From Hoylesella nanceiensis DSM 19126 = JCM 15639 (GTDB lineage: Bacteria > Bacteroidota > Bacteroidia > Bacteroidales > Bacteroidaceae), in contig NZ_KB904331.1 of the NCBI RefSeq assembly GCF_000379965.1, positions 248,001-312,000 on the forward strand: a stretch of 64,000 nt of DNA, in the 5' to 3' direction. The position numbers were made by a program, and so were the translations under genes. Below, piece after piece: positions 1 to 64,000 of the stretch (its first letter is position 1; each line of letters begins with the position of its first letter). The notes under the pieces are model-generated. The model was not told the origin of the DNA and made no database searches. It saw nothing but the letters and a program-made list of their open reading frames with translations.

Positions 1-1
1 T

Positions 2-1168
2 TTGGGATTGATGTTCTTCTCAGGAGGCTTCGCAGCAAGTGTAAATGGAATCTTAATTCCTATCCTAAACCAGTCGTTAAAAGTGTCTTCTGCAGGTGCA
101 TATGCCCTCATTGCAGCTATGTTTATACCTTTTGTGCTGTTCGCTTACCCTGCAGGTCAACTTATAAAGGCCATTGGTTACAAGAAAACAATTGCCTTTT
201 CTTATGCTATTTACGCTGTTAGTTTCCTCATCTTTGTGGTTTCTGCAAAGCAAGAAAGCTACCCTCTTTTCCTTGCAGCATCATTCTTAGGCGGTATTGC
301 TAACACCTTTTTGCAAGCAGCAATTAACCCTTATATCACCATATTAGGCCCTATTGAGAGTGCAGCAAAGCGCATAAGCATCATCGGAATACTTAATAAA
401 TTGGCATGGCCAATATCTCCTTTGTTCATTGCAGTAGTGCTTGGAAGTACTCTCGACATCAAAGTTACACAATTAGATCTTCCTTTTTATATCCTAAGCG
501 GATTGTTCTTGCTTCTTGGTTTGATTGCTCTTGTTTCTCCATTACCAGAAATTAAGGCTACAGGAGAAGACGATTCTAACGAAGAAGGATCGCAAGAAGT
601 GACACAATATGCTAACAGCAAGACTTCTATTTTGCAGTTCCCACACCTTGTATTGGGTAGTATTGCTATTTTCTTCTACGTTGGTGTAGAAACAATTGCA
701 TTAGGTTCAGTTATCGACTATGCTAAAACGCTAGGACTTGCAGCGGCTGAAAACTACTCATGGATTACCCCTATTGCAATGAGTATTGGCTATATTGCGG
801 GCATATTGTTCATTCCTAAGTATCTAAGTCAAAACACTGCGCTTAAAATTTGTGTTATTATTGCACTCATAGGAACCATATGTGTGGCTACTCTTCCTGC
901 ACATTTAAGTATCTATAGCATTGGTATTGTGGCTCTAGGTTGCTCGTTAATGTGGCCTGCGTTGTGGCCTTTGGCAATGAAAGATCTTGGTAAGTTCACA
1001 AAAACAGGTTCTTCTCTTCTAACAATGGGCTTGTTCGGAGGTGCTATTCTAACTCTTCTTTTCGGTTGGTTTAAAGATCTTTTCGGCGCACAAAACGCTT
1101 ATTGGCTTTGTCTTCCTTGCTTCATTTACATTGCTTTCTACGCATTTAAAGGTTGCAAGCTAAGATAA
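2..1168 (+). CDS. Sugar MFS transporter, FucP/GluP type (5' end cut by window)
   Basis: Inner-membrane proton-coupled sugar importer of the major facilitator superfamily, FucP/GluP branch. The frame is open from the window edge, so the true start and the first helices lie outside; 388 residues are visible. The family-like stretch GIANTFLQAAINPYITILGP lies near residues 98-117, and the rest reads as about ten further membrane helices with a charged acidic cytoplasmic loop near residues 185-200 (many D/E). The substrate (fucose, glucose, galactose or other) cannot be told from sequence. The gene ends at a strong hairpin terminator at 1212-1253. Family call is firm, substrate is open. Confidence 0.88.
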   Translation: MGLMFFSGGFAASVNGILIPILNQSLKVSSAGAYALIAAMFIPFVLFAYPAGQLIKAIGYKKTIAFSYAIYAVSFLIFVVSAKQESYPLFLAASFLGGIANTFLQAAINPYITILGPIESAAKRISIIGILNKLAWPISPLFIAVVLGSTLDIKVTQLDLPFYILSGLFLLLGLIALVSPLPEIKATGEDDSNEEGSQEVTQYANSKTSILQFPHLVLGSIAIFFYVGVETIALGSVIDYAKTLGLAAAENYSWITPIAMSIGYIAGILFIPKYLSQNTALKICVIIALIGTICVATLPAHLSIYSIGIVALGCSLMWPALWPLAMKDLGKFTKTGSSLLTMGLFGGAILTLLFGWFKDLFGAQNAYWLCLPCFIYIAFYAFKGCKLR

Positions 1169-1211
1169 TTACAAATAAGAGATACTCTCGAAGTATCTAT
1201 AAGACATAAGA

Positions 1212-1253
1212 AAAGGGGTCTAAAACAATTCGTTTTAGACCCCTTTCTTTTTG
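1212..1253. terminator. Strong intrinsic terminator after the MFS gene
   Basis: A perfect 15-bp stem, AAAGGGGTCTAAAAC (1212-1226) with GTTTTAGACCCCTTT (1232-1246), has a 5-nt loop and is followed by CTTTTTG. A T-rich tract also follows on the minus strand, so it could end the convergent caxA transcript too. Confidence 0.92.
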
Positions 1254-1286
1254 TATTAGAATATATCCCCATTACCTATGGTTGGC

Positions 1287-1374
1287 AATTGCATTGTTAT
1301 TACGCCTTAAAAGCATTGAGTTTGCGCCCTAAAAGCATCGCTATTAGCATGCAAAAGCATTGCCTTTTCTATCT
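1287..1374. repeat. 22-bp palindrome array, locus A (4 units)
   Basis: Four units begin at 1287, 1309, 1331 and 1353, exactly 22 bp apart. Each is a variant of AAWWGCAWTGCWWTT plus a 7-bp linker; units 2-4 start AAAAGCAT. It lies between the convergent ends of the MFS gene and caxA, just past the terminator. See the finding on the whole family. Confidence 0.8.
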
Positions 1375-1419
1375 GCTTAAGTTACATTCTATTCGCAATC
1401 TCTTTCTTTTATAAGAGGA

Positions 1420-2349
1420 TTAGATATGCATAAAAAGATAGCTCATATAAGCAAAGAAAACACCAATAAGCACCAAGCCTTCCCAGCGTTTAATGGTGTA
1501 TTTGGTATAAGAGAACACCCATAAAAGCAACATTGACACGATGAGAAGAGCAAAATCGAGCATGGTGATGCCGTTGATTTTCATTGGAGAGATGACACCT
1601 GTTAAACCCAAGATAGCTAAGATATTGAACACGTTTGAGCCCAACACATTACCTATTGCAATGCCACTATTACCTTTTTTTGCCGCTACTACGCTTGTAG
1701 CAAGCTCGGGAAGCGATGTTCCACCCGCAACAATTGTAAGTCCAATAACAGCCTCACTTACTCCAAGTTGTTGTGCAACGAAGGTGGCAGAGTCTACAAA
1801 TAGGTTACTTCCAATAATCAATCCTGCCAAACCGCCAATGATAAATACAACCGATTTCAAAACACTTGTATTCGCTAACGGCTCATTCTCATCTTCATCT
1901 CCACTCTTTGCATTCTTCAATGTGAATAAAAGGAAACCTAAGAAAGTGGCAAAAAGAATGGCTGCATCTATTCTACTGATGCTTCCATCGAAGCATAATC
2001 CAAGTAAAAGCAATGATGCGAAGCAAGCAAAAGGAATGTCTTTTCGCACTGTTCCTTTAAGAATAGCAATGGGAGTAACGGCTGCCGACACGCCAACAAT
2101 GAGCAAAGCATTGAAGATATTGCTACCAACTACGTTACCAATAGCAAGGTCGGGGGTTCCTTTTATTGCAGAAACAAAGCTCACAAAGAACTCAGGCATT
2201 GACGTTCCCGCTGCAACTATCGTTAAACCGATAACGATTTGCGACACTTTCATGCGTTGAGCAAGAGCTACAGAGCCTTTTGTTAAGATGTCTGCGCCTA
2301 ATAAAACCACTGCTACACCTATTATAATAAGGAGTATGTTTAATATCAT
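1420..2349 (-). CDS. Calcium/sodium antiporter, CaxA/YrbG type
   Basis: Membrane cation exchanger of the Na/Ca exchanger superfamily. Two homologous halves are visible: GTSMPE at residues 48-53 and GGTSLPE at 209-215, the acidic alpha-repeat motifs that line the ion path, separated by an acidic loop (residues 149-160, rich in D/E) as in other two-repeat members. I start it at the ATG at 2349 (MILNILLIII), where family homology begins; an in-frame ATG at 2409 would add 20 residues that look unrelated. The length of 309 aa is normal. No clear -7 box lies directly upstream. Ion specificity is inferred from the family only. Confidence 0.9.
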   Translation of the reverse strand: MILNILLIIIGVAVVLLGADILTKGSVALAQRMKVSQIVIGLTIVAAGTSMPEFFVSFVSAIKGTPDLAIGNVVGSNIFNALLIVGVSAAVTPIAILKGTVRKDIPFACFASLLLLGLCFDGSISRIDAAILFATFLGFLLFTLKNAKSGDEDENEPLANTSVLKSVVFIIGGLAGLIIGSNLFVDSATFVAQQLGVSEAVIGLTIVAGGTSLPELATSVVAAKKGNSGIAIGNVLGSNVFNILAILGLTGVISPMKINGITMLDFALLIVSMLLLWVFSYTKYTIKRWEGLVLIGVFFAYMSYLFMHI

Positions 2350-2499
2350 AATATTCGAATAAATAAATCTGTATTGTAAAAAAAGATATAAAACAAAAGC
2401 ATCCACCATTGTCTTTCTAAGTCGAAAGGTATTAGAGGACGCTTTGTTTTGATGCTAACAACGTTGTTATTAGTAAATATTTTGTGGTTTGTTGCTTTG

Positions 2500-2544
2500 C
2501 TATCGGGGACTTTCACAAGGTTTTCCCCATACGAAAGTCGATAG
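2500..2544. repeat. Imperfect inverted repeat between DUF5606 gene and caxA
   Basis: CTATCG (2500-2505) and ACTTTC (2509-2514) pair with CGATAG (2539-2544) and GAAAGT (2533-2538), leaving a 3-nt bulge and an 18-nt loop. It lies 3' of the DUF5606 gene but has no T-run, so it is not a typical terminator. An open frame of 69 codons crosses it; I do not regard that as a gene. Confidence 0.4.
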
Positions 2545-2559
2545 TTTTCCAACAAATTA

Positions 2560-2985
2560 TTATTCTTCTTCGCTAGAAGGATCGTTATTTAACAACTCTT
2601 CGAAATCGGTATAACCATTCTTTACCAATAGGTTGTACCATTGAATAAGCTTCTTAATGTCGCTATCGTGTACACGATCACGATCGTAAGAAGGAAGAAC
2701 AGTAGAGAAATACTCGTGAAGTTCTGCCTTAGAAGCTTTTTTATAGTTAAACGAACTCTCTTTGCTTTGTTCTTTTTCACCTACACTTTTCAACACTTTC
2801 CACAAAGGAATATCGTCTGCATCGGTATACATTGCAATGTCAGAGAGGCTTGTTACTCTATCAGTTGCAAAGATAGGAAGGCGTTTATGTTGGTCGTCTA
2901 GGGTCTCAGCAATAAGTCCTGTATTGCTACGTGATACCAATTTATAAAGTCCGGGCTTACCCGCAATAGATAAAATTGTCTCCAT
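2560..2985 (-). CDS. DUF5606 family protein
   Basis: A 141-aa cytosolic protein of the Bacteroidetes family DUF5606; function unknown. It opens with METILSIAGKPGLYKLVS, a conserved start in this family, and has a basic helical stretch in the middle and an acidic tail (DPSSEEE). It is the last gene of the nusB-yajC-ybbR-coaE set and begins 16 nt after the coaE stop, so it is probably co-transcribed. Family assignment is from remembered pattern, and no role should be read from the neighbours alone. Confidence 0.82.
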   Translation of the reverse strand: METILSIAGKPGLYKLVSRSNTGLIAETLDDQHKRLPIFATDRVTSLSDIAMYTDADDIPLWKVLKSVGEKEQSKESSFNYKKASKAELHEYFSTVLPSYDRDRVHDSDIKKLIQWYNLLVKNGYTDFEELLNNDPSSEEE

Positions 2986-3001
2986 AATCTTTCTAATGTT
3001 T

Positions 3002-3595
3002 TTATTCTTGTATTTTACTTAATATTTCGTTTAACTGTATTTCTACGTCTTTTATTCCGTCATTCACCAACTCAAAGTCGGCTTTTGCAATGACTTCATC
3101 TTGATTGAGCTGCTTTGTTATCCACTGAAGGGCGGCTTCTCGGGTGATATTGTCACGCTGCATAATGCGTGATATCCTTGTTTCTAAAGGTGCACTAACG
3201 CATACTACAAAATCAATATCGATTCTTTTATCGAACCCACTGTCGTATAATATGGCGCTTTCAATCCACTCTAATCCGCTATTTTCAAAGTCTTTTGCCA
3301 CCGCAGGGTGCACAATATCATTTAAAGCAGTAGCATTTTGAGGCGAAGCTAATAAGAACTTAGCCAACAATGCTTTATTTAGGACATCGTTTTGATAAGC
3401 CTCTTTTCCCACCAAATCAACGATTTTCTGCTTCACTTCTTCGTTTTCACGCATCAGTTTCTTTGCAGAACGATCGCAATCGAATACCTCTATTCCCTTT
3501 TGTTGAAGTATTTTCGCAACGAAACTCTTTCCTGTTCCAATGCCACCTGTTAACGCAATAACTCGCTTGGCGGGCTTTTCATTTAGCAGTTTCAT
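3002..3595 (-). CDS. coaE: Dephospho-CoA kinase
   Basis: Catalyses the last step of coenzyme A synthesis, ATP-dependent phosphorylation of dephospho-CoA at the 3' hydroxyl, in the cytosol. The P-loop GGIGTGKS is at residues 17-24, followed by VFDCDRSAKKLM with the Asp of the CoA-binding region and a later RIMQRDNITREAA segment typical of CoaE. At 197 aa it is family length. Its start overlaps the ybbR stop by 4 bp (ATGA type), which indicates translational coupling. The ybbR-coaE order is common in Bacteroidetes. Confidence 0.95.
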   Translation of the reverse strand: MKLLNEKPAKRVIALTGGIGTGKSFVAKILQQKGIEVFDCDRSAKKLMRENEEVKQKIVDLVGKEAYQNDVLNKALLAKFLLASPQNATALNDIVHPAVAKDFENSGLEWIESAILYDSGFDKRIDIDFVVCVSAPLETRISRIMQRDNITREAALQWITKQLNQDEVIAKADFELVNDGIKDVEIQLNEILSKIQE

Positions 3596-4575
3596 TGCTG
3601 TTCTATTAGATAATCAACCTGATTGGTTTCTAATCGTGCGTTAGAAATGTTCGAAGGGAATGTTTTTAGAACGATGGTACATTTATCTGATGGATTCTTT
3701 TGCATCTCGTTATAATCTACTTCCACTCTAAATCCATTTGCAGAGACGGTTCTATACCTGCTTGCTCCTACCGAATAAAGCACCTTTACACGTGATGGGA
3801 AGGTGCGAAGAACCTTTCCTTGTGGCATATTCACTGCCGTAATGGGCACTTCTATGGCTTCTTCTGTTAAGATATCGGGATACAATGTCAACTTAACTGT
3901 ATTGGGAACGATCTTCACTCCCTTTATAGTTTGAAGCTCGACTGTCTGCTGTATTGTATCAACCATATTGGTGATGTGGAGCGATTTCGTATAGATATGG
4001 GTGATACTATCGAGCAAATGCTTGCTAGCATATATCGTTACACGCTCGGGATTGAATCGAACTTGTGAAAGATAGTAACCACTTGCGGTTCTAATGGTAC
4101 CCTTTAAGCGGATTGAAACCTTTTTAGATAAGCCGTAATTATAATAAAATTCGAACTTATCTGGCTTGATTGAGGTAATTTGTGTCGATGCATAAAGAGA
4201 TTGTAGAATGCACTTTTGAATGTCTGCATTAGGCACTTGACCGATATATCCATTCTTATTGGCATACGTTGAGAAGTTAACTGCAATGGAACGTAGCTTA
4301 TCTCCGTATAAATAAGGTAGCAATGCAAAGCCTTTGTCACGCAATGTAACTCGCACACTATCTGGAAGTGGCGTTGTGATCACCGCATTTTGAGGTACGT
4401 TCGCTAAACGAATAGGAACGGATATCTCTTTTTCTACAATTTCATTTAATGCTATTGAGAGCCAAAAGATGGTACTAAGAAACAAAAAAAACAAGAAAAT
4501 GAGAAACTTCTTATTAGCAAAAGCCAATAAGGAATTCCTCACTTTCATTATATTTTTAAGTATCTTATTTCTCAT
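3592..4575 (-). CDS. YbbR-like domain protein (CdaR-like)
   Basis: Membrane-anchored protein with YbbR-like repeats. Residues about 22-42 form one hydrophobic helix, and the rest is predicted to lie outside the inner membrane as several beta-rich repeats (for example VPIRLANVPQNAVITTPLPDSV and VPITAVNMPQGKVLRTFPSRV, shown here in part). In Firmicutes such proteins (CdaR) modulate a diadenylate cyclase, but no cdaA lies beside it here. The listed start is 9 nt after yajC; a second ATG nine codons in (4548) is also possible. Overlaps coaE by 4 bp. Function in Bacteroidetes is not established. Confidence 0.85.
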   Translation of the reverse strand: MRNKILKNIMKVRNSLLAFANKKFLIFLFFLFLSTIFWLSIALNEIVEKEISVPIRLANVPQNAVITTPLPDSVRVTLRDKGFALLPYLYGDKLRSIAVNFSTYANKNGYIGQVPNADIQKCILQSLYASTQITSIKPDKFEFYYNYGLSKKVSIRLKGTIRTASGYYLSQVRFNPERVTIYASKHLLDSITHIYTKSLHITNMVDTIQQTVELQTIKGVKIVPNTVKLTLYPDILTEEAIEVPITAVNMPQGKVLRTFPSRVKVLYSVGASRYRTVSANGFRVEVDYNEMQKNPSDKCTIVLKTFPSNISNARLETNQVDYLIEQQ

Positions 4576-4584
4576 TTAGCATGC

Positions 4585-4908
4585 TTATGCCTTGTTTTCT
4601 GCTTGAGATGCAAGGTCAGCAAATACGCTTGCTTTGTCAACAGTCAATACAACTCCCTTGCTAACTTCAACGTCTACCTTGTTAGTTGTTAAGTCAATGT
4701 GCTTAACAACACCGTAAATTCCACCTCCAATGATTACTTTTGTACCCTCTGCAAGGCTATTTTGGAAGTTACGAGTTTCCTTTTGACGTTTTTGTTGTGG
4801 ACGAATCATGAAGAACCACATGATTACAAAGATTACAACCATCATGATTAAGAAAGATGATTGTCCACCTTTCGCTGCTCCTTGAGCTGCTAAAAACAAT
4901 ATATTCAT
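4585..4908 (-). CDS. yajC: Preprotein translocase accessory subunit YajC
   Basis: Small inner-membrane partner of SecDF in the Sec translocon. It shows the YajC pattern: a single helix near residues 19-38 (FLIMMVVIFVIMWFFMIRPQ), the conserved MIRPQQKR after it, then KVIIGGGIYGVVKHID and a VDKASV segment in the cytoplasmic domain. 107 aa is typical. It lies 80 nt after nusB and 9 nt before ybbR in the same orientation, so it probably belongs to the nusB operon. Confidence 0.94.
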   Translation of the reverse strand: MNILFLAAQGAAKGGQSSFLIMMVVIFVIMWFFMIRPQQKRQKETRNFQNSLAEGTKVIIGGGIYGVVKHIDLTTNKVDVEVSKGVVLTVDKASVFADLASQAENKA

Positions 4909-4988
4909 TTTGCTTTAAATATTTAGTTTGTTAATTATTCGTTTTATTTCAACACCATATAATAAGAGACTTGCATTGGTCTTTCAAC

Positions 4989-5960
4989 TTATTGTTGTTG
5001 TCCTCCGTTTGCTTGTTCGTTCTTTTTAGGTGAGTTCATCATTTTAAACATCTTGCCAGTGTCTAGCAAAAAGCGAGCAATAGCATCGAGCATACCATTG
5101 ATATAGCCACCACTACGAGATGTACTGTACAATTTTGCAAGGTTTACATATTCATTTATGGTTACACTTACAGGTATACTTGGGAACGTTAGCATTTCTG
5201 CTATGGCAATTTGCATAATTACTACGTCCATATAAGCTAAGCGAGAGAAATCCCAATTGCGACTTGTTTCGCTCATATAGCTTTGGTATTGGTCTGCATT
5301 TAAAATGGTAGCACGGAACAGTTTGCGTGCAAATTCCTTATCTTCTACGTCTCTATACTCAGGAAGAAGCTCTTGTTGTTCCTTTTTTGCTTCGTCAAAC
5401 TTCTTTATTGTCTTAATAACAAAGGTGTCAACTATCTCTTTATCATCATTCCAATATAAGCTTTTCTCTTCTAAAAGGGCATCAAGATCAGGATTATCTT
5501 GTATTATTTGGCGATAAAGTTTGCGCCAAAGCTCCTTATCTTCATCGTAAGTAGATGTTGATGTCGACATATATTCAACATAAGCACTACTTTGTTCAAT
5601 TGTATTACATAAGCGTCTAACAAATTCTATGTCGTCTTTCCAACTTTGTTTTTGGTGCTCTAAGAACTCATTTAGCATGAGATTCTCTTCCAATTGCAAC
5701 GCAAACTTATTGTTAACAAATTTCTGTGATGGTGCAGGTGTGCCTTCTCTAACCGCTCTAAGTGTAGCAACTTCAACCCTTAAGCGCTCTTCTTGGGTTA
5801 TTGCAACAATCAAAGCAAGCAAATAATTATATAGATCGTAAGCCTTAGAGATACTGAATAGTAATTCTTTCTCAGCGTTATCCATATTTTTATTGCCGTT
5901 TTGATAGTAGGCATAAGTCAACTGAACCACTTTAATTCTTATCAATTCACGATTTATCAT
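4989..5960 (-). CDS. nusB: Transcription antitermination protein NusB, long Bacteroidetes form
   Basis: RNA-binding antitermination factor that acts with NusE/S10 at boxA in rRNA operons. The C-terminal part (about residues 200-300) carries the NusB fold signature: ELARKLFRATI-like helices, then MDVVIMQIAIAEML and a VSVTINEYVNLAKLYS segment. The N-terminal 190 residues are an extension found in Bacteroidetes NusB proteins, making 323 aa against about 140 in E. coli. First gene of a five-gene minus-strand set, with a good promoter at 6068-6099. The C-terminus is Gln/Asn-rich. Confidence 0.9.
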   Translation of the reverse strand: MINRELIRIKVVQLTYAYYQNGNKNMDNAEKELLFSISKAYDLYNYLLALIVAITQEERLRVEVATLRAVREGTPAPSQKFVNNKFALQLEENLMLNEFLEHQKQSWKDDIEFVRRLCNTIEQSSAYVEYMSTSTSTYDEDKELWRKLYRQIIQDNPDLDALLEEKSLYWNDDKEIVDTFVIKTIKKFDEAKKEQQELLPEYRDVEDKEFARKLFRATILNADQYQSYMSETSRNWDFSRLAYMDVVIMQIAIAEMLTFPSIPVSVTINEYVNLAKLYSTSRSGGYINGMLDAIARFLLDTGKMFKMMNSPKKNEQANGGQQQ

Positions 5961-6067
5961 GTTGTAAATAAGTTTGTGTTTTTATATCTGTGTTTTTTGA
6001 AATGCTATATTTTTGAGAGACAAACGACAGTTGCGACCAACTTAGTTTATAGCCTCTTATGATGCTG

Positions 6068-6099
6068 CAAAGGTACTTTTTTTCTACTGAATAAACAAA
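6068..6099 (-). promoter_or_regulatory. Promoter of the nusB operon
   Basis: On the minus strand: TTTG (6099-6096), 20 nt, TACCTTTG (6075-6068). This matches the Bacteroidetes sigma consensus. The predicted start near 6064 gives a leader of about 100 nt before nusB. Confidence 0.75.
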
Positions 6100-6133
6100 A
6101 AAACACTTCTAATAATATGCTTTTTTTATGCTA

Positions 6134-6167
6134 TTGTGTATATTTCGAGAAAAAAGCATTATCTTTG
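6134..6167 (+). promoter_or_regulatory. Probable promoter of rplY-pth
   Basis: TATCTTTG at 6160-6167, with a TTG at 6134-6136; the 23-nt spacing is longer than ideal. It drives a leader of about 95 nt to rplY and is divergent from the nusB promoter. The 305-nt gap between nusB and rplY holds only these two promoters and the two leaders. Confidence 0.6.
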
Positions 6168-6266
6168 CACCGCTTTTTCGTGGCACATCTATATCTGAGA
6201 AAGATTCTCGTGTGATGGCGAATTAAGGCATTTTATTTATAAACACTTAATTTAGAGTAACACAAA

Positions 6267-6866
6267 ATGAAAGAAATTAATTTAACAGGTCAACTTCGTA
6301 GCGACCTAGGAAAGAAGGCTTCAAAGTCTTTAAGAAAAGAAGGTCTTATCCCATGTAACATGTATGGCATCGCAACAACCGATGGAAAGCCATCAGCTTT
6401 CTCATTCACTGTGCCAATGACAGAGCTTCGTAAGCTTATTTACACACCACACATTTACCTTGTTAACTTAACAGTTGATGGTAAATTACACACAGCTATC
6501 TTGAAAGAAATTCAATTCCACCCAGTAACAGACGCTGTTCTTCACGTTGATTTCTTAGAAGTTAATGAAGAAAAGCCTATTACTATTGGTCTACCAGTTA
6601 AACTTGTGGGTCTTGCTCAAGGTATTAGAGATGGTGGTAGAATGAGTCTTTCATTGCGTAAGCTTAACGTTAAAGCTCCATACAAATCACTTCCTGAGCA
6701 CTTAGACGTTGACGTTACAGCTCTAACAATCGGTAAGAGCATCAAAGTTGGACAACTTTCATACGAAGGTTTGGAACTTGTAACAGGTAAAGACGTTGTT
6801 GTTTGCTCTATTAAGATGACTCGTGCAGCTTCAATGGCAGCACAAGCAGCAAAAGAAGGTAAATAA
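6267..6866 (+). CDS. rplY: 50S ribosomal protein L25/CTC
   Basis: Binds 5S rRNA in the large ribosomal subunit. The N-terminal L25 domain begins ...LRSDLGKKASKSLRKEGLIP and contains the family-like VPMTELRKLIY and ILKEIQFHPVTDAVLHVDF segments; the C-terminal TL5/CTC beta domain follows (VNEEKPITIGLPVKL, then LSLRKLNVKAP). The two-domain length of 199 aa fits the CTC form and ends in an Ala/Lys-rich tail. pth follows after 29 nt, a linkage very common in bacteria, so the two are probably one operon. Confidence 0.96.
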   Translation: MKEINLTGQLRSDLGKKASKSLRKEGLIPCNMYGIATTDGKPSAFSFTVPMTELRKLIYTPHIYLVNLTVDGKLHTAILKEIQFHPVTDAVLHVDFLEVNEEKPITIGLPVKLVGLAQGIRDGGRMSLSLRKLNVKAPYKSLPEHLDVDVTALTIGKSIKVGQLSYEGLELVTGKDVVVCSIKMTRAASMAAQAAKEGK

Positions 6867-6895
6867 GATACATTGACATTTTCTAATTATTAGAA

Positions 6896-7459
6896 ATGGA
6901 TAAATACTTAATTGTGGGATTAGGGAACCCAGGTTATGAATATGATAACACCCGCCACAATGCCGGTTTCATGATATTGGATGCCTTTGCGAAGGCATCC
7001 AATATTGTTTTTAGCGACAAACGATATGGCTTTGTTGCTGAAACCACATTGAAAGGAAAAAAGATTTTCTTGCTAAAGCCAACCACTTTTATGAATTTAA
7101 GCGGTAATGCTGTTCGCTATTGGCTCAACCAAGAGAACATTGATCAAAAGCGTTTACTTGTTATTGTAGACGACCTTGCCTTGCCACTTGGTACCCTTAG
7201 ACTTAAAGCAAGCGGCAGTAATGGCGGTCATAACGGCACAGGTCACATCCAACAGCTCATCGGTCAGCAGTATGCACGATTGCGTTTTGGAATAGGTAAC
7301 GACTTTTCGAAAGGAAAACAGGTTGATTGGGTATTGGGAAAATTCACCGATGAAGAACTAACAACGCTACAGCCCCAAATCGATATGGCTGTAGAAATCA
7401 TTAAAAGTTTTGTTCTTGCGGGAGTAGATATCACCATGAACCAATTCAATCGCAAATAG
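6896..7459 (+). CDS. pth: Peptidyl-tRNA hydrolase
   Basis: Releases tRNA from peptidyl-tRNA dropped by ribosomes. Family motifs are complete: [19 protein letters not shown] at the N-terminus with the catalytic His of [23 protein letters not shown] with the conserved Asp, and GSNGGHNG further on. 187 aa is standard. It sits between rplY and the S4-domain gene on the plus strand with short gaps. Confidence 0.96.
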
Positions 7460-7491
7460 AACACATTGTAAAAGAAGTTGAATAAGTGCGT

Positions 7492-7902
7492 ATGGAAGCA
7501 AGAATTGATAAATGGTTGTGGGCTGCACGTATTTTTAAAACCCGCTCATTAGCTGCCGATGCGTGTAAGAATGGAAGAGTAACATTCAACGGAAGCACCA
7601 TAAAACCAAGTAGAATGATTAAAGAAGGCGACACAGTTCATGTGAAAAAATCGCCTATCACCTACTCGTTCAAGGTATTAAAAGCCATTGAACAGCGTGT
7701 TGGTGCAAAGCTCATTCCTGAGATTTACGAGAATGTTACAGACCCAAAGCAATACGAATTACTTGAGATGAGCAGAATAAGTGGTTTTGTTGACAGAGCA
7801 AGAGGAACGGGACGACCCACCAAGAAGGAGCGAAGAGCACTTGATGCGTTTGTTGAACCAGTTATATTTGGTATCGACGACGACTTCGACGAGCTTGATT
7901 AA
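7492..7902 (+). CDS. S4-domain RNA-binding protein, HslR/Hsp15 type
   Basis: Small RNA-binding protein with an N-terminal S4 domain: MEARIDKWLWAARIFKTR, then ACKNGRVTFNG and the IKEGDTV turn. E. coli Hsp15 binds free 50S subunits carrying nascent chains, and RqcP relatives act in ribosome quality control; which role applies here is unknown. I prefer the ATG at 7492, which gives the family-typical MEARIDKWLW; a GTG two codons earlier (7486) is the alternative. The C-terminal part is basic (GTGRPTKKERR), then acidic. Last gene of the rplY-pth run. Confidence 0.87.
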   Translation: MEARIDKWLWAARIFKTRSLAADACKNGRVTFNGSTIKPSRMIKEGDTVHVKKSPITYSFKVLKAIEQRVGAKLIPEIYENVTDPKQYELLEMSRISGFVDRARGTGRPTKKERRALDAFVEPVIFGIDDDFDELD

Positions 7903-7909
7903 GTCCTGC

Positions 7910-7997
7910 AAAGCCTCAATGCAAACACCTCAAAAGCACTTCAAATCAAAACCAAAAGTTTGCATCTCATTAGCCAATTCATTCGAATAAGAATGTA
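7910..7997. repeat. Decayed 22-bp array next to locus B
   Basis: Units at 7910, 7932, 7954 and 7976 keep the 22-bp step and the AAAAG/AATTC starts (for example AAAAGCACTT and AAAAGTTTGC) but the right half of the palindrome is mostly lost. It begins 8 nt after the S4-protein stop and lies almost in phase with the better array at 8063. Probably a degraded part of the same array. Confidence 0.4.
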
Positions 7998-8062
7998 GCG
8001 ATGATGCTTTCGTATTTAAAAAGAAAAAAGAATGTTTTTCGATACAATTTCTTTTAAGGAGT

Positions 8063-8150
8063 AAGAGCAATGCTTTTACTGCATAAAAGTAATGGTATTA
8101 CACCTCAAAAGCAATGCTTTTATAGTGTAATACCATTGTTTTTTTATTCT
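8063..8150. repeat. 22-bp palindrome array, locus B (4 units)
   Basis: Units start at 8063, 8085, 8107 and 8129. Unit 3 is a perfect palindrome apart from its centre, AAAAGCAATGCTTTT. The array lies in the 334-nt convergent gap between the S4-domain gene and the GT25 gene; apart from this and the decayed array I see nothing else in the gap. Confidence 0.82.
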
Positions 8151-8236
8151 AATAAGAATGTGCATTTTACGAAATTAGAAAGTTCTTGATTTTCAATTCG
8201 ATATCAATTCTACTCCACTTTCCCTCTCTTAGAGTT

Positions 8237-8965
8237 CTATCTCAACTCGTATAACCATTTTTTATAAAAGCGTTTAAATCGCCATTTCAACGTAATCCAA
8301 AGATTATCTTTTATACTTATACTCGATTTAAACGTGCCTATATGACTCCCTTGCGTTGCAATAGTGGGCTGACACCAATAATATTTCAACTTATTTTCGT
8401 GCAACAACTTAGCATGATACCAGTCTACAGGAATATCCATCGCCTGCTTTTCCAATTCATTTATAATCAGTTCAGCTCCTTTTTTGTTGATATAATAAGC
8501 CCCAGCCATACGATCTCTGTCGCCAGGATATAACACTTTCCCTCCCACTCTCTTACTTTTGGGAACAAAACGAAGGCGAGTGTCTTCGTAAGAAATAATC
8601 GAAGGCTTTTGTTCTTCGCTATTCAATTCGGTTAAACTCTTATTGAATATATCAATAAAAAGACATGGGTCGAGCTGAATATCGTCTTCTAATATCAATG
8701 CCCCATCGAGGTTTTTCGCTATAATTTCTTTACAAGCCAACACGTGTTTGTATGCACAAGAAGCGGTTGCACCTGCCTTATGCATGTCACCGGCAAAGTA
8801 TTTATCAAGAATTTCGGGAGTTAAATCGACAATATCTCCATCGAGAATCCACGAAAAAGGAATATTCATCTTCTGCAACATAGCTTTAATATGTTGCTCT
8901 CTGTCTTCATATCCTTTCTTAACATGAAGCACAAACACTGCTTTATTCGTAAGGTTTATTTCCAT
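8237..8965 (-). CDS. Glycosyltransferase family 25 protein
   Basis: Probable sugar transferase for lipooligosaccharide or surface glycan, cytosolic face. It opens with a GT25-like core: FVLHVKKGYEDREQHIKAML, then a region with ASCAYKHVLACKEII and the acidic LILEDDIQLD motif, which in this family binds metal and nucleotide sugar. 242 aa is family length. It is monocistronic as far as can be seen, and not inside a glycan cluster. Donor and acceptor cannot be predicted. Confidence 0.85.
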   Translation of the reverse strand: MEINLTNKAVFVLHVKKGYEDREQHIKAMLQKMNIPFSWILDGDIVDLTPEILDKYFAGDMHKAGATASCAYKHVLACKEIIAKNLDGALILEDDIQLDPCLFIDIFNKSLTELNSEEQKPSIISYEDTRLRFVPKSKRVGGKVLYPGDRDRMAGAYYINKKGAELIINELEKQAMDIPVDWYHAKLLHENKLKYYWCQPTIATQGSHIGTFKSSISIKDNLWITLKWRFKRFYKKWLYELR

Positions 8966-9105
8966 TTCTATATGCTCTTAAATCTAAGTATCAACAAAAA
9001 ACAGAAACAAAAATACATATAATTATCGAGAAACCCTCGCTAAAGCTGTACTTTTGCTTCTGTTCTATTTTATAATAGGATAGCTATTATCCTCTGTTCA
9101 GGCTT

Positions 9106-12069
9106 CTATCGTGGTGGCATTCCACCGCCAAAGCCTCCTCTATTGCCTCTTCCTTGTGGCATAGGTGGCATTCCTTCTCGTCCTTCTGGGCCACCGCTCG
9201 GACGCATTTTGTCACGATTTTCTTTGCCACCAAATAGGTTTACGTTATAAATAACGTGTAACATGGCATAACTGTTGATGGTGTTATAAGAGGTGTCGCT
9301 ACGCTTTAATGCATCGATTGTTCTGCTCACGCTACTCAAGTTATGCAAGATGTCGTATAATTGAAGGCTCACTGTTAATGATTTTGACTTTAAGAAGCTT
9401 TGCGAAACCTGCGCATTCCAAACCAATTCGTTTGTGTTCATCGACTTATCACTAAAGCCTCTACGACTATTTTGTGTAAGTCCTGTGGTGATTTGCATAT
9501 TCCATGGAGCCATGAAAGTGACGTTGGTTCCATACGAAAACTGCCATGTATTGAGATTACTATTGCCCACTTTCAATGTATTGCTACTGCGAGTATAGTC
9601 TACTGTACCATTTAATTCTACCTCAATCCACGAATTTCTATACCCAAACGATGCACGCTCTGAAAGTGTTAGCGCACGAGTAATGTTCTTTAATGCTGAT
9701 GTTCCTGCGCTAAGAGCTAAATAACTTACATAGTTATTGTAGTTAACATTACTGAAAGAGTTGAAGTTGAAATAGCCCAAAGAGTCGATTGCAGTGTTAA
9801 ACATAAATGCTCCTGAAGCGTTCCAATTGCCATTTACGTTGATAGGACGTGTGAGCATTCCACCTGTTTGTGTGTCGTATTCTACCTTGTTGCTTATCTC
9901 ATTGCGTGTAGAAGAGAAGTTGATGTGTGCCATCATCGATCTTTGTTTCTTCTCAATATAGTTGTTATAGAACAAACGCAAGCTGTTTACAAAGGCTGGT
10001 TTCAATCCTGAATTACCTTGATAAATATTCAATGGATTGCTATTATCACGAATATCTAACAGCTGTGTGATGGTTGGTTGACTTGTTTTTCCACGATAAG
10101 TTAACTTCAATTTGCTCACATCAGAGAACTTATAGTTTAACTCAAAGGTCGGACTAAAGTTCAATACTGTTCTAACTGTATCGGTATTCACATTTAAGTA
10201 CGATTGAATGAAGTGTGTTTTTTGTGGTTCTAACATCACACCTGCACTCAATTGATATGCTTTTCGAGTTACTTTAAGTCCTAATTCAATATCATGTGTA
10301 TAGCTTTCGTAACGAGATGTACGGCTCAAAGCATCGTCTTTATAAGTTGAATAATCATTGGGTAAGATCGAAAGATAGCTGTCCCAACGTCTATAAGATG
10401 GTTGCAAGCCACTGAAGAAGGTTTCGCCTAAATTACTAAAGTCGTATATTTGGCGGTCGCCTTTATTCACTCCATATCCAAATTTATATCCAAACTGCAA
10501 ATAAACACGGCGTGCAATGGGCTCGCTGTATATCAGTTTAACGCTATAACTATTGCTTCTCTCTGGCGAAACCATGTATCTATTCACCTGATAGGTTGAA
10601 TCTTGACCCAAAGAGTTGGCTACTTGATACAAATGCACATTGCTCATGGCAAGTTGATTGGCGTCGGTTTTAGAAGTAGAGAACTTTGTTTCTAAAGTAA
10701 TACTTCTACCACTGGTGTTCAACTTGCGTGTTCCTTGTAGCTTTAAGCTAAATGCTTGGTTATCAGTATAGGCAATGGTGTTTTCTGATTGAGTATTAAC
10801 AACGGCTCCATTTGTTGCTATTGCACTTAAAATAGATGCCGATAAGGGGTCTGAACCATAGCTGTAAGGATCGGTATTGAACACTGCGGAACTGCTTTTT
10901 TGCAGTTGATCGCTTGTAGTGAGGCTCAATTCGGGACGCATGGTGATAGTGGTCATGCTGTCAGGGTGCCACTCTACACGCATTCTTGCATTCCATTCGT
11001 TTCCTCTTTTATATAAATTACTAATACTATTGCTGTATGATGAGGTTGAACCCACAAAGTTTTCAGACGACACAATGCTTGCTATATCGCCATTAGAGTG
11101 GTTCCAACGCAATGAACCATCAATCAAAAAGCGGTCTTTTTTCTCATAGTTCACATTGGCACCAACCATCTTTAAGGCATTTAGTCCATTGTTATTGCGT
11201 CCAAATCCACCACGACCTCCACCGCCAGGAAAGCCCATATCATTGGTATTATTAGCTGCTCCGAGCATCATTACTCTAAGATCGTCTTTGAAAAGCGCAC
11301 CCATTAATCGCTCTGCATATCGGTTTTTCGTTCCAATACCAAGGTCTACGTTTCCAAATAAACCCTTATTCATACCTTGTTTAATACCAAAGTCTAACAC
11401 GGTTTGGTCTTCTCCGTCATCCATTCCCGTAGCCTTTGCCAAGTCACTCTTGGTGTCATAGCTCTTAATCTTATCGACTATCGACACCGGAAGGTTCTTC
11501 ATGGCAGTCTTTGTGTCGCCTGTCATGAACTCTTTACCGTCTATTAAGATCTTAGTTACTTCTTTTCCGTTGATAGTTATCTTGCCATCGTCTCCTATTG
11601 TCGCTCCTGGTAGGCGTTTAACAAGCTCTTCTAAGGTTGCTCCTTCTGGTGTTTTATATGCCGAAGCATTATAAATAAAGGTGTCTTCTTTCAACACTAC
11701 CTTCGTAGCTCTACGTGTTACGACTGCTCCTTTCAACATAACAGCATCGCTTTTCATCACAATTGAGCCTACATCGATGGTGTCTTTGCCCGAAACATCA
11801 ATCTTTTGATAATGCGAAAGATAGCCAATGTTAGAAATCTTTATAAGATATTTTCCTTCAGAAGGTGCCGAAAGCTGGAACAATCCCTGCTCATCTGAGA
11901 TAGAACCGCCCACAAATGTACTGTCACTGCGCAACAATTGCACAGTAGCTTGCATCAATCCTTCTTTGGTATCTGCGTCTTTTAGAACTCCTTTTACTAC
12001 AATATTTTGTGCAAAAGACGTGACTACACAAAATAACAAAACTAAAAATACACCTATTTTTTTCACCAT
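9106..12069 (-). CDS. Outer-membrane beta-barrel receptor with carboxypeptidase-regulatory-like domain
   Basis: 987-aa outer-membrane protein of the TonB-receptor-like OMP_b-brl_3 type. A signal peptide (MVKKIGVFLVLLFCVVTSFAQ, about residues 1-21, shown here without the last residues' context) precedes a beta-sandwich regulatory-like domain (about 24-105), then a plug-like region (EGATLEELVKRLPG) and a long barrel rich in aromatic-ended strands. Two low-complexity parts stand out: a Gly-rich insert near residues 278-295 (GFPGGGGRGGFGRNNNG) and a C-terminal Gly/Pro/Arg-rich tail of about 35 residues after the last strand. No SusD partner lies beside it. Substrate unknown. A -7 box (TATATTTG) is at 12108-12101. 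Confidence 0.85.
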   Translation of the reverse strand: MVKKIGVFLVLLFCVVTSFAQNIVVKGVLKDADTKEGLMQATVQLLRSDSTFVGGSISDEQGLFQLSAPSEGKYLIKISNIGYLSHYQKIDVSGKDTIDVGSIVMKSDAVMLKGAVVTRRATKVVLKEDTFIYNASAYKTPEGATLEELVKRLPGATIGDDGKITINGKEVTKILIDGKEFMTGDTKTAMKNLPVSIVDKIKSYDTKSDLAKATGMDDGEDQTVLDFGIKQGMNKGLFGNVDLGIGTKNRYAERLMGALFKDDLRVMMLGAANNTNDMGFPGGGGRGGFGRNNNGLNALKMVGANVNYEKKDRFLIDGSLRWNHSNGDIASIVSSENFVGSTSSYSNSISNLYKRGNEWNARMRVEWHPDSMTTITMRPELSLTTSDQLQKSSSAVFNTDPYSYGSDPLSASILSAIATNGAVVNTQSENTIAYTDNQAFSLKLQGTRKLNTSGRSITLETKFSTSKTDANQLAMSNVHLYQVANSLGQDSTYQVNRYMVSPERSNSYSVKLIYSEPIARRVYLQFGYKFGYGVNKGDRQIYDFSNLGETFFSGLQPSYRRWDSYLSILPNDYSTYKDDALSRTSRYESYTHDIELGLKVTRKAYQLSAGVMLEPQKTHFIQSYLNVNTDTVRTVLNFSPTFELNYKFSDVSKLKLTYRGKTSQPTITQLLDIRDNSNPLNIYQGNSGLKPAFVNSLRLFYNNYIEKKQRSMMAHINFSSTRNEISNKVEYDTQTGGMLTRPINVNGNWNASGAFMFNTAIDSLGYFNFNSFSNVNYNNYVSYLALSAGTSALKNITRALTLSERASFGYRNSWIEVELNGTVDYTRSSNTLKVGNSNLNTWQFSYGTNVTFMAPWNMQITTGLTQNSRRGFSDKSMNTNELVWNAQVSQSFLKSKSLTVSLQLYDILHNLSSVSRTIDALKRSDTSYNTINSYAMLHVIYNVNLFGGKENRDKMRPSGGPEGREGMPPMPQGRGNRGGFGGGMPPR

Positions 12070-12100
12070 ATGTTATCCTATTTGTATAATAAAGAAAAGA

Positions 12101-12108
12101 CAAATATA
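12101..12108 (-). promoter_or_regulatory. -7 box for the beta-barrel receptor gene
   Basis: TATATTTG on the minus strand, about 30 nt upstream of the ATG. The nearest TTG (12135-12133) is 24 nt away, so the -33 element is poor. Confidence 0.45.
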
Positions 12109-12175
12109 AAGAAAAAAGATATGAAAACTTATCAATTCAAATAAGTTTAACTAAACTTTTCTCATTTATTTGATG

Positions 12176-12183
12176 TAACTTTG
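12176..12183 (+). promoter_or_regulatory. -7 box for aroB, giving an almost leaderless transcript
   Basis: TAACTTTG ends 5 nt before the aroB ATG at 12189. With the usual distance from the -7 box, transcription would start at about 12187. No clear -33 TTG is present. Confidence 0.5.
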
Positions 12184-12188
12184 CCTAT

Positions 12189-13241
12189 ATGAAACAAAAA
12201 ATTATCTTTACAAACGATATAATTCACGACGTTGAAGCAGTGCTTTCGACTTTTCAATACGATAAAATATTTGTATTGATGGATAGCAATACGCATCGTT
12301 TTTGCTGGGATTTATTGGGCAAAAGTACCTTATTGCACAACGCTCAGCACATTATTATAGAGCCCGGAGATAGCAATAAGAACCTCAACACTTTGAGTTT
12401 CATTTGGGAAGAGCTATCAACTAAAGGAGCAACTCGCCACTCTTGCCTTATAAACTTAGGCGGAGGAATGGTTACAGACATTGGAGGTATGGCCTCATCT
12501 ACATTTAAAAGGGGGCTAAAATTTATCAATATCCCCACAACTCTATTGTCAATGGTCGACGCTTCGGTTGGAGGTAAGACCGGAATTAACTTCAATGGTG
12601 TTAAAAATGAAATTGGTTTGTTTTCTGAAAGCAATGCGGTTATTTTGCATTCTGCCTTTTTACAGACTCTTCCTTATAACGAATTACTGGGCGGCTTCGC
12701 TGAGATGATTAAGCATGCGCTCATTGATAGCGAGACATTATGGGCGGAAACACTTCGTTTTGACATAGAGAATCCCAACTGGGAGGAGCTTCTTTTACTT
12801 GTAAAAAAGAATGTTGAGGTAAAGGAAAGGATTGTAATTGAGGACCCAAAGGAGCAAAATATAAGGAAAGCACTTAACTTTGGGCACACATTTGCACATG
12901 CTTTTGAGGCATGGAGCATTAGTAATGAGCAAGAACTATCACATGGTTTTGCTGTAGCTTACGGCATTATTTGTGAGTTATACTTATCTGCTCTACTGCA
13001 AGAGTTCCCCTTTGACAAGATGAAACAAACGCTTATGTTCATTCATTCGCTATATCCTACCTTCCCATTTGCATGCAATGACTATAATAAAATAATCGAT
13101 TTGATGCGTCACGACAAGAAGAATAAAGGACAAGACATCAACTTCTCGCTTCTAAAAGATATTGGTTCGTTGGCTCTTAACACTGTTGTTGGAGAAGAAG
13201 ACATTAAAAATGCGCTCGATTTCCTTAGAGAAACGAACTAG
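12189..13241 (+). CDS. aroB: 3-dehydroquinate synthase
   Basis: Second step of the shikimate pathway, converting DAHP to 3-dehydroquinate with NAD and a divalent metal. Motifs: PGDSNKNL, the NAD-binding NLGGGMVTDIGG, then NIPTTLLSMVDASVGGKTGI, and the metal-binding NFGHTFAHAFE; a further conserved His region is in MRHDKKNKG. 350 aa is typical. Single gene, convergent with menE 28 nt downstream. The product chorismate feeds the neighbouring menaquinone operon, though nothing shows that they are co-regulated. Confidence 0.96.
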   Translation: MKQKIIFTNDIIHDVEAVLSTFQYDKIFVLMDSNTHRFCWDLLGKSTLLHNAQHIIIEPGDSNKNLNTLSFIWEELSTKGATRHSCLINLGGGMVTDIGGMASSTFKRGLKFINIPTTLLSMVDASVGGKTGINFNGVKNEIGLFSESNAVILHSAFLQTLPYNELLGGFAEMIKHALIDSETLWAETLRFDIENPNWEELLLLVKKNVEVKERIVIEDPKEQNIRKALNFGHTFAHAFEAWSISNEQELSHGFAVAYGIICELYLSALLQEFPFDKMKQTLMFIHSLYPTFPFACNDYNKIIDLMRHDKKNKGQDINFSLLKDIGSLALNTVVGEEDIKNALDFLRETN

Positions 13242-13269
13242 AACAATGCACTATTAAAAGCCTAAAGCA

Positions 13270-14262
13270 CTATAATTGTCGCTTAATCTTTCCGTTTTCA
13301 GTTCGTGGAAGAGCATCGGTTACAATGATTTCTTTAGGCTTCCAGTAGTGTGGTAGATGCTCTTTGCAAATCAAGTCCAATTCTTCTGCATTGCCATTCT
13401 CCACCAATAGCACCACAATTTCCCAAAACTTGGGGTCTTTCTTTTTAGCTATTGCAAAAGGAGTATGTATATATTGCCTCAAAAGAGCCTCCACTTCTTC
13501 AGCTTGTATCTTTATTCCTCCACTAACAATAACATTATCTTTGCGACCAATCACCTTGAAGTCACGCCCATTAGGGGCTATTTCTACAATATCATTGGTA
13601 TGCAAACAGAGCGAAGATTGCAAGCGTTCATCATTCAACAAATCGCTTGTTTGTAAGTGACGGGGCAAGTCTTGACGAATAATTAAGCACTTATCCTCAT
13701 CTTGAGAGACGTGAATTCCATCAAAAGGGATATACCACTCACTGGCAGAAGGGCCATTTACACGACGCAAAGCGATATGAGATGCAGTCTCAGTCATACC
13801 GTATGTGCTCCAAATAGCATTGGGAAAATCTTTCAATTGCTCTGCTAATTCAGGCTCAATAGCACTCCCTCCTATTATAATATGCTTGATATTTCGAAGC
13901 AACTCACGCTCCTTGGGGTTCTGTAAGCTATTAAATACCTGCAAAGGAACCATCGCAACAAAGGTAGGAGCAATGCTTAAAGAGCTTAAAGGATGACCCG
14001 TTGCCCCCACATCAGTTAGCTTTAAGCCCCTTTCTAAGGCTCTTATCACCATCATTTTACCGCCAATATGGTCTAAAGACAAGCATAACAAAGCCGAATC
14101 GCCTTGCTTTAAATTCAGAAAGTCGCATGTTCTGCGGGCACTTTCCTGCATCATTGCTTTAAAAAGGACAATCTTTTTAGGTTTACCAGTAGAGCCACTG
14201 GTGCGCACTTCGATTGTCTTTTCGTCACTATTCCATTGCTCTAAGAATTCTTTAAGAACCAT
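13270..14262 (-). CDS. menE: o-Succinylbenzoate-CoA ligase
   Basis: Activates o-succinylbenzoate to its CoA thioester in menaquinone synthesis (ATP to AMP). ANL-superfamily motifs: the phosphate loop RTSGSTGKPKKI near residues 20-31, WSTYGMTETASHI, GRKDNVIVSGGIKIQAEEVE at the hinge, and PRTENGKIKR with the catalytic Lys at the C-terminus. At 330 aa it lacks much of the N-terminal subdomain of longer ligases, as do Bacteroidetes MenE proteins. Its start overlaps the menC end by 22 bp. Last gene of the men operon. Confidence 0.93.
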   Translation of the reverse strand: MVLKEFLEQWNSDEKTIEVRTSGSTGKPKKIVLFKAMMQESARRTCDFLNLKQGDSALLCLSLDHIGGKMMVIRALERGLKLTDVGATGHPLSSLSIAPTFVAMVPLQVFNSLQNPKERELLRNIKHIIIGGSAIEPELAEQLKDFPNAIWSTYGMTETASHIALRRVNGPSASEWYIPFDGIHVSQDEDKCLIIRQDLPRHLQTSDLLNDERLQSSLCLHTNDIVEIAPNGRDFKVIGRKDNVIVSGGIKIQAEEVEALLRQYIHTPFAIAKKKDPKFWEIVVLLVENGNAEELDLICKEHLPHYWKPKEIIVTDALPRTENGKIKRQL

Positions 14263-15281
14263 AATTCGTCTTTTTTTATGGCTAATGGCATTTCAATGTT
14301 ATTGGTATAGAGTTGTCCTGTGCCCAAACCTTGTGGCATTTGCTGGTCTTTTGGATAAATATAGGATGCAAACTGCGCAATAACATTTAAGCCAATATTA
14401 CTCTCGAGTGCGCTTGTTATCCAGGACTTTATACCCTTTTGCTTCGCAAGTTCAATCCATTCTGTGCTACCTGCAATGCCTCCGTGTAGCGAAGGCTTTA
14501 AGATAATATACTGAGGGTTGATCTCTTGTAACAACATCTCTTTGCTTTTGAGATCGTTTACACCTATAAGTTCCTCGTCAAGAGCTATCGAAATGGGCGT
14601 ATTTCGGCACAGTTGCGCCATTTTTTGCCAGTTTCCAGGTGCTATGGGCTGTTCTATTGAATGAATAGAGAATTGCGATAAGCTGTCAAGTCGTTGTTGA
14701 ACAACCTCCCAACTAAATGCTCCATTGGCATCAACACGTATCTCTAAGACATCAGAAGCATATCTTTCTCGAATGGCTTTCAATAAAGTTAGCTCTTGTT
14801 CGAAGTCTATTGCACCTATTTTAAGCTTTATACATCTGAAACCCTCATCGAGTTTGCGCTCCAATCGCTGCATCATTTCGGTGAAAGATCCCATCCATAC
14901 CAATCCATTAATGGGTATTCCACATTCTGAACGGGTAAAAGATGTGTTGAATAACACATTTTCTTTGGTTGCTTTTAAGCTGAGAATAGCCGTTTCAAGA
15001 CCGAAAAATATAGATGGATAAGGGCGCAATCGCTCTGTATCAAGATGTCCTTCACGACAGAAATAATCACATTCTGCCTTCAAGATACTTTCGTAATTAT
15101 CCGTTAAATCACAGCTTAAATTAGGTAAAGGGGCACATTCTCCAATTCCAAACACCTGCGGATTGCTTGTGTCAAACAGCTTAATGAACCACACTTTGCG
15201 TGTTTTATAAATGCCACGAGATGTTCCTGCAGGCTCTTTAAAAATGAGTTCGTATGGAGAAAGACTATAAGAATAGGTCAT
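14241..15281 (-). CDS. menC: o-Succinylbenzoate synthase
   Basis: Dehydrates SHCHC to o-succinylbenzoate; enolase superfamily, needs Mg. Visible parts: the capping domain (EPAGTSRGIYKTRKVWF), IKLKIGAIDFEQE containing the catalytic K-x-K, then the metal ligand Asp in IRVDANGAF, the Glu in SIEQPIAPGNW, and ALDEELIG. I start it at the ATG at 15281 (MTYSYSLSPYEL), where homology begins; a start at 15332 would add 17 hydrophobic residues, unlikely for a cytosolic enzyme. Overlaps menE by 22 bp and lies 78 nt after menB. Confidence 0.92.
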   Translation of the reverse strand: MTYSYSLSPYELIFKEPAGTSRGIYKTRKVWFIKLFDTSNPQVFGIGECAPLPNLSCDLTDNYESILKAECDYFCREGHLDTERLRPYPSIFFGLETAILSLKATKENVLFNTSFTRSECGIPINGLVWMGSFTEMMQRLERKLDEGFRCIKLKIGAIDFEQELTLLKAIRERYASDVLEIRVDANGAFSWEVVQQRLDSLSQFSIHSIEQPIAPGNWQKMAQLCRNTPISIALDEELIGVNDLKSKEMLLQEINPQYIILKPSLHGGIAGSTEWIELAKQKGIKSWITSALESNIGLNVIAQFASYIYPKDQQMPQGLGTGQLYTNNIEMPLAIKKDELWFLKNS

Positions 15282-15359
15282 ATTCAACAAGAAAAAAGAT
15301 AAGAAAGAGAAGTGTTTAAAGGACAATTGCAACGCTTCTCTTTCTCAATAGCTATTTAT

Positions 15360-16184
15360 TTATGGTAATTTGGGATATTTCTTAAAATCGGGTTTGCGCT
15401 TTTCTAAGAACGCTTTTCCACCCTCTTGCGCTTCATCTAAGAAGTAATAGAGCATTGTTGCGTCTCCTGCTAACTCTTGAATACCAGCTTGTCCGTCAAG
15501 TTCTGCATTGAGACCAGCCTTTATCATGCGCAAAGCAAGGGGGCTATGTTCCATCATTCGCTGTGCCCACTCAACGCATTCGTCTTCCAATCTGTCGCTA
15601 CTTACGACCTTATTCACCATTCCCATGCGTTCAGCTTCATAGGCATCGTATTGCAAACACATAAACCATATCTCTCTTGCCTTCTTTTGTCCGACTATTC
15701 TAGCGAGATATGAGGCCCCAAAGCCAGCGTCAAAAGAACCTACTCGTGGACCAGTTTGACCGAAACGAGCATTTTCTGAGGCGATAGTTAAGTCGCAAAC
15801 AAGGTGCAAAACGTGTCCACCTCCAATGGCAAAGCCGTTTACCATGGCGATAACAGGCTTGGGAAGAGAACGTATTTGCTTTTGAACATCGAGCACATTA
15901 AGGCGTGGGACACCATCGTTTCCAATGTATCCGCCTCGTCCTTTCACGTTCATATCACCTCCAGAGCAAAACGCTTTGTCGCCAGCTCCAGTTAAAATAA
16001 CAACCGAAATATCGCTTGCTTCACGGCAATAAGCAAACGCCTGACTCATTTCCCATGTGGTTAAAGGAGTGAAAGCATTGCGATATCGTGGGCGATTGAT
16101 AGTTATTTTAGCTATTCCTTCGAAGCTTTCGAATAATATTTCTTTAAAATCAAACCCTTTAATGGGTATCCATTGTCTATTCAT
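15360..16184 (-). CDS. menB: 1,4-Dihydroxy-2-naphthoyl-CoA synthase
   Basis: Crotonase-fold enzyme that closes the second ring of the naphthoquinone nucleus from o-succinylbenzoyl-CoA. Motifs: [14 protein letters not shown], the oxyanion-hole segment [32 protein letters not shown], and [20 protein letters not shown], the MenB-specific stretch that separates it from general enoyl-CoA hydratases. 274 aa is family length. Six nt after menD in the same operon. Confidence 0.96.
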
Positions 16185-16190
16185 TGTACT

Positions 16191-17903
16191 TTATTTTTTA
16201 GTTAAAAGTTGTGCTATTGCTTGATAATAAGTTTTTAATGCCTTTGTATCATCTTGTTGATTGGTGAACACTTCGAGCAAGATAGGTCTGTCGCCACAAT
16301 GACTTACAAATTGAGGCAACAACCTCTTTAATTCCTCTTCCTTGTGAACTGCCATATAATCAACATTGTTCTGTTGACAAATACCTTGTGCATTAGCGTT
16401 GTGATACGCCTTAACAAAGGTTTCATAGCTTGCAGTTTCGCTGATATTTGGCAACATATTGAAAATTCCTCCACCGCTATTATTCAATAGAAGAATGTGC
16501 ATATTTCCTTTAAGGTGATTGTTCCACAGAGCGTTTTGATCGTAAAAGAAAGCCAAATCGCCTATTACACAGAAGACGTTTGCAGAACTATCGAGTGACA
16601 TACCCACTGCAGTAGACAAACAACCCTCTATTCCATTGACACCACGATTGCAATAAATGCGATGCGAAGCGTATATATTGGCCAAGCGAACTGCGCTACT
16701 ATTGGCATAATGCACAGCGCAATCTACTTGCTGTTGTGCTATTTCTTGCTCTAAAAAAGCCACCGCCTGCATAGAAGAATAAATGGGTTTAAAATCGTTG
16801 CGCACCGCCTTCACCTTGCAAGAGAGGTCGTTCCAAAGACTGATATACGCCTTCTTTTCCTTTAATTGCTCATCAGTCACCGTCAAATGACTATCTGTTT
16901 GCAAAGCAGAGCAAGCGGAATAAAGAGCCTTTAAGCCCTCTATTGCACTACATTCGACAAGCAATGAAAGATGAGAAAAGGTGTCTTCGATATTCTTTTG
17001 AGTAGAAAAACGCACCTGATTGCCTTCTTTTTGTTTGCGAAGAAAATGCTTTAATCGTTTAGAAACAACCGACTCGCCTGCGTATAACACCAAGTCGGGT
17101 AACAAACGCTCATCGTTGAAGTGGGCAGAAAGAATGTCATCAAAATTCGACAGCGCATCAATTCCGCTCAAAGGCTCTGTTAAAAGCACCGCAACACTAT
17201 TGAGAAAATTGATGTGCTCTTTATTTAATAAGGTGTAATTGCCTTGCCCTAACACCACAATAGGTCGCTTAGCTTGCAACAACAACGTTGCAACTTGTTT
17301 CATTCCGCTTTGGTTTGGGACAACAGAAAAATAGCTTGTTATTTTGCGTTGAGGTGCAAGTTCGGCTTGATTGAATTGGAATAAGGGTTCAGAAATGGGC
17401 ACATTGATGTGCACGGGACATGCTTCAGGCGCATTAAAGCGGTTCAAAACCTCGTTAACAAGGCGATTACACTGCCATTCTTGCTCGCTATTTAAAGGCT
17501 CGGGCAATGATACCGAAGTCGAAACATAAGGTTTTAGAGCATTGGGTTGATGCAATGTTTGACCATCTAACTGGTCTATCCACGCCTCTGGTCTATCTGC
17601 TGAGATCACAACAAAAGGCACTCTTTGATAAAAAGCCTCTGCCACTGCAGGCAAAAGGTTAAGCAATGCCGAGCCTGATGTTACACAAACAGCCACTTTG
17701 CGCGTTGCTGTTTGAGCCAAACCCAAGGCATAAAAGCCTGCAGAACGCTCGTCGGTTACAGAAAAACACTGAAAGTTGGGACTTTCATTGAAATTATTTA
17801 ATAATGGAGTATTGCGTGATCCAGGACACATCACCACTGTATTGATGCCGTGTTGAATCATTAAATCTGTAAGAATATTTACGTTACATTTGTTTGAGTA
17901 CAT
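16191..17903 (-). CDS. menD: SEPHCHC synthase MenD
   Basis: Thiamine-diphosphate enzyme that adds the succinic semialdehyde unit from 2-oxoglutarate to isochorismate, the committed step of menaquinone synthesis. N-terminal VMCPGSRNTPLL with the isochorismate-binding segment and VTDERSAGFYALGLA with the catalytic Glu; C-terminal cofactor-binding GDLAFFYDQNAL followed by NNSGGGIF. 570 aa fits. 41 nt after menF and 6 nt before menB. Confidence 0.96.
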   Translation of the reverse strand: MYSNKCNVNILTDLMIQHGINTVVMCPGSRNTPLLNNFNESPNFQCFSVTDERSAGFYALGLAQTATRKVAVCVTSGSALLNLLPAVAEAFYQRVPFVVISADRPEAWIDQLDGQTLHQPNALKPYVSTSVSLPEPLNSEQEWQCNRLVNEVLNRFNAPEACPVHINVPISEPLFQFNQAELAPQRKITSYFSVVPNQSGMKQVATLLLQAKRPIVVLGQGNYTLLNKEHINFLNSVAVLLTEPLSGIDALSNFDDILSAHFNDERLLPDLVLYAGESVVSKRLKHFLRKQKEGNQVRFSTQKNIEDTFSHLSLLVECSAIEGLKALYSACSALQTDSHLTVTDEQLKEKKAYISLWNDLSCKVKAVRNDFKPIYSSMQAVAFLEQEIAQQQVDCAVHYANSSAVRLANIYASHRIYCNRGVNGIEGCLSTAVGMSLDSSANVFCVIGDLAFFYDQNALWNNHLKGNMHILLLNNSGGGIFNMLPNISETASYETFVKAYHNANAQGICQQNNVDYMAVHKEEELKRLLPQFVSHCGDRPILLEVFTNQQDDTKALKTYYQAIAQLLTKK

Positions 17904-17944
17904 ACTGTTTATATTAAATAATATCTGCTTTTAGTGATCATCTC

Positions 17945-19015
17945 TTATTGTTCAACAAACAAATCTTTCATTGTTCGAAGCTTGTTTTCTGTTTCTTGCC
18001 ACTCGTTTTCTTCCTTACTGGCTGCCAATAAGCCACCGCCTGCATAAAAGGTGATGTGCTCTTGGGCTATATTTAAGCAACGCAAAGTTACAAAAAGATG
18101 TGTTTTAAAATTATTTACGTTCATCATTCCCACAAAACCACTATAATATTTGCGGTGATACCCCTCATTCTTTAAAATAAACTCTTTGGCCTCTTGCTGT
18201 GGCAAACCACACACTGCGGGGGTGGGATGCAAGCTATTTAAAAGCTTTCCTAACTGTGTTTTGTTGGTAAGATGAAAGGATATGTCGGTTCGAAGATGTG
18301 CTAATTCGGCAGAAAATACCGTGTGTGGCTTTGAAATGCTTATCTTGGCATCTACCTTCTTCAAACAATCTACGATGTAATCGGTCACTATTTGTTGTTC
18401 TTTTTGCTCTTTCTCTTGCCAAACAACTGCCAAATCGTGGGGCGACTCGCCTGTTTTGAGAGAGCTAAACCATTCTTTTTCTATTTTCTGAGTTCCCGCA
18501 AGAGCCATTGTTTGCCACCCTTCTTCGGTCTGTTCTATCAGAGTTTCGGGCGTAGCCATTAGCCAAAGACCTGTTTTAGGGGTGTTGATTAGCGCAACAA
18601 ACAAATGGGGATAGCGTGCGCAAGCGTGCAAAAAGAGTTGCTTTGCCTGCTCTTCGGTGATATGAAGTGGGTATTCTTCGGTGCGAGAAAGCACCAACTT
18701 ACTGAATTGTTGCTTTAACAATGCAGTGTGAAACTTACGAAATACCTCTGCATAGGCTTTGCGTTGATGTTCGTTTTGGGGTTGATGAAGATACAATTCG
18801 CAGCTTTCTAAAGTGGGAAAGCTATGTGTTGAGCACTCATCGGGGTGTAAAACAACGATAGGACAATTGGTTGTGGGCGAAAAAGGGGCTATAACAAAGC
18901 CTTCCTCGCTTGCCAATTGCTCGAAAGAATACAGTTCTTTAATGCTTCCTTTGTGCTGTTCTACACAATGAAAGCAATTGCTATCGGGTGTTTTAAACCA
19001 AGTGTAACCTATCAT
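17945..19015 (-). CDS. menF: Isochorismate synthase
   Basis: Converts chorismate to isochorismate, the first dedicated menaquinone step. Chorismate-binding family: FSKLVLSRTEEYPL, LMATPETLIE, MALAGTQ, HTVFSAELAHLRTD, then SLHPTPAVCGLPQQEAKEFI and a C-terminal Gly-rich FYAGGGLLAASKEENEW. At 356 aa it is shorter than E. coli MenF, mostly at the N-terminus. Its start overlaps the menI stop by 4 bp. Confidence 0.93.
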   Translation of the reverse strand: MIGYTWFKTPDSNCFHCVEQHKGSIKELYSFEQLASEEGFVIAPFSPTTNCPIVVLHPDECSTHSFPTLESCELYLHQPQNEHQRKAYAEVFRKFHTALLKQQFSKLVLSRTEEYPLHITEEQAKQLFLHACARYPHLFVALINTPKTGLWLMATPETLIEQTEEGWQTMALAGTQKIEKEWFSSLKTGESPHDLAVVWQEKEQKEQQIVTDYIVDCLKKVDAKISISKPHTVFSAELAHLRTDISFHLTNKTQLGKLLNSLHPTPAVCGLPQQEAKEFILKNEGYHRKYYSGFVGMMNVNNFKTHLFVTLRCLNIAQEHITFYAGGGLLAASKEENEWQETENKLRTMKDLFVEQ

Positions 19016-19428
19016 TTATTGCCTCGAACAATAACATAATTGGTGACATTCACCACTGATATAAGCTCGTCTGCGCTGTTGCAAATATCTACTCGCCACA
19101 CATGCAACAAGCGTCCTTTATTAATTAGGTGTGCAGTTGCGGTTACGGTGTCGCCTTCTACCACTGCTTTTACGTGGTTTCCGCTAACATTAATGCCCAC
19201 GCTTATATCGTCAGGACATAGAGCTAACGAGCCAACTCCTGCCAAATTCTCTGCAAGAGCAAGGGTTGCACCACCACTTAAGAAACCAAATGGCTGACGA
19301 TTGCGTTCGTCTACTCGCATAGTGGCTTTGCAAGTGTTAGGATCATCGGTTGAAAAAAACTCCATTCCTAATGTTAACGACAAGCCTTTATCTTTCTCTA
19401 AAAGTCCTTTTACACCATCAATATTCAT
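19012..19428 (-). CDS. menI: Hotdog-fold thioesterase, probable DHNA-CoA thioesterase
   Basis: 138-aa PaaI/YdiI-type thioesterase. The core QPFGFLSGGATLALAENLAG aligns with the YdiI/MenI active-site helix, including the catalytic Glu of LAE; the usual His of LHGG is Ser here. It is the first gene of the men operon and overlaps menF by 4 bp, so hydrolysis of 1,4-dihydroxy-2-naphthoyl-CoA is the likely job, a step that otherwise has no gene in the operon. The role is inferred from fold and location; other acyl-CoA substrates are possible. Confidence 0.78.
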   Translation of the reverse strand: MNIDGVKGLLEKDKGLSLTLGMEFFSTDDPNTCKATMRVDERNRQPFGFLSGGATLALAENLAGVGSLALCPDDISVGINVSGNHVKAVVEGDTVTATAHLINKGRLLHVWRVDICNSADELISVVNVTNYVIVRGNK

Positions 19429-19551
19429 GTTGTTTACTTCTTATTTTAATATCATTATCAAGCACAAGGCAACGAATGTTACAAAAAATTGGAACCAAGA
19501 GTTTCTATTTTTCGAATTAAACAGAGCTCTTTCGTTGCCCTTGCTCTATTG

Positions 19552-19582
19552 CAAAGGTAAGAAAAAAGGCTATAAAAACAAA
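19552..19582 (-). promoter_or_regulatory. Promoter of the menaquinone operon
   Basis: Minus strand: TTTG (19582-19579), 19 nt, TACCTTTG (19559-19552), a near-ideal match. The predicted leader before menI is about 120 nt. No riboswitch fold was recognised in it. Confidence 0.75.
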
Positions 19583-19716
19583 GTTTTAGGAATGGTCTTT
19601 TACCCCTATTGTGGCACTATTACGAAAAAGAAGATTTATTTTTTCACTGCATCTCCTATTTTTCTTCTATACATTATATAAATAGGTGAATTGCAACGAC
19701 TTTGCAAATGGCTGGT

Positions 19717-19804
19717 AAAAGCTATGTTTTTAAAGCACAATAGCAATGCTTTTACATCTCAAAAGCATTGCTATTACACGCAAAAAGCTATCGTATTAGA
19801 ACGA
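19717..19804. repeat. 22-bp palindrome array, locus C (4 units)
   Basis: Units start at 19717, 19739, 19761 and 19783. Unit 3 reads AAAAGCATTGCTATT. It lies in the 419-nt gap between the men operon promoter and the 3' end of oxyR. Confidence 0.82.
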
Positions 19805-19847
19805 TAATACAAAAGGATTGAAAATGAAGTACAATGAAAGTGGCAAC

Positions 19848-20777
19848 CTATACCACTTTTTGTATTGTTTTTTTGAGTGCTAACATGTCTTCAGGAACAG
19901 ACATTTTCACTTCGTTTTCCACTAATTCTTTTATTGAAGTGCGCATAAAATTGGGCGAAGTAATCATCACTACATCACGTGTGGGCACTGGTATTGCGAA
20001 TGGACGAACAAGCTTTTTCTGCGATTCGCTTAGCTGATAAAGAGCCAATTCGGGGATAAATGTAACGCCTTTTCCGCTTTCTACCATTCTCATAAAGGTC
20101 TCAATGCTACCCAAGCTATAAGCTTTTTTGCTTGCAGTAGCCGACTTTAGGTGACAAAACTTCACTAATTGATCTCTAAAACAATGACCTTCGTCTAACA
20201 ACCACAAGTATTCATCTGCCAAATCGCTGGTCTTTATCGACGAATGTTGGTGCAATTCATCATTCTCTGCAATGTAAGTAAAGAACTGTTCGTAGAACAA
20301 ATGGTCGCAATTGAACTCTTCCATATCTTCTAAAAGGGCAAGAATTCCAGCATCAAGATCGCCTCTTTTCAAGGCTGTTTTAATCTCTTCGGTTTTCATT
20401 TCGCTGATTCTTACGTCCATATTAGGATACTTACTCATCAATTGAGGAAAGAAACGAGGAATGAGATAAGGTGCAATTGTGGGGATAATGCCTATCTTAA
20501 AGGTTCCAGTTAGTGAGTGTTTCTCTTCTTCAACCGCCTCTTTTAGCCTCTTAGCACGGCGCAACACGTTCCAAGCATTATCGATAACAAGCTTTCCAAT
20601 CTCTGTAGTTGTGATCGGTTGTTTCTTTCTATCGAATATTTTTACGCCCAATTCATCTTCTAACTTCTGAATCATTGAACTAAGAGTAGGTTGGGTTACA
20701 TTGCAATATTCGGCAGCTTTTGCAAAATGTTTGTGTCGATAAACGGCAATAATATATTCAAGTTGTTGTAAGGTCAT
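19848..20777 (-). CDS. oxyR: Hydrogen-peroxide sensor, LysR-family regulator OxyR
   Basis: LysR-type regulator with an N-terminal winged helix-turn-helix (MTLQQLEYIIAVYRHKHF, then AAEYCNVTQPTLSSMIQ) and a C-terminal sensor domain. Two cysteines at residues 199 and 208, in DEGHCFRDQ and KFCHL, sit at the positions of the redox pair of E. coli OxyR, so a peroxide-oxidised disulfide switch is expected. 309 aa is family length. It is divergent from sod-ahpCF, and an OxyR-like operator lies in the shared upstream region. In Bacteroidetes, OxyR controls ahpC, dps and related genes. Confidence 0.94.
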   Translation of the reverse strand: MTLQQLEYIIAVYRHKHFAKAAEYCNVTQPTLSSMIQKLEDELGVKIFDRKKQPITTTEIGKLVIDNAWNVLRRAKRLKEAVEEEKHSLTGTFKIGIIPTIAPYLIPRFFPQLMSKYPNMDVRISEMKTEEIKTALKRGDLDAGILALLEDMEEFNCDHLFYEQFFTYIAENDELHQHSSIKTSDLADEYLWLLDEGHCFRDQLVKFCHLKSATASKKAYSLGSIETFMRMVESGKGVTFIPELALYQLSESQKKLVRPFAIPVPTRDVVMITSPNFMRTSIKELVENEVKMSVPEDMLALKKTIQKVV

Positions 20778-20801
20778 TATCTTTTAGTTTTATCGTTTGT
20801 G

Positions 20802-20832
20802 CAAAGATACACATTAATTTATATCTAAACAA
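20802..20832 (-). promoter_or_regulatory. Promoter of oxyR
   Basis: Minus strand: TTG (20832-20830), 20 nt, TATCTTTG (20809-20802). The leader would be about 20 nt. Confidence 0.72.
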
Positions 20833-20916
20833 CGTGTTATATATCTTTTTTTACATGCAATTGCTTTCCTTTTGCTTCCGTAAAACATTGATAAACAAAG
20901 GGATTAAGCCACATAT

Positions 20917-20952
20917 ATAGATTTTATCTATTTACATATAGATTTTATCTGT
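20917..20952. promoter_or_regulatory. OxyR-type operator upstream of sod
   Basis: ATAG-N7-CTAT-N6-ATAG-N7-CTGT, with the N7 being ATTTTAT twice. This is close to the E. coli OxyR pattern of four ATAG/CTAT elements (inner gap 7 there, 6 here). It ends 22 bp before the sod -7 box. A closely similar dyad has the same spacing upstream of dps. Confidence 0.7.
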
Positions 20953-20974
20953 TTTATAGTTTTATAGTTATATC

Positions 20975-20982
20975 TAACTTTG
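20975..20982 (+). promoter_or_regulatory. -7 box of sod
   Basis: TAACTTTG, followed by CATC as at dps. No TTG stands at -33, which fits a promoter that depends on an activator bound just upstream. Confidence 0.65.
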
Positions 20983-21051
20983 CATCGTCTAAAAGAAATG
21001 ACAACGTAAAATAAAAAGTATAATATGTTATTAACAAAAATAGTATTTATG

Positions 21052-21636
21052 ATGACAATAGCAATGCCACAGTTACCTTATTCACCAAATGCTTTAGAGC
21101 CAGTGATAAGTGAACAGACAATAAACTATCATTACGGTAAACACCTTCAAGCGTATGTTAACACCTTAGGAACATTAGTTCAGGGTACAGAATTTGAAGG
21201 AAAGAGTGTTGATGAGATTGTTATGACAGCGCCAGATGGTCCTATCTTTAACAATGCAGGACAAACATTGAACCACGCTTTGTATTTTGGTCAATTCAAA
21301 TCACCTGTAAAAGATAACGTACCTACAGGCAAGCTTGCAGATGAAATCAATGCTACTTTTGGTAGTTTCGATGAATTTAAGAAGCAATTTTCACAAGCAG
21401 GAGCTACTCTTTTCGGTTCTGGTTGGGTTTGGTTAGCACAAGATAAAGACGGAAAACTAATCATTACAAAAGAGGCTAACGCTGGAAATCCACTTCGTCA
21501 CGGTCAAAATCCACTTATGGGTATTGATGTTTGGGAACACGCTTACTATCTAGATTATCAAAATAGACGTGTTGATCACCTTGCAGCAGTATGGGATATC
21601 ATCAACTGGGACGTTGTAGCTTCAAGACTTAAATAA
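21052..21636 (+). CDS. sodB: Superoxide dismutase, Fe/Mn family
   Basis: Cytosolic enzyme that dismutates superoxide to peroxide and oxygen. Family motifs: MPQLPYSPNALEPVIS start, HYGKHLQAYV with the first metal-binding His, FNNAGQTLNHALYF with the second His, FGSGWVWLA, and DVWEHAYYLDYQNRR with the Asp and His ligands. The Gln in AGQxxNH is typical of Fe or cambialistic enzymes. I chose ATG 21052 (MTIAMPQLPY) by analogy with Bacteroides SODs; ATG 21025 would add nine residues and has its own support from a leader element shared with ahpC. Probably followed by ahpCF. Confidence 0.93.
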   Translation: MTIAMPQLPYSPNALEPVISEQTINYHYGKHLQAYVNTLGTLVQGTEFEGKSVDEIVMTAPDGPIFNNAGQTLNHALYFGQFKSPVKDNVPTGKLADEINATFGSFDEFKKQFSQAGATLFGSGWVWLAQDKDGKLIITKEANAGNPLRHGQNPLMGIDVWEHAYYLDYQNRRVDHLAAVWDIINWDVVASRLK

Positions 21637-21671
21637 AGAGAATTCTTTACGTAACAAATAATATAAAGATA

Positions 21672-21720
21672 AGGTGAGCGGTGTTTTATCGTCGAAAAAG
21701 ATAATAAATAGCTCTCACCT
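21672..21720 (+). terminator. Stem-loop between sod and ahpC
   Basis: AGGTGAG (21672-21678) pairs with CTCACCT (21714-21720), and TTATC (21686-21690) with GATAA (21700-21704) inside. No T-run follows, so it may be a partial terminator, an mRNA stabiliser or a processing site. No -7 box for ahpC was found downstream, so ahpC may be read through from sod. Confidence 0.45.
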
Positions 21721-21810
21721 ACCCCATTAAAACAGATTCATCTCTATTGAAGAGAAAAGTAATAGTAAAACAGAAATTATAACATAACAACGTAAATACA
21801 ATAAGAAATT

Positions 21811-22377
21811 ATGAAGACAATTATCAATACTCAAGTTCCTGAGTTTAAAGTTCAAGCCTTCCAAAATGGCGAATTCAGAACAGTTACAAACGAAGATATC
21901 AAAGGTAAATGGGCAATCTTCTTCTTTTACCCAGCTGACTTCACTTTTGTTTGCCCTACAGAGCTTGTAGACTTGGCAGAAAAGTACGAAGAATTGAAGA
22001 AAATGGGTGTTGAAGTTTTCTCAGTAAGTACTGACACTCACTTCGTACATAAGGCTTGGCACGATGCTTCTGACAGCATTAAAAAGATTCAATATACAAT
22101 GCTTGCAGACCCATTAGCAACTCTTTCTGAAGCTTTTGGTGTATATATTGAAGAAGAAGGTATGGCTTATCGTGGTACATTCCTTGTTGATCCAGAAGGC
22201 AAAATCAAATTAGCTGAGATTCAAGACAACAGTATTGGTCGCAATGCAGAAGAGCTTGTACGTAAGGTTGAGGCTGCTCAATTCGTAGCAAATCACCCTG
22301 GTGAGGTTTGTCCTGCAAAGTGGAAGAAAGGTCAAGAGACATTAACTCCAAGCATAGACCTTGTTGGTAAGATCTAA
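21811..22377 (+). CDS. ahpC: Alkyl hydroperoxide reductase subunit C (2-Cys peroxiredoxin)
   Basis: Reduces hydrogen peroxide and organic peroxides. The peroxidatic Cys48 lies in DFTFVCPTEL and the resolving Cys in GEVCPAKW near residue 168, as in typical AhpC; 188 aa is standard. The reductant is AhpF, encoded next. ACAACGTAAA stands 14 nt before the ATG, the same as before the upstream sod ATG. Third gene of the oxidative-stress island behind oxyR and sod. Confidence 0.97.
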   Translation: MKTIINTQVPEFKVQAFQNGEFRTVTNEDIKGKWAIFFFYPADFTFVCPTELVDLAEKYEELKKMGVEVFSVSTDTHFVHKAWHDASDSIKKIQYTMLADPLATLSEAFGVYIEEEGMAYRGTFLVDPEGKIKLAEIQDNSIGRNAEELVRKVEAAQFVANHPGEVCPAKWKKGQETLTPSIDLVGKI

Positions 22378-22394
22378 GTTTATTATTTATTAAT

Positions 22395-22449
22395 GAGCGT
22401 TCCCTTTTCTTTTGCATCCTGAGGCGTAAGAAATGGGAACTCTTTTTTT
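22395..22449 (+). terminator. Terminator or attenuator between ahpC and ahpF
   Basis: GTTCCC (22399-22404) pairs with GGGAAC (22435-22440), flanked by a weaker GA/TC pairing, and TCTTTTTTTA follows. Leaky termination here would give more AhpC than AhpF. Confidence 0.65.
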
Positions 22450-22494
22450 ATTGAACATTTACGTAACACATATACCTAACTAAAATAAAAGATT

Positions 22495-24057
22495 ATGCTA
22501 GACAAACAAATAATAGAACAAGTAAGAGGCATTTTCAGTGCTCTTGAAGGCCAATATACCTTATTATTAACTTTCAACAAAGCATTTGAAGAACTCGATA
22601 ACATGCGTTCTTTCTTGTCAGACTTCGCTTCTTCATCTGAAAAGATAAGCGTAGAAGAGCAAGAAACCACAGAAAATACACTTTATTTCGATATCGTTAA
22701 GAATGGAACTCCAACAGGAATCCGTTTCAGAGGCATTCCTAATGGACACGAGTTTACATCTCTTCTTCTTGCAATTCTTAACTCAGACGGTAAGGGAAAG
22801 AATCTTCCTGATGCCAATATATGCAAACGTGTGGCTGCACTTAATGGCGAAATACATATTCAAACCTATGTATCTCTAACCTGTACCAATTGTCCTGACG
22901 TGGTACAAGCATTCAATATCATGGCTTTGAACAATCCTTCTATCACCCATGAGATGATTGATGGAGCTCTATTTCAAGCAGAAGTGGAAGCAAAACACAT
23001 TCAAGGTGTACCCGCAGTGTTCATTGATGGCGAGCTAGTTCATTCTGGTAAGGGTGAATTTGGAGAGCTTTTACAGAAATTAGAAGATAAGTTTGGATCT
23101 TCAACTCTAAGCAATGAGCCTCAAGAAGAGCAGAACTATGATGTAATTGTATTGGGTGGAGGTCCTGCAGGCTCATCTGCTGCCATCTATTCAGCACGCA
23201 AAGGACTTAAAGTAGCTATCATTGCAGAAAGCATTGGTGGACAAGTTAAGGAAACAGTAGGCATCGAAAACCTTATATCTGTGCCTCAAACAACTGGTGC
23301 AAAGCTTGCTGCTGACTTAAAAGAGCACGTTCGCACTTATCCAATTGATGTGTTTGAAAACCGCAAAATAGAAACTGTTTCTTTAAAAGAAGCACAAAAA
23401 CGCATTGTAGTTAGAGGTGGAGAAACTTTCGTTGCGCCTGCAGTTATCATTGCAACTGGTGCAAGTTGGCGTAAACTTAATGTGGAAGGCGAAAGCGATT
23501 ACTTAGGTAAAGGTGTGCATTTCTGCCCTCATTGCGATGGACCTTTCTACAAAAACAAGGCAGTTGCAGTGATTGGAGGAGGTAACTCGGGTATAGAAGC
23601 AGCAATAGACCTTGCTAATATCTGCTCAAACGTTACTGTTTTGGAATTTGCTGACACACTAAGAGCCGACGAAGTGCTACAAAACAAGGCTGCAAGTATG
23701 CCAAACATACAAATCTTTAAGTCATCTCAAACAACTCAAGTAATAGGAAATGGCACTAAGGTTACAGCCTTAAAGGTGAAAGATAGAGTTACAAATGAAG
23801 AACGAGAGATTGCTCTTGACGGTGTATTTGTACAAATAGGACTATCGGCTAACAGTGCTCCTTTCGCAGAAGAGCTAACACTTACTAATGCAAGAGAAAT
23901 CATTATCGATGCTCATTGCCGTACTTCTATCCCTGGAGTGTATGCAGCTGGCGACGTATCGAGCGTGCCTTACAAACAAATTGTCATTGCTATGGGAGAA
24001 GGAGCAAAAGCTTCTTTATCTGCATTCGAAGACAAAATGCGTGGCGTTATCGGTTAA
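22495..24057 (+). CDS. ahpF: Alkyl hydroperoxide reductase subunit F
   Basis: FAD/NADH-dependent disulfide reductase that recycles AhpC. The N-terminal double thioredoxin-like domain holds CTNCPD near residues 130-135. The C-terminal thioredoxin-reductase-like part has FAD-binding VIVLGGGPAGSSAAIYSA, the redox-active CPHCDGP, NADH-binding AVIGGGNSGIEAA and the closing PGVYAAGDVSSVPYKQI. 520 aa is family length. 117 nt after ahpC with a leaky-looking hairpin between. Confidence 0.96.
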   Translation: MLDKQIIEQVRGIFSALEGQYTLLLTFNKAFEELDNMRSFLSDFASSSEKISVEEQETTENTLYFDIVKNGTPTGIRFRGIPNGHEFTSLLLAILNSDGKGKNLPDANICKRVAALNGEIHIQTYVSLTCTNCPDVVQAFNIMALNNPSITHEMIDGALFQAEVEAKHIQGVPAVFIDGELVHSGKGEFGELLQKLEDKFGSSTLSNEPQEEQNYDVIVLGGGPAGSSAAIYSARKGLKVAIIAESIGGQVKETVGIENLISVPQTTGAKLAADLKEHVRTYPIDVFENRKIETVSLKEAQKRIVVRGGETFVAPAVIIATGASWRKLNVEGESDYLGKGVHFCPHCDGPFYKNKAVAVIGGGNSGIEAAIDLANICSNVTVLEFADTLRADEVLQNKAASMPNIQIFKSSQTTQVIGNGTKVTALKVKDRVTNEEREIALDGVFVQIGLSANSAPFAEELTLTNAREIIIDAHCRTSIPGVYAAGDVSSVPYKQIVIAMGEGAKASLSAFEDKMRGVIG

Positions 24058-24096
24058 TTCTGAAAGTACTTTATATAAAGGTGTTTCACGATAGTT

Positions 24097-24162
24097 ATTT
24101 ATTTTGTCTATAACACTATAGATAGAACCATTTGTAGGCAGTTTATCTTTATTGTAACTTTG
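24097..24162 (+). promoter_or_regulatory. OxyR-like operator and promoter of dps
   Basis: The dyad TCTAT-N6-ATAGA (CTAT 24108-24111, ATAG 24118-24121) is the same as at sod, and the outer elements are degenerate. The promoter is TTTG (24131-24134), 20 nt, TAACTTTG (24155-24162). The distance from the ATAG to the -7 box is 37 nt, identical to that at sod. Confidence 0.66.
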
Positions 24163-24217
24163 CATCATCAATAAAACAATAAGATAAAAATCACAAATAA
24201 AAGAAAGGATAATAATT

Positions 24218-24703
24218 ATGAACACACTTAAGTATTTAGGACTAAACAGCGAGAAAGTTGCACCAGTAGTTAAAGCTTTATCACAGCTATTAGCAGACTA
24301 TCAAGTGTTTTATGCAAACCTTAGAGGTTTCCATTGGAATGTAAGAGGAAAAGGATTCTTTATGCTTCACGAGCATTATGAGCACCTTTACAACGACACA
24401 GCCAATAAAGTTGATGAGGTTGCAGAGCGTATTCTTCAATTAGGAGAACGTCCAGAGAACCGCTATAGCGAATATCTTAAGGTGTCAAAGCTACAAGAAG
24501 ACGGCTTTGAACGTGAGGGAAGACACGCTTTAGAGAGAGTTCTTGATACACTAAAGCTTTTGATTGAAGAAGAAAGAGCAATCATTGCACTTGCTAATGA
24601 GGCTAATGATGATGTAACAGTATCGCTTATGAGCGACTATCTTAAAGGTCAAGAAAAGCTTATTTGGATGCTTCTTTCTTTCTTAGAAAAGAAGAAAAAA
24701 TAA
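24218..24703 (+). CDS. dps: DNA-binding ferritin-like protein Dps
   Basis: Forms a dodecamer that oxidises and stores iron and shields DNA from peroxide damage. The ferroxidase signature is visible: FHWNVRGKGFFMLHEHYEHLY (His, Asp/Glu ligands at the dimer interface; quoted in part), then DEVAERI. 161 aa is typical. It has its own promoter with an OxyR-like dyad, separate from sod-ahpCF, and a strong terminator after it. Confidence 0.95.
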   Translation: MNTLKYLGLNSEKVAPVVKALSQLLADYQVFYANLRGFHWNVRGKGFFMLHEHYEHLYNDTANKVDEVAERILQLGERPENRYSEYLKVSKLQEDGFEREGRHALERVLDTLKLLIEEERAIIALANEANDDVTVSLMSDYLKGQEKLIWMLLSFLEKKKK

Positions 24704-24756
24704 ACGATATTAAGTAGATTAGAATACAAAAAATAGCGAACAGATTTATTATTAAA

Positions 24757-24796
24757 GAGGGTTACACACTCATCAAGAGTGGTGTTGCCCTCATTT
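24757..24796 (+). terminator. Terminator of dps
   Basis: GAGGG...ACACTC pairs with GAGTGGTGTTGCCCTC (24777-24792) with small mismatches, and a short T-run follows (ATTTTG). Confidence 0.75.
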
Positions 24797-24881
24797 TGCA
24801 TTGAAATTAGGTTGTAAAAGCATTGAGTTTAGACTCTAAAAGCATTGAGTTTGCACTGCAAAAGCATTGCAATTACACCAT
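24794..24881. repeat. 22-bp palindrome array, locus D (4 units)
   Basis: Units start at 24794, 24816, 24838 and 24860; units 2 and 3 are nearly identical in their first 15 bases (AAAAGCATTGAGTTT). It lies between the dps terminator and the DoxX gene, ending 35 nt before that ATG. Confidence 0.8.
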
Positions 24882-24915
24882 AATATATATACAAACAATT
24901 AAAAAGCATATTACA

Positions 24916-25374
24916 ATGAAAAAGTTATTAAAATTGATTTTCCCAACAAATAACGAAAGTTGCACAACATCTTTCGTGCTTCTTGCAGCACGAGTTATAT
25001 TTGCTTTGCTCCTAGCTCATCACGGATTACAGAAGTATATGGCGTTCGATCAAATGTCAAGTGCCTTCCCCGACCCATTAGGAGTAGGCTCACAAACATC
25101 GTTAATCCTTGCTATTTTCGCAGAGTTGGTATGTTCTGTTGCTCTTATTCTTGGCGTATTAAGTCGCTTAGTGCTTATTCCTATGATCTTTACGATGGCT
25201 GTTGCATTCTTTATTGCAAACGGAGGATCAATCGAACAAGGTGAGTTAGCATTTGCATACCTCATCGTTTTCACTCTACTTCTTATCGCAGGACCAGGAA
25301 AATTCTCTGTAGATGGCTATTTAGTGAGCCTTTGTCCTGCTATGAATAAAGAAAAATGCAATTGTAAAGGATAA
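24916..25374 (+). CDS. DoxX family membrane protein
   Basis: Four-helix inner-membrane protein of the DoxX family. The pattern LLAARVIFALLLAHHGLQKY at the first helix and SLILAIFAELVCSVALILG, LIPMIFTMAVAFFIANGG, and FAYLIVFTLLLIAGPGKFSVD after it are typical. The C-terminus ends in a Cys-containing KCNCKG. I start at ATG 24916 (MKKLLKLIFP), because the 31 codons before it in frame run through the palindrome array. Next to the peroxide-defence genes, a link to redox stress is possible but not shown. Confidence 0.87.
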   Translation: MKKLLKLIFPTNNESCTTSFVLLAARVIFALLLAHHGLQKYMAFDQMSSAFPDPLGVGSQTSLILAIFAELVCSVALILGVLSRLVLIPMIFTMAVAFFIANGGSIEQGELAFAYLIVFTLLLIAGPGKFSVDGYLVSLCPAMNKEKCNCKG

Positions 25375-25459
25375 TTAATTATTTTTTTTATCATCATATA
25401 CAATAAAACAATAAAATAAGAGTTGTATTGATGTAGTATTAATTTTAAAAACAAAAAGT

Positions 25460-25918
25460 ATGAAGAAATTATTGACATTAGCCGTTGCTGCTGCTCTAGT
25501 TGCAGCTTGCAACAACACAGGAAAAACAGCATCTACAGGTGCAGGTGTAGACTCTTTGGCTCAAGATTCAACTCTTGGAGATAGCGTTCGCTATGAAGGT
25601 GTAATCCCAGCAGCTGATGGTCCAGGTATAAAATACAACGTTGCAATCGCTTCTAACGATTCAACTGTAGGTTATAGCCTTACTCAAACATACCTAGAAG
25701 CAAAGGACGGACAATCTACTTTCGCTTCAACTGGTACTGTTGAAAACATCAAAAAAGACGTAGATGGTAAAGAAGTACAAGCTTATCGCCTTGTAGGTAA
25801 GACAAAAGAAGATGATACTTACCTTCTAATCGTTAACGATTCTACAGTTCGTGTTGTAAATGCTGACTTGAAATTAGAATCTCAAACACCAGAAAAATAC
25901 GATCTTAAGCTTAAATAA
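25460..25918 (+). CDS. NlpE-like lipoprotein without the Cys pair
   Basis: 152-aa lipoprotein; the lipobox Cys is residue 17 (LVAAC). The body resembles the NlpE N-terminal domain: RYEGVIPAADGPGIKYNVAI, then YSLTQTYLEAKDG and closing TPEKYDLKLK. In NlpE the segment is usually PCADCxGI; here both cysteines are replaced (PAADGPGI), so metal or disulfide chemistry through that pair is not possible. Surface stress sensing, as in E. coli NlpE, is a family idea only. Terminator follows at 25951. Identification moderate. Confidence 0.7.
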   Translation: MKKLLTLAVAAALVAACNNTGKTASTGAGVDSLAQDSTLGDSVRYEGVIPAADGPGIKYNVAIASNDSTVGYSLTQTYLEAKDGQSTFASTGTVENIKKDVDGKEVQAYRLVGKTKEDDTYLLIVNDSTVRVVNADLKLESQTPEKYDLKLK

Positions 25919-25950
25919 GAATTTAATAATCTAGATTAATACTCAAAAAA

Positions 25951-25999
25951 ATAGGTAGCGAGATAATATCTTTTAGATGTTTCTCCTACCTATTTCTTT
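25951..25999. terminator. Terminator between the NlpE-like gene and the RDD gene
   Basis: ATAGGTAG (25951-25958) pairs with CTACCTAT (25986-25993), with inner GAGA/TCTC pairing; TTCTTTTT follows. Both convergent genes may use it. Confidence 0.75.
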
Positions 26000-26069
26000 T
26001 TATAGTTGATGGGTTGTTGAAGAACAACTCATTTTGTTTTATATTGCATTTTGAGTGTTGCCCTATGGT

Positions 26070-26810
26070 TTAAACATAATAAACCGACAAGAACTCATAG
26101 TCTTTTATAATCCTTTTGAGGAACTCTGTGGGCAATTGCTCAACCTTTTTAATATTCAACGCATCACGAACTTTGGTTGCAAGTATCACCACTTGCTCAG
26201 TATCTTTACCCTCATTCACTTTCAAAGCCTTCTTAATAATCTCTACTTGTTGCACAGATAAGTCTTCAGCTTGCTTGTAAAGTGGTTGATAATCGGGTGC
26301 TAAATGCCTATAATTATTCAGATTTAGCGTTAGAGATCTTTTGCGTTTCACTCGCACCACCATTGTGCCTGCGGCTAAATCGCCTAATCGTTGATGTCGT
26401 TTTGTGATAAGCATAAACCACGCACCGAGATAAAAAAAGCCATAAGTCTCTACAGGAAGCAACATACCTCTCATTAAATAGTTACCCATTGAGGCAGGAG
26501 TTCCATCTGCTTTCATCACCTTTATGCCCATAATAAACTTGCCAATGGTTTGCCCACCCGTTACTGTTTCTGATACAATAAAGTAAGTTAGAATGGGTAA
26601 CAAAAGGAAAAAGAACCCCAAAAGCAATCCCATTTGGGTAGTAAAATGCATTCCACGGTCTAAATAATCATACAGTCTTATCATAAAAAAGCCATAGAAA
26701 AAGATGATTATCACATCAATTATATGAGCAAAGAAACGTGGTCCAACTCCAACCGTGTCGTGTTTAATTCGCACAAACTGGTTAGTTATAATATCATTCT
26801 TATCGTACAT
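26070..26810 (-). CDS. RDD family membrane protein
   Basis: 246-aa protein with the RDD domain: ...GPRFFAHIIDVIIIFFYGF with R and D in the first helix (residues 22-40), then GGQTIGKFIMGIKVMKADG and a third helix followed by RHQRLGDLAAGTMVV. A cytoplasmic tail of about 100 residues follows. Molecular role not established; RDD proteins often lie beside SpoIIM and MoxR-type genes, as here, where it is divergent from that cluster. Its promoter is clear (26898-26928). Confidence 0.88.
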   Translation of the reverse strand: MYDKNDIITNQFVRIKHDTVGVGPRFFAHIIDVIIIFFYGFFMIRLYDYLDRGMHFTTQMGLLLGFFFLLLPILTYFIVSETVTGGQTIGKFIMGIKVMKADGTPASMGNYLMRGMLLPVETYGFFYLGAWFMLITKRHQRLGDLAAGTMVVRVKRKRSLTLNLNNYRHLAPDYQPLYKQAEDLSVQQVEIIKKALKVNEGKDTEQVVILATKVRDALNIKKVEQLPTEFLKRIIKDYEFLSVYYV

Positions 26811-26897
26811 TTAGTAATTATTTTTCTTCTTAATTCGTTTTGCTTTTAGCATTACAATGCGAGTTGTTTCTTTTTCAATCTAAACAGCTCCACTTCG

Positions 26898-26928
26898 CAA
26901 AGATAGTAACTATTAATCAATTACACAA
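26898..26928 (-). promoter_or_regulatory. Promoter of the RDD gene
   Basis: Minus strand: TTG (26928-26926), 20 nt, TATCTTTG (26905-26898). Leader of about 85 nt. Confidence 0.72.
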
Positions 26929-26970
26929 CAATAGAAGAATTTTAAAACAACATCATAACCATAAAAAATA

Positions 26971-27058
26971 AAAAGCATTGTTTTTGGTATCTAAAAGCAG
27001 TGCTATTACGCCCTAAAAGCATTGCTTTTTGCAAGCAATTTCATAGCTTTTACAAGCG
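26971..27058. repeat. 22-bp palindrome array, locus E (4 units)
   Basis: Units start at 26971, 26993, 27015 and 27037. Unit 3 is AAAAGCATTGCTTTT, a complete palindrome. It lies between the two divergent promoters of the RDD and SpoIIM genes without touching either. Confidence 0.83.
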
Positions 27059-27118
27059 CATCAATAACCCATTGATACACAAAGGCATAAAACAGAAAAT
27101 TTAAAAGATGTTTTTTAC

Positions 27119-27149
27119 TTGTAAGAACGGCAAAAAAAACTTATATTTG
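27119..27149 (+). promoter_or_regulatory. Promoter of the SpoIIM-MoxR cluster
   Basis: TTG (27119-27121), 20 nt, TATATTTG (27142-27149). Transcription would start about 40 nt before the SpoIIM start. Confidence 0.72.
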
Positions 27150-27193
27150 CGTGTGTTTTAACGATCTAAATACAAATAAACTCGTTAGTTATT

Positions 27194-28165
27194 TTGAAAG
27201 AAATAGTATTTATAAAGCAAAATCTTGCTAAGTGGAAGAATGTAGAACAGCGATTAGATAATATACAAGCAGAAAGTCCAGAGAGCCTTTCTAACCTTTA
27301 TTTTGATATCACCTCTGATCTTTCTTTTGCTCAAACCAATTATCCTTCATCGCCAATTACCAATTATCTCAACGATATTGCCCTCACACTACATATTAAT
27401 ATATATAGTAGTAAGCAAGAATCGTGGCGCAGGCTCATCACTTTTTGGACGCAAGAGGTACCCGACACGGTGTATAAAACAAGATATTATCACCTGCTTT
27501 CGCTCATTATATTAGCAGTTAGCATGCTTATTGGCATCGTTTCAACCATCGGAGACCCCGATTTTCCAAACACAATATTAGGTCCTTCCTATATTAGTAT
27601 GACCTTAGATAATATCGATGCTGGCAATCCTATGGCGGTTTATGCTTCCGAAGGGGAGTTTCTTAGCTTCTTTTATATCACCTTAAACAACCTTTGGGTA
27701 GATATTCGAACATTCGCTTCGGGTCTTATCACTTGCTATGGAACCATCACTTCGCTATTATATAATGGTATAATGGTGGGTTGTTTCGAAACGTTCTTAT
27801 ATCAACAGGGGGTATTTAAAGAATCGTTCTTTACGGTATTTGTTCACGGAACGCTTGAAATTGCAACGATGGTGATTAGTGGTGCGGCAGGACTTGCATT
27901 GGGTTTGGGTTGGATTGTGCCTGGAACTTATTCAAGAAAGATTGCCTTTAAACGCAGTGCTATGCAGGGTTTGCGCATCTTTGTGGGTGTTGTTCCCATC
28001 ACAATTACAGCTGGTTTTATCGAAGGATACATCACTCGACACACCGAGTGGCCTTTCTTTGTAAGAGGACTCATCATCTTCTTGTCGCTATGCTTTATTC
28101 TTTTCTATTATATTTACTTACCTTACAAACGCAATGTATATGACAAGAGACAGAAAAAAGATTGA
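27194..28165 (+). CDS. SpoIIM family (stage II sporulation protein M-like) membrane protein
   Basis: 323-aa integral membrane protein of the SpoIIM/DUF95 family. The N-terminal 90 residues (KEIVFIKQNLAKWKNVEQRL) are cytosolic, then about five membrane helices including VHGTLEIATMVISGAAGLALG, a family-like segment. The start codon is TTG, chosen because it gives the FVKQN-like start common in the family and no ATG is near. First gene of the plus-strand cluster; the next ORF overlaps its end by 32 bp. These organisms do not sporulate; the role with MoxR and RDD is unknown. Confidence 0.86.
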   Translation: MKEIVFIKQNLAKWKNVEQRLDNIQAESPESLSNLYFDITSDLSFAQTNYPSSPITNYLNDIALTLHINIYSSKQESWRRLITFWTQEVPDTVYKTRYYHLLSLIILAVSMLIGIVSTIGDPDFPNTILGPSYISMTLDNIDAGNPMAVYASEGEFLSFFYITLNNLWVDIRTFASGLITCYGTITSLLYNGIMVGCFETFLYQQGVFKESFFTVFVHGTLEIATMVISGAAGLALGLGWIVPGTYSRKIAFKRSAMQGLRIFVGVVPITITAGFIEGYITRHTEWPFFVRGLIIFLSLCFILFYYIYLPYKRNVYDKRQKKD

Positions 28166-29144
28166 GTTATACGAAGAAAGAAGCTTTAACGAAAACATCA
28201 ATACGCTGTTTTCGTTTGCTAAACAAAATAAACGTGTTCTGTTTAAGCTCTTTGCTATCATTGCATTGATAACGGCTTTCATCAATATTCCTATCGATTT
28301 TGCTATCCAAAATTACTTTAGTTTTGGCTCTAAATTTGACACAAACGATATTATAAGCACCACTATGTTGCTCAGATTTCTATGTGTCTCGATAGTAGAA
28401 GTATTGTTTGCCATTTTATTTATGAGTATTGTTTTTGCATTCGAGAAGGTATATTTCGATAGAACAACTGATATAACCAATATCAAAATTAAAGACATTA
28501 TAGGTCATATACCTGGTATTGCAAAGCGTTTAGTGGTGTTTGCCATCATACCTATTACGCTTATATGCGCATTATACTTACCAAGTGTAGGAATAACGAC
28601 TACTTCTTTCGACTTTTTTGCTAAGGCACTTCTCATTGGGGGCTTTGTATTTTTCACCTTTTTAATACTCTCTCCCGCTATAGTTTTATTGACTCCATAC
28701 TATGCTTTAGAAGATATTAGCTTGTCGAAAGCCATCTCTAAAAGCATAAAATTGGGCTTTTATAATTGGTTAAGCATTATAGGTTTCGTGTTTACAATAG
28801 GACTTATCTTCTTTCTTATTCGCCTATTGTCAAGCATTCCTACCTATATTCTCATCGCTATGCAGATATTTACGGGTGTGGATTCATCGTCACTTTATAG
28901 TTATACACAGTCATCTAACTATAATGCGATAAATATTATAACTCTAATTGTGTCGCACCTGGGATATATATTGTGGGTTATTTTCTTCACAATAGGCACC
29001 ACTTTGGTGTATGGATCAACGATGGAAAAGACGGAATACAAGAGTATTGACAGCTCAATCGACTATTTTGAGCAACTAAATAACGACATCACAGACCAAA
29101 AATTGGACGAGATTAACGATATAGACATTAGTTCTGAAGATTAG
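28134..29144 (+). CDS. Uncharacterised multi-pass membrane protein
   Basis: A 336-aa protein that I cannot place in a named family. It has about six hydrophobic segments (for example near residues 36-56, 85-103, 130-150, 160-180, 210-235 and 270-295) and an acidic C-terminal tail (DIDISSED). It overlaps SpoIIM by 32 bp; ATG 28140, two codons later, is an alternative start. The DUF4129 gene follows 12 nt after. A gene in this position in related Bacteroidetes clusters encodes a membrane protein of similar size, so it is probably part of the same complex. Confidence 0.75.
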   Translation: MYMTRDRKKIELYEERSFNENINTLFSFAKQNKRVLFKLFAIIALITAFINIPIDFAIQNYFSFGSKFDTNDIISTTMLLRFLCVSIVEVLFAILFMSIVFAFEKVYFDRTTDITNIKIKDIIGHIPGIAKRLVVFAIIPITLICALYLPSVGITTTSFDFFAKALLIGGFVFFTFLILSPAIVLLTPYYALEDISLSKAISKSIKLGFYNWLSIIGFVFTIGLIFFLIRLLSSIPTYILIAMQIFTGVDSSSLYSYTQSSNYNAINIITLIVSHLGYILWVIFFTIGTTLVYGSTMEKTEYKSIDSSIDYFEQLNNDITDQKLDEINDIDISSED

Positions 29145-29156
29145 AAAGTAATTAAA

Positions 29157-29771
29157 ATGAATTATAATCCCATAGATACTCTAAGGATAGATACGGCTAT
29201 TATTCAGCAATTTAATGATGATAAAGCCTTTCATTACACTGCTGAAAAAGCACGAGAAACCACCTCTTTCGAGATACTTTTTGACAACTTAGGTGATATT
29301 CTCGGGAAGTTTTTCGATGCATTAATACCTGGTGAAGAGATAAGAGACTTTGTTTTATATACCTTTGGCTTCGTTTTTATAGTCATAGTATGCTTTGCTA
29401 TCTACCGAAAATTCCCTCATCTCTTTTCATTTAACAAGAAAGTGCAAATCGATGACGCCCTAAAAGAAGAGAATATTCAAACAACTGATTTTGAAAAAGA
29501 AATTAGCTTGGCTCGCCAAAACAATGATCTCAATCGTTTAACACTGCTCATCTATTTGCAAACTCTGTATCTATTGAGCAAGGAAGAGCGCATTCTTTGG
29601 TTGCCAAACAAAACAGTTAAGCAGTATACTTACGAGGTTAAGATGAGTGAATTCAATTATATGACATCGCAATTTATGAAGATTCGCTATGGAAAATATA
29701 ATGCAGACGAATCTACTTGCAGTGAGATGGAAAGATATCAATCTATTATTTTGAAAGGAAAAGCAAAATGA
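29157..29771 (+). CDS. DUF4129 domain protein
   Basis: 204-aa protein with one membrane helix (about residues 66-84, FVLYTFGFVFIVIVCFAIY) and a C-terminal helical domain (about 115-204; EISLARQNNDLNRLTLLIYL, WLPNKTVKQYTYEV) characteristic of DUF4129, known from MoxR-linked clusters and some transglutaminase-type proteins. Its end overlaps the DUF4350 start by 4 bp. Function unknown. Confidence 0.78.
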   Translation: MNYNPIDTLRIDTAIIQQFNDDKAFHYTAEKARETTSFEILFDNLGDILGKFFDALIPGEEIRDFVLYTFGFVFIVIVCFAIYRKFPHLFSFNKKVQIDDALKEENIQTTDFEKEISLARQNNDLNRLTLLIYLQTLYLLSKEERILWLPNKTVKQYTYEVKMSEFNYMTSQFMKIRYGKYNADESTCSEMERYQSIILKGKAK

Positions 29772-31015
29772 AAGGACGCACAATTCTTATTATCACCATC
29801 GCTGTCATAGTTATTTTAACAGCATTTGCCATTCTTATTCAACCCGTAAGACACGATTGGTATCCCTCATATTCATATAATGACAAAGAACCTTTGGGGT
29901 GTTTTGCATTCGATAGCATTATGAAATCAACCCTAAAAAAGGGCTATTCGGTGCAGAATATAACCTTTAGTGAATTGAAAACATCGAAAGCATATCAGAA
30001 AAATAATATACTTTATGCCGATGGAGACTTTTATGTTTCAGACATAGAAGCCGACGCTTTCTTTGATATTGTAAGGAAAGGAGCTCACATTATGGTTGCA
30101 GGTAACTACTTTAGGATATACTCTGAGAAGGATTCTGTATTGATAGACACATACCAATTAGATGATTATGTAGACCTAGAGTATGTCATTGGCAGTGATG
30201 ATCCAAACAATTTCATACCTGCAACATGGCTAAATACAAATAAAGGATATAGCAAAGAGGTCTTTGATTTATACAGTCCAGTAGCCGCAAACACGCTAAT
30301 TGTAGACTCAACTCAAGCTATTCCACTTGCAGAAATAACGGTAGTAAACGATAGTAGCGTTGAAACTCAAGAGCTAATAGCCGCTACTATTCCTTTAGGA
30401 AAGGGTAAAATCACCTTCGTTAGCACCCCTATCGTATTCACAAATGTGGGCGTTCTCGACCCTCATACCAATGTTTATCTACACCGTTTGATGGCACAAA
30501 TAAGCGATAAACCTATCATTCGTATCGACAGAACCATGGCAGCTAGAGAGACAACAGAGCCTTCTATTCTTAGTTATATTACGGGAAAGCCTGGTCTTAA
30601 AACTGCTTTTGCATTGCTAGTCATCACGGGTTTGGTGCTTTTACTGATGCTTGCACGCCGCAAACAGCACATCATTCCAATCATAAGAGAGCCACGAAAC
30701 GCTTCAATTATGTTTGCAAAGCAACTCGGAAACCTATATAAACGAGACAAATCAACAAATGAAGTCGTCTTAAAACGATATCAAGCGTTTATCGAAGATG
30801 TGTATAAAGCCACCTTTATTCATCTTGAAGACACCGAAGATGATAGCAAAAACTTTGCTGCTTTAGCGTCAAGAACAGGCTTAGAGCTATCGTTTATTGA
30901 GAAAACAATAAAGGAATTGCGTTTCGTTTCGCTGCTTTCATATAACATTTCCGAAACAGATATGATCAAACATCTCAAGAATATCAATAAAATAACAAAT
31001 AAATTATCATTATAA
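29768..31015 (+). CDS. DUF4350 domain protein
   Basis: 415-aa membrane-anchored protein: an N-terminal helix (about residues 5-23), then a beta/alpha domain exposed outside the cytosol (about 30-250, with GKGKITFVSTPIVFTNVG resembling the DUF4350 core), a second helix near 275-295 (TAFALLVITGLVLLLMLAR) and a cytosolic C-terminal helical region. Overlaps DUF4129 by 4 bp, and MoxR starts 2 nt after its stop, so these three are tightly coupled. Role not known. Confidence 0.78.
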   Translation: MKGRTILIITIAVIVILTAFAILIQPVRHDWYPSYSYNDKEPLGCFAFDSIMKSTLKKGYSVQNITFSELKTSKAYQKNNILYADGDFYVSDIEADAFFDIVRKGAHIMVAGNYFRIYSEKDSVLIDTYQLDDYVDLEYVIGSDDPNNFIPATWLNTNKGYSKEVFDLYSPVAANTLIVDSTQAIPLAEITVVNDSSVETQELIAATIPLGKGKITFVSTPIVFTNVGVLDPHTNVYLHRLMAQISDKPIIRIDRTMAARETTEPSILSYITGKPGLKTAFALLVITGLVLLLMLARRKQHIIPIIREPRNASIMFAKQLGNLYKRDKSTNEVVLKRYQAFIEDVYKATFIHLEDTEDDSKNFAALASRTGLELSFIEKTIKELRFVSLLSYNISETDMIKHLKNINKITNKLSL

Positions 31016-31017
31016 AT

Positions 31018-31992
31018 ATGAGTGAAATAGTAAGAGAAAGATTAGACCTTACGGGCTTTTCAAATAAGATTGCAGAACTAAAAAGTGCAATTTCTAAAAC
31101 GATTGTAGGCCAAGAGCAAGTTGTTGACTTATTACTTGCATCTTTAGTGTGCGACGGACACGTTCTAATTGAAGGTGTTCCAGGAGTTGCTAAAACCCTT
31201 CTTGCAAAACTAATGGCACGCCTTGTTGATGCAAAGTTTAGCAGAATACAGTTCACACCCGACCTTATGCCAAGTGATGTGTTAGGTACTACGGTGTTTA
31301 ACATGCAGACTTCAACTTTCGATTTCCATAAAGGTCCTGCCTTTGCAAACATCATTTTGGCCGATGAAATAAACAGAGCACCAGCTAAAACACAAGCAGC
31401 TTTGTTCGAAGTGATGGAAGAACGCCAGGCAACTATCGACGGACAATCTTACAAGATGGACGAGATTTATAGCATTTTTGCCACTCAAAACCCTGTAGAA
31501 CAAGAGGGAACATACAAGCTTCCTGAAGCTCAATTAGACCGTTTCCTTGTGAAAATACAGATGAACTACCCCAACATTGAGGAGGAAGTTGAAATTCTTA
31601 TAAGACATAATGAAAAGACTAACATCACAAAGGTTCAAGATATTCAACCCATCATCACTCCAAAAGAGTTGCTCGAACTTCGTTCTTTGCTTCAAAAGGT
31701 GTATATCGAACCAAGTCTTTTAAGATATATTGCTGCCATTGTGCAACAAACTCGCAACAGCAAAGCCATCTATTTAGGTGCATCTCCACGTGCTTCTGTG
31801 GGCATTATGCAACTCTCTAAGGCCATAGCAATATTGGAAGGAAGAGATTATATCACTCCAGATGACATCAAATATTGCGCACCTTACGTACTTGCTCACC
31901 GTATCTTGCTCACCGCAGAGGCAGAAATGGAAGGCTACACCAGCACCAAAATCATTCAACGACTTGTTGAAAAGATCGAAGTGCCTAAGTAA
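31018..31992 (+). CDS. MoxR-family AAA+ ATPase
   Basis: 324-aa cytosolic AAA+ ATPase of the MoxR group, often a chaperone that matures a VWA-bearing or metal-dependent complex. Walker A GVPGVAKT is at residues 53-60, Walker B LADEINRAP at 114-122, followed by FEVMEERQ and the sensor-1 region FATQNPVEQEGTYKLPEAQLDRF. The DUF58 partner, which usually accompanies MoxR, follows after 188 nt that hold a six-unit palindrome array. Confidence 0.95.
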   Translation: MSEIVRERLDLTGFSNKIAELKSAISKTIVGQEQVVDLLLASLVCDGHVLIEGVPGVAKTLLAKLMARLVDAKFSRIQFTPDLMPSDVLGTTVFNMQTSTFDFHKGPAFANIILADEINRAPAKTQAALFEVMEERQATIDGQSYKMDEIYSIFATQNPVEQEGTYKLPEAQLDRFLVKIQMNYPNIEEEVEILIRHNEKTNITKVQDIQPIITPKELLELRSLLQKVYIEPSLLRYIAAIVQQTRNSKAIYLGASPRASVGIMQLSKAIAILEGRDYITPDDIKYCAPYVLAHRILLTAEAEMEGYTSTKIIQRLVEKIEVPK

Positions 31993-32001
31993 TTGATTCT
32001 T

Positions 32002-32133
32002 AAAAGAATATCTCTTTCAAAATAAAAACATTGCTTTTCATTCACAAAAGCAGTGCTTTTACGACGCAAAAAGATAGCTATTGCAATGCAAAAGAATAGC
32101 TTTTAAGATTCAAAAGAATATGTAATTAAAATG
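32002..32133. repeat. 22-bp palindrome array, locus F (6 units, inside an operon)
   Basis: Units start at 32002, 32024, 32046, 32068, 32090 and 32112, all 22 bp apart; units 2-4 are the best matches (AAAAGCAGTGCTTTT in unit 3). It fills most of the 188-nt gap between moxR and DUF58 and is the longest array in the window. Confidence 0.8.
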
Positions 32134-32180
32134 CTCTGCATTCTAATCTGATTTAACAGACGATAAAAATAGAATCTATA

Positions 32181-33494
32181 ATGTTTCTAACACTCCGCTT
32201 TTACATAGCAATGGGAATCATCATTGTGATGTTTTCTCTCAGTTACTCACTGCCATGGTTATTCAAAATATCATGGTTCACGCTGCTTGCGCTAATTGGT
32301 TTCATACTAATCGATTTCGTTTCACTCTACTATAAGAAAGCAATTAAGGCACAGCGAAAGTGTAACAACCGATTTTCGAATGGAGATGAGAATAAAGTTG
32401 TTATCGAAATAGAGAACAAATACATCTTTCCCGTTAGCATAGAGGTGATCGATGAAATACCAGTTGTATTTCAACGACGAGACGTTTTGTTTAAAATTAA
32501 GATTAAAAAGGCAGAAACCAAAGATCTTGTTTATCACCTAAAGCCCTTCAAAAGAGGTGCTTATCAGTTTGATGTGATACACGCTTACACTTCAAGTCCA
32601 ATAGGATTAATTCAAAGAGGTTACCACTTTAAGCAGATTGAAACCGTAAAAGTGTATCCATCTTATAAGCAATTGCATCAATATGAGCTGATGGCTATCA
32701 ACAATAAGATAACAGATCAAGGCATAAAGCGTATTAGAAAGATTGGAAACAACACCGATTTCGAGCACATTAAAGAGTATGTTAAGGGCGACGAGTATCG
32801 CTCTATGAACTGGAAAGCATCGGCAAGACGTGGCCAACTGATGGTGAATGTCTATCAAGACGAGCGTTCTCAAAGCATATTTAATGTGATTGACAAAGGT
32901 AGAGTGATGCAACAAGCATTCGAAAAGATGACTCTTTTAGACTATGCTATTAACGCTTCACTGGTGCTTTCGTATATTGCTATGAACAAAGACGATAAAG
33001 TTGGACTCATAACTTTCGACAAAGAGGTGAACACTTTCTTACCTGCTACCAAGAAAAAGACGCAGATGCAAGAAATACAAGAACGTCTTTACAACGAAAA
33101 AAACACCTTTGGTGAGAGCGACTTCTCGAATCTTTGTATTGGAGTTAACCGACTTGTGAACAAAAGAAGCTTGTTTATTCTCTACACAAACTTCATCAAT
33201 CTATCGTCGTTACAACGCCAATTACCTTATATTATACAGCTTGCTCAACACCATCGAGTGCTTGTTGTGTTCTTTGAAGATAACGAAATGATAGACCAAT
33301 CCAAAGAAACTCCAACCGACGTGCAAGGATATTACACTCAAGCAATGCTGTATAAGGGTATTCAAGAGAAGCATTCTTTAGTTACACACCTAAAGAATCA
33401 CGGTGTACTTACATTGCTCACCTCTCCTGATAAGCTAACAGCTGATGTCATAAACAAATATCTTGACATCAAACAAAGAAACATGTTAACATAA
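32181..33494 (+). CDS. DUF58 domain protein (MoxR partner)
   Basis: 437-aa protein with two N-terminal membrane helices (about residues 10-26 and 31-50) and a DUF58 core: GDEYRSMNWKASARRGQLMV near residues 207-226, the family signature, then a VWA-like fold (DKVGLITFDKEV, RSLFILYTNF). It is the usual partner of MoxR. No VWA/BatA or BatB genes follow, unlike the aerotolerance operon, so this cluster is distinct from that one. Confidence 0.92.
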   Translation: MFLTLRFYIAMGIIIVMFSLSYSLPWLFKISWFTLLALIGFILIDFVSLYYKKAIKAQRKCNNRFSNGDENKVVIEIENKYIFPVSIEVIDEIPVVFQRRDVLFKIKIKKAETKDLVYHLKPFKRGAYQFDVIHAYTSSPIGLIQRGYHFKQIETVKVYPSYKQLHQYELMAINNKITDQGIKRIRKIGNNTDFEHIKEYVKGDEYRSMNWKASARRGQLMVNVYQDERSQSIFNVIDKGRVMQQAFEKMTLLDYAINASLVLSYIAMNKDDKVGLITFDKEVNTFLPATKKKTQMQEIQERLYNEKNTFGESDFSNLCIGVNRLVNKRSLFILYTNFINLSSLQRQLPYIIQLAQHHRVLVVFFEDNEMIDQSKETPTDVQGYYTQAMLYKGIQEKHSLVTHLKNHGVLTLLTSPDKLTADVINKYLDIKQRNMLT

Positions 33495-33572
33495 TATTGT
33501 TTTGCTTTCGGCAAACAACGGCTTTGCAATAAGAATGTAATTACAAATTCATTAAATGTAAAAAAAAAGTCG

Positions 33573-33580
33573 TAAGTTTG
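33573..33580 (+). promoter_or_regulatory. -7 box of the C1 peptidase gene
   Basis: TAAGTTTG, 26 nt before the ATG; the -33 region has no clear TTG. Confidence 0.5.
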
Positions 33581-33606
33581 CATAAAACAAACATTTTAAC
33601 GATAAT

Positions 33607-35013
33607 ATGAATAAGAAACAACTATTTTTAGGTATCCTTATGACCGTTACCACAGCAGCTAATGCACAGCAAAAGAATGGCGGAATTAGCGCAGATATGC
33701 TGCAACAAATAAGCAAAGGCAGCGTTTCTGCCAACCAAAACAAGGCTTTATACAATGCACTTACAGCTAATTCTATCGATAATCTCGCTAAGAATCACGC
33801 CAATTCGGGTAAGGTTGACACCTATTTTAGTGTAGAAACACCCAAACAAAACATTCATAATCAAAAGAGTAGTGGTAGATGTTGGATGTTTACAGGATTG
33901 AATGTGCTAAGAGCTAACTTTGCAAAAGCACACAACGACACCCTTTCTGTAGAATATTCTCATAGCTATCTCTTCTTTTATGACCAGTTAGAGAAGGCTA
34001 ATCTCATGCTTCAAGGAGCAATTAACACAGCAAATAAGCCTTTAGATCATAACGATGTTACTTTCTTTTTCAAACATCCTATCAACGATGGAGGTACCTT
34101 TTGCGGTGTTGCAGACCTCGTTGAGAAGTATGGGTTGGTGCCTATGAGCGTGGTTCCAGAGACTTATTCGTCTGAAAACACAAGCAGAATGGCTCGTATT
34201 ATCTCTTCTAAATTGCGTGAATATGGCTTAGAACTACGCCAAATGGTAGCTAACAAGAAGAAAGATAGCGACATTCAAAAGCGTAAAACCGAAATGCTTA
34301 GCAAGATATATTATATCTTAAGCATGACACTTGGTGAGCCAATTAAAGAGTTTAACTATGCATTCACCAACAAAGAAGGCAAAACTGTAACTCCAACTAA
34401 AAAGTATACACCACAAAGTTTCTATCAAGAAACAGTTGGAAAACAGCTTAATGGCTCATTTATCATGGTGATGAACGACCCAAGACACCCTTATTATAAG
34501 ACTTATGAGATTGACTTAGATCGCCATACATACGATGGTCATAACTGGAAATACCTCAACTTGCCAATGGAAGACATTGCTAATTTGGCAATTGCATCAT
34601 TAAAAGACGGCAGAAAAATGTACTCAAGCTATGACGTTGGCAAGCAAATGGACAAAGAAAGAGGCTTCTTAGACCCTAAAAACTACGACTATGCCACTTT
34701 GTTCGACACATCATTTAAGATGAATAAAGCAGAAAGAATCGCTACATTTGATAGCGGAAGCACACACGCTATGACGCTAACTGCAGTGGATTTAGATGCT
34801 AACGGAAAGCCAACAAAATGGAAAGTTGAAAACAGTTGGGGAACAGATAACGCACAAAAAGGTTACTTAATTATGACAAATGATTGGTTTAACGAATATA
34901 TGTTCCGCCTTGTTGTAGACAAAAAGTATGTTCCTGAGAACCTACTTAAGATGGAAGCACAAAAACCTATCATGCTTACATACGACGATCCTTTGTTTTC
35001 TATAGACGATTAA
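33607..35013 (+). CDS. Exported C1 (papain-like) peptidase, PepC/bleomycin-hydrolase type
   Basis: 468-aa cysteine aminopeptidase-like protein. Catalytic Cys92 lies in SSGRCWMFTGLNVLR; His is in STHAMTLTAVD and Asn in KVENSWG, completing the triad. The first 20 residues (MNKKQLFLGILMTVTTAANA) look like a signal peptide, so the protein probably works in the periplasm or is secreted, unlike cytosolic PepC. It is monocistronic, with a terminator at 35076-35107. Peptide trimming for nutrition or virulence is plausible, since peptide-using oral and gut Bacteroidales have similar enzymes. Confidence 0.9.
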   Translation: MNKKQLFLGILMTVTTAANAQQKNGGISADMLQQISKGSVSANQNKALYNALTANSIDNLAKNHANSGKVDTYFSVETPKQNIHNQKSSGRCWMFTGLNVLRANFAKAHNDTLSVEYSHSYLFFYDQLEKANLMLQGAINTANKPLDHNDVTFFFKHPINDGGTFCGVADLVEKYGLVPMSVVPETYSSENTSRMARIISSKLREYGLELRQMVANKKKDSDIQKRKTEMLSKIYYILSMTLGEPIKEFNYAFTNKEGKTVTPTKKYTPQSFYQETVGKQLNGSFIMVMNDPRHPYYKTYEIDLDRHTYDGHNWKYLNLPMEDIANLAIASLKDGRKMYSSYDVGKQMDKERGFLDPKNYDYATLFDTSFKMNKAERIATFDSGSTHAMTLTAVDLDANGKPTKWKVENSWGTDNAQKGYLIMTNDWFNEYMFRLVVDKKYVPENLLKMEAQKPIMLTYDDPLFSIDD

Positions 35014-35075
35014 TTTTATATTTTGATCATAAACAAAAAGTAATTTTGTTCTCAAAACAATGTATTCGAAATTGG

Positions 35076-35107
35076 GGCAGACTCTTTTTAGAGTCTGCCT
35101 TTTTTGT
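35076..35107 (+). terminator. Terminator of the C1 peptidase gene
   Basis: GGCAGACTC (35076-35084) pairs with GAGTCTGCC (35091-35099), a 9-bp stem with a 6-nt loop, followed by TTTTTTG. Confidence 0.92.
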
Positions 35108-35162
35108 TTTTGTATAACAAACTCATCGCCTTCATTATCAATAGCCTCCACCACTCTATTCT

Positions 35163-35250
35163 AAAAGCATTGCTATTGCACAATAAAAGCAATGTTTTTA
35201 CACTTCAATATCAATGCAATTGCATCATAAAAGCAGTGCAATTGCAAGCT
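35163..35250. repeat. 22-bp palindrome array, locus G (4 units)
   Basis: Units start at 35163, 35185, 35207 and 35229; unit 1 is AAAAGCATTGCTATT. It lies between the peptidase terminator and the promoter of the FMN-binding gene. Confidence 0.82.
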
Positions 35251-35322
35251 TTAAAAACGTCTTTTAAAATATTAAGATAAAAATATCGCTCTCAAAAACC
35301 CCTCTAACTACACAATTATTTA

Positions 35323-35330
35323 TATCTTTG
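35323..35330 (+). promoter_or_regulatory. -7 box of the FMN-binding/SusCD operon
   Basis: TATCTTTG, with no good TTG at -33. The leader to the FMN-binding gene would be about 90 nt. Confidence 0.5.
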
Positions 35331-35424
35331 TAATGGATAACTTATATTGGTTTCCTTTGTACCATCATTGAAAGTGAGATGAATTCGAGGTACAAGATGT
35401 TTTTGTATTATAATGTTTTAGACA

Positions 35425-35826
35425 ATGAAAAGAAAGTATTTTAGTTTAATTTTAGGCGCAAGTTTCGCCCTATTCTCACTCACTTTGATGAGTGCATCAA
35501 CCGAAGATCAGGTTATAACACAAGAAAATGGAGTGACTATCGTTAACACTACCAGTTTAACAAAAGACGTAAAAGGATTTAAAGGTGCAACACCTGTAAA
35601 GATTTTCATCAAGAAAAACAAAGTAATAAAGGTAGAAGCCCTTCCCAATAGAGAAACTCCTAAGTTCTTTGCACGCTTAAAAGATCTCTTAACTTCATGG
35701 GACGGAAAGACCGTAAGCAAAGCAAGTAAGACTGAACCTGACGCTGTTAGCGGTGCAACTTACTCGTCAAACGCAGTTATAAAGAACGTCCAAGCAGGCT
35801 TAAAGTATTACCAAGATAATAAATAA
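35425..35826 (+). CDS. Exported FMN-binding domain protein
   Basis: 133-aa protein with a signal peptide (about residues 1-25) and one FMN-binding domain. DAVSGATYSSNAVIKNVQAG near residues 106-125 holds the SGAT motif; in NqrC- and RnfG-type proteins the Thr (here T112) carries covalently bound FMN put on by ApbE. No apbE lies in the window. The gene is 23 nt upstream of a SusC-like receptor, so the two are probably co-transcribed. A flavin electron carrier in the periplasm is the likely class; partner unknown. Confidence 0.85.
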   Translation: MKRKYFSLILGASFALFSLTLMSASTEDQVITQENGVTIVNTTSLTKDVKGFKGATPVKIFIKKNKVIKVEALPNRETPKFFARLKDLLTSWDGKTVSKASKTEPDAVSGATYSSNAVIKNVQAGLKYYQDNK

Positions 35827-35849
35827 TTCACCCTTTAAAATCTTCTTCA

Positions 35850-38573
35850 ATGCTATTATTTCGTTCCATCTCTACTCTTTCGCTCCTCACTTATTGCGCA
35901 ATAGCTTTGGGTAATGGGGTTTATAGTTCGGTAGAAGCTACCGATTCTACAAAACACAAACGCAAAAAAGTAGTGAAGAAGACGACTTATAGCACTAAGA
36001 AGCTGAAGAGTGAGAGCTTCGATAAACGCTTTATTGCCGCCCCATTAGATATTCTTCGTGGTAAAGTGGCAGGTGTAAACATTGCCCATAGCGGTGCCGA
36101 ACGCCTCGCAATGCTCAACAGTGTGCGTGTTAGAGGAACCACTTCGGTAACTGCAGGCAATGACCCTTTGGTGATTATCGATGGTGTTTCGAGCGATCTT
36201 TCGTCTCTTTCAACCATCTACCCCGCAGATATTGCCTCGTTCACTATATTGAAAAACGCCTCAGAAACAGCCATTTATGGTTCAAGAGGTGCATCGGGGG
36301 TGATCTTAGTAACAACCAAAAAGGGTGCAGCAGGAAAGTTTAAGATTTCATACGACACCAATATTGGCGTTGAACACACCACTTCTGAGATCGAAGTTTT
36401 AAACGGATCACAATATATTTCCACTGCCAAAGCACTCAACCAGTTTGCCATTGACGGCGGATATAACACCAACTTTCAAAAAGAAATTACTCGAGTTGGA
36501 TTCATACAGAACCACCATCTTGCCTTTAGTGGTGGTGTTGATGAATCGAACTATCGTGCTTCTGTGAGCTATTCGGGGCACGAAATGGTTGTAAAGAACA
36601 ACAACTATAACAATTTTACAGCCAAATTCGACCTCAATCAAAAAGCATTCGACAACGTATTAACCGTTAATTTAGGCATATTTGGCTCGTCTACATCTGT
36701 CAAAAACCTTGCAGACATACGCAAACTCATTTATTCTTCGATAGCACAAAACCCCACTTATCCTGCGCATCGCAATGCTTCTGGGAACTGGGATCTTAAC
36801 TCTGGGGCCTCACAAATACCTCCTCCACTTGCTTATAACAGCGTTCAAGACCACGAAAATGGTGTTAGTGTCATCACACATATCAACTTTGACGTGGCAG
36901 TTGCACAACCTTTGCATCTAAAACTATTCAGTTCCTATGCCTTTAACAGCTTAGAACACAATCAATATTTCCCAGTTGCAACCGAAGCACAAGGCAAAGC
37001 TTATCGACAAGAACGCAAAACAGAAGACTGGCTGATTAATTTTGCAGCGCAATTCCATCAAAAATGGGGTGCACATGTGTTGGATTTAGAGGCTCAAACC
37101 GAATATCAAAAGAGCACAAGAACGGCTTTTAACACCACGGTAAAGGGCTTTATGAATGACGAATGGGGCTATAATAACCTCGGAGCAGGCTCTATTCACC
37201 CTCAAGAAGGCACATTTAGCAGTTATGCAAGTCCGTCTTTACTATCATTTTTGGTTACTTCTAAATATAAACTGCTCAACACCTACACTTTAAGTGCAAC
37301 CCTTAGAGCAGATGGTTCGTCGCTTGTTGCACCCAAAAACCGCTGGGGTTTCTTCCCTTCTGTTGCACTCGAATGGGATATAAAGAGAGAACCTTGGTTA
37401 AGATACAATCGTGTTATCAACGCATTAACACTCAAAACGAGTTATGGTATGAGTGGTAACTTAGGCGGAATACAATCGTATAACGCTCAATTTGCGCAGC
37501 TTCCTGCTGGAGTTGTGCCCTATTTGGGAGTTCCAACCATTACTCTTGGACACTTAAAGAATATCAATCCCGACTTAAAATGGGAAAATAAAAACTCGTT
37601 TAACATTGGAGTTGAAACAGCATTGTGGCAGAATAGGCTCGTATTCACAGCCGAATACTATTATTCTAAGACCCGAAACATGCTTTATAACTATCGAGTT
37701 AGCGTGCCACCATTCGTTTATAACACGCTATTAGCAAACATTGGCAGCATGAGTAACAGCGGTTTTGAGTTGGGAATGGGCTTCACTCCTATTGCAACCA
37801 AAGACCTATCGCTCAACATTAACTTGAATGTTGCCTTCCAAAAGAATAAACTTTTGTCGCTAAGTGGTACCTATAGAGGTGAAAATTTATCATCTCCTAA
37901 CATCACTCCGATAGCTTCTTTAGATGGAGCAGGGTTCCATGGAGGTCAGAATAACATTGTATATCAAATCGTAGGACAGCCTCTTGGCGTGTTTTATCTA
38001 CCTCATTCAAAGGGATTAGCAACCAATCAAGATGGCTCAAAGCGATATAATATTGTCGACTTAGATAACAATAACGAGATAAATATTGAAGATGGAGGCG
38101 ACAGATACATTGCAGGTCAAGCCATTCCCAAAGCAACTTTGGGCTCAAACATCAGTATTCGTTACAAGAACTGGGACGCATCGCTCCAAATGAATGGTGC
38201 TTTTGGTCATAAAATCTACAACGCAACAGCTTTAAGTATGATGAATATGAGTAGCTTTCCTGATTATAATGTAATGAGAAAAGCACCCGAAATGAACCTA
38301 AAAGACCAAAGAGCCACCGACTATTGGCTTGAAAAAGGCGACTATCTCAACTTCGATTATCTTACATTGGGCTATAATTTCGATATAAAAAGTAAGTTTA
38401 TTAGCGCACTTCGACTATCACTTAGCGTGAATAACTTAGCCACCATAACCAGTTATAGTGGTGTTTCGCCAATGATAAATAGCTTCATTGTGGGCAAAAC
38501 ACTTGGCATTGAAGATAAAAATACTTATCCAACCTACCGCAGTTACTCAATAAGTGTGGGTATTCAGTTCTAA
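35850..38573 (+). CDS. SusC-like TonB-dependent receptor lacking the N-terminal extension
   Basis: 907-aa outer-membrane receptor. A signal peptide-like start is followed by a short Lys-rich linker (about residues 35-55), then directly the plug: LDILRGKVAGVNI, VRGTTSVTAGNDPLVIIDGV, and ILKNASETAIYGSRGASGVILVTTKKG; the barrel ends in YSISVGIQF. The carboxypeptidase-regulatory-like domain and the VVVGYG-type segment that open typical SusC proteins are absent, and no separate ORF supplies them. A TonB box is not obvious. SusD follows 19 nt after. Substrate unknown. Confidence 0.88.
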   Translation: MLLFRSISTLSLLTYCAIALGNGVYSSVEATDSTKHKRKKVVKKTTYSTKKLKSESFDKRFIAAPLDILRGKVAGVNIAHSGAERLAMLNSVRVRGTTSVTAGNDPLVIIDGVSSDLSSLSTIYPADIASFTILKNASETAIYGSRGASGVILVTTKKGAAGKFKISYDTNIGVEHTTSEIEVLNGSQYISTAKALNQFAIDGGYNTNFQKEITRVGFIQNHHLAFSGGVDESNYRASVSYSGHEMVVKNNNYNNFTAKFDLNQKAFDNVLTVNLGIFGSSTSVKNLADIRKLIYSSIAQNPTYPAHRNASGNWDLNSGASQIPPPLAYNSVQDHENGVSVITHINFDVAVAQPLHLKLFSSYAFNSLEHNQYFPVATEAQGKAYRQERKTEDWLINFAAQFHQKWGAHVLDLEAQTEYQKSTRTAFNTTVKGFMNDEWGYNNLGAGSIHPQEGTFSSYASPSLLSFLVTSKYKLLNTYTLSATLRADGSSLVAPKNRWGFFPSVALEWDIKREPWLRYNRVINALTLKTSYGMSGNLGGIQSYNAQFAQLPAGVVPYLGVPTITLGHLKNINPDLKWENKNSFNIGVETALWQNRLVFTAEYYYSKTRNMLYNYRVSVPPFVYNTLLANIGSMSNSGFELGMGFTPIATKDLSLNINLNVAFQKNKLLSLSGTYRGENLSSPNITPIASLDGAGFHGGQNNIVYQIVGQPLGVFYLPHSKGLATNQDGSKRYNIVDLDNNNEINIEDGGDRYIAGQAIPKATLGSNISIRYKNWDASLQMNGAFGHKIYNATALSMMNMSSFPDYNVMRKAPEMNLKDQRATDYWLEKGDYLNFDYLTLGYNFDIKSKFISALRLSLSVNNLATITSYSGVSPMINSFIVGKTLGIEDKNTYPTYRSYSISVGIQF

Positions 38574-38592
38574 CTTTTAAACAAAACCGATA

Positions 38593-40191
38593 ATGATCAT
38601 AAAGAAGAAAAAAGCCCTTTGGGCATCTATTGGCGCAACTGCTGCAATGTCGTTGTTATTGAGTTCTTGTTTATCAGAACCCATGAAAGACCGCATTTCA
38701 CCCGAAGATAGCTATAACAACCCCACCCGTTTGTATCTCAACACTGTGGGAACACTCTATAATTACATTGGCGGAAACGAAGATAGCAACGGACTTCAGG
38801 GCACCTATAGAGGTGTTTACGATTATAATACCTTTACATGTGACGAAGCAATTATACCTATTCGAGGCGGAGATTGGTATGATGGAGGCTTTTGGGAGCG
38901 TCTTTTTACACAACAATGGACCGAAAAAGATAGCGAACTTTATGCCACTTGGTGTTATCTTTACAAAGTGGTTATGCTCTGCAATCAATCGTCTGAAGCT
39001 CTAAAAGCACATAAAGCAGTGCTCACCGACGAACAATATCAAAGCTATAACGCTGAAATTAGAGCGTTAAGAGCGATGTATTATTTCTATCTTTTGGATA
39101 TGTTTGGCAACATTCCTTTAGTTACTTCTACCTCATTAAAGGTGAGTGAGGTGACCAAAACACCCCGAAATGAAGTATTTTCGTTTGTATTTAAAGAGCT
39201 ACAAGAGGCAAGTAAGCATCTTGCTAACGAACATTCGAACTACGAAGGTGCCTATTATGGTAGAATAACCAAACCTGTTGCGTATTTCTTATTAGCTAAA
39301 TTGGCTCTAAATGCAGAGGTTTATACTTGCAATAAGCCTGGAACGGAGACCAGAAAGAATGGAGCTTCGATTTATTTTGATGTCGAAGGAAGTAAGAAGA
39401 ACGCATGGGAAACCACCCAATATTATTGCAACGAGATCACCAAAGCAGGCTATTCGCTCGAAAACAGCTATGCTTCGAACTTTAAAGTGTATAACGAAAC
39501 ATCGAAAGAGAATATTTTTACCATTCCAATGGATAAGAATAAATATGCCAATCAGTTTCAATATTTATTCAGATCACGCAACTATAATCACGGAAGAGCA
39601 TTAGGATTAGGCTCTGAGAATGGTGCTTCTGCCACTGTTTCTACTGTAAAAGCGTTTGGATATGGCACCACTTCGGTGGATCCACGCTACGAATTGAATT
39701 TCTATTCAGATACGGTTAAGGTGGATAATAAGATAGTTCGCAATGAAGATGGCACTCCTTTGGTTTATCTTCCACTTGCTGTTGAATTGAATTTAACCTA
39801 CTCTCCCTATATAAAGAATGCGGGGGCGAGAATGAAGAAATATGAGATCGACCGCAAAGCCTATTCTGATGGCAAGCTACAAGACAACGATATCGTTCTA
39901 TTTAGATATGCAGATGTGTTGTTGATGCTATGTGAAGCGAAGGTGAGAAATGGCGAGTCGGGTGATAATGAGCTGAACCTTGTGCGCCAAAGAGTGGGTG
40001 CTTCGAACAGAACTGCAACGCTCGAGAACATCTTAAACGAGCGACTTATGGAATTAATGTGGGAAGGTTGGCGTCGTTCTGACCTCATTCGATTCAACAA
40101 ATTCAATAAAGATACAACAGGAAAGAGCGGAGATAAGACGCTATTCCCTATCCCTTACGAGGCGAAAGAGCTGAATCCTAACTTAAAATAA
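38593..40191 (+). CDS. SusD/RagB family lipoprotein
   Basis: 532-aa surface lipoprotein; lipobox Cys26 in LLSSC. Helical TPR-like SusD body with EIRALRAMYYFYLLDMFGNIPL, the family core, and C-terminal ERLMELMWEGWRRSDLIRFN followed by FPIPYEAKELNPNL, a typical ending. It pairs with the receptor just upstream to form a lid-and-barrel import complex. No glycoside hydrolase lies beside it, so this is not a classic polysaccharide utilisation locus. Confidence 0.93.
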   Translation: MIIKKKKALWASIGATAAMSLLLSSCLSEPMKDRISPEDSYNNPTRLYLNTVGTLYNYIGGNEDSNGLQGTYRGVYDYNTFTCDEAIIPIRGGDWYDGGFWERLFTQQWTEKDSELYATWCYLYKVVMLCNQSSEALKAHKAVLTDEQYQSYNAEIRALRAMYYFYLLDMFGNIPLVTSTSLKVSEVTKTPRNEVFSFVFKELQEASKHLANEHSNYEGAYYGRITKPVAYFLLAKLALNAEVYTCNKPGTETRKNGASIYFDVEGSKKNAWETTQYYCNEITKAGYSLENSYASNFKVYNETSKENIFTIPMDKNKYANQFQYLFRSRNYNHGRALGLGSENGASATVSTVKAFGYGTTSVDPRYELNFYSDTVKVDNKIVRNEDGTPLVYLPLAVELNLTYSPYIKNAGARMKKYEIDRKAYSDGKLQDNDIVLFRYADVLLMLCEAKVRNGESGDNELNLVRQRVGASNRTATLENILNERLMELMWEGWRRSDLIRFNKFNKDTTGKSGDKTLFPIPYEAKELNPNLK

Positions 40192-40200
40192 GACATAAAA

Positions 40201-40243
40201 AATGGTAGACTAAAGTGTCATTGCACTCGTCTACCATTCTTTG
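40201..40243. terminator. Terminator of the FMN-binding/SusCD operon
   Basis: AATGGTAGAC (40201-40210) pairs with GTCTACCATT (40229-40238), with inner AGTG/CACT; CTTTG follows. Confidence 0.8.
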
Positions 40244-40273
40244 TATCATTTTATTCGATTTTAATCTACTTGT

Positions 40274-40383
40274 AATAGCATTGCTTTTACGCTATAATTA
40301 CATTGCTTTTGAGGTGCAATTGCAATCCTTTTGCAAGGTAAAAGCATTGCTTTCAAATTTTAATACCATTGCACTGCATTGGT
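40274..40383. repeat. 22-bp palindrome array, locus H (4 units, a fifth in the lptD 3' end)
   Basis: Units start at 40274, 40296, 40318 and 40340; a fifth, at 40362, falls in the last codons of the LptD-like gene and encodes its C-terminal ...AVQWY. Unit 1 is AATAGCATTGCTTTT. Confidence 0.8.
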
Positions 40384-43194
40384 GTATCCACTTCGCTTGT
40401 CGTACTTCAAGGCGTCTGTTAGGGTTGAAGCGTTACATCTGAAGGTGAAATTATAGCTGGTGTAAGGTGCTAAAACCACAGAACAACTCATGTTGAAGCA
40501 GTGTAGGTCACGTTGAAGAGATGCTGTTGTCATACTCAAAGCGTGGTTTTCGAAATCGTAACCCGATGAGAAACTGATGTTCCAACCTTCGCTTAAGCGC
40601 AAACTTCCACTGACATTTAAAGTCTGAGAGAACTTATATGGATAGCGCATTGTTTTGGTATTGAAGCGACCTGAGGTGTTTTCACGCATTGTTATACCAT
40701 AACCAAAGGTTAAAGACCATGGCATTGAGAATTTCATATATCCATCGTTGTCGGTCTCTGCCTTTGCATTTTGTTCCTCACCTCTCACCTTTCGCTGACC
40801 TTTTACTAAGTTCTCGTCAACATTACTCTCGATATCTGTGTCGATACCATCATCGTCTTGGTTCTTCTTCGAACGCTTTTTATCATCAGTATCACTACCA
40901 CCTCCAAAGAGTCTCTTTATCTTTTCGGGGGTTAAAGTATAAGAGAAGTTTTGCGACATACCTTGAAATCTACCGAAACGGCCTTTTCCCCACTCTGTAT
41001 GAGTGCCCACATAAGGATGTCCAGAGGCATCAAGTTCGTAAGCATAAGTAGCAAATACGGCATTCATATTAAAGGTATAGCCCTTCCACCACTTAAGTCT
41101 TATGTTCATACTAAGGTCACTCCAAGGTCTATCTTTTGCCGCCATGTTATACGACATACCTAATCCGAAGGCATCAATAATACTGATTTTCTTCACACCT
41201 GTTGTGTCTTTATCGCTCTTTACCTTCATTTCAATGTTGTTATCGAGGCTCATTGAAATGCTTCCAGTGCGTCCACGTCCAGGAACTCCATAGATATTAT
41301 TCTGATATGGCGAATATTCTACCAAGCTAACATTACCTGCAGCGTCGGTCTTTTGATAGGTTTGATAATATCCATAGCGTGCAGTTCCAAAGTCAGGAGC
41401 ATAGTTTAAGCTCACAGAAGGAGTAACAACGTGGCGAATAGCACGTATTTTGTCTCCAAAGATCTTTCTGTTGGGCACATAAAAACCATATAGTTTGGTA
41501 GACATACTTAGGCTCATGCTCCAGTTATACACGTTATGAAAGCCATAAGTGGTGTCTGCTACTTCTTTTTGTGTTACCGCATTCCAAGAGCGTGTGACCT
41601 TATTTGAATACATTCGGTCGACAAAGTTAAACGAAGGGTTAACGTTGATGAATTTAAACAAGGTGAAATTGGCATTGATAGGAATGCTATGTTGAATACC
41701 ATTACGCCAGTCTTTGATCAAAGAAGAATGGAAAAGACGGTCTTCTTTCGTTGTAATAGAGTTCGACATCTGTCCTGTATAGCTCACAGCAATCTTCTCA
41801 TACCAACGCTCTTTGCCTGCTGCATGCTTGCGTTTGAAGGGATAGAAACGACTGATACTTACGTTAAGGTCGGGCAAGGTTATTGCAATCGACGAGTCAC
41901 GCATGTTCTGTGTCAAGTTCATTGTACTGCTTAAGGTCATTCCTATGCTTGAGAATGATGTGCCCCAGCTAACAGATGAGGTACGAGTACTTTGTGATAA
42001 TGTTTGCGGATTATATAAACTATTGAGGTTATTTCTTTCATAACTTGATGAAGCAAAGTTGACACTTGCCGATAAGTTGCTGAAAGGATTAGCCTTACTG
42101 TCTTGTCTATGGCTCCATTGAACCTTGTAACTCTTTTGTCTTGTGTAGTCGGGTAGCCCCTTATCACCAGTCTTTGTGTCTTGATAAGCCACCAAAACAC
42201 TTCCGCTATACTTATATCTTTTGCGGTAGTTACTTGCTGCAGAAAGTCCCCAAGAGCCCTTTGTATAAATCTCTCCCAATAGTTTTAAGTCCCATTTGTC
42301 GCTTGCTGCAAAATAATATCCACCATCTCTTAAATAGAATCCACGAGTACTTTCATCTCCATAAGTAGGCATGATGAAACCACTTGAATAGCTTTTGGTG
42401 AATGGAAAGAATCCATAAGGAATGGCAAGAGGCAACGGAACGTCGGCAACTACGAGATAAGCAGGTCCGAAAACAACATCTTTTCCTGTGCGAACCTTTG
42501 CTCTTGACAAGGCAATATAAAAGTCGGGGCAATCTTTATCACATGTTGTATAACGACCATGTTCAAGGTATATATCCCCTTTTCCATCACGTTTAGCAAT
42601 CTTACTGCTTAAAAAACCTTCTTGTTGCTTTGTGTGTACGTTGGTGATAAGTCCCTTTTTAGATTTGAAATTAAATGCAATGGTGTCGTTATCGTAGGTG
42701 TCTGAGCCCATTTTAAAGATAGGAGTTCCCTTGAGTTTGGTGTTGGTTGTGTCGGCATACACACCAGTTGCATGCACCAAACTGCTGTCTAAGCTCATAT
42801 TTATCTTTTCACTTGTGAGGTCCATCTTCTCATATTTCACCTGAGAAGAGCCATATAGATAGGCTTTTTTAGTGTAAGCATCGTAAACAAGCGAGTCGTT
42901 TGCCTGATAAGTGACAGGCGCATCAATTCCAGTAGCTTTCGTTTTATTAATCGAATCTAAGCGAATGGAATCGTCAATGTGCTTGTTGTATTGATAAATA
43001 GCTCGTTGCAAAGAATCTAAAGCCGTTGTATCTACAGGAGAAACAGGCGGAAGTGCAACCTTATTACTATCTTTTGACGATATAGTGTCTTGCTTTTTGT
43101 TTTGTCCTTTGCGCTTTTGCACAACAAAAGAGTTGCCTGCAAGCATGCAGGTAACAACCAACAAGAATATTAGGATTAAAAACTTTGACCTCAT
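40360..43194 (-). CDS. LptD-like outer-membrane LPS-assembly protein
   Basis: 944-aa outer-membrane protein. A signal peptide-like start is followed by a Lys/Ser-rich linker, an OstA/LptA-like beta-jellyroll (VTYQANDSLVYDAYTKKAYLYGSSQVKY, quoted here only for its start VTYQAND, and IFKMGSDTYDNDTIAFNFKS), then a barrel with the LptD-like segment KVRTGKDVVFGPAYLVVADVP followed by PLAIPYGFFPF. Two Cys in YTTCDKDCPD may form a disulfide. Bacteroidetes LptD proteins are about this length. An acidic low-complexity stretch rich in D/K lies near residues 765-795. An almost leaderless promoter lies at 43202-43209. Confidence 0.85.
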   Translation of the reverse strand: MRSKFLILIFLLVVTCMLAGNSFVVQKRKGQNKKQDTISSKDSNKVALPPVSPVDTTALDSLQRAIYQYNKHIDDSIRLDSINKTKATGIDAPVTYQANDSLVYDAYTKKAYLYGSSQVKYEKMDLTSEKINMSLDSSLVHATGVYADTTNTKLKGTPIFKMGSDTYDNDTIAFNFKSKKGLITNVHTKQQEGFLSSKIAKRDGKGDIYLEHGRYTTCDKDCPDFYIALSRAKVRTGKDVVFGPAYLVVADVPLPLAIPYGFFPFTKSYSSGFIMPTYGDESTRGFYLRDGGYYFAASDKWDLKLLGEIYTKGSWGLSAASNYRKRYKYSGSVLVAYQDTKTGDKGLPDYTRQKSYKVQWSHRQDSKANPFSNLSASVNFASSSYERNNLNSLYNPQTLSQSTRTSSVSWGTSFSSIGMTLSSTMNLTQNMRDSSIAITLPDLNVSISRFYPFKRKHAAGKERWYEKIAVSYTGQMSNSITTKEDRLFHSSLIKDWRNGIQHSIPINANFTLFKFINVNPSFNFVDRMYSNKVTRSWNAVTQKEVADTTYGFHNVYNWSMSLSMSTKLYGFYVPNRKIFGDKIRAIRHVVTPSVSLNYAPDFGTARYGYYQTYQKTDAAGNVSLVEYSPYQNNIYGVPGRGRTGSISMSLDNNIEMKVKSDKDTTGVKKISIIDAFGLGMSYNMAAKDRPWSDLSMNIRLKWWKGYTFNMNAVFATYAYELDASGHPYVGTHTEWGKGRFGRFQGMSQNFSYTLTPEKIKRLFGGGSDTDDKKRSKKNQDDDGIDTDIESNVDENLVKGQRKVRGEEQNAKAETDNDGYMKFSMPWSLTFGYGITMRENTSGRFNTKTMRYPYKFSQTLNVSGSLRLSEGWNISFSSGYDFENHALSMTTASLQRDLHCFNMSCSVVLAPYTSYNFTFRCNASTLTDALKYDKRSGYTNAVQWY

Positions 43195-43201
43195 TATACC
43201 G

Positions 43202-43209
43202 CAAAATTA
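43202..43209 (-). promoter_or_regulatory. -7 box of the LptD-like gene
   Basis: TAATTTTG on the minus strand ends 7 nt before the ATG at 43194, giving a leader of only about four nt. No clear -33 TTG. Confidence 0.45.
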
Positions 43210-43345
43210 CTTATTATATAGCACATATATCTTATATTTTTCATTTTTAACGTTCTACAAACGCTGTGCAACTGCATCTTTTGTTCATTATTCCTCTTTT
43301 GTAATCACTTATCAACTGCACTCACAAAAGAAGACAAGATATATT

Positions 43346-43882
43346 CTATTTGAACATTTCGTGCCACGAACAGAAGCGTTCTATGCCATCGTCTCCAAAC
43401 TTTTTTAAGCTTCGAAGTGCCTCATCAAAGGTCTTTGTTTTATCTAATTTGGTTTTAGAAAAGAACTTATCGGCATAGCAAACGAGCTTTTCTTCGATGC
43501 TTTCTGGACAGAAATCAAGTAGTGGAAGGGGTAAGTTATTTTCTTGTATCTGCTCTTTTGTTATCCCTGCACCAGTATGTCGCTCACAAACTCGAGCGTG
43601 TTGAGGAAACGATTCTTTTCTTAATAGCTCTGCACCGATACGTCCATGCAAGATATAAGGATTGGAACCAAAACACTCTATACCACTGGCATCGCATTGA
43701 AAGATACCAATGTCGTGCAACATGGCAGCCTCTTCTACAAAAGAAGCATCGATATTGAGCTCGGGGTGTCGTGCAATTACGGCCAAAGCATAGTCGGCAA
43801 CTGCTCTACTATGCACCATTAAGATATTCTTTAGCTTATTTTCAGTTGGGTAATATTTATCTATTATTCTTTGATAATCCAT
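43346..43882 (-). CDS. HD domain phosphohydrolase
   Basis: 178-aa HD-superfamily hydrolase. H-x motifs: MVHSRAVADYALAV near residue 24, the metal-binding HDIGIF near residue 55, and later HTGAGIT with a Lys/Asp-rich end (CYADKFFSKTKLD). Such small HD proteins hydrolyse nucleotides or related phosphate esters, and the substrate is not known. Promoter box at 43974-43981. Convergent with nothing; it lies just upstream of the LptD-like gene on the same strand. Confidence 0.87.
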   Translation of the reverse strand: MDYQRIIDKYYPTENKLKNILMVHSRAVADYALAVIARHPELNIDASFVEEAAMLHDIGIFQCDASGIECFGSNPYILHGRIGAELLRKESFPQHARVCERHTGAGITKEQIQENNLPLPLLDFCPESIEEKLVCYADKFFSKTKLDKTKTFDEALRSLKKFGDDGIERFCSWHEMFK

Positions 43883-43973
43883 CTATCTGCGTTATATCTG
43901 TTTCTGAATTCTAATTCTTTACCATCATAAGAAAGAGGTGCCAATGGTCTTTCTTGCATCTTTCTACTTTATG

Positions 43974-43981
43974 CAAAGATA
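43974..43981 (-). promoter_or_regulatory. -7 box of the HD gene
   Basis: TATCTTTG on the minus strand, about 90 nt before the ATG. No TTG at the right distance. The 332-nt gap before the next gene otherwise holds only the SusCD terminator. Confidence 0.45.
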
Positions 43982-44130
43982 GAAAAAGTTGATAAATTAA
44001 GCCCTAACACGCAAGAGAAAAAGTGCGTTTTTCGGTTTATAGCTCCCTAAAAGAATGCTTACTGCTATAGACTGGCGCATCTCTCCCCTCTTTTTCAGGT
44101 TGAAAACATCAGTCAACAACACAAAGAAAC

Positions 44131-44170
44131 AACCCTTACAAGCAATGCCTAAGCACTGAATGTAAGGGTT
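44131..44170 (-). terminator. Terminator of the second SusC/SusD pair
   Basis: AACCCTTACA (44131-44140) and TGTAAGGGTT (44161-44170) form a perfect 10-bp stem; on the minus strand GTTTCTTTG follows. Confidence 0.78.
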
Positions 44171-44214
44171 GAAATAAAATGATAGAAAAGGAGTTATGTC
44201 CTAATTTCTTTCTA

Positions 44215-45810
44215 TTAACGTTTCAAGTTTGGGTTCTTTGAAGCGTCAGAGTCAGGATATGGCATGTACATTAGACTTTCATTCCATGTCTTATTCTCAT
44301 ATTCCATTTCCTTTAATACTACTCCTGGAGCCACAGTTACACCGTTATTAGCTGCACGTTCAGCAAAAACATCTTTCAAACGGTTCATTCTAAATAAGTC
44401 AGCACGACGTGTAACAAGAGCTACCCAGTATCCTGCTACTTCCCAACCATGCTCTCTATAAGCTGCTTCTGCAAGTTCACTTGCTGTTGTTGGCATTGCT
44501 TCTGTAGAGCCAGCACGGTCTCTTACCTTCTTTAAACAATCGTAAGCAAGAGCATCTGCGTTGCCTGTTCGAGCCTTAGCTTCAGCATACCACAATAGAA
44601 CTTCAGAGTAACGTATGAGGCGATGACGATGGTTATTGGTCATATTTCTACTTGGAGCTTTTGTATAATCGAATGGAGTATCAACGTTTTTACCATTCTC
44701 ATCTACGTTAACCATGAAGGTAGAAAGCATTGGATGTTGCTCACTTACAACAGGAGCACCTTGATCTTTGTCCCAGAAATTAACCAACTGACCAGTCTTT
44801 AAGCGGATTTGTGGAACATAAACAGCATTCTTACGAGGTCCTTCTGGGAACTCTTTCCAGAACTTTAATTCACCCCATGCGTCGCCCCAGCCACCTAATG
44901 ACTCGAAAAGAGTTGTAGAAGTAAGCTGTGAAGTGTCGTCTCTCCAGCTACCAATAACAGGATAATAGTTCAAACCTACAACGGTTTCAAGATTGTAATT
45001 GTTGTCCATTGCATACACTTTCTTGAAGTCATCGTCTAATTTAAACTCGTATTTACCACTGTTTACACCATCAATTACTTCCTTAGCTTTGCTTGCTGCC
45101 AATTCATAATAGTTGGTTTTGTTAAGAGGATAACCTGCCATTGCCATGTAAACTGCAGAAAGTGTTGCCTTAGCAGCTTGTTGAGTGATGAAGAAGTTCA
45201 CACCGTTTCCAAAGCGAGGATACTTATCATACTTTGTAGGAAGGTTCTCTGCAGCTGTCAAGTCGCTTACAATTAGGTCGTAAATATCGCTTACTGGCGA
45301 CATTTCCATGGTGTAATTGTCATTAGTTTCATCAGTAACTAAAGGAAGAGCTCCAAAGTATCTAACCAATGTAAAGTAAGCATATGCACGCCAATATTTA
45401 GCCTGTCCTAATGTAATATTTTTCTCTTCGTCTGTGATTGGTGCTTTATCTACATTATTAATGATGAAGTTTGCACGTTTAATCAATCCGTAGAATTGTT
45501 TCCAAGCAGCAACAACTCCCTTGTTAGTATTCGACATTGCGAACCTATCACTCTCTGCACAAGCCTGCTTATTACTACCTGGATTGGTGGTAATATCATC
45601 GCCTTGCCATTCGCATATTTGCATATTGGTCCATGCTTGTGTTGCAACTGCACTAGAATATAAGCCTACTAAGGTTGCATCTACTGTAGCTTGAGAGGTA
45701 AAAGCCTTTTCAGGTGTTTCTTTTCCTAATGGCTCTTCTGTTAAGAAATCACTACAAGAAGAGAATGTAAGTCCACAAGCTAAGGTCAAAATTATATGTT
45801 TTGCTTTCAT
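44215..45810 (-). CDS. SusD/RagB family lipoprotein (second pair)
   Basis: 531-aa surface lipoprotein, lipobox Cys19 in TFSSC. SusD features: SDFLTEEPLGKETPE at the N-terminus, GQAKYWRAYAYFTLVRYFGALPLV, the core helices, and NHRHRLIRYSEVLLWYAEAKAR with the conserved RYSEVLL segment; the end is PYPDSDASKNPNLKR. 18 nt after its SusC. The pair is terminated at 44131-44170. Confidence 0.95.
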   Translation of the reverse strand: MKAKHIILTLACGLTFSSCSDFLTEEPLGKETPEKAFTSQATVDATLVGLYSSAVATQAWTNMQICEWQGDDITTNPGSNKQACAESDRFAMSNTNKGVVAAWKQFYGLIKRANFIINNVDKAPITDEEKNITLGQAKYWRAYAYFTLVRYFGALPLVTDETNDNYTMEMSPVSDIYDLIVSDLTAAENLPTKYDKYPRFGNGVNFFITQQAAKATLSAVYMAMAGYPLNKTNYYELAASKAKEVIDGVNSGKYEFKLDDDFKKVYAMDNNYNLETVVGLNYYPVIGSWRDDTSQLTSTTLFESLGGWGDAWGELKFWKEFPEGPRKNAVYVPQIRLKTGQLVNFWDKDQGAPVVSEQHPMLSTFMVNVDENGKNVDTPFDYTKAPSRNMTNNHRHRLIRYSEVLLWYAEAKARTGNADALAYDCLKKVRDRAGSTEAMPTTASELAEAAYREHGWEVAGYWVALVTRRADLFRMNRLKDVFAERAANNGVTVAPGVVLKEMEYENKTWNESLMYMPYPDSDASKNPNLKR

Positions 45811-45828
45811 ACTTTTTCAGTTTTTATT

Positions 45829-48800
45829 TTAGAAATTCATACGAACACCAAATGTAATTGTACGTGGAGTTGGATAAGCTCCAATGTCTACACCACCGTC
45901 TACGTCAACATGTCCTTCAGAGAAGTTGCTTCCTGCAGGGTCATAACCGCTGTAACCTGTTATTGTAAAGAGGTTTTGACAGCTCAAAGTTAAACGTAAA
46001 TCAGCAAATTTGGTTACTTTTTTAGATAAGTTATAAGATACACTTAAGTTCTCAAGACGCACATAGTCTGCCTTTTCGAACCACTTTGTAGATACTGCTT
46101 CATAGCGGTTTCCAGTTGCAGTAAGACTTGGATAGAATGCACCTGCACCCTTTTTGTCGAAACCTTCTGTATAAGCTTCACGCAAAGTGATGAATCGTGA
46201 GTCTCCAACCATTGACGCCATACCGAAGCGAACGAGGTTAAGTCGACTTGCACCGAATGCTCCATTGATAAAGAAGTTAACGTCCCAGTTCTTGTAAGTC
46301 AATGTATTGTTCCAACCAAAGGTTACATCTGGAGCATACTTACCAATGTCCATACGGTCGTTTCCGTCTACTCCATTCTTGCCATCTACATCTAAGTAAG
46401 TGTCTTTACCATCTTTATCAAGACCTGTCCACTTATATCCCCAGAATGTTCCGATAGCATATCCTGGTTTAATAATAGTAGCTTGATCCACCATTCCTGG
46501 TGCTGGTTTAGAGCCCCAAACGAAGTCATTAGTGCCACCTGCAAGTTTTTCAACTCTATTCTTGATATAAGATACGTTTAGATTTGAATTCCAAGAGAAG
46601 TCTTTTGTCGAAAGAATGTTTGCATCTAAGGTTAATTCAACACCTTTATTAGTGATTACACCGTCGTTAACCCAATACTTTCCACCGCCTCTATAGCCTG
46701 GAATATCTTTCAAAACAAGAGCATTTGGAGATTTTTTATAGAAGTAGTCGAAGCTCACATTCAATCGTTTATTGAATACACCGAACTCTACTCCAAGGTC
46801 GAATTGACGTGTACTTTCCCATGTTACATCAGGAGTTGCGATAGCATCGTTAGCATATCCTACTAGGTTTGTTGAGTTTCCGAAACCATAACCGATAGTT
46901 TTTAGAAGACCTAAGGTTGAATATGGTTGAATAGCTTGATTACCAACAACACCATAACTCATGCGAAGTTTAATGTCTTGTAGTGCATTAAAGTCCTTCA
47001 TAAAGTTCTCGTTACTAACTGTCCACGCTGCAGCAATAGAAGGGAACCAGCCCCATTTCTTTTTCATGAAGCGAGAAGAGCCATCTGCACGCAATGTACC
47101 AGTTACACGATAGCGGTCGTGATAGTTATAAACAAGACGACCAACATAAGATTGTAGTGCCCATTTTGAAGTTCCATTCTCTGCATCTCGGGTGTTAGCA
47201 TTACCAATATTCCACCAATGAACCGATTCTGTTAACAAGTTCTTACCTGTAATATCAATCATTCTATCATTAGAAGAAGTTGCTTCGTATACCAAAGTTG
47301 CATCAAGATGATGGTCACCAAAGTCGCCTAAATAGTTCAATGTGTTCGAAGTTTGCAACATCATTCGATAGTTATCAACGTTACTCATTCCGTTAGTTGC
47401 ACGAACTAAAGAAGAAGTAAAGAAGTAAGCTTTCGAATCATTGTAGTCAACTCCGTTGGTAGTTGTGAATGTTAAGCCCTTAGCGATATTGAATTTAAGT
47501 TCTAATCGACCATTAAATACGTTAGACATAAACTCTGAAGTATTCTCACGAAGATCACCAATTGGGTTTCTAGCGATACTATTATAAGGGTCTACATTGT
47601 ATTTTCCAGACTTATCTCGCATCTCCATAGTGGGCGAATAGTTCAAAGCAACCCACAAAGGATTACCTTTATCGAACATAAGTCCACCACCACGACGAAT
47701 ATTGTGAGAAGCATTTACGTCAGCATTAACGTGTAACCAATCGGTTAGTTGTGACGAAATACTTGCTTTTGCTTGATATCTTCTATAGTCTGAGTTAATA
47801 ATAATACCGCTTTGTTTCATGAAGTTACCAGAAATATAATACTGAGTATTAGCATTTCCGTTAGAAACAGCAAGCTTATAGTTTTGAGTATATCCTGTTC
47901 TAAATATCTCATCTTGCCAGTCAATACCTGCACTTCCGTTGCGATAAGCCTCTAATTGGTCGGCAGTGAAATCTCTAACGCCCTTCACTTCTTCCAAAGC
48001 CTTAGCATATTCATAAGGTTTAAGCAAGTCGTATTTCTTTGGAAGTGTTGCAATACCAAGCGAAGCGTCGAACATAATCTCACGAACTCCGTTCTTACCT
48101 GTCTTTGTTGTAATCATAACAACACCGTTTGCACCACGTGCACCATAGATAGCAGTAGACGAAGCGTCTTTAAGTACTTGGATAGATTGAATGTCTTCAG
48201 GGTTAATTCCATCTAATCCGCTTTCTCTAACGATACCATCTACAACATAAAGAGGGTCATTACTCTTATTAATAGAACCTGTTCCACGAACTCTAATCTT
48301 AATAGCTCCACCGGGAATACCGCTATTTTCAACGTTAACTCCCGACACTCTACCTTGCAAAGCGTCTGCTGCACGAGTCAAAGGTTGATCTTTAAAGCTC
48401 TTACTTCCTAGCACAGAAACCGAACCAGCAAGGTCTGCTTTGCGGATAGTTCCATATCCAACCACCACCACTTCGCTCAAAGCCTTAGAGTCTTCACGCA
48501 AAACAATTCTCAAATTCTTTTGGTCTTTCACCGTAACATACTGTGTTTCATAACCCACATAAGAAATTTTTAGGGTTGAATTAACAGGAACAGAAAGCGA
48601 AAAGTGTCCGTCCATGTCGGTTACGAAACCATTAGAAGTGCCATCTTGCACAACACTTACACCAATAAGAGGTGCACCATTAGCGTCGACAACAACACCC
48701 TCTACATGAGTTTTAGCTACTTCTACATTGTAGTTAGGAGAGGTAGGACTATTAATTGCTGCACTAACAGCTGTGCCACACATTAAAAATCCCAAGGCAA

Positions 48801-48864
48801 ACACTGTTGTTCGCAATGAGGAACAACAACTGTAATAGATTTTTCTTTGTCTTTTAGGTAACAT
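45829..48864 (-). CDS. SusC/RagA-type TonB-dependent receptor, full length
   Basis: Outer-membrane receptor of about 1011 aa with all normal parts: signal peptide (MLPKRQRKIYYSCCSSLRTT start, then a hydrophobic stretch), CarboxypepD-reg-like domain (VEGVVVDANGAPLIGVSVV), SEVVVVGYGT, plug with LQGRVSGVNVENSG, VLKDASSTAIYGARGANGVV, and a barrel ending TFGVRMNF. An in-frame ATG at 48918 would add 18 residues; the ATG at 48864 puts the basic region nearer the N-terminus and is preferred. The SusD partner is next. No enzyme for a glycan is nearby, so the ligand could be peptide or glycan. Confidence 0.93.
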   Translation of the reverse strand: MLPKRQRKIYYSCCSSLRTTVFALGFLMCGTAVSAAINSPTSPNYNVEVAKTHVEGVVVDANGAPLIGVSVVQDGTSNGFVTDMDGHFSLSVPVNSTLKISYVGYETQYVTVKDQKNLRIVLREDSKALSEVVVVGYGTIRKADLAGSVSVLGSKSFKDQPLTRAADALQGRVSGVNVENSGIPGGAIKIRVRGTGSINKSNDPLYVVDGIVRESGLDGINPEDIQSIQVLKDASSTAIYGARGANGVVMITTKTGKNGVREIMFDASLGIATLPKKYDLLKPYEYAKALEEVKGVRDFTADQLEAYRNGSAGIDWQDEIFRTGYTQNYKLAVSNGNANTQYYISGNFMKQSGIIINSDYRRYQAKASISSQLTDWLHVNADVNASHNIRRGGGLMFDKGNPLWVALNYSPTMEMRDKSGKYNVDPYNSIARNPIGDLRENTSEFMSNVFNGRLELKFNIAKGLTFTTTNGVDYNDSKAYFFTSSLVRATNGMSNVDNYRMMLQTSNTLNYLGDFGDHHLDATLVYEATSSNDRMIDITGKNLLTESVHWWNIGNANTRDAENGTSKWALQSYVGRLVYNYHDRYRVTGTLRADGSSRFMKKKWGWFPSIAAAWTVSNENFMKDFNALQDIKLRMSYGVVGNQAIQPYSTLGLLKTIGYGFGNSTNLVGYANDAIATPDVTWESTRQFDLGVEFGVFNKRLNVSFDYFYKKSPNALVLKDIPGYRGGGKYWVNDGVITNKGVELTLDANILSTKDFSWNSNLNVSYIKNRVEKLAGGTNDFVWGSKPAPGMVDQATIIKPGYAIGTFWGYKWTGLDKDGKDTYLDVDGKNGVDGNDRMDIGKYAPDVTFGWNNTLTYKNWDVNFFINGAFGASRLNLVRFGMASMVGDSRFITLREAYTEGFDKKGAGAFYPSLTATGNRYEAVSTKWFEKADYVRLENLSVSYNLSKKVTKFADLRLTLSCQNLFTITGYSGYDPAGSNFSEGHVDVDGGVDIGAYPTPRTITFGVRMNF

Positions 48865-49147
48865 AAATTGTATGTGTTTTAGTTTGATTTTATCGGTATC
48901 TATTTCTTTTTTACTCAAGAAAGGAGCTTGAAATCAAACAAACAGAAGCGTACTTATGCGTTTTATAATACTTGTCAATTGTTAATTAAAAAGTTTTTCT
49001 TACACAAAAAGAGTTCCATTTAATTTTGATTATCAAGACGTTACCATTCAAGAGGTTCCTTTATCATAGTTCTTTACGTCGTAGTGTTTAGGTTTATCGG
49101 CGATAAAAGTATAAGATTTATTTTATATGAACAAATTTTTCTTGAGA

Positions 49148-49235
49148 AATAATTATGCTTTTGCATCTTAAAAGCATTGCTATTGGCATGTAATAGCATT
49201 GTAATTACAAGGTAAAAGCTATGCTATTGCAAAGC
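49148..49235. repeat. 22-bp palindrome array, locus I (4 units)
   Basis: Units start at 49148, 49170, 49192 and 49214; unit 2 is AAAAGCATTGCTATT. It lies in the 614-nt gap between the fimbrillin terminator and the SusC gene; apart from these two and AT-rich leader I see no other feature there, and no promoter box for SusC. Confidence 0.81.
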
Positions 49236-49420
49236 AAAAGGCGACTAAAAATTTCGCAAATCGAAATAAATCGAACAAAAAACGTAGATTAAATAAATGC
49301 TAAAAGAAAAAAGATTGATTTTCGATACATCTCTTTATATTTTGAAAGAATTGAGCTTTAAATTCTTCAAAGAACGCTTGTCACTTTAAGAGAGAGATGG
49401 GAAAGTGGTATAAGAAAAAA

Positions 49421-49451
49421 GGAAGACAACACCAAATACGTGTTATCTTCC
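49421..49451 (-). terminator. Terminator of the fimbrillin-type gene
   Basis: On the minus strand GGAAGATAACAC pairs with GTGTTGTCTTCC (one G-U), 7-nt loop, followed by TTTTTTC. Confidence 0.88.
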
Positions 49452-49478
49452 TTTCATTGAAATATTTAATTCGTTATA

Positions 49479-51173
49479 TTATTCAAAACGATGAGTTCTA
49501 AATCCAAATCTACGATTACTTGATTCTACATAAACTGCATAACCAAATGTATCGTCACTCTTAAAGAATAAATTGAAAGCATATTGCGCAGGATCACCTG
49601 CTATATTATTCTTAGCACGTGCTGTAGAGCTCCAATAATATCCATTATATTCTACATTCGCAAGTCTTCCGTCTTGATACCAACCTAAAGCAGGCAAGAA
49701 GAAATAGTTCTTTAATTCATTTTCTGCTGGTGGAGTCTTAGAAGGAGATGTATTTTGAGCATATTCTTGGTTATCTACGGTTGGAACTACAGTACGTAAG
49801 TCTTCTCCACTTGGTGCACGTTCTGCACTAAAGCCTGCAATATGTTCCTTTTTCTTGAACCACATACCACCTCTACGTAGATGTCCGAAGATTGAATATA
49901 CCTTAAGTTTATCTGCATGAGGATCACCATGAACACAATACCAAGCAAGTTCGTTTGCATTAGGAAGCTGCTTAAAGATTGCAGTTAGAGCTGAATTGCT
50001 TACGCCATCACCCGAATAAGAATCGTTATACCAACGATTTGCATCGGTAGCTTTGCTCTTTGGATAGTTGGCATTGTATGTTCCTGCAGTTGCTACACCA
50101 AAAACTGCACCACTTTCGGTTGGTTGCCATACATCAGATGTACCCCATTCGTGTTGATACCAATAGTTTTGTTGAGCATCCCACATATAATAATTAGCAT
50201 CAAAGTTAAGAATTTTAAGGTCTACCTTCATGTCATAGATGTTATTCTCAGCATAAGTAAACGACTTAAACTTCTTTGTTATAACGACAGGCACATTAGT
50301 TGTTTTGTCATAAACGTGGAACTGAACGGCAAGTTTGTGTGTACCTGGCTTAATAACCACAAATGCACCATTATTAGTTACACTTGCACTAGTGTTATTT
50401 ACAGGGAAACCACTATCTGGAAGTGGGAAGCCTCGTAAGTATTCAAGTTGTGTTGTAAGCTCAATTTCTTTACCACTACCATCATTTTTTAATTGACCTG
50501 TAGTTGTATCTACTGTATATGTTCCTGCAATATCGTTGTCTGAAGTAACAACAATCTTTTGAATTACACAGCTTTGTAATGATGTTGCTGAGTTAAATGG
50601 TTGGAAAGCAAGAACTGTAGACTTGTGGTTTAGACGGAAATAATATGCGCCCTCACCTGTTTTGTTTGCAGTTGCAATGCCCCAGTCACCTGATTCGCCT
50701 AAATGAAGTGTTTGATTGGGGTTTGTTTGCTTTTGTGTTGCAGAAATTGTCACCTTTCCACTTGTCGCATTCTTACCTAAGTATAATACTTGATAGCTTG
50801 TTTTTGCTGCAAATTTACCTGGAACTTGAAAGTTAAAAGTTGAAACTTTAGCGTCATCTAGAAAACTTTGCCCTTCAACACCATTAGTACTTTGCTGCCA
50901 TACATTGTCATCGTCTAGCACAAAGATTTTATCACCCTTACTCCAAGTATACTTTCCTGTTGTATAATCTACAGTTGTACGAGTTCCTGCCTTCTCTGTT
51001 GCAGGTAGTTCTGCGATAAATGTTGTTAAACCTTCTTTCTTTTCAACCGCAGTTGATTTTGTTTCATCTTGCACTAAATCGTTATTCGAACATGAGCTGA
51101 ATGTTAAGATGATACCACCAAACATTGCTAACGCCAATGAACGAAGTACAGTTAATTGCATTTTTTTCATCAC
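49479..51173 (-). CDS. Fimbrillin-like lipoprotein with a C-terminal FISUMP-like domain
   Basis: 564-aa surface lipoprotein; lipobox Cys28 (FSSC). After a short linker, residues about 40-325 look like a fimbrillin/Mfa-type beta domain: GTRTTVDYTTGKYTWSKGD is the typical early segment. The C-terminal part (about 330-564) resembles the Fib_succ_major/FISUMP fold, with FFLPALGWYQDGRL, NGYYWSSTA, and a final RFGFRTHR. Such proteins are stalk or tip-type adhesins or surface binders. It follows a 56-aa peptide gene in the same transcript. No FimB/FimC/Mfa assembly genes lie nearby. Confidence 0.8.
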   Translation of the reverse strand: MMKKMQLTVLRSLALAMFGGIILTFSSCSNNDLVQDETKSTAVEKKEGLTTFIAELPATEKAGTRTTVDYTTGKYTWSKGDKIFVLDDDNVWQQSTNGVEGQSFLDDAKVSTFNFQVPGKFAAKTSYQVLYLGKNATSGKVTISATQKQTNPNQTLHLGESGDWGIATANKTGEGAYYFRLNHKSTVLAFQPFNSATSLQSCVIQKIVVTSDNDIAGTYTVDTTTGQLKNDGSGKEIELTTQLEYLRGFPLPDSGFPVNNTSASVTNNGAFVVIKPGTHKLAVQFHVYDKTTNVPVVITKKFKSFTYAENNIYDMKVDLKILNFDANYYMWDAQQNYWYQHEWGTSDVWQPTESGAVFGVATAGTYNANYPKSKATDANRWYNDSYSGDGVSNSALTAIFKQLPNANELAWYCVHGDPHADKLKVYSIFGHLRRGGMWFKKKEHIAGFSAERAPSGEDLRTVVPTVDNQEYAQNTSPSKTPPAENELKNYFFLPALGWYQDGRLANVEYNGYYWSSTARAKNNIAGDPAQYAFNLFFKSDDTFGYAVYVESSNRRFGFRTHRFE

Positions 51174-51238
51174 TTGTTATTTGTTACTTATTAGAAAAAT
51201 AATTGATTACATTTTAGTCTACCCCAAAAGAGAGTTAA

Positions 51239-51409
51239 CTAATCTTCCTCTTCACCTGGTCCTTCTTGGTGATTGGCATTGTTATGCTGGCCATTAAAGC
51301 CTGGTTCACCACTAGCCGCCATTAAAGACAACTCGTTTTCTAACACAAATAACTTTACTTCAGGCTTTACATAAGCCCACTTTTCAGTTCCTTGCTTCTT
51401 AAAATCCAT
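51239..51409 (-). CDS. 56-aa peptide upstream of the fimbrillin-type gene
   Basis: A 56-aa unknown protein starting at ATG 51409 (MDFKKQGTEKWAYVKPEV), with a hydrophobic centre (LFVLENELSLMAASGE) and an Asn/Gly/Glu-rich acidic tail. Short proteins with a YxKP...LxAGSG-like layout are common in Bacteroidales genomes and lack a known function. It lies 65 nt before the fimbrillin-type gene, behind a good promoter, so it is probably co-transcribed. The in-frame extension to 51451 reads less like protein. A leader peptide or exported peptide is possible. Confidence 0.62.
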   Translation of the reverse strand: MDFKKQGTEKWAYVKPEVKLFVLENELSLMAASGEPGFNGQHNNANHQEGPGEEED

Positions 51410-51563
51410 AATTTCAGTTTTAAATAATAAGGCCAAGATACAATATCTCAACCTGCCGTTTCATTGTAATATAGCTTATTGTATATTTTTTTTTCAGCCA
51501 ATTATATCATTTCCATATTGCGTTTTATACGCAAAAGATCATTTTTCAGCACTAATATGGTGG

Positions 51564-51595
51564 CAAAGTTAGGCATTAATACTCTAAAAAAACAA
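51564..51595 (-). promoter_or_regulatory. Promoter of the peptide/fimbrillin transcript
   Basis: Minus strand: TTG (51595-51593), 21 nt, TAACTTTG (51571-51564). The predicted leader before the peptide is about 150 nt and has a short hairpin (TGCGT/ACGCA) near 51520-51535. Confidence 0.68.
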
Positions 51596-51729
51596 AAAAA
51601 TAACAAAAAAAATTATTCTAAAAAACAAATTAACAATAAAAGCATTGAATGAGAAGGGAAGAAAATACAAAAGATAAAATTGCACAATTTTTCACCCATA
51701 TTATTTTATTCAAATTACAATCAACTTGC

Positions 51730-51817
51730 AATAGCATTGACTTTAACTTGTAATTGCAGTCATATTACACTGCAATAGCATTGTTTTTAGAGGGCAATAG
51801 CTATGCTTTTTATTTCA
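51730..51817. repeat. 22-bp palindrome array, locus J (4 units)
   Basis: Units start at 51730, 51752, 51774 and 51796; these mostly use AATAGC instead of AAAAGC. An isolated single unit (AAAAGCATTGAA) stands at 51639. The array lies between the peptide promoter and the acyl-CoA dehydrogenase terminator; nothing else is seen in that gap. Confidence 0.78.
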
Positions 51818-51931
51818 ACAACATCATAACATCTACTCAAACAGAGCAAAGCTCTTATAATATAAATAGGTATTGAGGAAAACATCACCTACCTTTCAAA
51901 AGGGAAAAGAATAAGGAATTGGGGTAAAGAA

Positions 51932-51963
51932 AAAAGGGAAACACCGAAAGATGTTTCCCTTTT
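51932..51963 (-). terminator. Terminator of the etf/acyl-CoA dehydrogenase operon
   Basis: AAAAGGGAAACA (51932-51943) pairs with TGTTTCCCTTTT (51952-51963), a perfect 12-bp stem with an 8-nt loop; T-rich sequence follows on the minus strand. Confidence 0.92.
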
Positions 51964-51983
51964 GAATTGTATCAAAATAATGA

Positions 51984-53708
51984 TTATTCTGCTTTTGGTT
52001 CTCTTTGACGATAAGAAGGAAGTTCTTCTGCTGTGAAGTTCATCACGAAATGGTGGTGTCCAACAACTTCTTCTTCTGCATAACGCACATAAACGTTAGC
52101 ACTCTTAGCAAATAGTTCAGGAGCTTTACTTGCATCTTCGATGATAAGAAGCGACATAATTACGTCTCCTGTCATATTATATAGGCGACGAGCAAGGAAG
52201 TCTAAAACTTCTTGATTGTTGTCTTCTTTCACCTTTTCGATAGCCTCTTCAAGCTTAGCTACCATCTTCACAACACGGTCTTTCAATGGTTGCATTTCGG
52301 CAGAAACCTCGTTTTGCAACATTTCTTGAATCATACTTGCGTATGTTCCGTTGGTGATATAACGAATAGCAGCTACTACTTGCAACTGAGTTGTTCCTTC
52401 GTAGATAGAGAAGATACGTGCATCACGATACAAGCGTTGTGATTTGTATTCCATAATGAAACCCGAACCACCATGCACTTGAATTGCATCGTAAGTATTT
52501 TGGTTAGCATATTCTGAGTTCATTCCTTTTGCAATAGGAGTGAATGCGTCTGCTAAACGGGTGTATTTCTTTTGCTCTGCCTTCTCTTCTGGAGTAAGTT
52601 TGCGCTCACGTGCAATATCATCTAATGCTTTATAGATATCAACATAACGTGATGTTTGATACAATAGACTACGACCTGCATCGAGTTTTGCTTTGATTCT
52701 TGCGACCATATCGTACACTGCAGGCATGTCTACAATTGCAGTATCAAACTGTTTACGCTCTTCTGCATAAGCAAGTGCCTCGGTATATGCTGCTTGACTC
52801 ACACCAACACTTTGTGCTGCAATACCTAAACGGGCACCATTCATAAGGGCCATTACATACTTAATAAGTCCCATACGAGTGCTTCCGCATAGCTCTGCCT
52901 TTGCATTCTTATACACAAGCTCGCAAGTTGGTGAACCATGGATACCAAGTTTGTGCTCAATATGGCGCACATCAACTCCACCTTGACGCTTATCGTAGAT
53001 GAACATTGATAAACCTCTACCATCACGGGTGCCTTCTTCTGAGCGAGCAAGCACTAAGTGAATGTCAGAGTCACCGTTTGTGATGAAACGTTTAACGCCA
53101 TTTAGCAACCAACATCCTTCTTCTTCAGAGTAAGTTGCTTTGAGCATTACTCGTTGAAGGTCTGAACCTGCATCGGGTTCAGTAAGGTCCATAGACATAG
53201 TTTCACCCGCACAAACACGTGGAATGTATTTTTGTCTTTGCTCTTCGCTACCAAATTCGTATAGAGTTTCAATACAATCTTGTAGCGACCAGATGTTTTG
53301 GAAGCCCGCATCTGCTGTTGCTACCATCTCAGAAGCCATTGAATATGGTGTGATAGGAAGGTTTAAGCCGCCGTAACGACGTGGCATTGAGATTCCCCAT
53401 AAACCTGCTTTGCGTGTAGCATCAAGGTTTTCGTATGTCTTAGAAGCATAAACCATACGCTTATCTACAAGATGTGGACCTTCTAAGTCTACCGATTCAC
53501 TATTGGGCTCCATAATATTTGCAGTGATATCGCCCATTATTTCGAGCAAATGATTGTAGTTATCAATTGCATCATTATAATCAACAGGAGCGTCTTCAAA
53601 GGTGTCTTTGTCTGCAAAGTTACGTTCTTTCAACTCTACAATACGTTTCATCAAAGGATGATGAAGGTAAAACTCGAGTTCTGGATGGTCTGTATAATAA
53701 TTTGCCAT
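51984..53708 (-). CDS. Acyl-CoA dehydrogenase family protein
   Basis: 574-aa FAD-dependent acyl-CoA dehydrogenase. Motifs: MSMDLTEPDAGSDLQ, the FAD-binding region, NGVKRFITNGDSD, VHGGSGFIMEYKSQRLYRDARI, and FSIYEGTTQLQ with the family's catalytic Glu (YEGT). A C-terminal extension of roughly 130 residues beyond usual length contains extra helices. Start at ATG 53708 (MANYYTDHPELEF); an earlier in-frame ATG (53738) would add ten. Third in the etfB-etfA-ACAD operon: it passes electrons to ETF. Substrate chain length is not shown. Confidence 0.93.
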   Translation of the reverse strand: MANYYTDHPELEFYLHHPLMKRIVELKERNFADKDTFEDAPVDYNDAIDNYNHLLEIMGDITANIMEPNSESVDLEGPHLVDKRMVYASKTYENLDATRKAGLWGISMPRRYGGLNLPITPYSMASEMVATADAGFQNIWSLQDCIETLYEFGSEEQRQKYIPRVCAGETMSMDLTEPDAGSDLQRVMLKATYSEEEGCWLLNGVKRFITNGDSDIHLVLARSEEGTRDGRGLSMFIYDKRQGGVDVRHIEHKLGIHGSPTCELVYKNAKAELCGSTRMGLIKYVMALMNGARLGIAAQSVGVSQAAYTEALAYAEERKQFDTAIVDMPAVYDMVARIKAKLDAGRSLLYQTSRYVDIYKALDDIARERKLTPEEKAEQKKYTRLADAFTPIAKGMNSEYANQNTYDAIQVHGGSGFIMEYKSQRLYRDARIFSIYEGTTQLQVVAAIRYITNGTYASMIQEMLQNEVSAEMQPLKDRVVKMVAKLEEAIEKVKEDNNQEVLDFLARRLYNMTGDVIMSLLIIEDASKAPELFAKSANVYVRYAEEEVVGHHHFVMNFTAEELPSYRQREPKAE

Positions 53709-53756
53709 GTTATCTATTTTTATAGAACTCTGATGCATAAAGCATCAAAGTGTTAT

Positions 53757-54779
53757 TTATTTGCTGTTACTCTTATAATATTTAATAAGCTTTGGAACGA
53801 CCTCTTCAACTGTACCAACAATAACATAGTCGGCAATTGCGTTGATAGGTGCATCAGGATCATTATTTACAGAGATGATAATTCCACTGTCTTGCATACC
53901 TACAGTATGTTGAATTTGTCCCGAAATTCCACATGCAATATACACTTTTGGGTGAATTGTTACACCTGTTTGACCAATTTGTCTGTCGTGATCTGCCCAT
54001 CCTGCGTCAACAGCAGCACGGCTTGCGCCTACCTCTCCGTGAAGTTCTTTAGCCAATTGGAATAGCAAATCGAATCCTTCTTTGCTACCAACTCCATAAC
54101 CACCAGCAACAACTACGGGCGCACCTTTAAGGTTATGCTTAGCTGCTTCGACGTGTCTTTCGATTACTTTAACCACATAACATTCTGCAGGAACATAGTC
54201 ATTGACGTTTGGATACACACATTCGCAAGTGTAATTTTCGTCTAATATCTCACGTTTCATCACGCCTTCACGAACTGTTGCCATTTGAGGACGGTTGTCG
54301 GGGTTGATGATTGTGCCTACAATGTTACCTCCAAATGCAGGACGAATTTGATAAAGTAGGTTCTCATAGTGCTTTCCTGCCTTGCGATCATCATAGTCAC
54401 CGATCTCTAATTGAGTACAGTCTGCAGTTAATCCGCTAAACAAAGCAGATGAAACTCTTGGTCCTAAGTCACGTCCAATGACAGTAGCTCCCATCAAACA
54501 GATTTGTGGTTGCTCTTCTTTAAATAGCTTAACGAGGATTTCAGTATGAGGAGCTGAAGTATAAGGGAATAGACCTTCGCCATCGAAAACAAATAATTTA
54601 TCTACTCCATAAGGGCGAATTTGTTCTTCAACGTTATTCTTTATGCCTGTTCCAGCAACGACTGCGTGAAGCTGAACGCCTAATTGATTAGCTAATTTAC
54701 GACCCTTTGTGAGTAGTTCTTGTGATACTTCGAGAACTCTTGTGCCTTCAACCTCACAATATACAAATACATTATTCAT
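53757..54779 (-). CDS. etfA: Electron transfer flavoprotein, alpha subunit
   Basis: 340-aa partner of EtfB that carries FAD and takes electrons from acyl-CoA dehydrogenase. The C-terminal FAD domain has VAGGYGVGSKEGFDLLFQLA, then GASRAAVDAGWADHDRQIGQTG and IACGISGQIQHTVGM, all typical, with NNDPDAPINAIADY near the end. It follows etfB by 3 nt. Confidence 0.96.
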   Translation of the reverse strand: MNNVFVYCEVEGTRVLEVSQELLTKGRKLANQLGVQLHAVVAGTGIKNNVEEQIRPYGVDKLFVFDGEGLFPYTSAPHTEILVKLFKEEQPQICLMGATVIGRDLGPRVSSALFSGLTADCTQLEIGDYDDRKAGKHYENLLYQIRPAFGGNIVGTIINPDNRPQMATVREGVMKREILDENYTCECVYPNVNDYVPAECYVVKVIERHVEAAKHNLKGAPVVVAGGYGVGSKEGFDLLFQLAKELHGEVGASRAAVDAGWADHDRQIGQTGVTIHPKVYIACGISGQIQHTVGMQDSGIIISVNNDPDAPINAIADYVIVGTVEEVVPKLIKYYKSNSK

Positions 54780-54782
54780 AGC

Positions 54783-55652
54783 CTATCCAATGATATTTTC
54801 GTCTAACAATTCTTTGATTACACTCTCTACGTCAGCATCACTTGATGTAAGTGTTTTGCTTTCTTTTGCTTGGAACGCAATATTTTGAATAGTCTTTACC
54901 TTTGTTGGCGAACCACTTAAACCGCATTGTGCAGGATCGCCATCGATATCAGCAACCGACCATTGGTTTAATGTAAGGTAAGGGCGTGTTTCGTATAATG
55001 CAGCATAAGGATCTTCGCTACTACGTTCTAATGGACATGTAGCACGTTTGTACTTCATCACCAACTTAGCATTGCATGGACGACAAGGCGCTGCGCTACC
55101 ATTTACGGTGATAACTACTGGCAATGGTGCCTCAACTGTTTCAACACCACCATCTATATGACGACGAATTGTTGCTACACCATTTTCTATTTTAAGAATC
55201 TCTTCTGCGTAAGTTACTTGGTTAATACCTAGTTTTTGAGCTACCTGAGGCCCTACTTGTGCTGTATCACCATCGATAGCCTGACGTCCACCGATAACAA
55301 TATCAACATTACCAATCTTCTTAATAGCTGTTGCCAGTGCATAAGAAGTTGCCAAAGTATCAGCTCCAGCAAATAGTTTGTCGGTTAGTAACCATCCAGT
55401 ATCAGTTCCTCTGTAAAGTCCTTGACGAATAATTTCGCCTGCACGAGGAGGTCCCATTGTTAAAATTCCTACAGTTGAACCTGGATTTTGTTCCTTAATT
55501 CGAAGAGCTTGTTCAAGTGCATTCAAGTCTTCTGGATTGAAAATAGCAGGTAAAGCAGCACGATTAATTGTGCCATCGGCTTTCATTGCATCTTTACCAA
55601 CATTTCTTGTGTCGGGTACTTGCTTTGCAAGCACAACAATTTTCAAACTCAT
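54783..55652 (-). CDS. etfB: Electron transfer flavoprotein, beta subunit
   Basis: 289-aa subunit with the EtfB pattern VLAKQVPDTRNVGKDAMKADG, NPEDLNALEQALRIKE, and the ADTLATSYALATAIKK and GRQAIDGDTAQVGPQVA segments. It is first in the operon etfB-etfA-acyl-CoA dehydrogenase, with its own good promoter. The final acceptor (quinone or other) is not in the window; the menaquinone operon elsewhere fits a quinone route but does not prove it. Confidence 0.96.
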   Translation of the reverse strand: MSLKIVVLAKQVPDTRNVGKDAMKADGTINRAALPAIFNPEDLNALEQALRIKEQNPGSTVGILTMGPPRAGEIIRQGLYRGTDTGWLLTDKLFAGADTLATSYALATAIKKIGNVDIVIGGRQAIDGDTAQVGPQVAQKLGINQVTYAEEILKIENGVATIRRHIDGGVETVEAPLPVVITVNGSAAPCRPCNAKLVMKYKRATCPLERSSEDPYAALYETRPYLTLNQWSVADIDGDPAQCGLSGSPTKVKTIQNIAFQAKESKTLTSSDADVESVIKELLDENIIG

Positions 55653-55683
55653 ATTATATATTATAATTGTGAAATTTTCTGCT

Positions 55684-55714
55684 CAAAAATAGTCATTTTT
55701 TGTATTCTGACAAA
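55684..55714 (-). promoter_or_regulatory. Promoter of the etfB operon
   Basis: Minus strand: TTTG (55714-55711), 19 nt, TATTTTTG (55691-55684). Leader of about 30 nt. GTGC-containing repeats lie just upstream (55731-55813). Confidence 0.72.
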
Positions 55715-55730
55715 AAAAACACTGTTTAAA

Positions 55731-55813
55731 GTGCACAATATTATTTAAGATGTGCACCGCATTAGATTATTGTGCGATATTTTTAGGTAGACAATAGATT
55801 ATTTAGTGCGATA
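55731..55813. repeat. GTGC-containing repeats upstream of the etfB promoter
   Basis: TAGATTATT followed by GTGCGATA occurs twice (55763-55779 and 55795-55813, with 2 extra nt), and GCACAAT (55733-55739) faces ATTGTGC (55769-55775). They may be regulator sites. The 3' hairpin ATAGATT/AATCTAT (55794-55822) might serve as a weak rsgA terminator. Confidence 0.35.
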
Positions 55814-55836
55814 CCAATCTATGCAAAATGTATTAT

Positions 55837-56769
55837 TTAATAGGCTTCTCTATATTTGTTTCCGTCTTTATCTTCAAGCATACTTAAGTAGGAATTGTAT
55901 CTACTTTCTGCTATATAGTGATTTTCGAGTGCTTTTAAAACGGCACAACCAGGCTCGTGTGTGTGCGAACAGTTGTTGAATTTACAGTCTTTTGAGAACT
56001 CAAAAATCTCTTTAAAGTAGCTACAAATCTCTTCAGGTTCCATGTTGAAAGAGCCGAAACCCTTTATTCCTGGGGTGTCGATGATGTACCCTCCCTCTTC
56101 AATAGGAAGCATTTCGCTGAAGGTTGTGGTGTGCATTCCAGTGTTATGAACGTCTGAAATTTCCGAAGTTCGCATATAATTGGCAAGTAACACCTTATTT
56201 ATAAGGGTGCTTTTGCCCACTCCACTGTTGCCACTGAGCACAGTTATTTTATTAAACAATTGTTTTTTAAGCTCTTCTACGCCCTCTCCTGTCTCTGCAG
56301 AGATTGCCAAACACTCGTAACCAATGGTTTCGTAGAGATGAATAAGCATATCTTGATAGTGCAATTCATCTTCTTGCAATAGGTCTTTCTTATTAAAAAC
56401 AAGCGTAACGGGAATATTATAAGCCTCTGCAGACGCCAAGAAGCGATCGATAAAGCCAGTTGATGTCTGTGGATAGTTTACAGTTACAATTAAAAAAGCC
56501 TGATCTACATTGGCGGCTAAGATATGGCTTTGCTTACTTAGGTTCTGCGATTTACGCACAATATAGTTTTTTCTGTCTTCTATTGCTGTGATAAACGCTG
56601 TTCCTTCGTTGTTGATTTGCAATTCTACTCTATCGCCAACAGCAACGGGATTGGTACTTTTGATGTCTTGAAGACGAAACTTTCCTTTGATTTTACTTTC
56701 AATAATTCGTCCGTCTTCGGTCTTTACTGAATACCAACTGCCTGTGTTTTTTATTACTAATCCGTGCAC
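55837..56769 (-). CDS. rsgA: Ribosome small subunit-dependent GTPase A
   Basis: 310-aa circularly permuted GTPase that checks late 30S maturation. N-terminal OB fold, then the G4 motif VFNKKDLL before G1 [11 protein letters not shown] and G3 DTPGIKGFG, the permuted order of the family; a zinc-binding C-terminal region holds [14 protein letters not shown]. No clear promoter box stands directly upstream; the palindrome array K lies there. Confidence 0.96.
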
Positions 56770-56823
56770 TTTTATGGATAACTTGTTTCTGGTTTTTATA
56801 AAAAAGAAAAGATATCTATTGAA

Positions 56824-56911
56824 GAAAGCATTGCTTTTCGTAAGTAAAAGAAGTGCTATTACCTCTCAATTACTTATCAATTAAGCCTCAAAAGCATTGC
56901 TTTTTCGCTCT
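56824..56911. repeat. 22-bp palindrome array, locus K (4 units)
   Basis: Units start at 56824, 56846, 56868 and 56890; units 1 and 4 contain AAAGCATTGCTTTT and unit 4 is a complete palindrome. It lies in the 206-nt gap between rsgA and frr. Confidence 0.83.
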
Positions 56912-56975
56912 TCTTCAATAGATATCTTAAGATGTTTATTCAACAAAAATTATTTTAGTGAATAAAGAAATAATC

Positions 56976-57536
56976 CTAAACAGTCATTATTTCTTTTTCT
57001 TTTTCTGCTAAAAGGTCTTCAACTCGCTTGATATACTTGTCGTGAATCTTTTGCAATTCATTCTCAGCATCTTTCTCGTTATCTTCAGATAAACCGTCTT
57101 TAATTGCTTTTTTCAATTTATCTTTAATATCACTACGAACGTTGCGAACTTCAATTTTGATTTTTTCGCCAATCTTATTACATTGTTTTGCAAGTTCACG
57201 ACGGCGTTCTTCTGTTGGTTGTGGAATGTTCAAACGAATCACTTCTCCGTTGTTTTCTGGAGTAATACCAACATCTGAGTCCATAATTGCTTTCTCAATA
57301 TCTCGTATTGTCTTCTTGTCCCAAGGCGCAATAGCGATTGTTCGTGGGTCGGGGGCAGACACATTAGCAACTTGATTCAATGGAACCATTGAACCATAAG
57401 AGCTAACTCGCACTCCATCTAAGATAGCAATGTTTGCTCGTCCTGCACGAATTCGTGACAATTGTTCTTCAAGATACAATGCAGCCATTTCCATTCTTTC
57501 GCCTGCATCGGTCAAAGTACTCTTTACATCTATCAT
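56976..57536 (-). CDS. frr: Ribosome recycling factor
   Basis: 186-aa protein that splits post-termination ribosomes with EF-G. Family core: EQLSRIRAGRANIAILDGV, then VSAPDPRTIAIAPWDK and NNGEVIRLNIPQPTEERR, and a C-terminal helix (EKDAENELQKIHDKYIKRV). Own promoter at 57565-57595. Confidence 0.97.
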   Translation of the reverse strand: MIDVKSTLTDAGERMEMAALYLEEQLSRIRAGRANIAILDGVRVSSYGSMVPLNQVANVSAPDPRTIAIAPWDKKTIRDIEKAIMDSDVGITPENNGEVIRLNIPQPTEERRRELAKQCNKIGEKIKIEVRNVRSDIKDKLKKAIKDGLSEDNEKDAENELQKIHDKYIKRVEDLLAEKEKEIMTV

Positions 57537-57564
57537 ATTTAATCTTGTATTAATATCGCATCTA

Positions 57565-57595
57565 CAAATTTAAAGAATAATTTATTATCCTCCAA
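57565..57595 (-). promoter_or_regulatory. Promoter of frr
   Basis: Minus strand: TTG (57595-57593), 20 nt, TAAATTTG (57572-57565). Leader of about 25 nt. Confidence 0.68.
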
Positions 57596-57662
57596 CTCTT
57601 TAATATAAAATCTTTATTATAAGCAGGTTGAAGTGCTCTTTATTCAATATTACAAATCAGTT

Positions 57663-58472
57663 CTATTGCTTTTTAAGTGCTTCTAACTCTGTTTCTACTA
57701 AGTTTGTCAATTCAACAAACTGAGCAACACTAAGCTGTTCGGGGCGTTTGGTCATTATTTCTTGTTCGTAGAACGCTGATCGAGCAGCCGAAACATTAAA
57801 TATTTGCTTTAAACTTACTCGCAACATTTTGCGTCGTTGATTGAAAACTGTCTTCACAACTCGCTTAAAGAGCTGTTCATCGCAATCGAGTTTTTCAACC
57901 TTATTACGTGTCATTCTGATAACAGCACTCTTTACTTTGGGCGGAGGGTTAAAGACATTTTCGTCTACTGTGAATAAATATTCTACGTCATACCATGCTT
58001 GAATGAGTACAGAAAGAATTCCATAAGACTTATTTCCTGGTTCTGATGCAATGCGAAGTGCCACTTCTCGTTGAATCATTCCAGTGCAACAAGGAATAAG
58101 TTCTTTATAATCAAGCATCTTAAAGAATATCTGAGAAGAGATATCATAAGGATAATTGCCTGTAAGAACAAAGCTCTTGCCGTCAAAAACATCGTTTAAA
58201 TCCATTTGAAGGAAATCGTTTCCAATAATATTTTCACGCAATGTGGGGAAAGCTTCATTCAAATAGACAACCGATTCACGGTCTATCTCAACGGCTTTAA
58301 ATGGTCGTTGCTTCTGAACTATATACTGAGTGAGCACTCCCATGCCTGGTCCTATCTCTAAAACTGGGATATCTGGACACGCATCTACGGTGTCTGCAAT
58401 CCTACGGGCAATGCTTTGGTCGATCAAAAAATGCTGACCTAGGTTCTTTTTGGGCTTTACTTGCTTTATCAT
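57663..58472 (-). CDS. rsmA: 16S rRNA dimethyladenosine transferase
   Basis: 269-aa SAM-dependent methylase (KsgA) that dimethylates the two adjacent adenosines at the 3' end of 16S rRNA. Motifs: KKNLGQHFLIDQSIARRI, VLEIGPGMGVLTQYI (SAM motif I), and GNYPYDISSQIFFKML with the NxPY-type catalytic site; a C-terminal helical domain with FNQRRKMLR follows. Promoter box at 58492-58499. Confidence 0.96.
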   Translation of the reverse strand: MIKQVKPKKNLGQHFLIDQSIARRIADTVDACPDIPVLEIGPGMGVLTQYIVQKQRPFKAVEIDRESVVYLNEAFPTLRENIIGNDFLQMDLNDVFDGKSFVLTGNYPYDISSQIFFKMLDYKELIPCCTGMIQREVALRIASEPGNKSYGILSVLIQAWYDVEYLFTVDENVFNPPPKVKSAVIRMTRNKVEKLDCDEQLFKRVVKTVFNQRRKMLRVSLKQIFNVSAARSAFYEQEIMTKRPEQLSVAQFVELTNLVETELEALKKQ

Positions 58473-58491
58473 ACCTTATTTATAATGCTTG

Positions 58492-58499
58492 CAAAGATA
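58492..58499 (-). promoter_or_regulatory. -7 box of rsmA
   Basis: TATCTTTG on the minus strand, 19 nt before the ATG. The -33 element is not clear. Confidence 0.5.
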
Positions 58500-58519
58500 C
58501 AAAATATATACAAAAGAAA

Positions 58520-58549
58520 AAGGCGAAACGATAGAAATCGTCTCGCCTT
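58520..58549. terminator. Terminator after the 29-aa microprotein gene
   Basis: AAGGCGAAACGAT (58520-58532) pairs with ATCGTCTCGCCTT (58537-58549), with one G-U and a 4-nt loop; T-rich sequence follows on the minus strand. Confidence 0.85.
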
Positions 58550-58597
58550 AATATTTTCTTTTCCTATTATTCTCTTATTAAAAGAAGGGAACTTCGA

Positions 58598-58687
58598 TTA
58601 CTTTTGTCCCAAGTTAATCTTATTTCCCAAGTTAATTGCCTGTGCAATCATGATTGCAACTACGGCTAAAACCATTAATGTTGCCAT
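58598..58687 (-). CDS. 29-aa membrane microprotein (too short for usual gene calling)
   Basis: A 29-codon ORF between a near-ideal promoter (58738-58768) and a strong terminator (58520-58549), with a 48-nt leader. The product starts MATLMVLAVVAIMIAQ, one short membrane helix, then two copies of INLGxK (INLGNK and INLGQK). I do not recognise a family. The promoter, terminator, clean ORF and repeat-like tail argue that it is a real gene; no homologue evidence is available here. Next to rsmA on the same strand but with its own signals. Confidence 0.6.
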   Translation of the reverse strand: MATLMVLAVVAIMIAQAINLGNKINLGQK

Positions 58688-58737
58688 TTGTTTTACCTTT
58701 CTTTTTAATTAATTACGTTTGAACTCTTTGTTCGATG

Positions 58738-58768
58738 CAAAGGTACTGCGATAAATTGTGTGCGCAAA
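58738..58768 (-). promoter_or_regulatory. Promoter of the 29-aa microprotein gene
   Basis: Minus strand: TTTG (58768-58765), 19 nt, TACCTTTG (58745-58738), as good as any promoter in the window. Confidence 0.75.
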
Positions 58769-58925
58769 CAGATTTCAATTATTTTTCTCAAAAATGGCTA
58801 TATTATTGACTCTCATCAACATGAGGACTCCTTTCGGTTGACTCATATCAAATCAATTATATTTAATTCCACATCACTTACTTTCTATTTGGCTCGTTTT
58901 CTTGGCATAATTTAAATATTTAGAC

Positions 58926-58956
58926 TTGTAAGTACAGACAAATTACACTATCTTTG
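58926..58956 (+). promoter_or_regulatory. Promoter of the LPG-synthase-like gene
   Basis: TTG (58926-58928), 20 nt, TATCTTTG (58949-58956). The leader is about 90 nt and contains an ATG at 58987 that opens a 47-codon frame overlapping the gene. Confidence 0.68.
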
Positions 58957-59050
58957 CATAACATAGGCATTTCAAAAGCAAACAACATGCGAAAAGAACA
59001 AGTTGTTTTAAAAGATTTGCCTTATACATTTTATAAACTGATTACTCATT

Positions 59051-60046
59051 ATGAAGAATATTACATCCAACTCTATAAAAATCATCTTATCGCTTTTACT
59101 TGGCGGTATTATTTTATTTTGGATGTATAAGGACTTCGATTTCGACCGAGTGAAGAATGTAATGCTCCACGAAATGAATTGGACTTGGATGTTACTTTCT
59201 TTCCCTTTCGGGATTCTTGCACAGGTATTTCGTGGCTGGAGATGGCAACAAACACTCGAACCACTCGACGAACACCCACGAAAAAGCACTCTTGTTGCCT
59301 CTATCTTCGTGTCATACGCAGCAAGTCTAGTGGTTCCTCGAGTTGGAGAATTTGCACGTTGCGCCATATTAAAGCGTCAAGATGGAGTTTCTTTCTCTAG
59401 TGCTTTAGGAACTGTTGTTACCGAACGAATCATCGATTCTCTGCTCGTTTTAACCATAACGGGTTGTACCATATTAGCGCAAGTAAAGATTTTCGACTCG
59501 TTCTTTAACAAAACGGGAACACGAATAGACGACATTTTGGCTTCATTCTCATCAACAGGCTATATCATCACCATTGCTTGTTTGGTGGCAATGCTCATCA
59601 TGATTGGAATATTAGCACGCAAATTGTCTATCATAAACAAGGTGAAGAACACAGTAAACAATGTTTGGAAGGGCATAACTTCTTTGAAAAGCGTCCGAAA
59701 CAAATATCTTTTCTTGTTCTTTACATTAGGCATTTGGGCATCTTATTTCTTACACTATTACCTCACATTCTTCTGCTTTAGCGCAACAGCTAAACTGGGT
59801 TTGATGTGCGCTTTGGTTACTTTTGTTGTAGGAAGTATTGCTGTTATCGTTCCAACTCCTAACGGAGCAGGTCCTTGGCACTTTGCTGTTAAGGTGATGT
59901 TGATGCTCTATGGCGTTGCCGAAGCAGATGCCTTATACTTTGTTCTTATTGTTCACACCATTCAAACACTATTGGTTGTGGCTCTAGGAATTTATGGATG
60001 GGCGTCTTTATCGTTCACAAAAAGATTAAAAACACAAACACATTAA
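59051..60046 (+). CDS. Lysylphosphatidylglycerol-synthase-type membrane (flippase-like) protein
   Basis: 331-aa integral membrane protein of the LPG_synthase_TM/UPF0104 family. About seven helices; family-like segments are QVFRGWRWQQTL, ASIFVSYAASLVVPRVGEFAR with the RxGE motif, VVTERIIDSLLVL, and PTPNGAGPWHFAV near the end. It lacks a lysyltransferase domain, so a lipid or glycan flippase-like role is more likely. Single gene upstream of pepD. Confidence 0.86.
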   Translation: MKNITSNSIKIILSLLLGGIILFWMYKDFDFDRVKNVMLHEMNWTWMLLSFPFGILAQVFRGWRWQQTLEPLDEHPRKSTLVASIFVSYAASLVVPRVGEFARCAILKRQDGVSFSSALGTVVTERIIDSLLVLTITGCTILAQVKIFDSFFNKTGTRIDDILASFSSTGYIITIACLVAMLIMIGILARKLSIINKVKNTVNNVWKGITSLKSVRNKYLFLFFTLGIWASYFLHYYLTFFCFSATAKLGLMCALVTFVVGSIAVIVPTPNGAGPWHFAVKVMLMLYGVAEADALYFVLIVHTIQTLLVVALGIYGWASLSFTKRLKTQTH

Positions 60047-60091
60047 ATAATAAGACAAGAATTAATATAGAACATTAAAAATATTTTTGTT

Positions 60092-61549
60092 ATGAGTGAA
60101 ATATTAAATTTAAAACCACAAAGCATCTGGAAGAACTTCCATGCGCTTACACAAGTTCCTCGTCCATCAGGACATTTGGATAGAATACAACAATTCTTGC
60201 TCGACTTTGCGAAAGAAGTTGGAGTGGAAGGATTTAAAGATTCAGCAGGAAACATTATCCTTCGCAAGCCTGCAACACCTGGAATGGAAAACAGAAAAGT
60301 GATCACTTTACAGGCTCACATGGACATGGTTCCTCAAAAATCACCAGATAGTACACACGACTTCACCACAGATCCTATCGAAACTTATATCGATGGAGAA
60401 TGGGTTAAGGCTCGCAATACAACCTTAGGAAGCGACAACGGTATGGGTGTTGCTGCCATCTTAGCAGTTATGGAAGCTAAAGATATCCAACATGGACCTA
60501 TCGAAGGCTTGATAACAGCAGACGAAGAAACTGGTATGTTTGGTGCTAACGACTTACCAACTGGCATTCTTAATGGCGATATTCTTTTGAACTTAGACTC
60601 TGAAACATGGGGGAAATTCGTTATTGGTAGTGCTGGTGGTGTTGATGTTACATCTACATTAGATTATCAAGAGGTTGACACTGATAGCGAAGATGCTGCT
60701 CTTAAGGTTACATTGAAAGGTCTTAAAGGTGGTCACTCGGGCTTGGAAATCCACATTGGACGTGCTAATGCCAACAAACTAATGGTGCGTTTCCTTCGTG
60801 AAGCTATTGAAGATTGCGAAGTTCGCCTTGCTTCTTGGCATGGAGGTAACATGAGAAACGCTATTCCACCTAAAGCAGAAGTGGTGATTACAATGCCTAA
60901 AGAGAACGTAGAAGACGTGAAGGCGTTGGTTAAGGACTGGGAAAATGATTTCATTAATGAATTCAAGCACATCGAAGACCATATCGAATTCTTTGCAGAA
61001 GAAGTACCAACTCCTGCTAAACAAGTTCCAGAAGAAATACAAGATAGCTTGGTTAACGCTATATATGCTTGCCATAATGGAGTGATGAGAATGATTCCTT
61101 CTATTCCTTCTGTTGTAGAAACATCTTCAAACCTTGCAATTATTGACATCGAAGGCGGTAAAGCTGGAATCAAGATTCTTGCAAGAAGCTCTAATGAAGA
61201 TATGAAAGAATATATCGGAACCACTCTAAAGAGCTGCTTCGACCTTATCGGAATGAAGACAGTTTTCAGCGGAAGCTATGGCGGTTGGGATCCAAATACA
61301 GACAGCGAAATACTTAAATTGCTCGAAAAGAACTATCTTGAACTATTCGGACACGAAGCAGTTGAGCAAGTAGACCACGCTGGTTTAGAGTGTTCTATCA
61401 TTCTTGGCAAGTATCCAAACATGGATGTTGTATCATTAGGTCCAACCATTCGTTCTCCACATACAACCAACGAACGTTGCTTAATCGAAACAGTTGAACC
61501 ATTCTGGCAATTGCTTAAGAAGACATTCGAGACTGTTCCTGTGAAATAA
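60092..61549 (+). CDS. pepD: Aminoacyl-histidine dipeptidase (cytosol non-specific dipeptidase)
   Basis: 485-aa M20-family metallopeptidase. Zinc-site segments: LQAHMDMVPQKS with the first metal His and the Asp, LGSDNGMGVAAILA, TADEETGMFGAND with the catalytic Glu, and GGHSGLEIHIGRANANK in the dimerisation lid; a final PHTTNERC segment carries another ligand. Cleaves dipeptides such as carnosine-like Xaa-His. Followed by a strong terminator at 61591. Confidence 0.95.
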   Translation: MSEILNLKPQSIWKNFHALTQVPRPSGHLDRIQQFLLDFAKEVGVEGFKDSAGNIILRKPATPGMENRKVITLQAHMDMVPQKSPDSTHDFTTDPIETYIDGEWVKARNTTLGSDNGMGVAAILAVMEAKDIQHGPIEGLITADEETGMFGANDLPTGILNGDILLNLDSETWGKFVIGSAGGVDVTSTLDYQEVDTDSEDAALKVTLKGLKGGHSGLEIHIGRANANKLMVRFLREAIEDCEVRLASWHGGNMRNAIPPKAEVVITMPKENVEDVKALVKDWENDFINEFKHIEDHIEFFAEEVPTPAKQVPEEIQDSLVNAIYACHNGVMRMIPSIPSVVETSSNLAIIDIEGGKAGIKILARSSNEDMKEYIGTTLKSCFDLIGMKTVFSGSYGGWDPNTDSEILKLLEKNYLELFGHEAVEQVDHAGLECSIILGKYPNMDVVSLGPTIRSPHTTNERCLIETVEPFWQLLKKTFETVPVK

Positions 61550-61590
61550 CCCAAAACAATAACAAGTTAAAAGGTTACATTTTATAATAT

Positions 61591-61638
61591 ATAGAGAGTT
61601 GAAATTCTTCGGAGTTTCTTCTCTCTATTTTGCTTTTC
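61591..61638 (+). terminator. Terminator of pepD
   Basis: ATAGAGAG/CTCTCTAT outer stem with an inner GAAATTC-TTCG-GAGTTTC, i.e. a 7-bp stem capped by a TTCG loop; TTTTGCTTTTC follows. A very strong hairpin. Confidence 0.92.
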
Positions 61639-61775
61639 TATTGGCTTTTAGAAGCCATCTTTCATCACTTCTAAAAGCAATCTCACCCTAAAAACCAACA
61701 AAAGCACAACACTACATCTGCAATCGTTAAACACATTCTTTACAACAAAAATTCGTTTATCCCACAAAAAAGCTG

Positions 61776-61783
61776 TACTTTTG
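61776..61783 (+). promoter_or_regulatory. -7 box of corA
   Basis: TACTTTTG, with no clear TTG at -33. The predicted leader to corA is about 125 nt. Confidence 0.5.
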
Positions 61784-61810
61784 CAGCACAAATCATTTTT
61801 TTAATTAATT

Positions 61811-61858
61811 ATGGACGATTATCATTCGGAAAATTACAAAAAGACAAGCGAAGGATAA
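61811..61858 (+). CDS. 15-codon upstream ORF in the corA leader
   Basis: Encodes MDDYHSENYKKTSEG, acidic at the start. Its last codons (GAA GGA TAA) form one arm of a hairpin that competes with another hairpin next to the corA start. Ribosome progress on it could therefore decide which hairpin forms. That a peptide is made is not shown. Confidence 0.35.
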   Translation: MDDYHSENYKKTSEG

Positions 61859-61909
61859 TGCACAATGTTGCTTATCTTCACTTTACTTTTACATACTTGA
61901 CGATAAGCA
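61850..61909 (+). promoter_or_regulatory. Mutually exclusive hairpins in the corA leader
   Basis: TGCTTATC (61869-61876) can pair with GATAATGCA (61854-61862, one bulge) or with GATAAGCA (61902-61909). The second pairing ends 3 nt before the corA ATG and could block it. The first arm overlaps the stop codon of the 15-codon ORF. Confidence 0.5.
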
Positions 61910-61912
61910 CTT

Positions 61913-62839
61913 ATGAAGACATACTGGAATACAACCGACCGACTTAAGGTCATACCTGAGTGGCAACCCAATTGTTGGATACAAGTAACATGCCCAACTA
62001 ATGAGGATCAATACGAGTTAGAAGAACGTTTTAACATTCCCGATTATTTCTTTCCCGACATTAGTGACACCGATGAACGTGCCCGTTACGAATACGATGA
62101 CGGCTGGATGCTCATCATTTTACGTATTCCCTACGTGAAAGAAATACGTTCAAGAACGCCTTATACCACCGTTCCTTTAGGTATTATACATAAAAGAGAC
62201 GTTACCATAACTGTTTGTTATTTTGAAACAAACATGATGATTGATTTTGTAAGTTATCAACAAAAGCGTGGAGTTGGATTCACAGACTATGTTGATATGA
62301 TTTTCCGTTTATTCCTTTCATCAGCAGTTTGGTATCTAAAGCGTTTGAAACAAATCAACACCCTCATTGAAACAGCAAAACACAATCTCGACCATGAGGT
62401 GAACAACGAAAGCTTGATAGGATTAAGTAGACTACAAGATTCGCTCACCTTCTTCACCACTTCAATCAGAGGTAACGAGAACTTGCTGGCTAAATTGAAG
62501 TTTAAGTTGCAGGTAGACGAATTAGATGCCGACCTAATTGAAGACGTAAACATTGAGATGACACAGGCAAGAGAAACCACATCGATATATTCTGACATTC
62601 TAGAATCAACGATGGAGACCTACTCTAGCATTATTAACAACAACATGAACACCGTTATGCGTACCCTCACATCAGTGAGTATTATCATGATGGTGCCCAC
62701 ACTTATATCTTCATTCTTAGGAATGAACCTTCTCAACTCAATGGAACAGAGCCCTTGGGGATTCCCTCTTGCGCTCATCATATCATTTATTATTACCGCA
62801 ATTTCATGGTGGTTGTTAAAACGAAAACGCCTAATTTAA
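61913..62839 (+). CDS. corA: Magnesium/cobalt transport protein CorA
   Basis: 308-aa Mg2+ channel, pentameric with a large cytosolic funnel. The C-terminal two helices carry the family GMN motif (SSFLGMNLLNSM), followed by FPLALIISFIITAISWWLL and a basic end (KRKRLI). The cytosolic part is about 240 residues, shorter than some CorA. The start is set by the ATG at 61913 at the base of the leader hairpin. Other divalent ions could be carried; Mg2+ is the family default. Confidence 0.93.
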   Translation: MKTYWNTTDRLKVIPEWQPNCWIQVTCPTNEDQYELEERFNIPDYFFPDISDTDERARYEYDDGWMLIILRIPYVKEIRSRTPYTTVPLGIIHKRDVTITVCYFETNMMIDFVSYQQKRGVGFTDYVDMIFRLFLSSAVWYLKRLKQINTLIETAKHNLDHEVNNESLIGLSRLQDSLTFFTTSIRGNENLLAKLKFKLQVDELDADLIEDVNIEMTQARETTSIYSDILESTMETYSSIINNNMNTVMRTLTSVSIIMMVPTLISSFLGMNLLNSMEQSPWGFPLALIISFIITAISWWLLKRKRLI

Positions 62840-62915
62840 AGTCAAACACGACATAAAAAGACGTTTTTGAACAACATTTTAACGCATTTCATTAGCAACT
62901 TTCAATATTTTTAAG

Positions 62916-62923
62916 TAAGTTTG
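62916..62923 (+). promoter_or_regulatory. -7 box of the DUF349 gene
   Basis: TAAGTTTG, about 54 nt before the ATG; the -33 region is weak. Confidence 0.5.
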
Positions 62924-62976
62924 CACCTATCATATTAATTGTAAATCCGAAACAATAACTTAAAGCAGCTATAGCA

Positions 62977-64000
62977 ATGGACCTTCAAAAGAACTCTCAA
63001 GAACAAGGCTTCGATGCAACAGAAAACAACGAAAGCCAGGTAATTTCAAGTAATGCTAACAGTGGTAATGAAACTTCTGCAACAACAAGTGACGCAACAA
63101 TCCAAACAGAAGAAAATGTATTGGACGACCAAAGCAATACATCTAACAAGCAATACACCACCAAACAAGAGATAATCGATAAGATTAAGACGTTAGCAAG
63201 TAGCGAAACCGTTCCTTCAAGAGAAGAGATAGAAAGCTTAAAGTCTACTTTCTATAGAATACATCTTGCAGAAAGAGAAGCTGAACAAAAAGCTTATCTT
63301 GAAGCAGGAGGCGACCCTTCGGCTTATAAAGTGGCGCCTAGCGAAGACGAGATGATATTCAAAGCAGAGCTATCGCTAATCAAAGAGAAAAGAGCTAAGT
63401 TGCTTCAAGAACAAGAAAAGGAAAGACAAGAGAACCTTAAGCAAAAACTTGCCATCATAGAAAGCATCAAAGCCATTGCAACTTCTCCAGATGAAGCAAA
63501 CAAATCATACGCCCAATTCAAAGAGTTGCAAACCAAATGGAAAGAAATAAACAATGTGCCAGCCGACAAGGTGAATGAGCTTTGGCGCACATATCAATTA
63601 TACACAGAACAGTTCTACGACCTCTTAAAACTCAACCACGAAGCAAGAGAATACGATTTTAAGAAGAACTTAGAACTAAAAACCAAACTTTGCGAAGCAG
63701 CAGAGAAGCTTTCTGAAGAGAAAGATGTAGTTAGTGCATTTCATCAACTACAAGAACTTCATCAACAATATCGTGAAATTGGTCCTGTTGCAAAAGAAAA
63801 CAGAGAGCAAATATGGACTCGTTTCAAAAACGCTTCAACAATAATCAACAAACGTCATCAACAGCATTTCGAAGAGCTTAGAGGCAAAGAAGAAGAAAAT
63901 CTCGTAAAGAAAACCAATCTATGCGAGAAAGTTGAAGCCATCAACGCAAAGAAAATACAAACCATTAACGAGTGGGAAAAGATCACAGAAGAGGTTACTA
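62977..64000 (+). CDS. DUF349 family protein (3' end cut by window)
   Basis: At least 341 codons are open to the window end. The first 60 residues are Ser/Thr/Asn/Glu-rich and probably disordered; from about residue 60 the protein is highly charged and helical with repeated DUF349 units, seen as FKELQTKWKEINNVPADKVNELW-like and LQELHQQYREIGPVAKENREQIW-like repeats (each shown only in part here). DUF349 proteins form long coiled or helical arrays; the role is not established in Bacteroidetes. The stop codon is beyond the window. Confidence 0.88.
   Translation, partial: MDLQKNSQEQGFDATENNESQVISSNANSGNETSATTSDATIQTEENVLDDQSNTSNKQYTTKQEIIDKIKTLASSETVPSREEIESLKSTFYRIHLAEREAEQKAYLEAGGDPSAYKVAPSEDEMIFKAELSLIKEKRAKLLQEQEKERQENLKQKLAIIESIKAIATSPDEANKSYAQFKELQTKWKEINNVPADKVNELWRTYQLYTEQFYDLLKLNHEAREYDFKKNLELKTKLCEAAEKLSEEKDVVSAFHQLQELHQQYREIGPVAKENREQIWTRFKNASTIINKRHQQHFEELRGKEEENLVKKTNLCEKVEAINAKKIQTINEWEKITEEVT

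Follow-up and report, generated by a model that had tools for sequence, protein, structure and literature searches.

Constant-size, variable-sequence tandem repeats are reportedly the subject of an earlier paper by Subirana and Messeguer (J Bacteriol 2020). In the examined text of their further paper on such bacterial repeats, a noncoding class of 20-23 nt is set apart, in which a genome holds several unrelated families, the sequence is species-specific, and a short conserved word is found in all the repeats; a DNA-polymerising protein that stabilises the nucleoid is suggested (PMC8161180). BrickBuilt elements of Porphyromonas gingivalis are described, in the part of the source consulted, as MITE minisatellites with a 23-nt repeat, a leader, a tail and terminal inverted repeats (PMC4596501). 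A third system with similar spacing is that of Lrp, whose sites, according to the sections consulted, are 13-17 bp degenerate inverted repeats spaced by two or three helical turns from centre to centre and whose octamers wrap approximately 100 bp (PMC2995911, PMC10201364). From the text examined, the arrays analyzed here come closest to the tandem repeats of constant length and variable sequence that Subirana and Messeguer describe (PMC8161180).

Palindrome arrays with a 22-bp step

The window, a stretch of 64,000 nucleotides, contains 11 arrays of a degenerate 15-bp palindrome, AAWAGCAWTGCTWTT, with four units per array and a step of exactly 22 bp (Table 1). All 11 arrays listed in the first-pass annotation are present and every step is 22 bp, with a correction to array F: it has four good units but starts at 32024, as the unit at 32002, originally taken as its start, scores only 5.6 bits. 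No twelfth array was seen in the window.

Table 1. Positions of the arrays in the window, with their units, gene gaps and comparison with the sister species G141
Array	Position	Units	Gene gap	G141
A	1287..1367	four	convergent	orthologous
B	8063..8143	four	convergent	orthologous
C	19717..19797	four	co-directional, beside LysR-type regulator gene	orthologous
D	24794..24874	four, first weak		one extra 22-bp step
E	26971..27051	four	divergent, RDD / SpoIIM genes	compared
F	32024..32104	four; weak extra unit at 32002	MoxR / DUF58	compared
G	35163..35243	four	C1-type peptidase / FMN-binding gene	compared
H	40274..40354	four	convergent	two units (44 bp) absent
I	49148..49228	four		outside comparison
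J	51730..51810	four		outside comparison
K	56824..56904	four, third weak	frr / rsgA	outside comparison

With a position matrix that was trained on the units of the window arrays themselves and refined on its own hits, 31 hit pairs in the window were separated by 22 bp, 20 by 44 bp and 10 by 66 bp, and every other spacing up to 120 bp gave at most 2 pairs. The pattern GCATTGCWWTTN{0,30}AAWWGCAW had 69 matches in the whole genome (30 forward and 39 reverse, with some places counted on both strands), 64 of which had a length that fits a 22- or 44-bp period; the same search with the pattern read backwards had 0 matches. In a 464-kb sample consisting of the window and 20 stretches of 20 kb, 61 arrays scored 34 bits or more across their four units; at this threshold there were 0 arrays at periods of 16-21 and 23-30 bp and 0 in the reversed sequence. 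The 22-bp spacing is enriched over others, a check that the first-pass annotation had proposed, and chance AT-rich sequence is excluded as the explanation of the arrays.

The number of units, four, is also sharply defined. Among the 61 arrays, mean scores for units 1-4 were +14.7 to +16.7 bits, while the registers on either side (0 and 5) averaged -12.7 and -12.3 bits, which is like background, and exceeded 8 bits in none of the 61. Run length was exactly four in 58 of 64 runs in the window genome, in 33 of 38 in G141 and in 10 of 14 in Hoylesella marshii. The arrays are not the sole form of the motif, since units standing alone are likewise more frequent than in reversed sequence: 173 single hits in the window genome scored above 9 bits, versus 69 hits in the reversed sequence, with 136 versus 59 in G141 and 115 versus 76 in H. 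marshii. Units and linkers within one array share an orientation, as an EM analysis divided the arrays 34 versus 27 with a log-likelihood of -3335, compared to -3372 to -3392 for within-array shuffles.

Array density was approximately 134 per Mb in the window genome versus 92 per Mb in G141. With ORFs called by a simple longest-ORF rule, 57 of the 61 arrays were located in gaps, so the statement that the arrays are confined to gaps is correct for most but not for all of them; a noncoding location is also a property of the 20-23 nt class. Gaps of 400-600 bp contained an array in 22 of 30 cases, convergent gaps included, and array presence climbed with gap length in every gap orientation class. 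The arrays had also been described as avoiding promoters and terminators. A scan for both that covered positions 19000-38000 found nothing decisive on the arrays, and a strong hairpin that, judged by eye, resembles a terminator precedes array A by about 35 bp on its upstream side, so the avoidance of terminators is at best loose.

A CRISPR array has near-invariant repeats with unique spacers between them. The units here are degenerate 15-bp palindromes with 7-bp linkers, and on this structure of the repeats the earlier statement that this is not a CRISPR is borne out.

Conservation of the palindrome and candidate explanations

In 100 kb aligned to G141, 11 of 12 arrays are common to both genomes and the twelfth is shortened. 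Changes were counted in nine arrays (A-C and E-G of the window plus three found in other stretches; D and H, with their length differences, and I-K, outside the G141 comparison, are excluded), in which 37 of 540 core sites (6.9%), 47 of 189 linker sites (24.9%) and 158 of 1143 flank sites had changed (core versus linker, P = 5e-10). When arrays A-H were pooled, 10.2% of core, 27.7% of linker and 12.1% of flank positions differed. The length changes relative to G141 are 22 bp at D and 44 bp at H.

Each array probably serves as a platform on which a single DNA-binding protein docks as homodimers, with binding predicted from the sequence. Each 15-bp palindrome would take one dimer through the half-site AAWAGCA, and the 22-bp step, equal to two helical turns, would bring the four dimers to the same side of the helix. 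The four dimers are proposed to bind together in a cooperative assembly, probably of eight subunits, that would bend or wrap approximately 80 bp. Conservation of the core over the linker, the strict 22-bp phase, the count of four and the lack of RNA-type covariation all point to a protein platform, and the suggestion of a protein-binding platform in the first-pass annotation is supported on these grounds. A unit can bear one poor half-site but less often two: complementary pairs averaged 4.91 per unit, versus 5.08 in simulations at the same threshold, 2% of which were that low. On the other hand, units standing alone are in excess as well, and many different 22-bp arrays occur in other genomes, which would call for many readers or for one fast-changing reader; the looser unit count outside this family, the genus genomes that gave no match and the lack of kept positions in distant species, all described below, also speak against the platform.

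If the palindromes acted instead as RNA or cruciform elements, their hairpins would serve as terminator, stabiliser or processing site. Folding appeared promising, with z-scores below -1.5 against shuffles in 9 of the 11 window arrays, but better folding follows from the palindromic units alone. Complementary pairs within units were below expectation (1197 versus 1239), and reverse-complement similarity between units was lower within arrays than between arrays, while direct similarity was higher. With covariation absent or negative both within and between units, the hairpin was rejected, and we regard this explanation as extremely improbable; no Rfam family reached its gathering score in the window.

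Phased A/T tracts could also curve the DNA independently of sequence and without a specific reader, and AA/TT steps do recur approximately every 11 bp within an array. However, there is constraint on the central GCA/TGC bases (0.71-0.86), and among the 22-bp arrays at other Bacteroidales loci are several that do not consist of A-tracts. We regard a bend without a reader as very unlikely.

The rival that deserves more weight, though it too is judged unlikely, is a selfish element of the MITE or REPIN kind, dispersed through the genome, with four units moving together as one module and the palindromic end units as its terminal repeats. The density of the arrays, their location mostly in gaps and the orientation shared by units and linkers beyond within-array shuffles are consistent with it. 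In addition, five arrays just past the alignment ends have no G141 counterpart within 800 bp; the MoxR-DUF58 gap, which holds array F in the window, is 189 bp long there and 16 bp long, with no array, in H. marshii; and certain other 22-bp arrays of H. marshii have been copied from one locus to another, in one case within a 540-bp element. Against this, no target duplication is clear among the 61 arrays (the best offset tried gave 11 versus 4.5 expected), flanks are not common to the arrays, nearly all arrays in the aligned blocks are also in G141, and conservation is concentrated on the palindrome. A conjugative-transposon stretch contained no array, and viral contigs had no exact array match. 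Membership in the MITEs was rejected for want of conserved flanks and of a clear target duplication, and the mobile miniature repeat offered as an alternative in the earlier annotation found no direct support, although gain and loss do occur. The latter follows from the five arrays without counterpart, the differing densities and the distant species that are without arrays at the same gaps, and slow spread may be taking place. Because units standing alone are in excess and some arrays have no counterpart in G141, the protein platform is given slightly less weight and the selfish repeat slightly more.

Arrays elsewhere in Bacteroidales and on the chromosome

Across 80 Bacteroidales loci, 51 noncoding arrays had a lag of 22 (stretches of N in the H. 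marshii and B. xylanisolvens sequences, which give false lag hits, were left out of this count); their sequences differ and are often palindromic. Lags of 15-30 other than 21-23 averaged 2.1 arrays with a maximum of 6, while lag 21 gave 8 and lag 23 gave 7; in a separate count lag 14 gave 9. A single repeat length of approximately two turns, whatever the sequence, is a trait in common with the 20-23 nt class. Outside the main family the unit count is looser, with exactly four in 28 of 51, longer runs in 20 and shorter runs in 3.

An AAAGC-type word recurs in the window genome, G141, P. brunnea, H. marshii and B. xylanisolvens and is thus wider than one species. With the pattern AAAGC-N3-GCTTT, which itself favours perfect half-sites, 11 of 14 examined B. 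xylanisolvens units had perfect half-sites, while centre and linker vary freely; no common gene type was seen by eye beside these arrays. Under strict filters, 118 of 198 genus genomes had no match at E <= 1e-4. Array positions do not persist over long distances: of 75 other RDD-SpoIIM loci, one had an array in the gap, and distant species were without arrays at the same gaps.

On contig 1 of G141, the one genome tested for this, 13 arrays were found in 320 kb at 400-960 kb versus 55 in 414 kb elsewhere, an approximately three-fold scarcity around a terminus inferred from GC skew only, in an AT-richer region picked after the hits were seen and with 6 kb counted twice where two stretches overlap. 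Noc and SlmA sites are single short palindromes, distributed across the chromosome but rare close to the terminus. The arrays are likewise dispersed palindromes, with a possible terminus scarcity in G141, but they are phased in sets of four. The platform may have a chromosome-organising role; its purpose would be chromosome-wide, in nucleoid organisation, insulation of transcription units from each other or the tying of division to chromosome position, and not the control of single genes. A bolder and rather doubtful extension is an undescribed chromosome-organising system of Bacteroidales, in which a four-dimer protein family would occupy fixed 4 x 22-bp palindrome platforms in most large gaps, scarce around the terminus, and do Noc/SlmA-like work, with the DNA word changing by lineage and the geometry constant.

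Comparison with described systems

Dispersed sites of fixed geometry, with a count of four and a lineage-changing sequence, are unusual in bacteria, and these arrays make directly testable the question of why two-turn tandem repeats are so common in bacteria. Should the reader turn out to act in the nucleoid or in the timing of division, a new kind of such protein would have been found in an important phylum of the gut and the mouth.

Lrp/AsnC was considered as the reader, with one octamer (four dimers) binding and wrapping each array in the manner of the feast/famine regulators. The published Lrp geometry fits: like Lrp/AsnC operators in the sections of the sources consulted, the arrays present several degenerate, imperfect 15-bp palindromes per region, two turns apart and within the described range of size and phasing (PMC2995911, PMC10201364). 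The window genome, G141 and H. marshii each have exactly one match to AsnC_trans_reg. In the helix comparison, which took in proteins of the window genome, H. marshii and a further genome (G040), what we take to be the DNA-reading helix is only of the SGAAIHQRIQKL type in the window genome and only of the SRAAIHQRVQHL type in H. marshii, yet both have AAAGC-type arrays. G040 carries both Lrp types, with identical helices, yet has no AAAGC pair at 22 bp. Unlike Lrp/AsnC operators, moreover, the arrays amount to hundreds of sites per genome and occupy convergent gaps too. Among the genomes compared, differences in the recognition helices do not go along with differences in the motif; on this indirect evidence we consider Lrp/AsnC a quite unlikely candidate for the reader.

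BrickBuilt resembles the arrays as a tandem repeat of approximately two turns in a Bacteroidales genome; in the part of the source consulted, however, its 23-nt repeat is of unrelated sequence and sits inside a MITE (PMC4596501). Among the open-access papers searched for repeats in Prevotella, Bacteroides or Bacteroidetes, none describes these arrays, as judged by title and abstract.

With the 20-23 nt class, as presented in the text examined, the arrays share a noncoding location, a repeat of approximately two turns, several unrelated families and, perhaps only in part given the wider spread of the AAAGC-type word, species-specific sequence (PMC8161180). They differ in that the Subirana-Messeguer search calls for at least 4 regular repeats, whereas here the palindromes are degenerate and fixed at four in the main family, and in that most positions in aligned blocks are common to the sister species and the chromosomal distribution, as seen in G141, is uneven (PMC8161180). 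The examined text mentions neither palindromes nor Prevotella, so that the known repeat family against which the first-pass annotation wished its arrays to be held exists as a constant-size, variable-sequence class but is not described there as palindromic four-unit arrays (PMC8161180). To this class the present arrays add palindromy, a fixed number of four and, from G141, an uneven chromosomal distribution.

Phase, number of units and placement

The first-pass annotation claimed at least eleven palindrome arrays with a strict 22-bp step, and the window does contain 11, each made of four degenerate 15-bp palindromes with 7-bp linkers. The step was also borne out, as pairs of matches to the position matrix were found in the window at 22, 44 and 66 bp (31, 20 and 10 pairs) and hardly ever at other spacings; Tandem Repeats Finder picked up the 22-bp period in some of these arrays but not in all. 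In the whole H. nanceiensis genome (2.65 Mb, 12 contigs), a variable-gap pattern gave 69 matches, 64 of them with a period of 22 or 44 bp, and the same pattern read backwards gave none. A 464-kb sample, consisting of the window and 20 stretches taken at roughly even steps, contained 61 arrays of at least 34 bits; spacings of 16-21 and 23-30 bp yielded no array, nor did reversed sequence. A slightly looser cut gave 62 arrays (134 per Mb), which by extrapolation corresponds to about 350 in the genome.

Units 1-4 of the 61 arrays had mean scores of 14.7-16.7 bits, while registers 0 and 5 were at about -12 bits and exceeded 8 bits in none of the arrays. Of the 64 chained runs in H. nanceiensis, 58 had exactly four units (53 of 63 with cruder chaining); so did 33 of 38 in G141, the genome of a sister species, and 10 of 14 in H. 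marshii, which was scored with its own matrix. In each of the three genomes, single matches outside runs were more numerous than the matches obtained in reversed sequence (173 vs 69, 136 vs 59 and 115 vs 76, counted over the window plus L111-L130, over L131-L150 and over L151-L170, respectively), so that isolated units may exist outside the arrays. Core identity was 0.724 within arrays and 0.697 between arrays; the units are almost independent draws from a single motif, with a small common orientation within an array.

By simple ORF calling, 57 of the 61 arrays were located in gaps between genes. Their presence rose with gap length, from 6/51 gaps of 110-200 bp to 22/30 gaps of 400-600 bp, and among gaps of at least 110 bp an array was present in 34/96 co-directional, 13/23 convergent and 9/25 divergent ones; one convergent gap holds two. 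Two sampled stretches, L113 and L128, were free of arrays. IMG/VR viral contigs were searched with a two-unit pattern and gave no exact match.

Comparison with the sister species and chromosomal position

G141 is about 93% identical across the aligned parts of the window. In 100 kb of alignment there were 12 arrays in H. nanceiensis and 11 in G141, with 11 common to both; the twelfth, array H, has lost two units in G141. In nine arrays, changed sites numbered 37/540 in cores, 47/189 in linkers and 158/1143 in flanks, and the linkers changed faster than the flanks (24.9% vs 13.8%, P = 3e-4). For five H. nanceiensis arrays lying past alignment ends, no G141 array was found within 800 bp of the corresponding end, and array density was lower in G141 (92 vs 134 per Mb). 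Six of 21 internal alignment ends lay within 252 bp of an array (L126, L130, L119, L117, L118 and L115). Array-bearing gaps may be favoured by rearrangement or insertion boundaries, although the preference for gaps alone could account for this.

The arrays are unevenly distributed along contig 1 of G141. The 400-960 kb region held 13 arrays in 320 kb (16 stretches), compared to 55 in 414 kb for the other 21 stretches, 6 kb being counted twice (P = 1e-5, for a region delimited after the matches were seen and in the single genome formally tested). This region is AT-richer, and the depletion persisted per large gap (0.33 vs 0.72 arrays). Twenty later-sampled stretches agreed (7 arrays in 10 stretches vs 28 in 10), the match list being already known. 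The array-poor region is taken to hold the replication terminus, given a maximum of cumulative GC skew at about 720-760 kb; with dnaA on the other contig, the replicon layout is uncertain. In B. xylanisolvens, whose chromosome measures 5.98 Mb, the eight AAAGC-N3-GCTTT places all lie no further than 1.28 Mb from dnaA, seven of them at 40-748 kb.

Arrays in other genomes

Model R1 matched 80 of 198 genus genomes, H. nanceiensis included (E <= 1e-4, strict filters). An initial sample of 40 genomes, scored at E <= 0.001, had 12 with a match, again including H. nanceiensis and all within the genus, while none of 16 genomes from other families matched; in a set of genomes selected by locus, 6 of 12 matched. 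A motif-free lag analysis of 80 Bacteroidales loci found 51 noncoding arrays at 22 bp and an average of 2.1 for the other lags, which shows that the 22-bp lag is special well beyond the AAAGC-type motif. Exactly four units were present in 28 of the 51, and 25 were palindromic by column shuffling (printed P <= 0.05).

The sequence of the units differed between and within genomes. The AAAGC-N3-GCTTT pattern was found in 4 of 12 genomes searched; four of the eight B. xylanisolvens places were inspected, with three units in two and four units in two. By eye, B. xylanisolvens arrays are mostly unlike one another, those of genome G040 have an AAACG-type word, and in H. marshii a main family is accompanied by several minor ones. 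The MoxR-DUF58 gap holds the AAAGC-type array F in H. nanceiensis and unlike 22-bp arrays in P. veroralis and P. vespertina; of 27 MoxR-DUF58 gaps with a length of 60-1200 bp, three held a 22-bp array, one of these being low-complexity. At the RDD-SpoIIM gap of array E, such an array occurred in 1 of 75 loci.

Near-identical AAAGC-type arrays lie near contig ends (L223, L226 and contigs C243, C285, C354 and C402 of genome G234), as expected if these repeats had broken the assembly. The two GCTGGTGAGCAGAAA arrays of H. marshii, also of 22-bp period, have similar end sequences and differ in their number of units, which suggests a mobile or copied element.

Loci referred to by coordinate (L numbers are sampled stretches)
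Feature	Location	Observation
Arrays A-C, E-G	window 1287-35250	Substitution count, with three arrays from other stretches
Array-free stretch L128	H. nanceiensis C5:100001-120000	Conjugative-transposon genes TraG, TraJ, TraM, relaxase, coupling protein
Array in L214	H. marshii G229:C1:1728345-1728429	About 500 bp upstream of the sole lrp gene found in that genome
MoxR-DUF58 gap, P. veroralis	L045:11018	22-bp array of unrelated sequence, palindromic (P 0.05)
MoxR-DUF58 gap, P. vespertina	L068:11018	22-bp array of unrelated sequence, palindromy not significant
540-bp element, H. marshii	L163:18500-19040; L165:18970-19466	Copied, 88.7% identity; more than four palindromic 22-bp units, TTATCCACGTCTGTATAA type
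GCTGGTGAGCAGAAA array, H. marshii	L160:7290-7420	About 5 units
GCTGGTGAGCAGAAA array, H. marshii	L170:3240-3340	About 3 units

Level of action, candidate reader and known repeat classes

Complementary pairs within units were below the expectation from shuffled halves, and still slightly below it once the selection threshold was simulated. Between units, reverse-complement similarity was lower within arrays than between arrays, while direct similarity was higher within. This evidence against RNA pairing suggests that the arrays act at the DNA rather than the RNA level. Negative folding z-scores had raised RNA folding as a reading; it was rejected, because with so few within-unit pairs and such low between-unit reverse-complement similarity the scores reflect the palindromic motif itself. 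Around the arrays, no flank conservation was seen and no target duplication was clear.

Lrp/AsnC is a natural candidate reader, since its operators, as described in passages of PMC2995911 and PMC10201364, are degenerate palindromes of 13-17 bp placed two or three turns apart, a geometry like that of the arrays, since its octamers wrap DNA (same passages), and since a single such protein was found in H. nanceiensis. That the arrays are the operators of this protein is nevertheless improbable: the two Bacteroidales Lrp types have been swapped between species with a common motif, and G040 has both types, with the same helices, yet lacks the motif. The Lrp platform is kept as an analogy for how the arrays may work, and it is by inference that we assign them a cellular role.

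By geometry, the arrays belong to a class of bacterial tandem repeats of constant size and variable sequence, with members of 20-23 nt in many groups, which portions of PMC8161180 describe and for which they propose a polymerising nucleoid protein. Neither Prevotella nor Bacteroid- occurs in the main text of PMC6749651. To the class as those portions of PMC8161180 present it, our data add palindromy and a fixed count of four, together with evidence for conservation, evidence against RNA pairing and an uneven chromosomal distribution.
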